A stretch of 43,147 bases of DNA, taken from Massilia mucilaginosa (GTDB taxonomy: Bacteria; Pseudomonadota; Gammaproteobacteria; Burkholderiales; Burkholderiaceae_D). Shown here piece by piece: positions 1 through 43,147 of this stretch; within the stretch, counting starts at the first letter, position 1, and every line of letters begins with the position of its first letter. The notes beneath the pieces were generated by a model. That model saw nothing but the letters and a program-made list of their open reading frames with translations, did no database searches and was not told the origin of the DNA. The stretch covers positions 1 to 43,147 of the forward strand of contig NZ_WHJH01000059.1 of assembly GCF_011682145.1 (NCBI RefSeq), read 5' to 3'. Both the position numbers and the translations under genes were made by a program.

Positions 1-108
1 ACCGTTTGTAGTACCGCAGGCCGACCTTCCGTCTTGCCAGGCAAACTCAAGAACATCCTCGAAAAATCAATTGAAAAACACCTTGAATTTGTTGGGAAGC
101 CCTTGTAG
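1..108 (+). CDS. possible 3' end of an unidentified gene (partial)
   Basis: Frame 1 is open from the window edge to a TAG at 106-108 and encodes 35 residues ending in LEFVGKPL. The stretch is lysine-rich and more AT-rich than the genes that follow. The first repeat copy begins on the last base of the stop codon, an arrangement often seen beside REP-type elements. I do not recognise the peptide, and it lacks the C-terminal features I would expect of a REP-associated tyrosine transposase. With so little sequence it could also be a chance open frame. Confidence 0.3.
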   Translation, partial: TVCSTAGRPSVLPGKLKNILEKSIEKHLEFVGKPL

Positions 109-185
109 TCAGACCTGACACCGGCGGCTGACACCGGGGGTGTGGTTATGGATGAGGCCGTGTCCGAATGTCAGACCTGACACCG
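108..185. repeat. REP-like repeat cluster (one full 27-bp unit plus partial copies)
   Basis: A full unit lies at 159-185, starting CGTGTCCGAATG and ending CAGACCTGACACCG. It is identical over 27 bp to 7919-7945. A partial unit, GTCAGACCTGACACCG, is at 108-123, and a shorter one (CTGACACCG) is around 129-137. Bases 131-143 also form a small hairpin, ACACC-GGG-GGTGT. The recurrence of the same unit 7.7 kb away shows a dispersed family. Confidence 0.8.
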
Positions 186-202
186 GGGTGGGGGAGTGCA
201 TA

Positions 203-263
203 TGCAATCCGGTTGCATTTGAGCCCGGCTTGGGCTATGATTGTGTTTTGCAACACAGTTGCA
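203..263. promoter_or_regulatory. paired operator: two TGCAA-N5-TTGCA inverted repeats
   Basis: Two perfect inverted repeats of the form TGCAA-N5-TTGCA lie at 203-217 (extended to 6-5-6 at 202-218) and 249-263, with centres 46 bp apart. The right arm of the first is the -35 hexamer. The second begins about where transcription should start. This is the geometry expected of a repressor acting at the downstream promoter. The regulator cannot be named from the sequence; a metal-responsive or LysR/TetR-type protein is possible. Confidence 0.6.
213..241 (+). promoter_or_regulatory. sigma70-type promoter of the MerC-like gene
   Basis: TTGCAT (213-218), a 17-bp spacer and TATGAT (236-241) make a good match to the sigma70 consensus. 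The predicted start is near 248, leaving a leader of about 46 nt before the ATG at 294. It also argues that the upstream in-frame ATG at 168 is not used, because that lies before the promoter. Confidence 0.6.
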
Positions 264-293
264 CCAAGCGGCAGCGATAGTCTGGTCAGGTCG

Positions 294-701
294 ATGATAA
301 AACGAGTAATTGGAGTGGCGGACTACGCCGGGATGACGGCGGCCGCTTTGTGCCTGCTGCACTGCCTCGGGCCGCCGCTGTTGCTGGCCGCTTTTCCGCT
401 GGTTAACTGGTTCCCGCATGACGATGGACTGCACGCGTGGCTGCTGATCCTCGTCGCGCTGCCGGCGCTGGTGGCTCTGGTGGCAGGCTTCCGCCAGCAC
501 CGGCGCTCGCTGGTCCTGGCCCTCGGTGCCTGCGGATTCGCCTGTTGCTGCGCGGCGGTGCTGGTCGCCGGTCCGCGGTACGGCCATGGCGCCGAAGCCG
601 TCCTGACCAGCATCGGCGGTTTGTTCATCTTTGCCGCCCACCTCAAGAACCGCTCGTTCTGCAGCAGCTGCGTGATGGCCAAGAAGCCGGGCTGCTGCTG
701 A
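294..701 (+). CDS. MerC-family membrane protein
   Basis: A 135-residue hydrophobic protein with about four predicted membrane segments. The N-terminal pattern LCLLHCLG matches the Cys-x-x-His-Cys-like site in the first helix of MerC-family proteins. The C-terminus is cysteine-rich (SFCSSCVM and the final CC). Plasmid MerC moves Hg(II) across the inner membrane; chromosomal relatives have unproven roles, often thought to involve metal ions. No other mer genes (merR, merA, merP) are nearby, so mercury resistance should not be assumed. The start at 294 is chosen because the promoter lies at 213-241; the ribosome binding site is weak. Regulation through the paired inverted repeats is likely. Confidence 0.7.
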   Translation: MIKRVIGVADYAGMTAAALCLLHCLGPPLLLAAFPLVNWFPHDDGLHAWLLILVALPALVALVAGFRQHRRSLVLALGACGFACCCAAVLVAGPRYGHGAEAVLTSIGGLFIFAAHLKNRSFCSSCVMAKKPGCC

Positions 702-1004
702 CCGCAGTCTAGCGAGCCTTCAACACGTCGCGCGGCGGGCGCCAGGATCGTTTGCCTGAAACCCCGGGAAGAATCTCAAACTCCAGCGCACCGCCCGCCG
801 CAGGGCGTTCGGTACATCGTTGCCGGCACGGGGATAAGCGTGCCTCCGCGCGAACGAAACGCGCCGCGAAACGCCAGTATCCGACGACCGAGGCTGCCAG
901 CCGTGCGATGTTCTTGTATGATAAGCGGCCTTGTTTTGCGGCCTGCACCGGTGGAGTATGCGGCGCCGTCACCTGACAATCTTTACAAGAAGAGGAAGCC
1001 TCGG
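702..1004. other. intergenic region without a convincing gene
   Basis: These 303 bp hold no frame with gene-like character. The only open frame of note, 709-972 on the minus strand, is arginine-rich and looks like noise. A -10-like TATGAT at 916-921, preceded by TTCTTG, may serve the downstream gene but has no good -35. A purine-rich AGAGGAAG (991-998) is the ribosome binding site for the ATG at 1005. Confidence 0.5.
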
Positions 1005-1388
1005 ATGGTGCGTGACCGACGTTGGATCGCCGCGGGATGTGTGATCGTGATTGCGTGCGGCATGGCCACGCGCAGATATCCCTCGGTGCTGTCGCACTAC
1101 TTCGGCAACTACCCGGGCGATGCGCTGTGGGCTTTGCTGGTGTTTTTGCTGTGGGCGTTCTGCCTGCCGCGCGCTAAAACCGGCACCCTGGTCGTGCTCG
1201 CTCTGGGCACCGCCTTCGCGGTCGAGTTCTTGCAGCTGTACCAGGCCCCGTGGATCAGGCAGCTGCGTGCCACCAAGGTGGGCTACCTCGTGCTCGGCAG
1301 CGGCTTCGACTGGCGCGACCTGGTCGCCTACACGGTGGGGGTGGGCATCGGCGGCTTGCTGGACCGGGTGCGCGGGATGCTGCGCTAA
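1005..1388 (+). CDS. DUF2809 family membrane protein
   Basis: A 127-residue protein with three to four predicted membrane helices (a hydrophobic start, then LWALLVFLLWAFCL, then a helix leading into AVEFLQLYQAPW). The motif EFLQLYQAPWI followed by GSGFDWRDLVAYTVGV is characteristic of the DUF2809 family, whose function is unknown. The start at 1005 is supported by AGAGGAAG seven bases upstream. The TAA stop (1386-1388) lies inside the left terminal repeat of the small element at 1384-1548, so the native C-terminus may have been changed by that insertion. Confidence 0.7.
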   Translation: MVRDRRWIAAGCVIVIACGMATRRYPSVLSHYFGNYPGDALWALLVFLLWAFCLPRAKTGTLVVLALGTAFAVEFLQLYQAPWIRQLRATKVGYLVLGSGFDWRDLVAYTVGVGIGGLLDRVRGMLR

Positions 1389-1548
1389 GTAAGTGCGCAG
1401 AAATTCTTGTCATTTCCAGCTTCCATAAGCGGCGCCTTGCTGCGTTGCCCACCGCTAGCAGTGCTCGCACCGCGTCGCGGCGTGCGCCTTGCCAGGCATC
1501 CGCTTCTGTTCGCTATAAATCAGAATATATTCTGCACACTTACTTAGC
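1384..1548. mobile_element. MITE-like 165-bp element with terminal inverted repeats
   Basis: The left end GCTAAGTAAGTGCGCAGAA (from 1384) and the reverse complement of the right end (to 1548) agree at 18 of 19 positions. Bases 1521-1534 form a perfect palindrome near the right end (CAGAATATATTCTG). The interior is short, GC-rich and codes for nothing recognisable. The element lies exactly between two convergent genes and each terminus carries the stop codon of its neighbour. A miniature inverted-repeat transposable element is the best reading. A large bidirectional terminator is less likely given the ~120-nt loop. Confidence 0.65.
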
Positions 1549-2653
1549 CAGCCGCCTTGCCCTTGGCGGGCGGCTCCTGCAAACGCTGCTGCAAGAACGC
1601 CACCACGGCCGCTTCTTCGGGCTGCAAGTCGTGCAAATCCTCCACCAGCTCGCGCCGCGTGCTCTCGCGCATGGCGTCGAGCACGGTGCCATCGAGATAC
1701 GCCTCCAGGATGGCCGGGTGCACATAGCACTTGCGGCAGATCGACGGCGTGTTGCCCAGCTTTTCGGCCACCGATTCAATCGCCCGCACGATATTTTTCT
1801 TGGCCTGCGCCTCGGAATCGAACTTTTCGAATTCCTGCAGCGCCAGCGCTGCCAGCACCGTGCCCGACCAGGTGCGGAAATCCTTGGCGGTGTACTCTTC
1901 GCCAGTGATCTCGCGCAGGTAATCGTTCACGTCGGACGAATCGACCGTGTGCGCATTGCCGTCGTCCTCGTAATGAAACAGCTCCTGCCCCGGCAGGTCG
2001 CGGATGCGGCGGATGATGCGCGCCAGGCGCTTGTCTTCGACCTTGACGTTATGGAACACGCCGCTCTTGCCCCGGAAACGGAACTCGACCGCCTTGCCGT
2101 CGATGCGCACATGGCGGTCGCGCAGGGTGGTCAGGCCGAAGGATTTGTTGGTGCGCGCATATTCCTCATTACCGATCCGCATCATGGTCGCTTCCAGCAG
2201 ATACACGATGGTGGCGAGCACCTTTTCGCGCGGCAGGCCGGGGCGCTTGAGGTCGGCGTCAACGGTGCGGCGAATGGCGGGCAGGGCCTTGCCGAAGCTG
2301 ATCATGCGTTCGTATTTGACTTCGTCGCGCAGGTTGCGCCACTTGGCGTGGTAGCGGTATTGCTTGCGCTGCTTGGCGTCGCGCCCGGTCGCTTGCAGGT
2401 GGCCGTTGGGCGACTTGCAGATCCATACGTCGTTCCAGGCCGGCGGAATGGCGAGCGAACGGATCCGCGCCAAGGTGTCTTCATCGGTCACCGGCTCGCC
2501 GGCGGCATCGAAGTAGACCACATTCTTGCCGCGCGCCTTGCGCGTGATGCCGGGCGCGCTGTCGCTGACATAGCGCAATCCGGCGGATTTGGCGGCGGCG
2601 AGCACATCGCCGGACGGGGCCGCACTCGCGGCGCTGGGTTCGTCTCTTTTCAT
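1544..2653 (-). CDS. DNA topoisomerase IB
   Basis: A 369-residue poxvirus-type (bacterial) topoisomerase IB, which relaxes supercoils through a 3'-phosphotyrosine intermediate without ATP. The N-terminal domain contains IPPAWNDVWIC and GRDAKQRKQYRYH, typical of the family. The catalytic core has GKSGVFHNVKV, FRTWSGT and the active-site tyrosine at about Tyr310 within CRKCYVHPA. Length is normal for the family. An upstream in-frame ATG at 2701 is possible, but the frame between is not conserved-looking and 2653 starts the lysine/arginine-rich MKRDEPS. The stop codon at 1544-1546 falls inside the right repeat of the MITE-like element. Confidence 0.9.
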   Translation of the reverse strand: MKRDEPSAASAAPSGDVLAAAKSAGLRYVSDSAPGITRKARGKNVVYFDAAGEPVTDEDTLARIRSLAIPPAWNDVWICKSPNGHLQATGRDAKQRKQYRYHAKWRNLRDEVKYERMISFGKALPAIRRTVDADLKRPGLPREKVLATIVYLLEATMMRIGNEEYARTNKSFGLTTLRDRHVRIDGKAVEFRFRGKSGVFHNVKVEDKRLARIIRRIRDLPGQELFHYEDDGNAHTVDSSDVNDYLREITGEEYTAKDFRTWSGTVLAALALQEFEKFDSEAQAKKNIVRAIESVAEKLGNTPSICRKCYVHPAILEAYLDGTVLDAMRESTRRELVEDLHDLQPEEAAVVAFLQQRLQEPPAKGKAAG

Positions 2654-2826
2654 CGTTGACTCGGTCGTGGTGGAAACATGCCGAATGGCCGTCGGCAGCA
2701 AGCCAAATACTACACGCGGCTGCCATGGACAAGCGCTTCGCTTGGCAGCAGTGCGCGGGGCGCCATGGCGGCGCCAGTCTCCACGGTGTGCTACATTGCT
2801 TCCCCGCCTTTTTGTGAAGTGTGCGC

Positions 2827-3618
2827 ATGCGCGTAGGCGACCTTGACCTGAACGTCCGCTCGGCCGGCAGCGGTGCGCCTTTCCTTTGGGCGCACGGCAT
2901 GCTGTCCTCCATGCAGGCGGAAGACGCGCTCGATCTTCTCCGGTGGCGCGCGTTTCCCGCCGCGCTGCGGCTGGTGCGCTACGACGCGCGCGGCCACGGC
3001 GCCAGTGCGGCGGGCGCGCCGCCGACCTGGCACGATCTCGGGCACGACATGCTGGCGCTGGCCGACGCCATCGGCGAGAACCGCTTCATCGGCGGCGGCT
3101 GGTCGATGGGCTGCGCCAGCGCGCTGCACGCCGCCCTGCAACAACCGGACCGCGTCGACGGCCTGGTGCTGGTCCTGCCACCCACCTTGTGGGAGGCCCG
3201 CGTCGCCCAGGCCGCGCTGTACCGGCGCGCCATCGCCCTGGCGCACGCGGCTGGCCCGGCGCGCTTCGCCAGGATGGTCGCCAGCCAAGGCGCCGGACTG
3301 CCGCCCTGGCTGCTCCACGCCGCGCCGCAGCTGGCCGCGGCCGGCGTGCGCTACCCGGAACCGTCAGCCATGCTGGCCCTGTACCAAGGCGCGGCATGGT
3401 CCGACCTGCCGCCGCGCGCGGCCCTGGCCGCGCTGTCCGCCACCCCGGCGCTGATCGTCGGATGGGCGGGCGACGCGGCCCACCCGCTGGCCTCGGCCCA
3501 CGAACTGCACCGGCTGCTACCCATGTCAAGCTTGTTCATTGCGCATGATTATCAGGACGTGCTGAGCATTCCGGCGCGCCTGCGCCGGTTCGTCGAGGCC
3601 GTCGCCGCCCTTCGCTGA
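2827..3618 (+). CDS. alpha/beta hydrolase
   Basis: A 263-residue alpha/beta hydrolase-fold protein. It shows an HG oxyanion segment (LWAHGMLSS), the strand-turn RYDARGHGAS, and the nucleophile elbow GWSMGC with Ser at about residue 93. The likely acid is Asp216 (GWAGDAAHP) and the likely His is His240 (IAHDYQDVLS). These place it near 3-oxoadipate enol-lactonase-like and other small-ester hydrolases, but the substrate cannot be read. A GTG two codons upstream (2821) is an alternative start; neither has a strong ribosome binding site. It is divergent from the topoisomerase gene and stands alone. Confidence 0.8.
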   Translation: MRVGDLDLNVRSAGSGAPFLWAHGMLSSMQAEDALDLLRWRAFPAALRLVRYDARGHGASAAGAPPTWHDLGHDMLALADAIGENRFIGGGWSMGCASALHAALQQPDRVDGLVLVLPPTLWEARVAQAALYRRAIALAHAAGPARFARMVASQGAGLPPWLLHAAPQLAAAGVRYPEPSAMLALYQGAAWSDLPPRAALAALSATPALIVGWAGDAAHPLASAHELHRLLPMSSLFIAHDYQDVLSIPARLRRFVEAVAALR

Positions 3619-3850
3619 TGATCCAGGATTGCGATTGGGCAATACCCATCCATGAAATTGTTGTTGTTCCGTCCCGTGGTGATATTTTCCATAGGAAATA
3701 ATGTACACTTCAAAGCATGAGTACTTCGGCGCCACACTCCCGCGCCGGCAGTGCACGGGGCGTGCGCAGACGCGGCGGCTACCCGATTTCCCCCGGCCCA
3801 GCCCCGCCGATTCGTCGTCCATACCAACTCGTCCGACAATCGCCAAGCCC

Positions 3851-6571
3851 ATGTTCAACCGTCGCCGCTGGATTCCTGGCCCTGTCTCGCTGAAAGCGCG
3901 TTTTTCGCTCGCGGTGGGCATGCTGATCGTCCTGACCGCCACCGTGCTGACCGTGGCGGCGGTGCTGATCGTGCAGCGCGGCATCGAAACGGTGGTCGGC
4001 GAGCGCGAAGTCTCGCTGATCAGCCAGGTCGCACGCGGCCTCGACAACAAATTCATGATCCGCCAGCAAGCCCTGGTGCGCCTCGCGCGCGACCTGGAGC
4101 GGCGCCGCCATCCGTCCTCGGCCTTCCAGGACAAGCTGGAGGAGCACCACAGCATGGATGGCTTTTTCAGCAACCTGTCGGTGCTCGACGCCCAGGGCGA
4201 GCATGTGGCCGACATGGACTATCCGGAGACGCGCGGCCAGGCTAACTTTTCCACGCGCGACTACTTTGTCGATACCATCCGCAGCGACGGCCCGATCATT
4301 TCGCGTCCCCTGCGCAGCCAGCTCAGCGGCCGCCCGGTGGTGATCATGACCGCGCCCATCCACGACCAGGAGGGCCGCATCAGCCACATCCTGATCGGCA
4401 CCATCGACCTGGCCAAGGACAGCTTCATCAAGGAACTGTCGATCGGGCAGGTCGGCAAGACCGGCTACTTCTATATCCTGAGCCGCGACGGCGAGTTCGT
4501 CTCGCACCCCGACGAGCGGCGCATCCTGCAGCACATCGGCCAGGGCGGCAAGCGCGCGCCCTCGGTCGACCAGGCCATGGCCGGCTTCGAAGGCACCTTG
4601 CGCTCGACCGCCGAGGACGGCGCCGACGCGCTGGTCTCGTACAAGCGCCTGGCCAGCACCGGCTGGCTGCTGTGCGGCGTGTATCCGACCGCCGAAGCGT
4701 TCGCCTTTGCCAACCAGATCCGCTGGAACGCGGCCATCATCGCCGCCTTGCTGCTGCTGGTGATCGGGCCGGTGGCCTGGCTGCTGATCGATCGCCAGTT
4801 GCGGCCGCTCAAACGCCTGGGCCAGCAAATGGCGGCCGGGCGCGGCGCGGTGGGACCCGCCGGACCCTACGCGGACGATGAAATCGGCGAGCTGCGGCGC
4901 GCCTTCGACACCCTGATGGCCGAGCGCGACCGGGCCGAACGCGCCGTCGCCGACAGCGAACGCAACCTGCGCCTGGTGGCCGACAACGTGCCGGCCCTGG
5001 TCGGCTATGTCGACAAGCACGAGCGCTTCGTCTTCGGCAACGAGCGCTACAGCGCCTATTTCGGCATCTCCGCCGCCCAGATTCCCGGCAAGAGCGTGCG
5101 CGAGGTGATCGGCGAGGCGATCTACAAGGTCAGCAAACCCTACCTGGACGCGGCCCTGAGCGGACGCGCGGTGCGCTTCGAGCGCCAGGTGCAGCGCCAC
5201 GGCGCGACCCAGTGGGACCGGGTCGCCTACAATCCCGACATCGACGCGCACGGCGTGGTGCAGGGCTACTTCGTGCTGGTCGACGACATCACCGAGCTGA
5301 AAGCGACCCAGCAGGTGCTGGCGCTCAGCGAAAAGCGCATCCGCACCATCGCCGACAACATGCCGGCCCTGATCGGCTATGTCGACACTGACTATCGCTA
5401 CGCCTTCTGCAACCGCGCGTACGGCACCATCACCGGGATCGCGCCGGAGACGATCGTCGGGCGCAGCGTCAGCGAGGTGTTCGGGCCGAAGGTGTTCGCG
5501 GCGGTGGCGGCGCAGATGGCGGCGGCGCTGGCCGGACGGCGCATCTCGTTCGAGCGGCCCGCCGTCGAGCTCAAGGGCAACCGCTACCTGCAAACCGAGT
5601 ACATCCCCGACATCGGCCTGGACGGCAAGGTGGCCGGCTTCTATACGATGGTGATGGACATCACCGAGCGCAAGGCGGCCGAGCTGGCCCTGGCCGCGCA
5701 GCAGCGCCTGCTGCACACGGTGACCGACAACCTGCCGGCGCTGGTCAACTTCATGGACCGGGACGGGCGCTTCGGCTTTGTGAACCGCCACCACGAAAGC
5801 TGGTTCGGCGTGCCGCTGGCGCGCATCCACGGCAGCCTGGTGAGCAGCCTGTTCAGTGAAGCGGAAGCCGAAGTCCACCAGCGCGCCTTCGACGAAGCGA
5901 TGACCGGGCATACCGTCAAGTTCGATTTCGCGCGCATGCAGGGCGGCGACAAGCGCCACTACCACGCCACCTACATCCCGCAGGTCGATTGCTCCGGCCA
6001 CGCGGTCGGCGTCACCGGCCTGGTCAACGACGTGACCGACGCCAAATTGCTCGAAGAACAACTGAGCGCGCTGGCCCGGTTCGACGCGCTCACGGGTTTG
6101 CCGAACCGCACCCATCTGACCGAGCGCATCGGCCGCGCCCAGACCCGCAGCGCCCGCAACGGCAGCGTGATGGCGGTCATGTACCTCGACCTCGACAAGT
6201 TCAAGTCGATCAACGACAGCTTCGGCCACAGCGGCGGCGACACCGTGCTGATCGAGTTTGGCCGCCGCCTGAGCGCCTGCGTGCGCCAGAGCGACACGGT
6301 GGGCCGCCTGGCCGGCGACGAATTCGTGATCCTGCTCGAAGGCTTGCAGAATGTGGCCGAATGCGCGGTGGTGGCGCGCAAAATCATCAAGGTCATGGAA
6401 AAACCGTTCGATATCGACGGCGTGGCGCGCATCGTCAGCACCAGCATTGGCGTGGCCACCGCCGAAAACGGCCTGGCCGGGGTCGACACCTTGCTCAAGC
6501 ATGCCGACGACGCCCTGTACCGCGCCAAGGATTCCGGGCGCAACCGCTATGCGATAACGTCGGTGAAGTAA
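3851..6571 (+). CDS. membrane-bound PAS-PAS-PAS diguanylate cyclase
   Basis: A 906-residue protein. Layout: membrane helix ~18-41, a periplasmic double-CACHE-like sensor ~45-290, second helix ~293-314, HAMP-like linker to ~365, three PAS domains (~372-485, ~494-610, ~615-735), then GGDEF (~743-905). The signature is AGDEF (821-825) rather than GGDEF, a variant known to be active in some cyclases. The product-inhibition motif RxxD is present as RQSD (812-815). It should make c-di-GMP in response to a small periplasmic ligand plus cytoplasmic signals. The in-frame ATG at 3701 has AGGAA upstream but would add 50 unlikely residues before the first helix; the choice of start is uncertain. Confidence 0.88.
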   Translation: MFNRRRWIPGPVSLKARFSLAVGMLIVLTATVLTVAAVLIVQRGIETVVGEREVSLISQVARGLDNKFMIRQQALVRLARDLERRRHPSSAFQDKLEEHHSMDGFFSNLSVLDAQGEHVADMDYPETRGQANFSTRDYFVDTIRSDGPIISRPLRSQLSGRPVVIMTAPIHDQEGRISHILIGTIDLAKDSFIKELSIGQVGKTGYFYILSRDGEFVSHPDERRILQHIGQGGKRAPSVDQAMAGFEGTLRSTAEDGADALVSYKRLASTGWLLCGVYPTAEAFAFANQIRWNAAIIAALLLLVIGPVAWLLIDRQLRPLKRLGQQMAAGRGAVGPAGPYADDEIGELRRAFDTLMAERDRAERAVADSERNLRLVADNVPALVGYVDKHERFVFGNERYSAYFGISAAQIPGKSVREVIGEAIYKVSKPYLDAALSGRAVRFERQVQRHGATQWDRVAYNPDIDAHGVVQGYFVLVDDITELKATQQVLALSEKRIRTIADNMPALIGYVDTDYRYAFCNRAYGTITGIAPETIVGRSVSEVFGPKVFAAVAAQMAAALAGRRISFERPAVELKGNRYLQTEYIPDIGLDGKVAGFYTMVMDITERKAAELALAAQQRLLHTVTDNLPALVNFMDRDGRFGFVNRHHESWFGVPLARIHGSLVSSLFSEAEAEVHQRAFDEAMTGHTVKFDFARMQGGDKRHYHATYIPQVDCSGHAVGVTGLVNDVTDAKLLEEQLSALARFDALTGLPNRTHLTERIGRAQTRSARNGSVMAVMYLDLDKFKSINDSFGHSGGDTVLIEFGRRLSACVRQSDTVGRLAGDEFVILLEGLQNVAECAVVARKIIKVMEKPFDIDGVARIVSTSIGVATAENGLAGVDTLLKHADDALYRAKDSGRNRYAITSVK

Positions 6572-6678
6572 ATGCAGCGGGTTTGCGATTATCCAGCCGG
6601 AATGATTTCTGATGTTTTCTGCAAGAAATTGGATATTCAGGCATGCTGCCATCCTGATCACCGGTTTGCAGGCTCCCC

Positions 6679-7269
6679 ATGAATTACCTTGCCCATATTT
6701 ACCTGGCCCGCTACAGCGACGAGGCCATGCTCGGCGCCTTGCTGGGCGACTTCGTCAAACCGAGCGCGGACGGCCAGTTCAGCGCCGTCACGCAAGCCGA
6801 AATTTTGATTCACCGCAAGGTCGATACCTTTACCGACAGTCACCCTGTGGTGTTGGCCGCCAAAAGCCTGTTCGATGGACCGGGGCGGCGCTATTCCGGC
6901 ATTTTGCTCGATGTGTTTTACGACCATGTGCTGGCGCAGCAATGGGCGCGCTATTCCGAGGTGCCGCTGGCCGATTTTATCGCCGGCTTTTACGGCACCC
7001 TGAGGCGGCAAGCCGCCGTGCTGCCGCCCAAACTGGCCGAACTGGCGCCCCATATGATCGAACAGGACTGGCTCGGTTCGTATCAAAGCTATGCCGGCGT
7101 GGATCGGGCGGTGCGGCGCATATCGACCCGGCTGTCGAAAAACGGCGACCTGATGCGCGCTGCGCTGGACGACCTGGAACGGCATGCCGCGGCGATTGCC
7201 GGCGGCTTCGACGTGTTCTTCCCCGAATTATTCACTTTTGTAGAAAGCCAGCGCCATGAAAGACAATAA
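6679..7269 (+). CDS. acpH: acyl carrier protein phosphodiesterase (AcpH family)
   Basis: A 196-residue member of the AcpH family, which removes the 4'-phosphopantetheine arm from holo-ACP. Family signatures are the start MNYLAHIYLA, the GDFVK segment, and the metal-binding HRKVDTFTDSHP followed by LLDVFYDHVLAQQW. These are the conserved His/Asp residues of this HD-like fold. The length matches E. coli AcpH. Its 3' end overlaps the next gene by 14 nt, implying translational coupling. Confidence 0.88.
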   Translation: MNYLAHIYLARYSDEAMLGALLGDFVKPSADGQFSAVTQAEILIHRKVDTFTDSHPVVLAAKSLFDGPGRRYSGILLDVFYDHVLAQQWARYSEVPLADFIAGFYGTLRRQAAVLPPKLAELAPHMIEQDWLGSYQSYAGVDRAVRRISTRLSKNGDLMRAALDDLERHAAAIAGGFDVFFPELFTFVESQRHERQ

Positions 7270-7816
7270 ACACTACGCGGCGATTTGCCAGTTTTATGGG
7301 GATAAGCGCGCCGAGCGCTCGGGCGTCTTGCTGATCGCGCATATCGACGAAGGCCTGGCGCTGCTCGACGCCATCGGCGCGCCGCAACGGGCCAAGGAAG
7401 CGTTCTGCCTGCATCCGCTGCTGCAGGACGACGCAGCCTTACTGGGTGCGCTGGCGCCCGATTCGATGTTCGCCGAATCCCGGCCCGACCCGGTGGTGGT
7501 GTTGCTGGCGATGGAATACCGGCGCGTGGCCAACGACTATCTGTCGCACCATTGCGAAGGCGAGGGCGATCCGATCGCACTGAGCTGCGTGGACGAGGTG
7601 AACCAGATGCTGATCGCCGACAAAATCCAGAACCGCAAGGATTTCGAGCGTTTTCACCTCGGCACGCATGCGCGCAGCGATCTCCTGGCGCTGTATTTCG
7701 CCAACTGGCTGCGCCGGCTCGGCGTGTCGGAGCAGCGCTACGCGCAATTATGCGAGCGCGTGTCGCACGCCGCGCCGCAAGCGCTCATGTCGGACGTGGC
7801 GGCGGCACAGGGTTGA
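7256..7816 (+). CDS. conserved hypothetical protein coupled to acpH
   Basis: A 186-residue soluble protein of unknown function, starting inside the end of acpH. It contains AHIDEGLALLDAIGA and AFCLHPLLQ, then EYRRVANDYLSHH. The histidine/aspartate spacing is reminiscent of HD-type hydrolases, but no HD doublet is clear, so I do not assign a function. The last ten codons (MSDVAAAQG and stop) lie in the first copy of a ~60-bp direct repeat whose second copy is the 3' end of the convergent gene at 7989-8531. The C-terminus is therefore shared sequence and may once have overlapped that gene. Confidence 0.75.
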   Translation: MKDNKHYAAICQFYGDKRAERSGVLLIAHIDEGLALLDAIGAPQRAKEAFCLHPLLQDDAALLGALAPDSMFAESRPDPVVVLLAMEYRRVANDYLSHHCEGEGDPIALSCVDEVNQMLIADKIQNRKDFERFHLGTHARSDLLALYFANWLRRLGVSEQRYAQLCERVSHAAPQALMSDVAAAQG

Positions 7817-7849
7817 ATTCCATCGACCGATCACCGAATTGATTTTCCA
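7790..7849. repeat. direct repeat, copy A (60 bp)
   Basis: Copy A, beginning TCGGACGTGGCGGCGGCA and ending GATTTTCCA, matches 7994-8057 at every aligned base apart from a 3-base and a 1-base gap. It covers the 3' end and TGA stop (7814-7816) of the upstream gene. Confidence 0.9.
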
Positions 7850-7854
7850 CAATC

Positions 7855-7945
7855 CGGTGTCAGGTCTGACAATCGGACACGAACTCATGCATGGATTTCT
7901 CATGCATGTCGTCGAGCCCGTGTCCGAATGTCAGACCTGACACCG
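7855..7945. repeat. 91-bp palindromic REP/BIME-like element
   Basis: Two 27-bp units in opposite orientation (7855-7881 and 7919-7945) pair with a single mismatch. They begin CGGTGTCAGGTCTGACA and end CAGACCTGACACCG. The 37-base loop itself holds two CATGCATG palindromes (7886-7893, 7901-7908). The right unit is identical to 159-185. Three tandem GACACCGAAAT copies follow at 7939-7949, 7953-7963 and 7972-7982. The structure fits a paired repetitive extragenic palindrome; mobility by a REP-associated transposase is inference. Confidence 0.85.
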
Positions 7946-7988
7946 AAATGCCGACACCGAAATGCCTCAATGACACCGAAATAGGTGC

Positions 7989-8531
7989 CTATTTCGGACG
8001 TGGCGGCGGCAGCACAGGGTTGAATTCCATCGACCAGATCACCGAATTGATTTTCCAGCCCTCGTCGGTGCGCACCATGTGCCAGGCTTCCTGGCCCCAG
8101 TTCTGCTTGTAGCCGTCGCGCACGTAGCTGTAGTCGAACCAGATCTGGGCGACATCGCCGTTGGAATCGATGCGCACGTTGTCGACCGTTTCTTCGATCG
8201 CCTGCTCGCTCTCGACAATATGATCGATGAACTCGGTGGCGCTGCCGGTGCCCGACACCTTCCTGATACCGGGGAGGGACTTTGCCTTGCGCCGCTCGTT
8301 GGCCATCTTGACGCTGCTGTCGGTCGCCACGCCGATCCACGGAATCGTGGGCGAATACAGCAGGCCCATGAAGGCCGGTTTGTCCTTTTTGATGATGGCC
8401 ACGCGAAAGGTGTCGACCACTTTTTCGAGCGCCGCGATATCGGCTTTGGGCGTGGTGCCGGTGGCCGTGGCCGGGGCGGCGAATGCCGGCGCGGACGAGA
8501 AAACCAGTGAGGCGAAAATCCAGTGTTTCAT
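7989..8531 (-). CDS. secreted NTF2/SnoaL-like protein
   Basis: A 180-residue protein with a signal peptide (MKHWIFASLVFSSAPAFA, predicted cleavage after AFA) and a mature region resembling the cone-shaped SnoaL/NTF2-like fold. It has an early helix (ALEKVVDTFRVAIIKKDKPAF) and a late strand pair (AWHMVRTDEGWKINSVIWS). Such proteins are enzymes or ligand-binding scaffolds; no catalytic set is identifiable. The start at 8531 has AAAGGATG just upstream. The 3' end lies in copy B of the direct repeat. In copy A the same minus-strand frame would also terminate at the aligned codon (TGA at 7785-7787). Confidence 0.7.
   Translation of the reverse strand: MKHWIFASLVFSSAPAFAAPATATGTTPKADIAALEKVVDTFRVAIIKKDKPAFMGLLYSPTIPWIGVATDSSVKMANERRKAKSLPGIRKVSGTGSATEFIDHIVESEQAIEETVDNVRIDSNGDVAQIWFDYSYVRDGYKQNWGQEAWHMVRTDEGWKINSVIWSMEFNPVLPPPRPK
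7994..8057. repeat. direct repeat, copy B (64 bp)
   Basis: The second copy of the repeat at 7790-7849, longer by GCA and one A. On the minus strand it encodes the C-terminal residues of the NTF2-like protein, so it must be functional coding sequence. Copy A may be the derived or the ancestral one. Confidence 0.9.
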
Positions 8532-8625
8532 GACATCCTTTGCGTTCGAATCGCGATGGCGGATGCGCAATGTAGCATGAAGCTTGCCGGCAAGATTGAC
8601 TTTCTGATATGCATATCTGGGCCGC

Positions 8626-9813
8626 TCATCGCCTCCGCACGCGGCGCGAAAAATTCAGCGCCACGGCCAGCAGCCCGAGCGCGCCGCCGGCCAGCAGCGC
8701 CGCCGTCCCCGCGTGCGCCAGCAGCAGCCCGGCCAGGCCCACGCCCATGGCCTGGCCCATGAAAAAACACGATGCAAAGGCCGACACCGCCGCGCCGCGC
8801 CGTTCGGGCGCCATCTGGGTCGCATTTGTCTGCAAGGTGTTGTGCAGCATGTAAAAGCCCAGGCCGGCGCAAAAACTGGCGGGCATGGCCAGCCACCACA
8901 CGGGCGCCAGGCCGACGGCGGCCAGCGACACGGCCAGCAGCACGCCGCCCGAGCGCGCCAGGCCGCCTTCGCCGAGGCGGGCCAGCATCGCTTTCGAGCC
9001 CATGGCAAAGGCAAAGCCACCGAAACCGAACAGCATGATCACCGCCCCGGCCACGGCCAGCGAGATGCCGTGCCGCTGGTGCAGGTGGCTGGCGATGAAG
9101 GCAAACGGCCCGTACAGCAAGCCGCCTTCCAGGAAAGCCGTCAGCAGCACCAGCCTGGCCCAGGGCAGGGCGGCGATGTGGCGGAATTCGGCCAGCATGT
9201 GGCGCACGGCGCCGCCGGCGATCGGACGCACGCTGTTGGCATGCGGCGGCAGGCGCCGGTTGAGCGCCAGCAAACCCAGGCCAACCAGCAGGAAGATCGC
9301 CGCGACCAGCAGGAAAGGCAGGCGCCACTGATGGGCGTCGGCCGCGAAGCCGCCCACCAGCACGCCGGCCGAGACGCCCAGGATTTGTCCGATCAAGAAG
9401 CGCGCCAGCACCGGCTGGCGCTGTTCGTAGTCGATCACGTCGCCGATCCAGGCCATCGACAGCGGGATGATGGCGGCGGCGGTGGCGCCCGCCAGCAGGC
9501 GCACCGCCAGCAGCGCCGGCAGGCTGGTGGCGGCGGCGCACAGCAGGGCGGTGGCCGAACTGGCCAGCGCCGCCAGCGCGATCACCAGGTATTTACCGTA
9601 GCGGTCGCCCAGCGGGCCGAAGCCCAGCTGCGCGACGCCATAGGCGATCGAGAACACCGTGATCACCAGCGAAGCGTCGCCCAGCGGCACTCCGAACTCG
9701 CGCGACAGCAAGGGCAGCAGCGGGTCGGCGGCGCGCATCGAAATGCCGCTGCCGAAGGCGGCCAGCGACAGCAGCGGCACGGCGCTGGCGGGAATGGGGG
9801 AGGGCTGCGTCAT
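8626..9813 (-). CDS. MFS transporter (DHA1-like)
   Basis: A 395-residue protein with about 12 membrane helices. It has the major-facilitator motif A region GPLGDRYGKYLVI between helices 2 and 3, and a proline/glycine-rich helix 5 (GQILGVSAGVLVGGFAAD) resembling the antiporter motif C. Length and layout match drug:H+ antiporter-type exporters; the substrate is unknown. It is divergent from the GFA gene, with a 121-bp shared upstream region. The ATG at 9813 has no strong ribosome binding site. The frame ends in a basic tail (FSRRVRRR), as expected for a cytoplasmic C-terminus. Confidence 0.85.
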   Translation of the reverse strand: MTQPSPIPASAVPLLSLAAFGSGISMRAADPLLPLLSREFGVPLGDASLVITVFSIAYGVAQLGFGPLGDRYGKYLVIALAALASSATALLCAAATSLPALLAVRLLAGATAAAIIPLSMAWIGDVIDYEQRQPVLARFLIGQILGVSAGVLVGGFAADAHQWRLPFLLVAAIFLLVGLGLLALNRRLPPHANSVRPIAGGAVRHMLAEFRHIAALPWARLVLLTAFLEGGLLYGPFAFIASHLHQRHGISLAVAGAVIMLFGFGGFAFAMGSKAMLARLGEGGLARSGGVLLAVSLAAVGLAPVWWLAMPASFCAGLGFYMLHNTLQTNATQMAPERRGAAVSAFASCFFMGQAMGVGLAGLLLAHAGTAALLAGGALGLLAVALNFSRRVRRR

Positions 9814-9934
9814 CGGCTCGGCGTGCTACGGCTGTTTCAAACGTGCAATTATCCACCCAATCGGGCGCGCTTGCATCGGACCGCGGGCTGGCGCTAGACT
9901 GCTGCGTACGAGGACTGTGGCGGTGGAGGAGACG

Positions 9935-10339
9935 ATGAACTTGCAGGGTGGATGTTGCTGCGGCGCGGTGCGCTACGAAACGTCGGGGCCGGTGTTCCAT
10001 GAAACCATTTGCCACTGCCCGACCTGCCGGCGCGCCAGCGGGGCGCCGCGCGTGGCCTGGTTCAGCGTGGCGCGCGCCGCTTACCGCATCACGGCCGGCA
10101 CCCCGGCCCAATTCGCGTCCAGTCCGGGCGTGACGCGCGGCTTTTGCCGCGCCTGCGGCACCCAGCTGACTTACGCGCGCAGCGACAGTCCGGACGAGAT
10201 CGACATCACCACGTGCAGCCTGGACGATCCGGAAACGGTGGTCCCGCGCGACCACACCTTCAGCATGTATCGCTTGCGCTGGGACCGTGGCGACGACGGC
10301 AGGCCGCACTATGCGCGCCTGCGCGATCAGAACGAATAG
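9935..10339 (+). CDS. GFA family protein (glutathione-dependent formaldehyde-activating-like)
   Basis: A 134-residue small zinc protein of the GFA/CENP-V fold. Zinc-site cysteines are clear: Cys7/8/9 in GGCCCGAVRY, the triad in CHCPTCRR (Cys26, 28, 31) and CRAC (Cys71, 74). The founding member, S-(hydroxymethyl)glutathione synthase, was proposed to speed formaldehyde-glutathione adduct formation. Most paralogs have no proven substrate. GGAGGA lies six bases before the ATG, which fixes the start. Its 3' end overlaps the convergent DUF481 gene by 13 nt. Confidence 0.82.
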   Translation: MNLQGGCCCGAVRYETSGPVFHETICHCPTCRRASGAPRVAWFSVARAAYRITAGTPAQFASSPGVTRGFCRACGTQLTYARSDSPDEIDITTCSLDDPETVVPRDHTFSMYRLRWDRGDDGRPHYARLRDQNE

Positions 10340-11064
10340 ACCAGCGTCAGCGAGGTCTGGGTATCGGTGTTTTTCTTGTCGGATGGCACGTTGGTATCGT
10401 TACGGGCGCTGAAGGCCGCCTTCATCTGCATGGTGCCGTTGATCTTGGTGCTCAGGGACGACTCGGCGATCGAGTGGACGTTCGAGGTACCGCGCTCGAC
10501 GCTGACCACTTGCGAAAACTGGGCGCTCGGGCTGACCTGCCAGCGCATGGCGGCCGCGCCGCGCACGGTAAATCCGCTTTCCGGCTCGCCCGTGGCGCGT
10601 TCGCCGCTGAAATAGCCCGGGCCGATTTCGACATCGACACTGGCCGCCGGCGACTGGTACCAGCGCGTGCTGCGCCCGACCGCCATGGTGGTGTAGGTGG
10701 TGTAGGCCCCGAATTTGTCGCCCACGTGGGCCGCCAGCACGAACAGTTTTTCGTGGTCCTTGACCAGTTTGTAGGCCGCCTTGGCCGACAGCGAATAGCG
10801 TTCGGCCGAGCGGGCCGAGCTGCGCTTGCCCTCGCTGTCGTTGACTTCGTCTTCCTTGAAGTGGCCGGCCACGATGTACTGGTTGCTCCAGTCGTCGAGT
10901 TCCTGGCGCGCATCGATCTTGCCGGAGACGGAGGTGCCGGCGGTGTTGCCGGAGGTACTGATGGCGCCCAGTTCGGCGGAGGTGTGCCAGCTGTCGTCGA
11001 TGCGGTCGCTGGCAAGGGCGGGGGCGCAGGCCACGGCCAGTGCGATGAGCGGTAAGAGTTTCAT
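10327..11064 (-). CDS. DUF481 family outer-membrane protein (YdiY-like)
   Basis: A 245-residue protein with an N-terminal signal peptide (MKLLPLIALAVACAPALA). A repeated pattern of amphipathic strands ends in LTLVYSF; the terminal phenylalanine is the usual outer-membrane assembly signal. Motifs such as GNTAGTSVSGKIDARQELDD fit DUF481, predicted beta-barrels of unknown function with a 'salt-induced outer membrane' relative. The start at 11064 is the first Met before the signal peptide. The long upstream open extension on this strand is not used. Confidence 0.8.
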   Translation of the reverse strand: MKLLPLIALAVACAPALASDRIDDSWHTSAELGAISTSGNTAGTSVSGKIDARQELDDWSNQYIVAGHFKEDEVNDSEGKRSSARSAERYSLSAKAAYKLVKDHEKLFVLAAHVGDKFGAYTTYTTMAVGRSTRWYQSPAASVDVEIGPGYFSGERATGEPESGFTVRGAAAMRWQVSPSAQFSQVVSVERGTSNVHSIAESSLSTKINGTMQMKAAFSARNDTNVPSDKKNTDTQTSLTLVYSF

Positions 11065-11168
11065 GAGCTTGATGCGGGTGAAAGATTGCCCACATTGTAA
11101 CCGAGCCCGCTTTTGTCCGCCCGCCCGGCTACCGGTCCGGGCCGGGCCGAGCGGCAAAACCCCTTGGG

Positions 11169-11642
11169 TTATTGCAAGCTGGCCAGGCGCTGCGAACGGG
11201 CGGCCTGCGCCGCGCTGTCTTGCAGCATCAGGCTGTGGCGGGCCGCCTTGAGCGTGGCCACGTCGCGCGCCAGCGTGCCGCTCGCATGCTTGCGCACACC
11301 CGGCAAGTCGCGCTTGGTCCACACCGCCGCGCTGCTGTAGCGCTCGATCTTGGGCGCGCTCACGACGACCGCTGGCTCCGGCTCCGAAGCGTCGCCGCCG
11401 CTGAGCGCCAGCGCGTAGTCTTCCTCCGCCCCGGAGCCCGGTGCGTCGTCGGCCGTGGCCGGCTGCGCGCCGCCGGCCACCACCGCCACCACCATCTGCG
11501 CCGAGGCCGGGCAGCGGGCGTCGGTCAGGGTTACTTTGCCCTCGGCGTCGATGCATTTGACGATCTCGGCGTCGGCGAAGACGCTTGAGGACAACATCAG
11601 GCCGGCGAAGAAGATGCTGCGGGAAAGGGCTCGGTGAATCAT
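11169..11642 (-). CDS. secreted DUF4124-like protein
   Basis: A 157-residue protein with a signal peptide (cleavage likely after SSVFA) and then VKCIDAEGKVTLTDARCP. This is the short Cys-bounded motif of DUF4124-type periplasmic proteins. The rest is alanine-rich and low in complexity. AGGAG seven bases before the ATG at 11642 selects this start over the ATG at 11648. A short hairpin just past the stop (AACCC-AAG-GGGTT followed by TT, plus-strand 11156-11170) could act as a weak terminator. Function unknown. Confidence 0.6.
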   Translation of the reverse strand: MIHRALSRSIFFAGLMLSSSVFADAEIVKCIDAEGKVTLTDARCPASAQMVVAVVAGGAQPATADDAPGSGAEEDYALALSGGDASEPEPAVVVSAPKIERYSSAAVWTKRDLPGVRKHASGTLARDVATLKAARHSLMLQDSAAQAARSQRLASLQ

Positions 11643-11868
11643 GGTCATGCTCCTGTTTGCGAATGAATCCATTGTGCGCAGTTCGTCGTCCCTTATCTGT
11701 TCGTTACCACACGCTGTTGTTTTTGCATTGAACTTTCACCGATGAAATTATTATTCTGTCGCAAAAAGTCGCGCACGGTTGGGCGTGGCGACAAGGAGCC
11801 TGATAAGGAAAGTACAATGTTTACACAAGCGGACTCAGCTACCGCATTCATTACAGGCGGCAATTCGC

Positions 11869-14118
<2,250 letters not shown>

Positions 14119-14175
14119 CAACGGCGCTGCCAATTTGTTACCATGTGCCCTCATTAGCCACCGATTCGTCTCCCC

Positions 14176-15369
14176 ATGCCCAAAAACAAGCGCCCCGTCC
14201 CCCGCAAATCCGCCGTTCCGCCGCAGGAGGATGACGATGTGCTGGCCCAGCAACTGGCCAACGCCGCGCTGGCCCTTGCCAATGAAGAAGGCGATGCCGC
14301 CGCCATTGCCCTGCGCGACCTCGAGTTCGGCCGCCTGATACGCAATTCCTTGCGCAAGAAGAACGACGACGTCCTGTACGGCGCCATCGAGCGCGCGCGC
14401 TACACCGACCCGGTGGCCTACCAGTTGCTGCGCGAGCGGGTCGAAGAAGCGGCCGGCACCGTCGCCTTGCGGCGCGAAAACGGCCCGGAGATGGAAATCA
14501 ACGCCTTCGCCCTGCCGGTCTTCGTGCACAGCACGGGCGGGCTGAAGGAAGCGGAAGGCTTCAGCGACGGCGACGCCTTCGAGCAACTGGTCGAGAGCAT
14601 CAAGCAGGGCGGCCTCGAAAGTCCGCAGGCCACGGTGGTGATGATCAGCCACGCCTACGACCTGGACGAAGTCGACGCCATCACCTACAGCCACCTGAAC
14701 GACATGGTGCGCGACGCGGCCGGCTCGATGACCGAGAAAAAACTGGTGGCGCGCCCGGCGCTCGAACGCAGCATGACCGGCTGGGCCGAGACCCATTTCG
14801 GTGCGGCCGACACGGCGGTCGAACTGCGCTTCCTGCTCGGCTTTGCGATGAAGCGCGCCGACGACCCGTTTTACGCCGCGCCGCAGGGCGAGGCGGCCGA
14901 CGCCTGGTTCGAGGCGCGCATGGAACGCTACCGCGCCTGGACCGTGGCGGCGGGGCCGCTGGTCAAGCGCTGCCTGGCGCTTGACCCGGCCTCGGTCGCG
15001 CTGCACTTCCTGTACCAGGACCTGTTCTACGGCGCCAAGGAACAGGGCGTGGCCGAACTGGCGATGCTGCAAATGATCAGCGACGTCAATGCCGCGCTGG
15101 AAGAGAGCGGGGTGCCCGCCGCCGGGGTGCGCGCCGTGGTCGGTCCGGCCGCCGTGGAAGACGAAATGGTGATGCGGGTCAACCTGAGCGATGCGGTCGG
15201 CGTGTTGCTGGCGTCGCTGGAAAAGCCGCTCGACGTGGCCGCCGACCTGCGGGGCGAGGTGGACGATGTGTGCGATGCGCTGGCCTCGCTCGGGATCACC
15301 TCGGCCTGGGTCGCGCTGCGCTTCGGGGAAGACGGCCAGCCGATGGAAGCGACAGTCTGGGAAGCGTAA
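14176..15369 (+). CDS. DUF2863-like protein
   Basis: A 397-residue soluble protein beginning with a basic tail (MPKNKRPVPRKS) and then an acidic helix (EDDDVLAQQLANAALALA). It resembles the DUF2863 proteins of Burkholderiales by length, composition and the mid-region ALPVFVHS and SPQATVVMISHAYDLDEVD; I assign this from memory of the family. No enzyme motif is visible. It follows the hybrid kinase by 57 bp on the same strand and could be cotranscribed, but nothing else links them. Confidence 0.55.
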   Translation: MPKNKRPVPRKSAVPPQEDDDVLAQQLANAALALANEEGDAAAIALRDLEFGRLIRNSLRKKNDDVLYGAIERARYTDPVAYQLLRERVEEAAGTVALRRENGPEMEINAFALPVFVHSTGGLKEAEGFSDGDAFEQLVESIKQGGLESPQATVVMISHAYDLDEVDAITYSHLNDMVRDAAGSMTEKKLVARPALERSMTGWAETHFGAADTAVELRFLLGFAMKRADDPFYAAPQGEAADAWFEARMERYRAWTVAAGPLVKRCLALDPASVALHFLYQDLFYGAKEQGVAELAMLQMISDVNAALEESGVPAAGVRAVVGPAAVEDEMVMRVNLSDAVGVLLASLEKPLDVAADLRGEVDDVCDALASLGITSAWVALRFGEDGQPMEATVWEA

Positions 15370-15371
15370 GC

Positions 15372-15728
15372 TTATTGCATCCTTGCATTGGCCAGGAAAG
15401 CCCAGGCGACCAGCATGACCACCATGCCGGTCGTGGTGAGGCAGGCGCAGGTGAAAAACCAGGCCGGCCACAGGCTGGCCTGCATCGACCGTTCGAACAG
15501 GCAACCCATGCCGAACCCAAACAGGGTCAGCACCGACCAGCGCCGCAGGTAGGTCGGGAAAAAGCGGCACATGGCGCGGTTGTGCTGGAGCGCCGCGTGC
15601 CGCTCGTAGACATTGCGCGCCGCGCCCAGGTCGGCGAACAGCCAGTCGAAGAACAGGAAGCGATACCAGAGCGTCAGGAAGGGGAGCTCGCCGTCGGCGC
15701 CATGCTCGGAGGTGGGCGTAGTTGCCAT
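15372..15728 (-). CDS. small membrane protein, unknown family
   Basis: A 118-residue protein with a hydrophilic N-terminus, the aromatic segment FLTLWYRFLFFDWLFADLG, and two strong membrane helices near residues 66-83 and 92-115. I do not recognise a family. The stop lies two bases past that of the convergent DUF2863-like gene. It is encoded in the same direction as the downstream-reading GGDEF-EAL gene (stop 15814), 85 bp away, and may be its cotranscribed partner. Confidence 0.55.
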   Translation of the reverse strand: MATTPTSEHGADGELPFLTLWYRFLFFDWLFADLGAARNVYERHAALQHNRAMCRFFPTYLRRWSVLTLFGFGMGCLFERSMQASLWPAWFFTCACLTTTGMVVMLVAWAFLANARMQ

Positions 15729-15813
15729 GGTGGGGCCTTTGCTGGACGGTCGACGCGGCGGATCGGGGTTTCCCGACTATATACCGATCCGCGCCGGCCC
15801 GGTGCGCGCCAGC

Positions 15814-18711
15814 TCAGGGCGTCAGCGGGCGCGGCTTGCCGACCCAGTAACCTTGCGCGAAATCGACTCCGATCGCTTTCAGGCTCGCCAGGATGGCCGA
15901 GTCGGTCACGTATTCGGCAATCGTCTTGCGCCCCATCATGTGGCTGATGTCGTTGGTAAAGCGCACCATTTCAAAATCGACCTGGCTGGACGACATCATC
16001 TGGATGAACGAGCCGTCGATCTTGATGTAGTTGACCGGCAATTGCTTCAAATACGAAAAGGACGTCATCCCGGTGCCGAAATCGTCCAGCGAAAAGCGGC
16101 AGCCGCGCGCCGACAGCGCTTCGATGAAGGAAATCGTCTTTTGCATATCTGCAATCGCACCGTTTTCCGTGATCTCGAAACACAGCTTGCCGGCCGGTAC
16201 CTCGGATGCATCGATCAGCTCGGCCGCGAATTTGTGGAAACTGGGGTCGCCCAGCGACCGGCGCGACAGGTTGATGCTGCACATTTCCAGCGCCTCCGTA
16301 TGGTCCGGGTTGCTGGACAGCCACTCCAGGGTGCGGGTCAGCACCCAGCGGTCGATCTTGACGATCACATCGTAGCGCTCGGCGGCCGGCAGGAAGATGC
16401 CCGGCCCGATCGGCCCGTTGCGGCCGTTGCGCATGCGCAGCAGGATTTCGTAGTGGAGTGGGCCGTCGCCGTCGTCGAGCGGCAGGATCGGCTGGTAGTA
16501 CAGCTGCAACTGCTCATTCTGGAAGGCGTGCGTCAGGCGCGTGACCCAGTGCATGTCGCTGCGCCGCTGGGCAAAGTCGAGGTCGCCCTTGTAGTGCACG
16601 TAAATGCGGTTGCGCCCGCGGTCCTTGGCGATATAGCAGGCGTGGTCGGCGCGCCGCATGGCTTCCTCGACGCTGATGGTGCCGCCGTCGATCGGCGTGA
16701 GCCCGATCGACACGCCGAGCTGGAACACGCGCCCCTTGCACACGTAGCGAAAGGTGCGCGTGGCGTCGAGGATTTTTTGCGCCACCGCCATCGCTTCGTC
16801 GACGCCGCAGTGCTCGATGATGAGCGCGAACTCGTCGCCGCCGATGCGCGCCAGGGTATCGCGCTCGCGCACGTGCTCGCTGTAGGTGCCGGCCAGGCGC
16901 TTGAGCAGGTCGTCGCCGGCCTGGTGCCCGCAGGTATCGTTGACTACCTTGAACTGGTCCAGGTCCATGTACAGCAAGGCCGCGCAGGCCCCGCCCGGAT
17001 GCTGGGCCCGCTCGATGGCGCGCTGCAGGCGCAGTTCGAACTCGCGCCGGTTGACCAGGCCGGTGAGGGCGTCGTGGCTGGCTTCGAAGCCGAGGCGGCG
17101 CAGCAGGCGTTTCGATTCGGTCACGTCGTGCATGATCAGTACCGCGCCGATCAGCTCGCCGTTATCGAGGATCACCGGGGCCACCGCGTTCTCGACCGCG
17201 AAACGGGTGCCGTCCTGGGACACCAGGGTGGCGTGCGGCAAGCCGTCGGTGGTCTGGTGCTGGCCCAGGCAGCGCTCGATGGCGCCGAACGTGGCCTCGG
17301 CCGCGGCCGGCTCCTCGATATGCAGCAGCTCGCGAAAGCGCAGCCCGCGCGCGGCGTCCCCGGGCACGCCGAGCATGCGCTCGGCGGCCGGATTGACGGT
17401 CATGATGGCGCCGCCGCGGTCGGCCGTGATCACGCCGTCGGTGAGCGCCGCCAGGGTGACCAGGGCGCGTTCCTTTTCGGCGGCGGCGGCCATTTCGGTG
17501 TGTTTCAGCTGGCTGACATCGTGCAGCACGGCAATGGCGACCCGCGCCACGCCATCGCTGTCGACGATCGCGGCGGTGGTGACATCGATATGCAGGCGTT
17601 CGCCGTCGGCGCGTTCGTAGATCAGTCCTTCGGTGCGCGGCCCGTCATGGCCGCGCACGGTACGCGCGAGCGGCAAGTCTTCCGATGCGATGCGCACGCC
17701 CTGGGCGTTGACGAACACATAGTCGCGGTAGTCGTGATAGCTGTCGACCCCGGAAAAATCGCGTCCCATCATGCTGGCGGCGGCCCGGTTCTGGTAGGTC
17801 AGGCGGCCGGACGGCACGTCGGCCAGCACCACGCCCGAGGGCATCTGCTCGAGAATGTCGGAAAAGCGCGAGCGTTCCTGGCGCAACTGCGACAGCAGGC
17901 GCTCCTTTTCTTCCTCGGCCGACTTGAGGCTGTCGATGCCGACGCAGGCGCCGAGGAACTGCATCGGCCCGTCCTCGATGCTGCGATGCCAGTTGGCACG
18001 CAGGAAAAACCACTGGCTGCGGCCGTCGTTGCGCAGCAGGCGCAGTTCGGTTTCGATGGGCGCCGTCAGTGGATCGCGGCAAGTCGCTTCGAGCAAGCCG
18101 CGAAAGCGCGCGCGATCGTCGCCGTGCACGATATCGAGCCAGGCGTCGAAGCCGAGCTGGCGCGGCTCGCCATCGTAGCCGAGCAGCACGCGCAGGTGGG
18201 GCGAGAGCTCGACCTGGCCGCTGTCGACATGCCACTTCCAGGTGCCGGCCTGGGCCGCGCGCAGGATCAGGTCGATTTCCTGTTTTTCTTTTTCGCACGC
18301 TTCGAGCAGCTTGTGATGGGTCAGGTCCATGGTGATCTTGGAAAACCCCAGCAGTTGCCGGTCGTCGCCGCGCAGGGCGGTGAGGGCGATGTGCGCCCAG
18401 AACAGGCTGCCGTCCTTGCGCTGGCGCCAGGTTTCCTCGCTGTAGAAGCCGTTCTCGGCGGCCTTGGCGAGGTTGTGCTGCGGCCAGTCGCGTTCGCGGT
18501 CCCGGTCTGTATACAAGAGCGACAGATGGCTGCCGATCGCCTCGTCGGCGGTATAGCCCTTCATGTCCTGCGCTCCCCGGTTCCACACGGTGATAAACCC
18601 GTTCGTATCCATCAGGAAGACGGCCACCTCGCGGATGCCAACCACCATCAACCGGTACAGCTCGGCGGCTTCATGCTGCGCTAATGCGGACGCCAGGAAT
18701 CGTTCGGACAT
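15814..18711 (-). CDS. PAS4-GGDEF-EAL c-di-GMP protein
   Basis: A 965-residue cytoplasmic protein. Four PAS domains (~15-135, ~145-265, ~290-400, ~415-535) are followed by GGDEF (~545-700) with the intact motif GGDEF at 624-628 and an RxxD inhibition site (RERD) five residues before it. The EAL domain (~715-955) has EIL at 755-757 in place of EAL, but keeps the metal-binding asparagine (SINLSRR), FEITEN, DDFGTG and IKIDG. The usual AEGVE reads AEYVTD. It is therefore probably bifunctional or a phosphodiesterase controlled by GTP at the GGDEF domain; which activity dominates cannot be read. GGGGG before the ATG acts as the ribosome binding site. Confidence 0.88.
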   Translation of the reverse strand: MSERFLASALAQHEAAELYRLMVVGIREVAVFLMDTNGFITVWNRGAQDMKGYTADEAIGSHLSLLYTDRDRERDWPQHNLAKAAENGFYSEETWRQRKDGSLFWAHIALTALRGDDRQLLGFSKITMDLTHHKLLEACEKEKQEIDLILRAAQAGTWKWHVDSGQVELSPHLRVLLGYDGEPRQLGFDAWLDIVHGDDRARFRGLLEATCRDPLTAPIETELRLLRNDGRSQWFFLRANWHRSIEDGPMQFLGACVGIDSLKSAEEEKERLLSQLRQERSRFSDILEQMPSGVVLADVPSGRLTYQNRAAASMMGRDFSGVDSYHDYRDYVFVNAQGVRIASEDLPLARTVRGHDGPRTEGLIYERADGERLHIDVTTAAIVDSDGVARVAIAVLHDVSQLKHTEMAAAAEKERALVTLAALTDGVITADRGGAIMTVNPAAERMLGVPGDAARGLRFRELLHIEEPAAAEATFGAIERCLGQHQTTDGLPHATLVSQDGTRFAVENAVAPVILDNGELIGAVLIMHDVTESKRLLRRLGFEASHDALTGLVNRREFELRLQRAIERAQHPGGACAALLYMDLDQFKVVNDTCGHQAGDDLLKRLAGTYSEHVRERDTLARIGGDEFALIIEHCGVDEAMAVAQKILDATRTFRYVCKGRVFQLGVSIGLTPIDGGTISVEEAMRRADHACYIAKDRGRNRIYVHYKGDLDFAQRRSDMHWVTRLTHAFQNEQLQLYYQPILPLDDGDGPLHYEILLRMRNGRNGPIGPGIFLPAAERYDVIVKIDRWVLTRTLEWLSSNPDHTEALEMCSINLSRRSLGDPSFHKFAAELIDASEVPAGKLCFEITENGAIADMQKTISFIEALSARGCRFSLDDFGTGMTSFSYLKQLPVNYIKIDGSFIQMMSSSQVDFEMVRFTNDISHMMGRKTIAEYVTDSAILASLKAIGVDFAQGYWVGKPRPLTP

Positions 18712-18779
18712 GCCTATCCCCCACCTTGCGAAGCTGCAAACAGCGTTGGAGAGAGGTCGATTGTGGTAAGTTCCCGGAC

Positions 18780-18808
18780 TTCATAAATATTTTTTTGTTG
18801 TTGCACAA
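18780..18808 (-). promoter_or_regulatory. promoter of the GGDEF-EAL gene
   Basis: On the minus strand TTGTGC (18808-18803), a 17-bp AT-rich spacer and TATGAA (18785-18780) form a reasonable sigma70 promoter about 70 bp before the ATG. Its -35 abuts the -35 of the divergent promoter with no base between. Confidence 0.55.
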
Positions 18809-18837
18809 TTGACTTTTATTCATCCTCGGCCTACATT
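18809..18837 (+). promoter_or_regulatory. promoter of the REC-PAS hybrid kinase gene
   Basis: TTGACT (18809-18814), a 17-bp spacer and TACATT (18832-18837) closely match the sigma70 consensus. Transcription should start near 18844, which excludes a TTG start there and supports the ATG at 18883 with a ~39-nt leader. Confidence 0.65.
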
Positions 18838-18882
18838 GCGCTCTTGACCTGGGCGATCGCCACGAGGCACATCGGACACCCC

Positions 18883-21351
18883 ATGCTCAACCAGAACAGC
18901 ACGCCCCAGGCCCAGATCGAAGGCAGAATCAATATCCTGCTGGTGGACGACCAGAGCGCCAACCTGCAAGTGCTCGAAGCGGTACTCGCCGAACTCGACG
19001 AGGTGCTGGTCAGTGTATCCTCCGGCGAGCAGGCGCTGCGCGAGCTGCTGGTGCGCGAGTTCGCGGTGGTGCTGATGGACGTGCATATGCCGACCATGAG
19101 CGGCTTCGAAGCGGCCGCGCTGATCCGCAGCCACCCGCGTTCGCGCACCGTGCCGATCATCTTCCTGACCGCCGCCGGCGACGACCGCGCCCACATCGAG
19201 CAAGCCTATGCGCTGGGCGCGGTCGATTACCTGACCAAGCCGATCAGCCCGGTGATCCTGCGCGCCAAGGTGGCCGTGTTCATCGACCTGTACCGCAAAA
19301 CCGCCGAGATCGCCCTGCATGCGCAAGCGACCCACCTGGCGGCGCTGCGCACGCGCGACGAGCGGATTCGCCTGATTCTCGACAACACCCGCGATTACGC
19401 CTTCATCGGCACCGATACCGACGGCATCGTCACCGAATGGGAAGGCGGCGCCGAAACCATCACGGGCTGGTTCGCGGCCAAGGCCTGCGGCGAGCCGAGC
19501 GCGATCATCTTCACGCCGGAAGACCGCGCCGCCGGCGTGCCGCAGCACGAAATGCGCATGGCGCGCGAGACCGGGCGCGCCGACGACAAGCGCTGGCACG
19601 TGCGGCGCGACGGCACCCGCTTTTTCGCCGACGGCGTGATGGTGCCGCTGTGGGACGATACCGGCAAGCTGCGCGGCTACGCCAAGATTTTCCGCGACGC
19701 CACGGCCGAGCGCCTGGCCGCCGAGCAGCTGGAAATGTCTGAGCTGCAACTGGGCGAATCGCGCCAGCGCTCCCAGCGCGCCGAGGAAGGCATGCGGCGC
19801 CTGGCGGCGGTGGCGGCGCAATCGTCCGACTTCATCGGCATCGCCAGTTCGGAAGCGCGCACCAGCTACGTCAACCCGGCCGGGCGCCGCCTGGCGGGGC
19901 TGGCCCCGGACGCGGCGCTAGGCGACGCGCTAGGCGGCGCCGTGGACGCCTACCGCATTGGCGACTTTTTCGCGCCCGACTGCCAGGCGTTTGTCGAGGC
20001 CGTGGTGTTGCCGGCCGTGCGCGGCCCGCAGGCGCGCTGGGAAGGTGAACTGCGCATGCGCAATTTTCAGAGCGGCGCGATCCTGCCCGTCTATTACAAG
20101 GGCTTTGCCGTGTTCGACGATGAAGGCCAGAACATCGGCCTGGCCTCGATCATGCGCGACATCACCGCCCAAAAGCAGGCCGAAAACGACCTGCGCCGGG
20201 TGGCGGCCGACCTGGCCGAGGCCGACCGGCGCAAGTCCGAGTTCCTGGCCACCCTGGCGCACGAGTTGCGCAACCCGCTGGCGCCCATCCGCACCGGGCT
20301 CGACCTGATTCGCATGGCGCTGCCCGGCGCCCGGAACATGGCCAAGGTGCACGAGATGATGGACCGCCAGCTCGGCCATCTGATTCACCTGGTCAACGAC
20401 TTGCTGGACGTGGCGCGCATCACGCGCGGCAAGATCGAGCTCAAGCGCGAAGCGAGCGACGTCGCCACCCTGGCCGCGATGGCGATCGAAACGAGCATGG
20501 CCGCGCTCAACGCCGGCGGCCATACGCTGAGCGTCGAGGTGGCGCCTGAAGCGCTGCCGCTCGACGTCGACGTGACCCGCATCGTGCAGGTGCTCAGCAA
20601 CCTGCTCAACAACGCCGCCAAGTACACCCGGGCCGGCGGGCGCATCGTGCTGCGCGCGGTGCGCGACGGCGACGACGCGCTGCTGTCGGTAAGCGACAAC
20701 GGGGTCGGCATTTCGCAGGAAGACATGGCCACCCTGTTCGACATGTTTACCCAGGTCGGACGCAACCTCGACCGTTCGCAGGGCGGGCTCGGGATCGGGC
20801 TGTCGCTGGTGCGCCGCCTGGTCGAGCTGCACGGCGGCAGCGTCAGCGCCGCCAGCGCCGGCCGCGACCAGGGCAGCACCTTCACCGTGCGCCTGCCGCT
20901 GTACCTGGGTAACGCGACAGCGCTGGCGCCGCTGGTGTCCGGCGCCAGCGCCGGCGGCGCGCTGCGGGTGCTGGTGGTGGACGATAACGTCGATGCCGGC
21001 GAAACCCTCTCGACCCTGCTCGAAGCGCTCGGCCACAGCACCCGGGTGGCGCTCGACGGCGAACAAGGCCTGCTGCTGGCCTGCGCGTTCCGCCCGCACC
21101 TGGCGTTTCTCGATATCGGCCTGCCCGGCATGAGCGGACACCAGCTGGCGCGCGCGATCCGCGCCAACGGCGAGCTCGACGGCATGCTGCTGGTGGCCCT
21201 GACCGGCTGGGGTGCGCGCGCCGACGTGGTGATGTCGCAGCAGGCCGGCTTCGACCGCCACCTGACCAAGCCGGTCGACATCGCCGCCCTGACCAGCGTG
21301 CTGGCGGCCGCCGCGCATCCCGATCCATCCCTTGCCAAGGAGCAGCCATGA
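18883..21351 (+). CDS. cytoplasmic hybrid histidine kinase (REC-PAS-PAS-HisKA-HATPase-REC)
   Basis: An 822-residue protein without membrane helices. The N-terminal receiver is complete: Asp22/23, phospho-acceptor Asp66 in LMDVHMP and Lys119 in YLTKPIS. Two PAS domains follow (~150-280, ~305-440), then HisKA with His460 in LAHELRNPL and HATPase ~570-690 (LLNNAAKY, GGLGIGLSLVR). A second receiver has Asp700/701, Asp744 and Lys796. Input is therefore a phosphoryl group or a PAS ligand and output is a phosphorylated receiver; the final effector is not adjacent. Its stop overlaps the next gene by 4 nt (ATGA). It is a clear paralog of the kinase at 22598-24979. Confidence 0.9.
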   Translation: MLNQNSTPQAQIEGRINILLVDDQSANLQVLEAVLAELDEVLVSVSSGEQALRELLVREFAVVLMDVHMPTMSGFEAAALIRSHPRSRTVPIIFLTAAGDDRAHIEQAYALGAVDYLTKPISPVILRAKVAVFIDLYRKTAEIALHAQATHLAALRTRDERIRLILDNTRDYAFIGTDTDGIVTEWEGGAETITGWFAAKACGEPSAIIFTPEDRAAGVPQHEMRMARETGRADDKRWHVRRDGTRFFADGVMVPLWDDTGKLRGYAKIFRDATAERLAAEQLEMSELQLGESRQRSQRAEEGMRRLAAVAAQSSDFIGIASSEARTSYVNPAGRRLAGLAPDAALGDALGGAVDAYRIGDFFAPDCQAFVEAVVLPAVRGPQARWEGELRMRNFQSGAILPVYYKGFAVFDDEGQNIGLASIMRDITAQKQAENDLRRVAADLAEADRRKSEFLATLAHELRNPLAPIRTGLDLIRMALPGARNMAKVHEMMDRQLGHLIHLVNDLLDVARITRGKIELKREASDVATLAAMAIETSMAALNAGGHTLSVEVAPEALPLDVDVTRIVQVLSNLLNNAAKYTRAGGRIVLRAVRDGDDALLSVSDNGVGISQEDMATLFDMFTQVGRNLDRSQGGLGIGLSLVRRLVELHGGSVSAASAGRDQGSTFTVRLPLYLGNATALAPLVSGASAGGALRVLVVDDNVDAGETLSTLLEALGHSTRVALDGEQGLLLACAFRPHLAFLDIGLPGMSGHQLARAIRANGELDGMLLVALTGWGARADVVMSQQAGFDRHLTKPVDIAALTSVLAAAAHPDPSLAKEQP

Positions 21352-22010
21352 ACAGCGGCATTCCCGTGATGGTCCCCGCGCGCGCGGCGCTGTCGGCCGT
21401 GTTCGGTCCCATCGACGACCTCAACGAGGCGCTGGGCGCCCATGCCATGAAGGAGGAGGAAATGCTGGCCCTGTTTGTGGAGGGCGACTGGTCCTGCACC
21501 GGGGCGGGGCCGATGCACATGGAAGAGCTTTTCGCCGAGCTGGTGGCGCAGGCGCCCGCCGACAAGATCGTCTGCGCGGTCGTCATCACGGGCAACCTGG
21601 ATGCGCCCGCCGCCATCCTGGTCGACCGCGACACCGACTGGGCGCCCGCCCTGATTGTCGGCGGCAAGCTGGTCGCGCACAGCCTGTGCCTGGGCGGCGG
21701 CGCGACCCAGATCGTGGGCGACCTGGCGGTGCACGCCACCGTCTATGGCAAATACAACCACGGCTCGCTGGAGGTGGGAGGCGACACCCGTGCCGACACC
21801 ATTTTCAGCTGCGATTTCGACATGACCTTTCACGGCGAGGTGGCGTGCCCGCACGTGATCAGCGCCCTCGGCCACATGAACATCCCGGCCCACTTCAGCG
21901 GCGCGGCGATCGGGCGCATTCTCGCGCCGCGCTTCGTCGACGACGACGGCGATCCCATCGACGAGCGGATCCTGGACGCGGTCAACGACGGCTTGTCCCT
22001 GCTGCGCTGA
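21348..22010 (+). CDS. bactofilin-like / polymer-forming repeat protein, unknown function
   Basis: A 220-residue protein translationally coupled to the hybrid kinase (ATGA overlap). After an acidic N-terminal segment it shows short glycine-punctuated strands: VVITGNLDAP, LIVGGKLVAH, QIVGDLAVHA, then SLEVGGDTRA. Each is about 17-20 residues apart, the pattern of a right-handed beta-helix as in bactofilins. The C-terminus (DDDGDPIDERILDAVNDG) is outside the repeat. The fold assignment is from pattern only. The coupling suggests a scaffold or output partner of the kinase, which is inference. Confidence 0.6.
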   Translation: MNSGIPVMVPARAALSAVFGPIDDLNEALGAHAMKEEEMLALFVEGDWSCTGAGPMHMEELFAELVAQAPADKIVCAVVITGNLDAPAAILVDRDTDWAPALIVGGKLVAHSLCLGGGATQIVGDLAVHATVYGKYNHGSLEVGGDTRADTIFSCDFDMTFHGEVACPHVISALGHMNIPAHFSGAAIGRILAPRFVDDDGDPIDERILDAVNDGLSLLR

Positions 22011-22014
22011 TCCG

Positions 22015-22452
22015 ATGAGTACGCCAAAGAAAATACAAACGGTGTCGTGCGGCACCCTGGTGGTGAATCCGTCCGGTCAATTGCTGCTGTGCCACGTGAC
22101 CAACACGCCGAGCTGGGACATTCCGAAAGGCATGCAGGACCCGGGCGAAACCACCCTGGAATCGGCCATGCGCGAACTGCGCGAAGAAGCCGGCATTGCG
22201 TTTGCGCCGGAGCGTTTCGACGACCTGGGCGGGTTTGCCTACCGCAGCGACAAGCGCCTGCACCTGTACCGGGTGCGCGCCGGCGCCGAGTTGAGCAGCC
22301 TGGCGCACCTGGTGTGCACCAGTTTCTTTCCGCATCCAGTGACCGGCGAACCGACCCCCGAAACCGATGCGTTCCGCTGGGCCGCGCGCAGCGAACTGAG
22401 GCGCCTGTGCTGGCCGCGCATGGGCAAGTTGCTGGTCACGCTGGACTGGTAG
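22015..22452 (+). CDS. Nudix hydrolase
   Basis: A 145-residue protein with a complete Nudix box, GMQDPGETTLESAMRELREE followed by AGI, matching Gx5Ex7REUxEExGU. Nudix enzymes hydrolyse nucleoside diphosphates linked to another moiety. The start TVSCGTLVV resembles the RppH/diadenosine-polyphosphate-like group, but the substrate is open. It starts four bases after the preceding stop, so it belongs to the same transcription unit as the hybrid kinase and the bactofilin-like gene. Confidence 0.85.
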   Translation: MSTPKKIQTVSCGTLVVNPSGQLLLCHVTNTPSWDIPKGMQDPGETTLESAMRELREEAGIAFAPERFDDLGGFAYRSDKRLHLYRVRAGAELSSLAHLVCTSFFPHPVTGEPTPETDAFRWAARSELRRLCWPRMGKLLVTLDW

Positions 22453-22597
22453 CGGTTTGGCGCGCCGGACGCTTCAGCCGTTCGATGCCTCCGTCATCAG
22501 CGATCGCGGCCAGGATCGACGCCGGCGCGACCATATCGAAGCGAGGCGGGGATGTGCTGGCTGCGTTCCGGTTCGCGGCGCTGCTCGTCGTCATTGT

Positions 22598-24979
22598 TCA
22601 TGGTGTCGCCAGCGCAGCGGCGCCGGCATGCTGCGCGTGTTCGGCCAGCAAATCGGCCAGGGAGGACAGGTCGACCGGCTTGGTCAGGTGCACATCGAAG
22701 CCGGCCGCGCGGGTGCGCTCGCGGTCCTCGCCGCTGCCCCAGCCGGTCAGCGCCACCAGCAGCACGCCGGCGTGGCGCCCGTCCTGGCGCAGCGCCTGCG
22801 CCAGCGCGTAGCCATCCATGCCGGGCATGCCGATGTCGAGGAACATGACGTGCGGGCGCAGCCGGGCCGCCATGGCCAGCGCGGCCGGGCCGTCGTTGGC
22901 CACGTCGACCTCGTGGCCGACCAGCATCAGCAGCTCCGCCAGGGTGGCGGCGGCGTCCAGATTGTCATCGACGACGATCACGCGCAGAGCCGTGCCGGCC
23001 GGCGCGGCGCTGCCGGCCGTGGCGGGCGCGTGTGTGGCGGCCGGCGCGCCGGGGGGAGCGAGCGGCAGGCGCACGCTGAACACGCTGCCCTTGCCCAGTC
23101 CGGCGCTGGCGGCGCCGACCTTGCCGCCGTGCTGTTCAGCCAGGCTGCGCACCAGCGACAGGCCGATGCCCAGCCCGCCCGACTGATGCGCGCTGCGCCC
23201 GACCTGGGTAAACATGTCGAATACGGCCGCGAGCTGGTCGGCGGCGATGCCGATGCCGTTGTCGCTCACCGAGATCAGCACGTCGGCGCCGTCCTGGCGC
23301 GCCGACAGGATGATGCGGCCGCCATGCGGGGTGTACCTGGCGGCATTGTTGAGCAGGTTGTTGACGATCTGGCGCACCCGGGTCGGGTCGGCATACAGCG
23401 CCAGCGGCTGCGCCGGCAGGTCGATGCGCAGCTGGTGCCCGGCGCCATCGATCAGCGGGCGGCTGGTGTCGACGGCGTCGGCGACGATCCGCTGCACGCT
23501 GGTCCACTCGGGCTTGAGCGCGATCTGGCCGCGCGTGATGCGCGCCACGTCGAGCAGGTCGTCCACCAGCGCCACCAGGTGGTCGAGCTGGCGGTCCATG
23601 ATGTCCTGCACGCGCGCGGCCACCCTGGCGTCGCCCGCGTTCAGGCGCATCACTTGCAGGCCGCTGCGGATCGGCGCCAGCGGATTGCGCAGTTCGTGCG
23701 CCAGGGTCGCCAGGAATTCGGTCTTGCGGCGGTCGGCCTCGGACAGGTCGGCCGCCAGGCGGCGCAGTTCGGTGTCGGCCGCAACGCGCTCGCTGATGTC
23801 GGTAAACAGCACCGCCACCAGGCGGCTGCCGGGACCGCCGGCGCGGGTGGCGTACACATCGAACCAGCGCCCCATGGCGCGCGCTTCCTCGACCATGCGC
23901 ACCGGCACGCCGCTGGTGGCGACCTGGCCGTAGGTGGCGAACCAGTGGCTGTCGTGGCCGGGGACCATCTCGAGCACGGTCTTGCCGGCCGCGTCGACCA
24001 GCCCGGTGTGCTTCACGAACGCCGGGTTGAGCTCGATGAAGCGGTAGTCGTATGCGGTCTCGCCCTCGAACAGGATTTCGATGATGCACACGCCGGTATC
24101 GATCGAATCGAACAGGGTGCGGTAGCGTTCCTCGCTGGCGCCGAGCCTGGCCTCGGCCTGCTTCTGGCGCGTGATGTCGATCACCACGCCGCGCAAGTGC
24201 CGGCCCGGCGTGGCGGCGTCGCCCACGACCTGGCCGCGCGCGATCACATTGTGGTACAGCCGGTCGCTGCCGCGCACCCGGTATTCGACATCGTACGGTT
24301 CGCCGCTGGCCAGCGCGTCGTCGATCCGGGCCGTGGCGTGGGCCAGGTCGTCCGGGTGGATCGCGTCCAGGTAATGCTGCACCGGGCCGCCGGCGGCAAT
24401 CTCGGGCGGGACGTTGAACAGGCGCGCCATGGCGGCGTCGGCGGTGACGCGGTTGGCCGCGACATCCCAGGTCCAGGTGGCCAGTTCGGCCGCCGCCACG
24501 GTGATTTCGAGGCGGGCGCGGGTGTCGCGCAGGTCGCTGTCGCTGCGGCGCTGGCGCGTGGCGGTCTGGTGCGCGTCGATCAGGAAGGCCAGCTTGGCCT
24601 TGAGCGCCACCGCCAGCACCGGGCTGGGCAGCACATCGATGGCGCCGGCCGCGTACGCTTGCGCGAGCGGGAAGGATGGGTCGCCTTCCGGCGCGATGAC
24701 GATCAGGGCCAGGCCGGCCAGGCCGGGCGCGGCGCGCAGACGGCCGATGAGCGCGACGACCTCGGCGGCATGGGCACTGGCGGCGCCGGCACCGGCAGGC
24801 GTCGCGCCGGCATCGAGGACGATCACGGCAAGGTCGGGACTGGCGGCATGGGCGGTGGCCGCGTGCGCATCGAGCCGCAAGGGCGCATGGCCGAGCTCGC
24901 TTAGGAGATGCGCCAATGCCTCGCTGGCGGCGTCTTGCTGGTTGACCAGCAAGACGCTCGCGGAGTTGCTTGCCCTCAT
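22598..24979 (-). CDS. hybrid histidine kinase with degenerate N-terminal receiver
   Basis: A 793-residue paralog of the kinase at 18883-21351, on the opposite strand and facing it. The N-terminal receiver-like domain (~8-125) has lost its chemistry: the acidic pair is Asn13/Gln14, the conserved Thr is Ala96 and the Lys is Ser119, though Asp56 remains. Two PAS domains follow, then HisKA with His428 in LAHELRNPL and HATPase ~535-660. The functional C-terminal receiver has Asp671/672, Asp715 in FLDIGMP and LTKPVD. Kinase and output receiver look active, while the first receiver is probably a phosphorylation-independent protein-interaction module. Confidence 0.9.
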   Translation of the reverse strand: MRASNSASVLLVNQQDAASEALAHLLSELGHAPLRLDAHAATAHAASPDLAVIVLDAGATPAGAGAASAHAAEVVALIGRLRAAPGLAGLALIVIAPEGDPSFPLAQAYAAGAIDVLPSPVLAVALKAKLAFLIDAHQTATRQRRSDSDLRDTRARLEITVAAAELATWTWDVAANRVTADAAMARLFNVPPEIAAGGPVQHYLDAIHPDDLAHATARIDDALASGEPYDVEYRVRGSDRLYHNVIARGQVVGDAATPGRHLRGVVIDITRQKQAEARLGASEERYRTLFDSIDTGVCIIEILFEGETAYDYRFIELNPAFVKHTGLVDAAGKTVLEMVPGHDSHWFATYGQVATSGVPVRMVEEARAMGRWFDVYATRAGGPGSRLVAVLFTDISERVAADTELRRLAADLSEADRRKTEFLATLAHELRNPLAPIRSGLQVMRLNAGDARVAARVQDIMDRQLDHLVALVDDLLDVARITRGQIALKPEWTSVQRIVADAVDTSRPLIDGAGHQLRIDLPAQPLALYADPTRVRQIVNNLLNNAARYTPHGGRIILSARQDGADVLISVSDNGIGIAADQLAAVFDMFTQVGRSAHQSGGLGIGLSLVRSLAEQHGGKVGAASAGLGKGSVFSVRLPLAPPGAPAATHAPATAGSAAPAGTALRVIVVDDNLDAAATLAELLMLVGHEVDVANDGPAALAMAARLRPHVMFLDIGMPGMDGYALAQALRQDGRHAGVLLVALTGWGSGEDRERTRAAGFDVHLTKPVDLSSLADLLAEHAQHAGAAALATP

Positions 24980-25308
24980 CGTGCGATCCGCTCCGTGGCG
25001 ATGGTCGTGTCGGGAGCGAATGGTATCGGCATTGCGTGCTTTTCGGTGGTGGAAGACAGTTTGTCAATGTTGGGGCGTCACTCTCCGAAAGTCAATCGAA
25101 CACAGCCCGGTGTGGCGGGGCGACAGCAGACCGGCAGGCCGCAGGATGGCCATCGCCGCTCCGGCAGCCGGCCCGCATGCCCCATGCCGGCTGTGGGCAC
25201 AGCGGCAGATTCACATCGGACTTGCGCGGCGGCGCCGTGTGGGCAGGCGCGCGTTTCGGGCGCGCGAAATCCGGCGTCAGGACAGTACGCTCTGGCTGCG
25301 GGGCGGGA
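24980..25308. other. intergenic region without a convincing gene
   Basis: These 329 bp upstream of the hybrid kinase and downstream of the small ORF contain proline/arginine-rich open frames typical of unconstrained high-GC DNA. A minus-strand TTGACA lies at about 25069, without a matching -10 at 16-18 bp. No terminator hairpin with a T-run was seen. Confidence 0.4.
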
Positions 25309-25443
25309 TCAGGGCGTGGCGTCCTTGGGGGGGACGGGCTGGGAACGGGCGCTCCCGTCGGAGCGCACCTCCGCCGCCTCGGGCTTTGCGCCCGTCGGCG
25401 CGTGCGCTTCGGTGCCGTGGTTGTCGCTGTGACTGGCTGGCAT
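25309..25443 (-). CDS. 44-residue disordered small protein
   Basis: The ATG at 25443-25441 is preceded at five bases by AAGGAG, the best ribosome binding site in the neighbourhood. The frame runs 44 codons to a TGA. The peptide begins MPASHSDNHGTEAHAP and ends PVPPKDATP. It is hydrophilic, rich in Pro, Ala, Glu and Ser, and without predicted helices. No family is recognised. Orthologs in related genomes with conserved reading frame would prove it. Confidence 0.5.
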   Translation of the reverse strand: MPASHSDNHGTEAHAPTGAKPEAAEVRSDGSARSQPVPPKDATP

Positions 25444-25513
25444 GATGGCTCCTTCCGCTTGCGATGATCTCGGTTAGAGACTGTGCCAGGCCGGAAGTTC
25501 AGGCCATTGCGCC

Positions 25514-25783
25514 CTATTCGACGGCCTTTTTGCGTGGCCAGTTCTTGCAAGCAATCGCCCACAGGATCAGGCAGTACGACAGCAGGCGCAGCAGGAAGTG
25601 GAAGGGCGAATCCTCGCTCATGCCGGGCTCCAGGCTGGCATAGATGCGATGCCCGCCTTCGATCAGGAAAGAGAGCGCGAAATACAGGAAGAAACGGTCG
25701 CCCGAAGTGCGCCAGAAGCGCAGGAAAAACAGCCCGATGACCATCGAACCCATGGCGCCGGCGCCGGCCAGCATCAGATCCAT
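25514..25783 (-). CDS. DUF5985-like small membrane protein
   Basis: An 89-residue protein with about three membrane helices. The central FFLRFWRTSGDRFFLYFALSF is typical of DUF5985-type proteins, where a basic RxxRxR-like turn separates two helices. A lysine-rich tail (WPRKKAVE) follows. It starts three bases after the stop of the related gene upstream. The pair is probably one operon and perhaps one heteromeric membrane unit. Function unknown. Confidence 0.65.
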   Translation of the reverse strand: MDLMLAGAGAMGSMVIGLFFLRFWRTSGDRFFLYFALSFLIEGGHRIYASLEPGMSEDSPFHFLLRLLSYCLILWAIACKNWPRKKAVE

Positions 25784-25786
25784 TGT

Positions 25787-26071
25787 TTACTCCTTCTCGT
25801 AGACCAGTCCGTACAACAGCAGGGCAACCGAGATCAGCGCCGTCACCAGGCGCAGGGTCAGCAGGTCCACCTTTGGGAACACCAGCTTGTCGAGGATCAG
25901 GATCAGATTATTCAGGGTCATGCCGCAAAAGCACAGGCCGCTCCAGAACAGCAGGCGGTGGCGGGTGCGCGCGTAGCTGGCCAGCAGCAGCCAGGCGCAG
26001 GCAAACGAGGTGAGCATGCAAAGGCCATAAATGAGGGTTGGCCGGGATTCGTGTAAAAATACCCAAATCAT
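25787..26071 (-). CDS. DUF5985-like small membrane protein
   Basis: A 94-residue protein with three hydrophobic helices. Its core, YARTRHRLLFWSGLCF and then LNNLILILDKLVF, has the same helix-basic turn-helix design as its downstream neighbour, suggesting an old duplication. It is the first gene of the two-gene unit. The start at 26071 lacks a strong ribosome binding site. Function unknown. It is the last gene of the core-like part of the window; AT content rises directly upstream. Confidence 0.62.
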   Translation of the reverse strand: MIWVFLHESRPTLIYGLCMLTSFACAWLLLASYARTRHRLLFWSGLCFCGMTLNNLILILDKLVFPKVDLLTLRLVTALISVALLLYGLVYEKE

Positions 26072-26352
26072 CTTGTAACCGATTGAATTTATGAGATAAC
26101 TTCTGATTCTATCAGCTTGATTGGACAGCGCGATCGTGGCTCAGAATCATGTAGACCTACGGAGCCTATTTCTGCCTTATGGAGCAAATTGGGAGCGCCT
26201 TATTCCTGCGTTCTTGGCATGGGAAGCAAACTCAGCGCGTCGTCGTATTCCGCAGGACGTAACTTCCATTTTCCGCAGCGACTTCACTAACGTGAGTACT
26301 GCAATAGCGGCGCCCAGTTAATCTTGAAATTGCCTCAGTGAGCCTTGTCAAC
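26072..26352. other. junction region between core-like DNA and the putative transposon
   Basis: These 281 bp between the DUF5985 pair and tnpT carry no convincing gene. A terminal inverted repeat of the transposon is expected here, but no 5'-GGGG-starting repeat is evident on the plus strand. A stretch at about 26150-26185 (CTACGGAGCCTATTTCTGCC and on) has the look of an inverted-repeat core but points the wrong way. The left limit of the element is therefore unresolved. Confidence 0.4.
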
Positions 26353-27390
26353 TCATTGGCCATCGCCGCCTCGTTCCGTATTTTCTTGCTCTGCCAAATG
26401 ATTGCGCAACGCCGCAATAATCTCATTCTGCGATGCCAGAGTCGCTTGCGCCGTGGCGAGCGATACTTCCAACCCATGCGCACGCGTAAGCGAAGCTTGC
26501 ACATCTTTTGCGGCTGCCTTCTGTTGCGTTCTGAGCGCCGAAACCTGCGCTTCCAGGGCCGCCAGCTGAACCGCCATGACCTTGGACTTCTGTGCGCCCT
26601 CCTGCAGGACCTCAATCTGCTGCGCCCGTTGGCGTCCCAGCAGTTCCTGATCGTACAGCGACTTCTGCGCATGGGCAATATCAGCCACCAGACGCGCCCC
26701 ATCCTGGTTCAAACGGGTTATGTCCTCCTGTTTTACGACAAGGCCCTGCTGTAGCTGGCGCATTTCGGTGTGTAGTTGCTGAATCTGCTGCTCGTGCCGG
26801 CGCTGGTCCTGGTCACGCTGCTCCTTAACCGACTGGCGATAGTGCTCGAGCGCTTCACGCGCGTGAGTATGTTTTTCTTCGAGTGACTGCCTGTGCGCAT
26901 CATTCTCAAGTAGGCGCAGCTTCAAGCCGGCCACCTGCTCCTCGGCAGTGTGACGGGCAATCGCCTCCGACTGCAACGCGGCGCGTGTTTGGCAGTGCTC
27001 AGCCAGTTCCAATTGCGCGGCGGCTTCGATAAACTCGCGTTTTGCGGTGGCTGCTTCCCTCTCCGTTTGTAAGGTGGCCAGCGCCTCGGCATTCACCCGG
27101 CTTGACTCCAAGGCGCGCACCTCAACTGCGTCGATCCGCGCATTTGCCTCTTCGTGGAGTCGCGCTGCCAGGCGCGAAACGAGATCCTGCAACGCTTCGC
27201 TGACCGCCCCCTTCTTCCCGGCGCCGCCGTCTTCCTCCTCCAGTTCTTTCAGGTACTTATGGATAGTTGTCTTAGACCCAGTGTTGCCTAATGCGACCCG
27301 CACGGCATCCACGGACGGGTGCCGTCCTTGCGCTGTGAGCGCGTCGCGCGCTTTCTTCACTTCCGATAGATACAGACCGGTGCGAGCCAT
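26353..27390 (-). CDS. tnpT: TnpT-like accessory protein of cointegrate resolution (KfrA-type)
   Basis: A 345-residue protein. Residues 1-55 form a KfrA-type DNA-binding domain (GLYLSEVKKARDALTAQG, then GNTGSKTTIHKYLKELEEE). The remainder, about 65-335, is a continuous Gln/Glu/Ala-rich coiled coil, as in plasmid KfrA. In Tn4651, TnpT is such a protein and assists the tyrosine recombinase TnpS at the rst site between the two genes. The divergent tnpS here makes that role much more likely than plasmid partition. A GGAGG four bases before the ATG fixes the start. It may also repress its own promoter, as KfrA does. Confidence 0.78.
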   Translation of the reverse strand: MARTGLYLSEVKKARDALTAQGRHPSVDAVRVALGNTGSKTTIHKYLKELEEEDGGAGKKGAVSEALQDLVSRLAARLHEEANARIDAVEVRALESSRVNAEALATLQTEREAATAKREFIEAAAQLELAEHCQTRAALQSEAIARHTAEEQVAGLKLRLLENDAHRQSLEEKHTHAREALEHYRQSVKEQRDQDQRRHEQQIQQLHTEMRQLQQGLVVKQEDITRLNQDGARLVADIAHAQKSLYDQELLGRQRAQQIEVLQEGAQKSKVMAVQLAALEAQVSALRTQQKAAAKDVQASLTRAHGLEVSLATAQATLASQNEIIAALRNHLAEQENTERGGDGQ

Positions 27391-27412
27391 CAGGCCTCCA
27401 TGAAATAAGATA

Positions 27413-27445
27413 CCATATTACATACCACGTAATTATGTACTAAGT
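27413..27445. promoter_or_regulatory. candidate rst core recombination site between tnpT and tnpS
   Basis: An imperfect inverted repeat with 12-bp arms and a 9-bp spacer: left arm CCATATTACATA (27413-27424), spacer CCACGTAAT, right arm TATGTACTAAGT (27434-27445). The arms agree at 9 of 12 positions and perfectly over the inner TACATA/TATGTA. The size fits a tyrosine-recombinase core site. A second inverted repeat, GATAA-N7-TTATC, at 27487-27503 could bind TnpT. Overlap with the tnpT promoter is likely. Confidence 0.5.
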
Positions 27446-27577
27446 TTCACTCTAAAAGTCGGCATTAATATAGTTTTGTGATATTTGATAATGAGCACTT
27501 ATCCCATGTGATGGTCGAAAAAGCGTATTATTTGCATGATCCGACCTGTACGGGCCGCTCATCCTCAGCAAATTGCT

Positions 27578-28522
27578 ATGAGTAAACTAGATGCTTACCT
27601 GCATGCCGCGACCCGCGACAACACCCGTCGCAGCTATCAAGCCGCGGCCCGTCACTTCGAAGTCGAATGGGGCGGTTTCTTGCCTGCGACGGCGGACGCG
27701 ATTGCACGCTACCTCGTAGACTATGCTGAATCGTTGGCGATAAATACGCTACGCCAGCGTCTTGCAGCCTTGGCGCAGTGGCATCTCGACCAAGGCTTCC
27801 CTGATCCGACCAAGGCACCCGTTGTGCGCAAGGTGCTCCGCGGCATACAGGCACTGCACCCTGGTCGAGAAAAGCAAGCGCGTCCACTACAGCTCGATCA
27901 GCTCGAACAACTTGCGCAATGGCTGGATGCGGGAATTACAGAAGCGGTGGTGGCCGGCAACAGGCCTGCGCACCTGCGCCACACCCGCGACAAGGCTATG
28001 CTCTTGCTCGGCTTCTGGCGCGGCTTTCGCGGCGACGAACTTACGCGGCTGCAGGTCGAGTATATCGACGCGGTGCCGGGCGAAGGAATGACGTGCTTCC
28101 TACCGCATACCAAGGGAGATCGGCGATACAAGGGCACGAATTTTAAGGCGCCAGCGTTGGCGAAACTGTGCCCGGTCAGCGCGTATATCGAATGGGTTTC
28201 GCTGGCGGGTCTTACCGAAGGCGCAGTGTTCCGCGGCATAGACCGCTGGGGCCACGTGCGCAGTGGCGGCTTGCATATCAACAGCCTAGTGCCGCTGCTT
28301 CGCTCGCTTTTCTCGGACGCCGGCATTGCGGTCGCCGAGCAGTACAGCGGCCACTCGCTGCGGCGAGGCTTTGCCCAGTGGGCGACTTCGAATGGCTGGG
28401 ACATCAAAATGCTGATGCAGTACGTGGGCTGGAAGAACGTTCAGTCCGCACTGCGCTATGTCGAGGGCGCAGATCCCTTTGCACGGCATCGGATCGGCGT
28501 AGATTCCCGTGTTGTGAATTAA
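27578..28522 (+). CDS. tnpS: TnpS-like tyrosine recombinase (cointegrate resolvase)
   Basis: A 314-residue tyrosine recombinase. The N-terminal core-binding domain starts AYLHAATRDNTRRSYQAAAR. The catalytic domain carries Arg151 (GFRGDELTRL), His259 and Arg262 (HSLRRGFAQWA) and the nucleophile Tyr294 (ALRYVEGADP). The segments WGGFLPATADAIARYLV and GFPDPTKAPVVRKVL resemble TnpS of Tn4651-type transposons rather than phage integrases. It should resolve cointegrates made by TnpA at the site shared with tnpT. An in-frame ATG at 27536 is an alternative start (328 residues). Confidence 0.8.
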   Translation: MSKLDAYLHAATRDNTRRSYQAAARHFEVEWGGFLPATADAIARYLVDYAESLAINTLRQRLAALAQWHLDQGFPDPTKAPVVRKVLRGIQALHPGREKQARPLQLDQLEQLAQWLDAGITEAVVAGNRPAHLRHTRDKAMLLLGFWRGFRGDELTRLQVEYIDAVPGEGMTCFLPHTKGDRRYKGTNFKAPALAKLCPVSAYIEWVSLAGLTEGAVFRGIDRWGHVRSGGLHINSLVPLLRSLFSDAGIAVAEQYSGHSLRRGFAQWATSNGWDIKMLMQYVGWKNVQSALRYVEGADPFARHRIGVDSRVVN

Positions 28523-28584
28523 TTGCCATTTCCGCCCATGTTGAAATTGGTGCGTGGAAGTCGGTCCGCGTCCATCCTCTAACG

Positions 28585-28605
28585 GATCTTCGCCCGGCGA
28601 AGATC
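28585..28605. terminator. hairpin downstream of tnpS
   Basis: A perfect 9-bp stem with a 3-base loop, GATCTTCGC-CCG-GCGAAGATC, lies 62 bp after the tnpS stop and is followed by AAGCTTTCCTT. The T-run is poor, so intrinsic termination is possible but not certain. The remaining sequence from 28523 to 28791 holds no recognisable gene. Confidence 0.4.
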
Positions 28606-28791
28606 AAGCTTTCCTTAGAGAACTCGATGCGCCAACCGTGCTGGATGAGTTTTTACGCCAATCGGCGCAGATCATCCTCGTTGCGGGCACCACGCCCAAT
28701 TTATGCTGTGCAGCGCCACCGTGTCGCCGTCGCACACAGATGACAGTAAGGGATCGAGCCATGGCGGTTGAGACGCAGGGGTATCCCGGGA

Positions 28792-29664
28792 CTACGTGTG
28801 ATTTGCAGGCACAATTGGAGGCTCGAATGCGCCGAAATCGCCGTGTTGGTAAGCCGCGATGGCGGCAGCAAGCGCCTCGGGCGAGGCAAGTGCCATCGGC
28901 CCTCGCCAGTACACAGGCTGCTGCAGTGGTAGACCAGAAAAGACGACGGCTTTGATTTTACCTTGCGTTGCTGCGAGCGAGATTGAATGTGGTGTTGCCT
29001 GTGCCGGAAAGACCGGCAGCATAAATTGGTCGAGTTCGTAGTGCTGGCCATTGACCGCCAGCTTGCCGTAGATCGGCATGACGAAAGCACTCTGACCTGC
29101 CGGGATAGGCACCGACAGTTCTGCACCTTCATCAAGGCATATATCGAGCAGGGATACCTTGGTCGGCGGTATCAGTGGCGACCCTACCTCTCCGAAACTG
29201 CCTAGCGGTACGCGAATCTTAATGCCTGGCAATTGCACGACCGGCACATCTTCCGGGGCCAGACTCAATGCACGTGGCGCATCGCTCTGCCTTTCCTGGG
29301 CGAGATTGACGAAGATTTGCAGCATGTGGACGGTCTTGCCCGTCTCGGAGGGAAACTCTTCGTGCACGACACCTCTGCCGGCGGCAGTCCAGTGCAGGCC
29401 GCCCGGCGCGATCAGGTGATGGTTGCCCAGCGAATCACGGTTATGGATGCCGGTTTCCGAGTCGAGAAACAGATACGAGACGGCCGAGAACCCGGCATGC
29501 GGATGCGGCGGAAAAGTGGGCGCGCTGATCCAGGCATGATCGACACCGAGGAAGGGGTCGATCGGTTCGGCCGCCTCGCCACCACGCAGCGCGTAGGCAC
29601 GGAAGTGGCTGCCGGAATTCATCGGTTGCAAGCGAACGATGGTGGGCATGTTGAGATTCTCCAT
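28792..29664 (-). CDS. pirin family protein
   Basis: A 290-residue double-cupin pirin. The N-terminal cupin has the metal-binding histidines in FPPHPHAGFSAVSY and GRGVVHEEFP. The partner motif PGGLHWTAAGRG lies between them. Bacterial pirins bind Fe or Ni; some oxidise quercetin, others act as redox-responsive regulators, and the activity here is open. The ATG overlaps the TAA of the upstream reductase gene (TAATG), so the two are translationally coupled. An internal Met at 29649 begins the conserved part. Confidence 0.85.
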   Translation of the reverse strand: MENLNMPTIVRLQPMNSGSHFRAYALRGGEAAEPIDPFLGVDHAWISAPTFPPHPHAGFSAVSYLFLDSETGIHNRDSLGNHHLIAPGGLHWTAAGRGVVHEEFPSETGKTVHMLQIFVNLAQERQSDAPRALSLAPEDVPVVQLPGIKIRVPLGSFGEVGSPLIPPTKVSLLDICLDEGAELSVPIPAGQSAFVMPIYGKLAVNGQHYELDQFMLPVFPAQATPHSISLAATQGKIKAVVFSGLPLQQPVYWRGPMALASPEALAAAIAAYQHGDFGAFEPPIVPANHT

Positions 29665-30734
29665 TACTGCGCCTGATTTGCGCCCAGGGCCGGGTAATCG
29701 GTATAGCCATTGGCACCCGGGGAATAGAACGTATTTTTGTCCGGCGTATTGAGCGCCGCGCCTTGGCGGAGCCGCTCGGGTAAGTCCGGATTGGCAAGGA
29801 AGGCTGAGCCAAATACCGTTGCATCGGCCTTACCTTCGGCAATCAGTGTCTCGGCTTGGGTTTGGTCAAGGCCGCCGCCTATCAGGTAGGCACCGTCGAA
29901 ACGTGGCCGCAGTAGCGCGTGATAATCAGTGCTTGTGCCGAACAGGGCAACGTGCAGGTAGGCGAGCTTGAATTCGCGCAGTTGCTCGACCAGCGTGGTA
30001 TAGGTTTCCTGCGGCGCGGCGTCGACGATATCGTTGAAACCCATCTCCGGCGAAATTTTGATGCCGACGCGATCGCTGCCGGCTTCGGCAACCATCGCGG
30101 CCAGCACTTCCAGAACGAAGCGCGTGCGCTTGGCAACAGAACCGCCGTATTCGTCCGTGCGGTTATTGCTACCCGAGGACAAAAACTGCTCTGGCAAGTA
30201 ACCCGATGCGGCGTGCAGCTCGACACCATCGAATCCGGCGGCCATGGCGCGACGCGTCGCCAGGCCGTAATCGTAGACAATGCGGGCGATCCCGGCGACA
30301 TCGAGGGCTTGCGGTATCATGAACTCTTGCATCCCGGCGCCGGTCCATGCCTGACCAGCTGGCTTGACGGCTGACGGTGCAAGGGGTTGCGCTCCTTCCG
30401 GGAGCAGGGAAGGATGGGAGATGCGTCCGCAGTGCATCAATTGCATAAAAATGCGACCGCCACGCGCATGTACAGCCTCGGTAACTTTCTTCCAAGCGGC
30501 GACCTGGGCATCGTTCTCGATTCCCGGGGTCCGCACATAGCCTTTGCCCATCGCGTTGGGATAGACGCCTTCGGTGATGATCAAGCCGGCGCTGGCACGC
30601 TGCGCATAGTAGGCAACGACCAAATCGCTGGGCACGCCAGCATCATCGGAACGCGAACGGGTCATCGGCGCCATGACCAGACGGTTGGGCAGTGCCAGTC
30701 GGCCAATATGGACAGGGGTGAATAGCTGAGTCAT
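29664..30734 (-). CDS. Old Yellow Enzyme family alkene reductase (NemA-like)
   Basis: A 356-residue FMN-dependent NADH:flavin oxidoreductase with a TIM barrel. Family marks: LFTPVHIGRLALPNR at the start, MAPMTRSRS, QLMHCGRISHPS, and FDGVELHAASGYLPEQFLSS followed by NNRTDEYGGS. The C-terminal phosphate-binding part is GKADATVFGSAFLANPDLP. Relatives reduce activated C=C bonds, N-ethylmaleimide, quinones and nitro-esters. GGAG eight bases upstream supports the ATG at 30734. It heads a two-gene unit with pirin, divergent from a LysR regulator 102 bp away. Confidence 0.9.
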   Translation of the reverse strand: MTQLFTPVHIGRLALPNRLVMAPMTRSRSDDAGVPSDLVVAYYAQRASAGLIITEGVYPNAMGKGYVRTPGIENDAQVAAWKKVTEAVHARGGRIFMQLMHCGRISHPSLLPEGAQPLAPSAVKPAGQAWTGAGMQEFMIPQALDVAGIARIVYDYGLATRRAMAAGFDGVELHAASGYLPEQFLSSGSNNRTDEYGGSVAKRTRFVLEVLAAMVAEAGSDRVGIKISPEMGFNDIVDAAPQETYTTLVEQLREFKLAYLHVALFGTSTDYHALLRPRFDGAYLIGGGLDQTQAETLIAEGKADATVFGSAFLANPDLPERLRQGAALNTPDKNTFYSPGANGYTDYPALGANQAQ

Positions 30735-30788
30735 GTGGTGCTCCTTGGTGGTGACGAGCAATCATTGTGCGCCGCATCATTTTTTTGA

Positions 30789-30826
30789 TAAATAGCGGAA
30801 AATACATTTCATTGATCCATTTGTGG
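30789..30826. promoter_or_regulatory. LysR operator candidate, copy 1
   Basis: This 38-bp interval begins TAAATAGCGG and ends CCATTTGTGG. It agrees with 39597-39634 at 27 of 38 ungapped positions, with both end blocks conserved and exactly 28 bp between their starts. It lies in the divergent region between the reductase and LysR genes. On the minus strand GCTATTTA may be the -10 of the reductase operon. Confidence 0.6.
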
Positions 30827-30836
30827 CACAGTCACC

Positions 30837-31718
30837 ATGAAAATACTGAATGACATGGCGCTTTTTGTTGAGGTCGTCAAAGCGATGAGTTTTCGCGGTG
30901 CAGCTGACGCGATCAATGTGCCAAGCTCAACCTTGTCCCGGCGCGTCAGCGCGCTGGAAAAGTCAATCGGGCTGCGGCTGCTGCATCGCACGACGCGCAA
31001 GATCGAGTTGACCGAAGCCGGACAGCTCTATTTCGAGCGCTGCAAGCGCATCGTCGATGAAGCCAGTCTGGCGCATGAGCAACTGGGCGAAATGCTGGCC
31101 CAGCCGAGCGGGGTATTGCGCGCTTCAATGCCGGAAGGTTTCGCCAACATCTTCCTGGCCCCGCTGGTCGCCGACTTCGCCCGCAGTTATCCCGGCATCC
31201 GTTTTGAACTCGACCTGTCCCCTCGGCCTGTCGATCTGGTCAGCGAGCCGGTCGATGTGGCGATTCGCATGGGGGCGCCGCCGAGTTCAAACCTGATCGC
31301 CCGCCAACTCGCCACGCTGCCGCGCTATCTCTACGCTTCGCCCGACTACTTGGCCAATGCCGGGGAGCCGAGCGAGCCGGCTGACCTGGCCCGGCATGAA
31401 TGTCTCAGATTGCGAACCGTGGAGTCCGACAAGTGGGCGTTGCTGCAAGGAAGTGAAAATGTCGAGATCATGGTTGGTGGCCGCTTTCTGCTTAACAGTG
31501 TCGGCATGATCCAGCGTCTTGCCACGCTGCATATGGGCATTGCGGTACTGGCCAAGGATATTGTCATGGATGACGTGGCCAGCGGAAAACTGCGTCGCGT
31601 GCTGCCTGACTGGCAAGCCACGCCGATACCGGTCTACGCCATTACCGAGACGCGCTTGCTGCCAGCGAAGACGCAGCGCTTCATTGATTTCTTGCGGGAG
31701 CATCTGGCGAGGATTTAA
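30837..31718 (+). CDS. LysR-family regulator of the reductase/pirin operon
   Basis: A 293-residue LysR regulator. The winged helix-turn-helix (~5-63) reads MALFVEVVKAMSFRGAADAI and SSTLSRRVSALEKSIGLRLL. The effector domain starts with VLRASMPEGFAN and has the usual periplasmic-binding fold (DVAIRMGAPPSSNLIARQLA). This is the CrgA/DsdC-like subgroup common in proteobacteria. It is divergent from the reductase/pirin unit and should control it and itself. It is a paralog of the regulator at 39647-40540. Confidence 0.9.
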   Translation: MKILNDMALFVEVVKAMSFRGAADAINVPSSTLSRRVSALEKSIGLRLLHRTTRKIELTEAGQLYFERCKRIVDEASLAHEQLGEMLAQPSGVLRASMPEGFANIFLAPLVADFARSYPGIRFELDLSPRPVDLVSEPVDVAIRMGAPPSSNLIARQLATLPRYLYASPDYLANAGEPSEPADLARHECLRLRTVESDKWALLQGSENVEIMVGGRFLLNSVGMIQRLATLHMGIAVLAKDIVMDDVASGKLRRVLPDWQATPIPVYAITETRLLPAKTQRFIDFLREHLARI

Positions 31719-31918
31719 GCGCGCTCGCTTACGGGGCGCGGCAAAGTTGGTGCTTCGCACTTGCTATAGGACGCGCCATTTTACGCCCGTTCGAAAAGAA
31801 ATAGCCGTATGTTGTTTTCTATTTGTTGCTGATAAAGTTTTCTTGATGTTTGGGAAATTTCGGGCTAGCCTGACTTGCCCAGTTCAAGGATATTTTCGTT
31901 CATAAACGGAGACGTAAA

Positions 31919-32674
31919 ATGCGCAGAGAACACCTTTTCATACCGCTTTTCTTGTTCGTTCCATTTATGGCACAAGCAGCGGACTCGCCCAAATTACTGC
32001 ATTTGGCCAGCCTCGAATGGCCGCCGTTTGCCAGTGCGGCCTTGCCTAACAACGGTGCGAGCGGTGCGGTGGTCGACGCGGCAGCCAAGTTCATGGGCAG
32101 TACCGTGAAGGTAGAATATTTTCCATGGAAGGACACGGTAGCGAAAGGTTCAAACGATCCCGCCTTCATCGGATATTTCCCGGTGTTTATCACGGAAGAA
32201 CGGGCCAAAAGCTGTTACTTTTCAGCGGTGATCGGGAAGAGTTCGACCGGCATTGGTTTTCTCAAGGACACGCCGATCACATGGAAAACGATACCCGATC
32301 TGGCATCGATCAAGCTAGGTGTTGTAGAAGCTTACGCCAACGGCGACGCCTTGGATGAAGCAATCAAACAGGGCAAGCAACAAGTTGAAGTAACCACCAG
32401 CGACACGAATAATGTGCGCAAGCTGGTGAGCAAAAAATTGCCTGCTATTGTCGTCGATAAAGCCGTCTTGCGCTACATGACACTCAATTCTGCGGCCAAG
32501 GACAGCGTTATGTTCCATGAGAAAATGTTATTGGAACGGAGTCTGAACGTTTGTTTCCAGCGTACCCCGGCAGGCAAAGCCGCCCAGGAATCCTTTGACG
32601 CCGCCCTCAAAAAAGTGAATGTCGCCAAGATCGAGGAAGCCTATTTCAAGTCTCTTGAGGAGAAAAAACAATAA
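31919..32674 (+). CDS. orphan periplasmic solute-binding-like protein 1
   Basis: A 251-residue secreted protein (signal peptide cleaved after AQA) with the type-II binding fold of the amino-acid-binding (SBP_bac_3) family. The conserved LEWPPF sits at the start, YFPWKDTVAKGS in lobe one, and a late IEEAYFKSL. There is no ABC permease or ATPase gene nearby. It may feed a distant transporter or act as a sensor. GGAG eight bases before the ATG fixes the start. The 200-bp leader (31719-31918) is AT-rich and promoter-like but without a clear hexamer pair. Confidence 0.75.
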   Translation: MRREHLFIPLFLFVPFMAQAADSPKLLHLASLEWPPFASAALPNNGASGAVVDAAAKFMGSTVKVEYFPWKDTVAKGSNDPAFIGYFPVFITEERAKSCYFSAVIGKSSTGIGFLKDTPITWKTIPDLASIKLGVVEAYANGDALDEAIKQGKQQVEVTTSDTNNVRKLVSKKLPAIVVDKAVLRYMTLNSAAKDSVMFHEKMLLERSLNVCFQRTPAGKAAQESFDAALKKVNVAKIEEAYFKSLEEKKQ

Positions 32675-32827
32675 TCAATGGGCCGCAAAAAACGCCCGTT
32701 CAGCTCCGGCCTGCAAGATGGGAAATGGAATCAAGATTATCGGATTCCAAAGAGGAAGCGTGGGCATCTTTCCACGCGTTCTTGTCCCAAAATTCGCAAA
32801 CGATAAACAATCCTCGAGGATGTGCAT

Positions 32828-33793
32828 ATGCAACGCCGTTCCCAGCTTGCCCGAGTCTGCTGTACTGCCCCATTGCGTTTGCTCATATTGATGATACCCC
32901 TGAATGCGTATGCCGCCGATGTCGTCATGTACGGCTATCTCGATCTCGGGGTAGTCAAAGAAACGGGCACATCGACGCGACTCGATCGCGGTTTCTTCAA
33001 CTATCTGGGTGTTCGAGGCGAAGAAGATTTGGGCGCCAAATCTTCGGCGACGTTTAATTTGCAAATGCGTTTTAGTCCTGACACCGGCATGCAGGAACGC
33101 AGCACAACTTTGTTCCAGGGGGAATCCACAGTTGGTCTAAAAAACGCCGCACTCGGACATTTGCGCCTGGGCCGTGCCATGACTCCGCTGTGGCAGGAAA
33201 AATGGCGATACGATCCTTGGTATGACTCCGCGAGCATGGGCTCCCTTGAGGTTTATAACGGTGACTTCAATAGCGATGGCTTGCCCACGGTGGACTATCA
33301 CAATTACTCGCGCGTGGGGAACGGCGTGTTCTACACCTCGCCCTCCGTTGGCGGGATCAGGTTTAACGGCATGGCGGAGGCACAGCTCGCCGCTGGAGCG
33401 ACGGCGCGCTCGCGAGGCATGGCGGTGAACTTTGGGGAGGAGACACTCACCGCGATGATCTCCTACGAAAAGAATCACCTCTCCGACAACATCCTGTATG
33501 CGGCTGGCTCCTACCGGATGGATCAATTCACCATGATCGGTGCATACTCACGGACCGATTTTTCAGGGGGGGGCGCCAGTCAGCGCAGCATGTTGTTGGC
33601 CGGCACCTACGCCATCAACCTGAATCTACTACGCTTCGGTTATGGCCGCCTGAACGGCAGTCTTGGCCGGAAAACCAGCGTCGGGTACATCTACGGTTTG
33701 TCTAAACGCACCAACATATACAGTGACGTGTATCGAGAGAAAATTTCGAGCAGTAAAACCGGTTTGGCGATCGGTTTCACTCATTCGCTGTGA
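32828..33793 (+). CDS. Gram-negative porin-like outer-membrane protein
   Basis: A 321-residue beta-barrel protein with a signal peptide (cleavage likely after NAYAA). The opening strand VVMYGYLDLGVV and GVRGEEDLGAKSSATFNLQM are typical of betaproteobacterial trimeric porins. LGRAMTPLW corresponds to the constriction-loop region. It is somewhat short and ends GFTHSL: the usual C-terminal Phe is replaced by Leu, which may weaken assembly. GAGGA seven bases before 32828 favours that ATG over the GTG at 32822. Confidence 0.75.
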   Translation: MQRRSQLARVCCTAPLRLLILMIPLNAYAADVVMYGYLDLGVVKETGTSTRLDRGFFNYLGVRGEEDLGAKSSATFNLQMRFSPDTGMQERSTTLFQGESTVGLKNAALGHLRLGRAMTPLWQEKWRYDPWYDSASMGSLEVYNGDFNSDGLPTVDYHNYSRVGNGVFYTSPSVGGIRFNGMAEAQLAAGATARSRGMAVNFGEETLTAMISYEKNHLSDNILYAAGSYRMDQFTMIGAYSRTDFSGGGASQRSMLLAGTYAINLNLLRFGYGRLNGSLGRKTSVGYIYGLSKRTNIYSDVYREKISSSKTGLAIGFTHSL

Positions 33794-33917
33794 CCATGTC
33801 CAAGCGGTCAATGCTGATAGGGGATTCATCAGCTGGCGCCAGCGAATCGGACGGTACCCGGCTCTCGGTGGCGCAATTGTATGACAAAAATTCAGCGACT
33901 TTTGCCGAGGCGGAGGG

Positions 33918-34706
33918 ATGGGATTAACAACCATGATCAGGTCTGTAAAATCTGGCATATGGCTTTTATGCGGATGTCTTGGTTTTCCGGGCAGCGCGTT
34001 TGCGGCGCCGCAATTGAGCCTTTATACGTTGGAATGGCCCCCGTTCTCTTCCCATGACACAAAGCGGGGCAAGGTGATTGGTATATCGTCCAACATCGTA
34101 ACTGAACTCTTTCGTCGTTCCGGAATGGCGGTTCCGAAACAATCGCTTGTGCCATGGGCGCGTGGCCTCGCGATAACCGCTTCGAGCAAGAACACATGCT
34201 TGATGCCGGTAGCACGGGTTCCTGAGCGCGAGGCCCGCTATCGTTGGATCGGTCCGATCGGGAGCAGCGAATGGGCGTTGTTTGCACGCACTGAGGACCG
34301 GATTATTCTCAATGAAATCGACGACGCAAGGCGCTACAGAATAGGAACATTAAATGGCGACTTGTCTGTATCCTATTTGATTGCGCACCAGATTCAGCCA
34401 GCCGTCGTGTCGGACGACAAACAAAACATACGAAAAATGCAAATGGGTCGTATCGATTTATGGTCCACTGGCCGCATTGCGGGACAGGAACTGATAAATC
34501 AGTTGGGCGTCAAAAATATCGAGCCGGTACTGACGTTTATGAACGTTCAACTATATCTAGCGTGCTCCCTAGATATGGGAGATATTGAAGTGGAGCGCCT
34601 GAATAGCTTACTAAAAGCGATGCTTTCCGATGGGACGATCAAGCAAATTTATCGCCAACACGGGTTTGGCGAATACGCTCCGGCAAGCACCTCTTCATTA
34701 AAATAG
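33918..34706 (+). CDS. orphan periplasmic solute-binding-like protein 2
   Basis: A 262-residue protein with signal peptide (after SAFA) and SBP_bac_3-like fold. It opens with YTLEWPPFSSHD and carries LVPWARGLA and MPVARVPEREARYRWIGPIG. The repeat of LEWPPF makes it a distant relative of the gene at 31919. It again lacks transporter partners. GGAGG sits only two bases from the ATG at 33918, so the in-frame ATG at 33933 is an equally possible start. It precedes the chemoreceptor gene by 70 bp and may present ligand to it. Confidence 0.72.
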   Translation: MGLTTMIRSVKSGIWLLCGCLGFPGSAFAAPQLSLYTLEWPPFSSHDTKRGKVIGISSNIVTELFRRSGMAVPKQSLVPWARGLAITASSKNTCLMPVARVPEREARYRWIGPIGSSEWALFARTEDRIILNEIDDARRYRIGTLNGDLSVSYLIAHQIQPAVVSDDKQNIRKMQMGRIDLWSTGRIAGQELINQLGVKNIEPVLTFMNVQLYLACSLDMGDIEVERLNSLLKAMLSDGTIKQIYRQHGFGEYAPASTSSLK

Positions 34707-34776
34707 TTTTAGTTGGGGGGGCAAGGAGCGCTTCCGTGCCTGAAAATTCTGTCCGTCAATCAACAAGGAGCCGGAA

Positions 34777-36393
34777 GTGAAAGGCAACGCAAACCGTATG
34801 ACATTTTCGAAGCTGGTTACATGGTTGACTGGCGTGGCAGTGGCCTGTCTTTTTTGCATGGTTGCGCTGTTTTGGGAGTCGCGCAACCTGGATCGGACAC
34901 ACCAGATTCAAGAAAACTCGGCCGCTTTAGCGAAGGAGTTTCGCCAAGCGTCGGACGATATGACCCGAACGGTTCGCCTGTTCGTTGTGACAGGCGATCA
35001 ACGATATAAGACCGTCTACAACACGATCGCTGATATGCTCGACGGCAAGGTTCCGCGACCGACACAGCCTGAGCGCATTTATTGGCCTTTCTTTGAAGTT
35101 AGCGGGGTCAAACCCTTACCGGACGGCGCTGCGGCTGCAATGATTGATCTGATGAAAGAGGCTGGCTATACGTCGGCTGAGCTGGCCAAACTGGAGCAGG
35201 CCAAAGCCCTATCTGACAAACTGATCGTCATCGAAACAAAGGCCATGGAACTTGCCACAAAGAGCGATGAAGACAAGGCCATGGCGCGCGAACTCGTGCA
35301 CGGAAAAGAGTATCAGCGACAAGTTGCCTTAATTGACAAGCCGGTAGATGAGTTCCTGGTCATGCTAGGAGTTCGCACGTCGCAGGCCGTGGCGAACTCC
35401 AAACGCAATCAGGTCGTACTTTCCATGCTGATGGGTGCCATGCTCTGCTTGCTCTTCGGTATGATGATCTATGCCTCGCGACTGTTGCGCAGTCAAGTGG
35501 GAGGCTCCTTGGACATCGCCAATGCCGCCATCCATGCCTTTGCTGCGGGCGATTTCAGACAAACCGTCGATGCGCAATCCCAGGGCAGTATGTTGGGTGG
35601 GCTGGAAACCATGCGGGTCAGCCTGTCACAGGTGGTGGCCCGAGTGCGGCTAGGAGCGCAAGGAGTCCTGAGCGCAAGTTCCGAAATTTCCCAAGGAAAT
35701 CAGGACCTTTCATCGCGCACTGAAGCTCAGGCCAGCGCCCTGGAACAAACCGCCTCAAGCATGGAAGAACTGGGCGACACCGTCAAGCGAAATGCTGAGA
35801 ATGCCGAGCAGGTAAACCTGCAGGCGCTCAGTGCGTCCTCGGTAGCGGAACAAGGGGGAAAGGTGGTCGGCGAAGTTGTGCAGACAATGATGGGAATCGA
35901 AGCGTCTTCACGCAAAATTGTCGACATCATTGGCGTTATCGATGGCATCGCGTTTCAGACCAATATTCTGGCGCTCAATGCCGCCGTTGAGGCCGCCCGC
36001 GCAGGCGAGCAAGGACGGGGGTTTGCCGTTGTCGCATCGGAGGTCCGCTCCCTTGCGGGGCGCAGTGCCGATGCGGCCAAGGAAATCAAGAGCCTGATCG
36101 TTGACAGCGTTGCGCGCGTCGATCAGGGGCGCAAACTAGTGGACCAAGCGGGAGGCACGATGGCCAAGGTGGTCGATGCGATTCGACAGGTCACCGACAT
36201 TATGGGCGAGATCAGCACCGCCAGCAGCGAACAGTCCAAGGGTGTCTCTCAGGTTGGCGAGGCTGTGACGAACATGGACAGCGCAACCCAGCAAAATGCC
36301 GCCTTGGTGGAACAGATGGCCGCTGCCGCTATGAGTTTGAATGGACAGGCTCAACTCCTTGTTGAAATAGTTGAGGAGTTCAAGCTCGCTTGA
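34777..36393 (+). CDS. methyl-accepting chemotaxis protein
   Basis: A 538-residue chemoreceptor. Layout: helix ~14-34, periplasmic helical sensor ~35-205, helix ~210-230, HAMP-like region ([18 protein letters not shown]), then a long signalling coil. The conserved hairpin tip is [20 protein letters not shown] followed by [20 protein letters not shown]. It signals to CheA/CheW. No CheR-binding pentapeptide is at the C-terminus (EEFKLA). AAGGAG seven bases before a GTG at 34777 selects that start; an ATG seven codons on is possible. No other che genes are in the window. Confidence 0.9.
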
Positions 36394-36564
36394 GGCCGGC
36401 CGCCAACAATGCGCCCCATCGAAAGGGAGTCAGCCAGCTAACTGGCGCCCAGATGATATTCCGGAATACGCAAGCGCAACGGGCGCTGTCGTGCTGTGTT
36501 CAAACGGCGGAGTTTTCCGCAAAGGGTGCTGTACGCTCCCCTTAACACGTCCCAAGGTCAACAT

Positions 36565-37797
36565 TTATTGCACACGAAACATTTCAGGCTGTTTCAGCCT
36601 CTCAAACTCGATGACCGCGATCACGAACGTAGGCGCTGCCGTCACAGCAGCAATGGCCCAGGCCAACGGCAAGCCGAGCGCCACCGCAGCCACGACGGCT
36701 ACCAAAATGAGTAGTGCAATACCCCACGCCCAGCCCACTTGCGCCAAGCCACGGGCGATGTGGCGGTGTAGCCACCACAGTGTTAGCAAGTAGACACCTA
36801 CGGCCGCCGCCACAAGGCCAATAGCCAATGTAGGTGCGACGGCGTGATATGCGGAACTTCCTTTGAACCCATCTGCAACAACCTCCAAGAACGCGCCCAA
36901 GGCGGCCAATGAGCCAAATACTACAAAGTGTCCGTAGCCCCAATTGAACGCACGTTCGCGGTGGTGATGCAGAGTCTCTGCGTTGGGCACCAGGAAGTAG
37001 ACCCACCAAAGGGACAGAATTAAGCCGACTGAGCCCAAGCCAACCATTGCCAAGTCGAGCGACCAGCCTTGTACTTCGATCAAGCCAGCCACTGCGTTGA
37101 AGGCACCAAGCACACATTCGCCCAGCACGATGATCGTGAACAGCCCATATCGTTCTGCGATGTGGTGCACATGCCAGGGAGTGTGGCCCGCCTTGGCGGC
37201 CCAGATCGGAACAGACAGCTCCAGTAACATGAGCATAAGGAAGCTCGGCAGCGACCAAGCACCGGATAGTGCTAGGCGAGCGAGCCACAGAAGCTGCAAG
37301 CCCCCGATGCCAATGGCCGAGCGTATCGCGGTCTGTCGCCGTTCTGGATGCTCGCGTGCGGCGCGCAGCCACATCGCCAGCAGACCAATGCGCATCACCG
37401 CATAGCCGATCGTTACGGCGATGAAGTCGCCCTCAGCGACCTTGGGCATGCCGGAGGCCAAAATCAGTACGCCGACCATCTGCACCATCGTCCATAACCG
37501 GTAGATGGAGTCGTCGGTATCGTAGGCGCTGGCAAACCAGGTGAAGTTCATCCAAGCCCACCAGATGGCTGCAAAGCCTGTGCAATATGCAAGCATCCCC
37601 ACCGCTAGATGGTGTTCGCCAACGGCATGGTGCAGTTGCGAGGAGACCGCCGCGACGGCAACGACAAACGTTAGGTCGAACAACAGTTCCAGCGGGGTGG
37701 AAACGCGGTTGGTTTCGTGAATGTCACGACCTACCATGCGGCGCAGAACACGCGTGTGGGCCACAGGTGATTGGACAGGTGAAGATGGTGAAGTCAT
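36565..37797 (-). CDS. LtrA-like (low temperature requirement A) membrane protein
   Basis: A 410-residue multi-pass protein with about ten membrane helices. Family marks: VSTPLELLFDLTFVVAVAAV at the start, AIWWAWMNFTWFASAYDTDD, and ERYGLFTIIVLGECVLG in the middle. LtrA was named from a Listeria low-temperature mutant; its molecular role is unknown. The start at 37797 (MTSPSSPVQ) is preferred over 37842. It is the third gene in a minus-strand series behind the oxidoreductase and hydrolase, 142 bp downstream of the latter. The sequence 36394-36564 has no gene. Confidence 0.85.
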   Translation of the reverse strand: MTSPSSPVQSPVAHTRVLRRMVGRDIHETNRVSTPLELLFDLTFVVAVAAVSSQLHHAVGEHHLAVGMLAYCTGFAAIWWAWMNFTWFASAYDTDDSIYRLWTMVQMVGVLILASGMPKVAEGDFIAVTIGYAVMRIGLLAMWLRAAREHPERRQTAIRSAIGIGGLQLLWLARLALSGAWSLPSFLMLMLLELSVPIWAAKAGHTPWHVHHIAERYGLFTIIVLGECVLGAFNAVAGLIEVQGWSLDLAMVGLGSVGLILSLWWVYFLVPNAETLHHHRERAFNWGYGHFVVFGSLAALGAFLEVVADGFKGSSAYHAVAPTLAIGLVAAAVGVYLLTLWWLHRHIARGLAQVGWAWGIALLILVAVVAAVALGLPLAWAIAAVTAAPTFVIAVIEFERLKQPEMFRVQ

Positions 37798-37939
37798 CCG
37801 GGCTCTATGGCAGAAAACGGGTCGGAAGTAGTCGATTCCCACGGCAGGAGCCTGAGTATTACAACCGACCCGGCGCTAAGGCAGAACTGCGGCCGTAACA
37901 AGGCTACTGCAGTGCGCGCTGGCGTACTTGCGTCGCGGT

Positions 37940-38509
37940 TCAGGTCAGCAACGGGAACGCGACAGCACCCGCAGGACTCGCCCAGTTCTTAACCAATTCA
38001 GCCACTACCGCGCCTGTGCTTGTAAGGCGTACGCCAGCCCGCTCCATCCGACGCCAGGCCATTTCTTCGGCAATCGGATTCGACGAACCACAGGCGTCGC
38101 ACACTACCTGCACGTTAAAGCCTTCCTGCAGCGCGCTGATGGCGGGCATGACCATGCAAATGTCCGTCGTGACGCCCGCCATCACAAAGTTGCGTTTGCC
38201 GGTGGCCCGGCATGCGTTGGCAAAGGCCTCATCGTCCCAGGCGTTGACCACACCTTGGCGTTGGATGCGCGCGGCAAACGCCTCGGGCAGTATGTCTTGC
38301 AGCTCGGGCATCAAGGGACCCTGGACGTTGACATTGGTCTCTTGGCTGGAGGTCAACACCACCGGCATGCCTGTGCCTTTGGCGAATTTGGCCAGAACGA
38401 TCACATTGCGCTGCAGCAGCGCCAGCGGCGTTGTGGAAGCCCAGGTGTTGGTGCCGACCTGGTGGTCGATCAGGATCACGGCAGTGTCTTGGAGATTGAA
38501 GCTGTGCAT
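37940..38509 (-). CDS. YcaC-like cysteine hydrolase (isochorismatase superfamily)
   Basis: A 189-residue isochorismatase-fold hydrolase. Asp15 (LIDHQ) and the nucleophile Cys118 (GVTTDICM) are evident. QGVVNAWDDEAFANAC and CDACGSSNPIAEEMAWRRM match the YcaC group, whose physiological substrate is unknown. The usual catalytic Lys position seems to be occupied by an Arg/Gln segment (ARIQRQG), as also seen in YcaC relatives. AAAAGG upstream supports the start. It follows the oxidoreductase gene by 83 bp on the same strand. Confidence 0.85.
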   Translation of the reverse strand: MHSFNLQDTAVILIDHQVGTNTWASTTPLALLQRNVIVLAKFAKGTGMPVVLTSSQETNVNVQGPLMPELQDILPEAFAARIQRQGVVNAWDDEAFANACRATGKRNFVMAGVTTDICMVMPAISALQEGFNVQVVCDACGSSNPIAEEMAWRRMERAGVRLTSTGAVVAELVKNWASPAGAVAFPLLT

Positions 38510-38592
38510 GGTGTTGCCTTTTAAAGGTTGGGGTTTAACGAAGAGAAGTAAAAACAACTGACGGCGATTAACTTGGTCAACGCGCCCGACGC

Positions 38593-39534
38593 TTAAGCCA
38601 CGGGCGCGTTGACATGCAAAACCATTTTCCCGCGCGCTTTGCCTGACTCGCCCAGGCGGTGGGCCAGCGCTGCGTCGGCCAAGGCAAACTCCTGCCCCAC
38701 CAAAATACGCAAATGCCCTGAGTCCACCAGTGCTGCCAGCTGCGCCAACACCACGCCGCGTGGAGGCGTGAAGACAAAGGCCGCGCGCACGCCAGCAGCT
38801 GCGGCTCGCTCGGGCGATGGGGGCGTAGCCGTGGCAACTAGAAGACCGCCTTTTCGCAGCGTGGCCCATGAAGCCTCTTGCGTAGCGCCACCCAAGGTGT
38901 CCAGTACCACATCCAAGTTGCTCGCCAGTTGCTCAAAGCGCTGTGTGCGGTAGTCAATGACTTCGTCCGCGCCCAAGCTTTTGACCAAAGCCAAGTCGGT
39001 TGTGCCAGCCGTGGCGATGACGTAAGCGCCTTGCAGTTTGGCCAGTTGCACGGCCACACTGCCCAAGGCACCCGCACCGCCGTGCACCAGCACGCGCATG
39101 CCGCGCTCCAGCTTTGCAGTTTCCATCAGGGCCGTCCAAGCGGCCTGAGCGGGTGTCGGCATGGCAGCCGCAGCCGCAAAAGAGACCGTGCGGGGCTTGA
39201 GCGCCACTTGGGAGGCATTGACCGCCACGTAGTCGGCATAGCTGCCGCCACGGGCAAATTCGGCATAGAAAAAGACTTCGTCACCCGTCGCAAAGCCGCT
39301 GACCGCACTTCCTACGGCAGTGACCACACCTGCGGCGTCTGAGCCCAAAGCGAATGGGAACGTCTTAGGTATGCCGTGCGCCATGGCGCCGCTGCGCAGC
39401 TTCCAGTCAATCGGGTTGACACCGGCGGCGACCACGCGCACTAGTACATCGCCAGCGTCGCAGACCGGGACCGGTGCGTCTTCGAGTTGCATTTGACTGG
39501 CATCGCCGTAGGCGTGAATTCGAATGGCTTTCAT
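38593..39534 (-). CDS. MDR-family NADP-dependent quinone/enone oxidoreductase
   Basis: A 313-residue medium-chain dehydrogenase/reductase. It starts MKAIRIHAYGDASQMQLED, has VNPIDWKLRSG and LGSDAAGVV, and a Rossmann motif VHGGAGALGSVAVQLAK. No structural or catalytic zinc cysteines are present, so it belongs to the quinone oxidoreductase-like branch rather than the zinc alcohol dehydrogenases. Likely substrates are quinones or alpha,beta-unsaturated carbonyls. It is divergent from a LysR gene 112 bp away and heads the minus-strand unit. Confidence 0.87.
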   Translation of the reverse strand: MKAIRIHAYGDASQMQLEDAPVPVCDAGDVLVRVVAAGVNPIDWKLRSGAMAHGIPKTFPFALGSDAAGVVTAVGSAVSGFATGDEVFFYAEFARGGSYADYVAVNASQVALKPRTVSFAAAAAMPTPAQAAWTALMETAKLERGMRVLVHGGAGALGSVAVQLAKLQGAYVIATAGTTDLALVKSLGADEVIDYRTQRFEQLASNLDVVLDTLGGATQEASWATLRKGGLLVATATPPSPERAAAAGVRAAFVFTPPRGVVLAQLAALVDSGHLRILVGQEFALADAALAHRLGESGKARGKMVLHVNAPVA

Positions 39535-39596
39535 ATTATTGTCTTTCTGGAGTGGAGGTTGGTAATGGTCAAATAATAGACTTTTCCAAAAAAAAA

Positions 39597-39634
39597 TAAA
39601 TAGCAGTAAATGAATAATACTTTTCCATTTATGG
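39597..39634. promoter_or_regulatory. LysR operator candidate, copy 2
   Basis: This 38-bp interval begins TAAATAGCAG and ends CCATTTATGG. It is the counterpart of 30789-30826 with the same internal spacing. The last block is itself an inverted repeat (CCAT-TT-ATGG) ending 12 bp before the LysR start codon. On the minus strand TGCTATTTA looks like an extended -10 for the oxidoreductase operon. Confidence 0.6.
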
Positions 39635-39646
39635 GATACTGGGCAG

Positions 39647-40540
39647 ATGGAAAATCTGTCTGCCTTGCACGACATGGCCTTGTTCGTTGAAGTGGCTCGT
39701 ACTATGAGCTTTAGTCGCGCTAGCACCAAGCTCGGTGTGCCGGGTGCGACGTTGTCGCGGCGCATTGCTGCAATGGAACGCCATTTCGGCGTGCGCTTGC
39801 TAGACCGCAACACGCGCAAGGTAGCCCTCAGCGAAGCTGGGCAACGCTACTTCGAGCGCTGCGCCCACCTGGTGGACGAGGCACGGGCGGCGCAAGAGGC
39901 ACTGTCCGACACCGTCAATCGCCCTATCGGCCATGTGCGCGTGTCTATGCCGGTCGATTTGGGGCTGACCTACATCGGCCCTTTATTGCCCGACTTTGCC
40001 CGCCAATACCCCGGCATCAGTTTGGATTTGGACCTATCGCCCCGTCATAGCAATCTCGTTACTGAGCATGTGGATTTGGCGATTCGTCTGGGTGAGGTCG
40101 TGGGCGATCAATTGGTGGTGCGACGCCTAGGGAGCCTCGAACACTTTCTTTTTGCTGCCCCAAGTTACTTGGCTCTGCACGGGCAGCCGCAGCAGCCCGC
40201 TGAACTGGTTGAACACACCTGCATCACAACCGGCAGTGCGCAGCAAGCTAGCAATTGGCACTTGCAGCGCGATGGGTGCGGTATGGATGTCCAGGTGCGC
40301 GGTCATTTCGGCATTAACAACCCTGGTTTGATCCGCCTGCTGGCAGAACGGGGTTTGGGTATTGCGGCTTTGTCACACAAACTGGCGCGCGAGGCCGTCA
40401 GCGCCGAGCGCCTAGTCCGCGTGCTACCCGATTGGTCTTTCAAGCCCGTCCCGGTAAGCGGCGTTATGGCCACGCGGATGCAGACTGCCAGTGTGCGGGT
40501 TTTGGTGGAGTTTTTGGCAGCGCGACTGTCGCTGGAGTGA
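39647..40540 (+). CDS. LysR-family regulator of the oxidoreductase operon
   Basis: A 297-residue LysR protein. The helix-turn-helix (~8-67) has MALFVEVARTMSFSRASTKL and ATLSRRIAAMERHFGVRLLD. The effector domain begins GHVRVSMPVDLGLTYIGPLL. It resembles the regulator at 30837 in both halves (shared LSRR, TRK, RYFERC and DLDLSPR segments), so the two likely arose by duplication or were recruited from one family. It is divergent from the oxidoreductase/hydrolase unit. The region 40541-40662 downstream holds no gene and no clear transposon repeat. Confidence 0.9.
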   Translation: MENLSALHDMALFVEVARTMSFSRASTKLGVPGATLSRRIAAMERHFGVRLLDRNTRKVALSEAGQRYFERCAHLVDEARAAQEALSDTVNRPIGHVRVSMPVDLGLTYIGPLLPDFARQYPGISLDLDLSPRHSNLVTEHVDLAIRLGEVVGDQLVVRRLGSLEHFLFAAPSYLALHGQPQQPAELVEHTCITTGSAQQASNWHLQRDGCGMDVQVRGHFGINNPGLIRLLAERGLGIAALSHKLAREAVSAERLVRVLPDWSFKPVPVSGVMATRMQTASVRVLVEFLAARLSLE

Positions 40541-40662
40541 CCAAGGAGCACTGCGCGAACAGCGATGGACCATGTTGCCCGGGCGGTTGCCATCAGCGCT
40601 GGCGCCGCGCAACAAATCGACAAGCGTAACGAGGTGGCTTCGCCCCCAAGGGAGACCGGGAC

Positions 40663-43147
40663 TTGAGTAGCATCCATGAGACTGCATATCCACGCTTTAA
40701 GCCCGACCTGACACAACGTGAGCTCGAAGACGTGTACGCGCCTAGTAACGATGACAGCAAATTCATTCGCCGTAACGCCAAGACGGCGGCTGCCAAGCTT
40801 TACCTCGCGCTGCTGCTCAAAACCGTCATGAGGCTGGGATACTTTCCGATGCTTCACGAGATTCCGGCACCTATCGTATCCTTCATTGGAAAAAAAATAG
40901 GCGTGGGCTCTATTCCGGCGCGCGATCTTCTTGAGGAAGAGAAGCGACATCACTCACGCGTAAGATGCATGGAATCGATTCGGGCTTACGTCAAGATCCG
41001 GCCTATTACCGGCGAGACCCACACCGCCATCTTAAGCGCCGCGACGGAGGCTGCCCAGACCAAACAAGAGCTGGCCGATATTATCAACGTCATCATCGAA
41101 GAACTGGTACGCCAGCGGTTCGAGCTACCGGCGTTCACCACGCTCAATCGAAAGGCCTTTGCGGTACGCAGCCAAGTCAACGACCGCTATTTCCGAACGC
41201 TTGCCAGCCCTCTGCCAGAGGCCGTCATTAATCGATTTGACGAGATGCTGACACCCGCCCCGGTCCGGGGGATGAGCGGATGGCAGCAGATGAAACAGGA
41301 TCCCAAAAAGCCGACCAACACGGAAGTGCGGATATACCTTCAGCATCTGCAATGGCTCAAGAGCTGGTCGACCGAACTGCCTGCGGTTGCCCACATCCCC
41401 GTGGTAAAGCGCAGCCAGTATGTGCACGAGGCACGCGCCCTGGACGTAGCAGACATGAAGGCCCTGAAAAAAGATAAGCGCTATGCGCTGATGGTATTGC
41501 TATTCCATGCACAGTTGAGCAAGTCGCTCGATGACGCGATCGAGATGTTCATCCGAAAGCTGCGCAAAATTCACAACGGCGCCGAAGAGCAGTTGCGGCA
41601 GTATTATCTGGAGCACCAGAAACGGGCGGAGAAACTGATCATCCAGCTGCGTGACGTCTTGGAGGCTTTTGTGGAAGGTGAAACGGACGCGGACAGGGGC
41701 GCGCGTATCGCCGCGGCCTTCCAGGATGAGCCAGGCAACCTGCTGATCGAATGCGACGAACACATTGCTTACGCCGGCAATAACTACTTGCCGTTCATGT
41801 TGGCGCCTTATCAGGCGCAACGGCCGCTGCTTCTCAACTGCCTGAGCCTGCTTAATCTGGAATCGACGTCGGCCGACCGATCCCTCATTGACGCGATCCA
41901 TTTCGTGCTGGCGCACCGACAAAGCCACCGCGATTGTCTGTCGATCGCCGGGACCAACCTGAGCTTGAAATGGATTCCGGAAAAATGGCGCAGACTTGTC
42001 ACTGGACAGCGCTCCGGAACTGTCACGGAGGTAAGCCGAAAATATTTTGAGCTATGCGTGCTCACCGAAGCGATGCAGGAGCTGCAATCGGGTGATCTGT
42101 TTGTTGCCAATAGCGATCACTTCAGCGACTACCGCACGCAGTTGGTCGATTGGGATCAGTACCAGGCCGAAGTCGGGGAGTACGGCGCCATGCTCGGGCT
42201 GCAGACGGACCCCAAGGCATTCTCCGCAGCACTCAAGAAGTCGCTTGGGGAGACCGCCGCCCGTGTGGATGCAGGCCTTCCGGATAACGAGCATGTGGAC
42301 TTGGTAGGTACCGAGCTGATCATGCGAAAACACGCCAAGGACGCCCAACCTGATGCACTTGCAAAGATCGATAAGATCCTCACAGCGCGGCTACCTGAAA
42401 AGAACATCCTAGACATCCTAGTGGAATCCGAAGGATGGCTGGATCTGCATAAACATTTCGGCCCACTATCTGGATTCGACTCGAAGATCGACGATCCGCG
42501 TAAACGCTTCATCACCACGCTGTTCTGCTATGGATGCAATCTTGGCGCCACGCAGACCGCCCGTTCGGTCAAAGACTTGAGCCGCAAGCAGGTGGCCTGG
42601 CTCAATTTGCACCACATCACGGAAGAGCGCTTGGAAAAAGCCATCGTCCAGGTCATCAATGCCTACAACAAATTCCTCTTGCCTAAATACTGGGGTTCAG
42701 GAAAGAGCGCTTCGGCGGACGGCACCAAGTGGAACATGTACGAGCAGAATCTCCTTTCCGAGTACCACATTCGCTACGGGGGCTACGGCGGCATCGGGTA
42801 TTACCACGTGTCTGACATGTACATCGCGCTATTTAGCCATTTCATTCCGTGCGGCGTGTACGAGGCGATATATATTTTGGATGGTCTGATCAAGAACGAG
42901 TCAGACATTCAGCCTGATACGCTGCATGGCGACACGCACGCGCAAAGCGCACCTGTGTTCGGCTTGGCCTATTTACTCGGGATCAAACTGATGCCGCGCA
43001 TACGCAACCTGAAAAGCCTTGTTTTTTACAAACCAGACCGCGGTACGCGCTACGAGCACATCAACGGTTTGTTCAGCGAATCAATCAACTGGGAACTGAT
43101 CGAAATCCATCTGCCGGACATGCTGCGCATCGCGCTATCCATCAGGG
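40663..43147 (+). CDS. tnpA: Tn3-family transposase, N-terminal ~828 residues (partial)
   Basis: One frame is open from 40663 to the window edge, following an in-frame TAA at 40627. A TTG start at 40663 has AAGGGAG eight bases before it and gives SSIHETAYPRFKPDLTQREL, a typical start for Tn3 transposases of the Tn4651-like branch. The C-terminal catalytic domain has the first two acidic residues of the DDE triad: Asp686 (SADGTKW) and Asp757 (HGDTHAQS), close to Asp689 and Asp765 of Tn3. The glutamate should lie past the edge. It makes cointegrates that tnpS/tnpT would resolve. No frameshift is seen in the visible part. Confidence 0.88.
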   Translation, partial: MSSIHETAYPRFKPDLTQRELEDVYAPSNDDSKFIRRNAKTAAAKLYLALLLKTVMRLGYFPMLHEIPAPIVSFIGKKIGVGSIPARDLLEEEKRHHSRVRCMESIRAYVKIRPITGETHTAILSAATEAAQTKQELADIINVIIEELVRQRFELPAFTTLNRKAFAVRSQVNDRYFRTLASPLPEAVINRFDEMLTPAPVRGMSGWQQMKQDPKKPTNTEVRIYLQHLQWLKSWSTELPAVAHIPVVKRSQYVHEARALDVADMKALKKDKRYALMVLLFHAQLSKSLDDAIEMFIRKLRKIHNGAEEQLRQYYLEHQKRAEKLIIQLRDVLEAFVEGETDADRGARIAAAFQDEPGNLLIECDEHIAYAGNNYLPFMLAPYQAQRPLLLNCLSLLNLESTSADRSLIDAIHFVLAHRQSHRDCLSIAGTNLSLKWIPEKWRRLVTGQRSGTVTEVSRKYFELCVLTEAMQELQSGDLFVANSDHFSDYRTQLVDWDQYQAEVGEYGAMLGLQTDPKAFSAALKKSLGETAARVDAGLPDNEHVDLVGTELIMRKHAKDAQPDALAKIDKILTARLPEKNILDILVESEGWLDLHKHFGPLSGFDSKIDDPRKRFITTLFCYGCNLGATQTARSVKDLSRKQVAWLNLHHITEERLEKAIVQVINAYNKFLLPKYWGSGKSASADGTKWNMYEQNLLSEYHIRYGGYGGIGYYHVSDMYIALFSHFIPCGVYEAIYILDGLIKNESDIQPDTLHGDTHAQSAPVFGLAYLLGIKLMPRIRNLKSLVFYKPDRGTRYEHINGLFSESINWELIEIHLPDMLRIALSIR

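What the first reader, a model, noticed from the sequence alone, without database searches (positions are those of the whole stretch)
26353..43147. Tn4651-type transposon carrying a redox/chemosensory passenger load
A divergent KfrA-like coiled-coil gene and a TnpS-like tyrosine recombinase lie at one end, and an outward-reading Tn3-family tnpA at the other. Between them are ~12 kb of passengers: pirin, Old Yellow Enzyme, two LysR regulators, two orphan binding proteins, porin, chemoreceptor, LtrA, YcaC-like hydrolase and quinone oxidoreductase. Known Tn4651 relatives carry catabolic or metal-resistance genes; this cargo is not one I recognise.
Basis: partly seen in the sequence, partly recalled or inferred. 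Interest (0 to 1): 0.8.

Follow-up and report, generated by a model that had tools for sequence, protein, structure and literature searches.

The report
Jumping gene carrying redox-enzyme cargo
A bacterium carries a roughly 17.7-kilobase jumping element, with its ends present at two sites in the genome, that hauls redox enzymes probably used against reactive chemicals plus a sensing set, and part of that cargo was picked up from an older, different jumping element.

Summary
The finding is real, and its ends can be fixed. The window is one whole contig that stops inside tnpA. The element starts at 26,033 (not 26,353) with a terminal repeat, GAGGGTTGGCCGGGATTCGTG..., that splits a DUF5985 gene. 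The right end (tnpA C-terminus plus matching repeat) is on contig C357. Both flanks carry the 5-bp duplication TAAAT, and congeners hold the unoccupied site. The same two ends recur at a second locus (TATTC). TnpA is closest to Tn4651 among five known transposases tested (34% identical), with TnpS at 60% and TnpT at 40%, so I place it in the Tn4651 subgroup. Its repeat starts GAGG, as reported for TnXax1, not GGGG. The passengers are not ancestral. The pirin-OYE-LysR module also rides (85% DNA identity) on a serine-resolvase transposon in IncP plasmid pTE_C_4, and at 71-79% protein identity beside IS1071 on a Thauera plasmid. A 165-bp broken resolvase-gene piece beside pirin shows that the module came from such a transposon. 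The two divergent LysR promoters share an operator-like block. Best reading of the cargo: LysR-controlled defence against quinones, nitroaromatics or enones, plus a sensing set of unknown ligand. The transposon is a new member of a known kind; the mobile redox module appears undescribed.

The parts
26028..26032 (.). left copy of the 5-bp target duplication TAAAT (right copy: G000 contig C357:160-164)
26033..26068 (+). left terminal inverted repeat (IRL), GAGGGTTGGCCGGGATTCGTGTAAAAATACCC...; 34 of 36 bp match the right repeat on C357
25787..26071 (-). DUF5985 gene split near its 5' end; its remaining frame runs into IRL, which supplies an in-frame ATG
26353..27390 (-). tnpT: KfrA_N-domain resolution helper, 40% identical to Tn4651 TnpT
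27391..27535 (.). tnpT-tnpS spacer with the presumed rst resolution site; core ATTACATACCACGTAATTATGTACTAA at 27417-27443 is recognisable by eye in pWW0 (Tn4651) and relatives
27536..28522 (+). tnpS: tyrosine recombinase, 60% identical to Tn4651 TnpS
28594..28758 (-). relic of a serine resolvase gene (tnpR, about residues 40-101), frameshifted and with a stop; 76% identical to pTE_C_4 tnpR DNA
28792..29664 (-). pirin (module A)
29664..30761 (-). Old Yellow Enzyme, NemA-like alkene reductase (module A)
30762..30836 (.). divergent OYE/LysR1 promoter with an operator-like block (30788-30826)
30837..31718 (+). LysR1 (module A), 92% identical to the pTE_C_4 regulator
31919..32674 (+). orphan periplasmic binding protein 1 (module C)
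32822..33793 (+). general porin (module C)
33918..34706 (+). orphan periplasmic binding protein 2 (module C)
34777..36393 (+). methyl-accepting chemoreceptor (module C)
36565..37800 (-). LtrA-family membrane protein (module B)
37940..38518 (-). YcaC-like isochorismatase-fold hydrolase (module B)
38593..39540 (-). quinone-oxidoreductase-like zinc-type dehydrogenase (QOR, module B)
39541..39646 (.). divergent QOR/LysR2 promoter; block 39596-39634 resembles that of LysR1
39647..40540 (+). LysR2 (module B)
40663..43147 (+). tnpA, Tn3-family DDE transposase, cut by the contig end after residue 828 of about 989; C-terminus and IRR on C357:1-159

Best explanation
This is a Tn3-family transposon, best placed in the Tn4651 (TnpS/TnpT) subgroup, about 17.65 kb, with its two ends at two sites in one genome. 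TnpA copies it into a target with 5-bp duplications; TnpS, helped by TnpT, resolves the cointegrate at rst between tnpT and tnpS. SHOWN by sequence: both ends, duplications, unoccupied target sites, a second pair of ends, TnpA/TnpS/TnpT kinship, an rst-like core, recurrence of module A on other mobile DNA, and the tnpR relic. INFERRED: that it still moves; that both copies carry the full cargo; the resolution site; and what the cargo does. Cargo model: LysR1 and LysR2 sense a reactive aromatic or electrophilic compound (quinone, nitroaromatic, enone) or its metabolite through similar operators and switch on OYE-pirin and QOR-YcaC-LtrA, which reduce or cleave it; the porin, binding proteins and chemoreceptor admit, bind and sense a solute, possibly the same one. 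Module A was captured from a serine-resolvase Tn3-family transposon like that in pTE_C_4, leaving a tnpR scar.
For: Ends: IRL at 26033, IRR on C357, TAAAT on both sides. Unoccupied site in 4 of 4 congener loci fetched for it; in 3 the flank alignments overlap by exactly 5 bp, in the fourth they meet within a few bp. Second locus: C375 | TATTC ... C11 | TATTC, with an exact 5-bp junction in congener G016; C11:1-127 is identical to the left terminal 127 bp, and the two right ends differ at 1 of 159 bases. Backbone. Rst core. Module A on pTE_C_4 at 85.4% over 2.9 kb, and the tnpR relic. On Thauera plasmid pTX1 LysR, OYE and pirin are 72%, 79% and 71% identical to module A and lie on both sides of an IS1071 transposase gene. 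Operator block: 28 of 39 bp, score 34 against a shuffle mean of 16.8, sd 2.8, 0 of 500 as high. Functional analogy: YhaJ, a LysR regulator divergent from yhaK, controls quinol/DNT response genes including the pirin yhhW (PMC5031710, passages).
Against: About 384 bp of tnpA (residues 829-956) is unassembled, so integrity of that part is not shown. The interior of copy 2 is not shown; it rests on assembly logic. TnpS/TnpT also occur in some Tn163-subgroup members (PMC7157771, passage), and no Tn163 transposase was compared. No substrate, inducer or expression data. The shared operator block may only reflect common ancestry of two LysR paralogues (43% identical); its central palindrome pattern was found in 4 of the 10 promoters tested, not in pTE_C_4. 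I found no conserved link of the chemosensory genes to the redox genes elsewhere, so they may be unrelated cargo. OYE has H-A-A-S where NemA/OYE1 carry HxxH or HxxN (recalled), so its activity may differ.
Confidence: 0.82

Rival explanations
1. Passengers are native chromosomal genes and only a tnpA (or tnpT/tnpS and tnpA separately) was inserted beside them.
For: Distant homologues exist in the host: OYE-LysR at C111 (68% DNA), an SBP1 homologue at 47%.
Against: Congeners have the target site uninterrupted, with flanks 17 kb apart here lying next to each other there; no high-identity passenger block among the 12 other congeners in the family sample; GC step at the boundary.
Confidence: 0.01
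2. The cargo is a degradative (catabolic) load for growth on a particular aromatic or alkene compound, with uptake and chemotaxis genes, rather than a detoxification load.
For: Porin, binding proteins and chemoreceptor accompany the enzymes; Tn4651 itself lies around xyl catabolic genes with a regulator.
Against: Among the cargo genes scanned there is no CoA ligase, beta-oxidation enzyme or ABC permease, and no ring-cleavage oxygenase apart from the pirin, which might act as a quercetinase.
Confidence: 0.2
3. The cargo is a chance patchwork of three unrelated modules kept by hitchhiking; the sensing set has nothing to do with the redox genes.
For: Modules differ in GC (SBP1 50.7%, SBP2 50.2% against 59-63% for pirin, OYE, QOR) and in nearest relatives; module A has its own earlier transposon history.
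Against: Two redox modules with similar LysR promoters ended up in one element; the cargo reading frames are open.
Confidence: 0.35
4. The second locus (C375/C11) is a short deletion derivative or a mobile insertion cassette that only has the ends, not a second full copy.
For: Only 127 and 159 bp of the ends are on those contigs.
Against: 127 bp equals a usual assembly k-mer overlap (recalled), and 159 equals that plus the position (32) of the single difference, as expected for a collapsed long repeat (inference).
Confidence: 0.25

Closest known systems
Tn4651 (pWW0, toluene catabolic transposon)
   Same: Divergent tnpT/tnpS with a recognisable rst core; TnpS 60%, TnpT 40%, TnpA 34% identical.
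   Different: In pWW0 a GGGGTTATGCCGAGATAAGGC stretch, which I recall as the Tn4651 repeat, lies upstream of tnpA, and tnpC lies downstream; here the IR starts GAGGG, tnpA reads outward to IRR, no tnpC was seen, and the cargo is redox/sensing.
TnXax1 (Xanthomonas, Tn4651 subgroup)
   Same: tnpA, tnpS and tnpT, and an IR that begins GAGG as reported (PMC4619425 figure legend, PMC7157771 Fig. 1 legend; passages).
   Different: Reported cargo is plant-pathogenicity genes; none recognised here. TnpA identity not measured (no TnXax1 record was fetched).
Moraxella osloensis p2 mercury transposon (NZ_CP047228)
   Same: TnpA 74%, TnpS 68%, TnpT 60% identical; same type of right IR.
   Different: mer operon lies between tnpT and tnpS; no redox cargo in the annotated stretch. 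Its left end was not located.
15.1-kb tnpR-type transposon of IncP plasmid pTE_C_4 (L003:3647-18715)
   Same: Carries the same pirin-OYE-LysR module at 85.4% DNA identity.
   Different: TnpA only 26% identical, serine resolvase, different IR (44 of 47 bp between its ends), TGGAA duplication, extra isochorismatase and an efflux operon.
Thauera sp. K11 plasmid pTX1 locus
   Same: LysR, OYE, pirin of the same kind (72%, 79%, 71%).
   Different: An IS1071 transposase gene lies between OYE and pirin; an isochorismatase gene follows pirin; no TnpS/TnpT element was recognised in the annotated stretch.
E. coli yhaJ-yhaK (LysR with divergent gene yhaK)
   Same: LysR regulator divergent from a pirin-like gene, responding to quinols and DNT metabolites (PMC5031710, passages).
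   Different: Chromosomal, no OYE in the pair; not shown to be orthologous.

Membership tests
Tn3 family | TnpA of about 1000 aa with the DDE_Tnp_Tn3 domain | tested here: met
   PF01526 305.3 bits, NF033527 520.6 over cut-off 500; C-terminus found on C357, 384 bp between not assembled
Tn3 family | Terminal inverted repeats of about 38 bp or more | tested here: met
   34 of 36 bp match, with weaker similarity further in
Tn3 family | 5-bp target duplication | tested here: met
   TAAAT and TATTC at the two loci, single copy in congeners
Tn4651 subgroup | TnpA groups with Tn4651 rather than with other subgroups | tested here: inconclusive
   Nearest of five compared: Tn4651 507 bits, pTE_C_4 234, Tn4653 216, Tn4430 181, IS1071 58; Tn163, Tn3 and Tn3000 types not compared; the 34-row tree is unrooted with one Tn4651 and two tnpR-type rows and cannot settle it
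Tn4651 subgroup | TnpS+TnpT resolution pair, divergent, rst between them | tested here: met
   rst activity not tested; the pair also occurs in some Tn163-subgroup members (PMC7157771), so it is not exclusive
   Begins GAGGG; the literature gives GAGG for TnXax1 of the same subgroup, so this is not a defining feature
TnXax1-like branch | IR begins GAGG | tested here: met
   comparison value from PMC4619425 legend
TnXax1-like branch | TnpA nearest to TnXax1 TnpA | not tested
   no TnXax1 record was fetched
Tn21/Tn501-type (tnpR) transposon | functional serine resolvase and tnpR-type TnpA | tested here: not met
   only a 165-bp broken tnpR relic is present; TnpA 25-26%
YhaJ-type quinol-response regulon | LysR induced by quinols or DNT metabolites | not testable with these tools
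   LysR1 and LysR2 reach no NCBIfam cut-off among the 25 best families shown for each

The most novel reading that the evidence does not exclude
A LysR-controlled OYE-pirin 'electrophile defence' cassette, often with an isochorismatase-type hydrolase, circulates between unrelated Tn3-family elements (a TnpS/T type here, a tnpR type on pTE_C_4, IS1071 association on pTX1). In this element it has been joined by a second redox operon under a similar operator and by a chemoreceptor set, so that one transposon makes its host both detect and neutralise the same reactive compound.
Probability: 0.2. Interest if true: 0.65.

Novelty: new member of a known kind. Interest (0 to 1): 0.45.

Why it matters
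Tn3-family cargo is known mainly as antibiotic, metal, catabolic or plant-pathogenicity genes (general knowledge; PMC7157771 passages). Here is a bounded transposon, with unoccupied sites at two loci, whose cargo is redox and chemosensory genes, and one module of which can be followed through three mobile contexts. The tnpR scar documents cargo passing from a serine-resolvase transposon to a TnpS/T transposon. It makes a testable claim: OYE-pirin sets under a LysR regulator are selected as mobile tolerance genes in polluted habitats (one of the three sources is petrochemical-plant sludge).

Tried and rejected
Native-passenger reading: rejected by unoccupied sites. Internal terminal repeats: a scan from 25,001 to the window end for the 21-bp IR core (6 or fewer mismatches) found only IRL, so no nested copy of this element was seen. 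Internal tnpR-type IR: best match 23 of 38, taken as chance. Module A in complete E. coli genomes: no match by megablast. DNA relatives of LtrA-YcaC-QOR-LysR2 (E 1e-20 limit) and of SBP1-porin-SBP2 (E 1e-5) on plasmids: none. Donor of the sensing set: not found; the best relatives outside the window in 399 order genomes are 47% for SBP1 (own genome) and 40% for SBP2. Papers: searches showed no title or abstract start reporting this cargo on a transposon (52, 53 and 58 had no hits); the library holds open-licence PMC papers only, and hits were seen as listings except the seven papers seen as passages. A congener, G012, has related ends 36 kb apart whose adjacent 5-mers do not match; left unexplained.
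Full report
WHAT WAS CHECKED. The window is contig C371 of a 7.70-Mb, 416-contig genome and ends where the contig ends. A genome of the same genus, G008, has a contig C10 with the same length (52,214) and the same partial TnpA match as Massilia polaris contig NZ_JABBGG010000018, so the host is probably a Massilia relative (inference). TnpA is cut by the contig end after residue 828 of about 989.

ENDS. Of 20 TnpA loci whose downstream DNA I printed, 15 have, within 4 mismatches, the repeat core GAGGGTCGGCCGGGATTCGTG just after tnpA; L011, L014, L018, L058 and L066 do not. The window has the same repeat at 26033, inside the 5' end of a DUF5985 gene (PF19447). The own genome has three more copies within 3 mismatches: C357:139-159, C375:35831-35851 and C11:107-127. 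Adjacent 5-mers pair them: window left TAAAT with C357 TAAAT, and C375 TATTC with C11 TATTC. C357:1-159 encodes the TnpA C-terminus (33 residues, then stop) in line with relative L007, followed by IRR. IRL agrees with IRR at 34 of 36 bases on C357 and 33 of 36 on C375; the two right ends differ at 1 of 159. Taking TnpA as 989 aa, the element is about 17.65 kb, of which about 0.38 kb is unassembled.

UNOCCUPIED SITES. In congeners G003, G009 and G004 the window's left flank and C357's right flank lie side by side, overlapping by exactly the 5 target bases; in G016 they are also adjacent, with a diverged target (TAGAT). These are the 4 congeners fetched for the site out of 16 other genus members searched. 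For the second locus, 1 of 5 congener loci compared (L207, G016) shows the two flanks meeting with an exact 5-bp overlap. In L204 they are about 0.15 kb apart, L203 lacks about the last 1 kb of the left flank, and L205 and L206 match the right flank only. So the first insertion is proved by several empty sites and the second by one, plus its TATTC pair. Because C11 shares exactly 127 bp and C357/C375 share 159 bp with the element ends, I infer a collapsed repeat, that is, two near-identical copies; a shorter second copy is not excluded.

BACKBONE. TnpS is 60.5% and TnpT 40.2% identical to Tn4651 of pWW0. TnpA compared with five known transposases: Tn4651 33.9% and 507 bits, pTE_C_4 25.8% and 234, Tn4653 24.8% and 216, Tn4430 181 bits (phmmer), IS1071 24.4% over 213 residues and 58 bits. 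Tn163-, Tn3- and Tn3000-type transposases were not compared, and some Tn163-subgroup members also carry TnpS/TnpT (PMC7157771, passage), so the subgroup is likely rather than proved. In a 34-row tree the window pairs with L007 (100/100) within an Oxalobacteraceae-rich clade; the tree is unrooted and its only named reference elements are Tn4651, Tn4653 and pTE_C_4. The tnpT-tnpS spacer has ATTACATACCACGTAATTATGTACTAA (27417-27443), recognisable by eye in pWW0, L025, L079, L012 and L200. The literature defines TnpS as the recombinase, TnpT as the helper and rst as the site between them, and reports that TnXax1's IR begins GAGG while related IRs begin GGGG (PMC7157771 and PMC4619425, passages; one legend in PMC7157771 names TnpT and TnpS the other way round). 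Three relatives whose genes near tnpA I could read carry metal-resistance-type genes: mer in L079, RND efflux in L004, and a P-type ATPase with an efflux outer-membrane protein in L007. L016 and L017 were unclear, and the left ends of these relatives were not located.

CARGO. Three modules: A, pirin-OYE with divergent LysR1; C, binding protein 1, porin, binding protein 2, chemoreceptor; B, LtrA-YcaC-QOR with divergent LysR2. In the family sample 179 of 195 genomes match the cargo DNA somewhere, mostly at the conserved chemoreceptor stretch in the rows listed; the best non-self match was 71% over 2.9 kb (G097, module A; only two candidates per genome were scored). In 399 Burkholderiales genomes, 2 (one of them the own genome) matched the first half at E 1e-100, and 3 (one own) matched the second half at E 1e-80. 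YcaC is 93%, LysR2 84% and QOR 74% identical in G218. The binding proteins have no near relative. In 399 genomes 15 and 46 matched at E 1e-25 (own genome counted), the best being 47% for SBP1 (own genome; 39% elsewhere) and 40% for SBP2. Among the ten plasmid rows listed for each, the best were 36% and 29%.

MODULE A IS MOBILE ON ITS OWN ACCOUNT. Window 28773-31709 matches pTE_C_4 (IncP plasmid, record strain E. coli CV601) at 85.4%. There it sits in a 15.1-kb transposon (L003:3647-18715) whose ends match at 44 of 47 bp, with TGGAA on both sides and a serine resolvase (PF00239). A second collinear stretch, window 28594-28758, matches the middle of that resolvase gene (76%, E 4e-29) and is frameshifted with a stop. 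The simplest reading is that module A arrived with a piece of such a transposon; pTE_C_4 has an isochorismatase gene between tnpR and pirin that the window lacks at that place. On Thauera plasmid pTX1 a LysR-OYE pair and a pirin-isochorismatase pair flank an IS1071 transposase gene; LysR, OYE and pirin there are 72%, 79% and 71% identical to module A. Against a fixed set: Pararhizobium plasmid L255 has LysR-OYE without pirin in the stretch read, and Cupriavidus L256 had no annotation.

REGULATION AND FUNCTION. The two divergent promoter regions in the window share a 39-bp ungapped block, 28 of 39 identical (score 34; 500 swap-type shuffles keeping neighbouring bases: mean 16.8, sd 2.8, maximum 27). 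Similar sequence is seen at the LysR promoters of pTE_C_4, three other genomes and the host's own chromosomal copy (14 invariant columns of 64), which I chose as module relatives. The central palindrome pattern was found in 4 of 10 promoters tested and not in pTE_C_4. This fits a common operator type, but common descent of two related LysR genes would also give similarity. In E. coli the LysR regulator YhaJ, divergent from yhaK, responds to hydroquinone and DNT and controls a pirin with quercetinase activity (PMC5031710, passages); in P. aeruginosa BexR raises a hydrolase-redox protein-FMN reductase-pirin operon (PMC2796861, passages). I therefore favour defence against quinone-, nitroaromatic- or enone-like compounds, at about 0.45 for the function taken alone. 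The link of the chemosensory set to this is speculative. The OYE carries H-A-A-S where I recall HxxH or HxxN in NemA and OYE1; pTE_C_4, L195, L196 and L199 share H-A-A-S and L189 has H-T-A-S, so it is a clade trait.

VERDICT. The transposon is a new member of a known kind. What is new is the cargo and the documented passage of one module between transposon types. I found no report of it in the searches named in Tried and rejected, which cover open-licence papers only.

Noticed in passing
window 25787-26071: The transposon's left repeat supplies an in-frame ATG to the split DUF5985 gene, replacing its first four codons by 13, so a protein may still be made.
   Followed up: partly
G012 (L122, L200, L120): A congener has ends of this element family 36 kb apart with a TnpS 83% and a TnpT 66% identical between them, but the adjacent 5-mers do not match and no TnpA match was found in the stretches read.
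   Followed up: partly
L121 / L065 (Massilia polaris contig 18): An 8-kb relative with matching 5-bp duplications and only part of a tnpA: a decayed or non-autonomous derivative.
   Followed up: no
L048, L042, L055: Further relatives in Burkholderia and Paraburkholderia with IR-like ends and identical 5-mers on both sides (CATTT, TTACT, GACCA); other loci with two IR-like sites did not have matching 5-mers, apart from L065/L121.
   Followed up: no
L007, L020: In two relatives the DNA right after the right-hand repeat encodes chemoreceptor pieces (49% over 126 aa, 60% over 60 aa); possibly chance, as these hosts have many.
   Followed up: partly
window 29664-30761: The OYE belongs to a group with H-A-A-S (or H-T-A-S) in the active-site motif.
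   Followed up: partly
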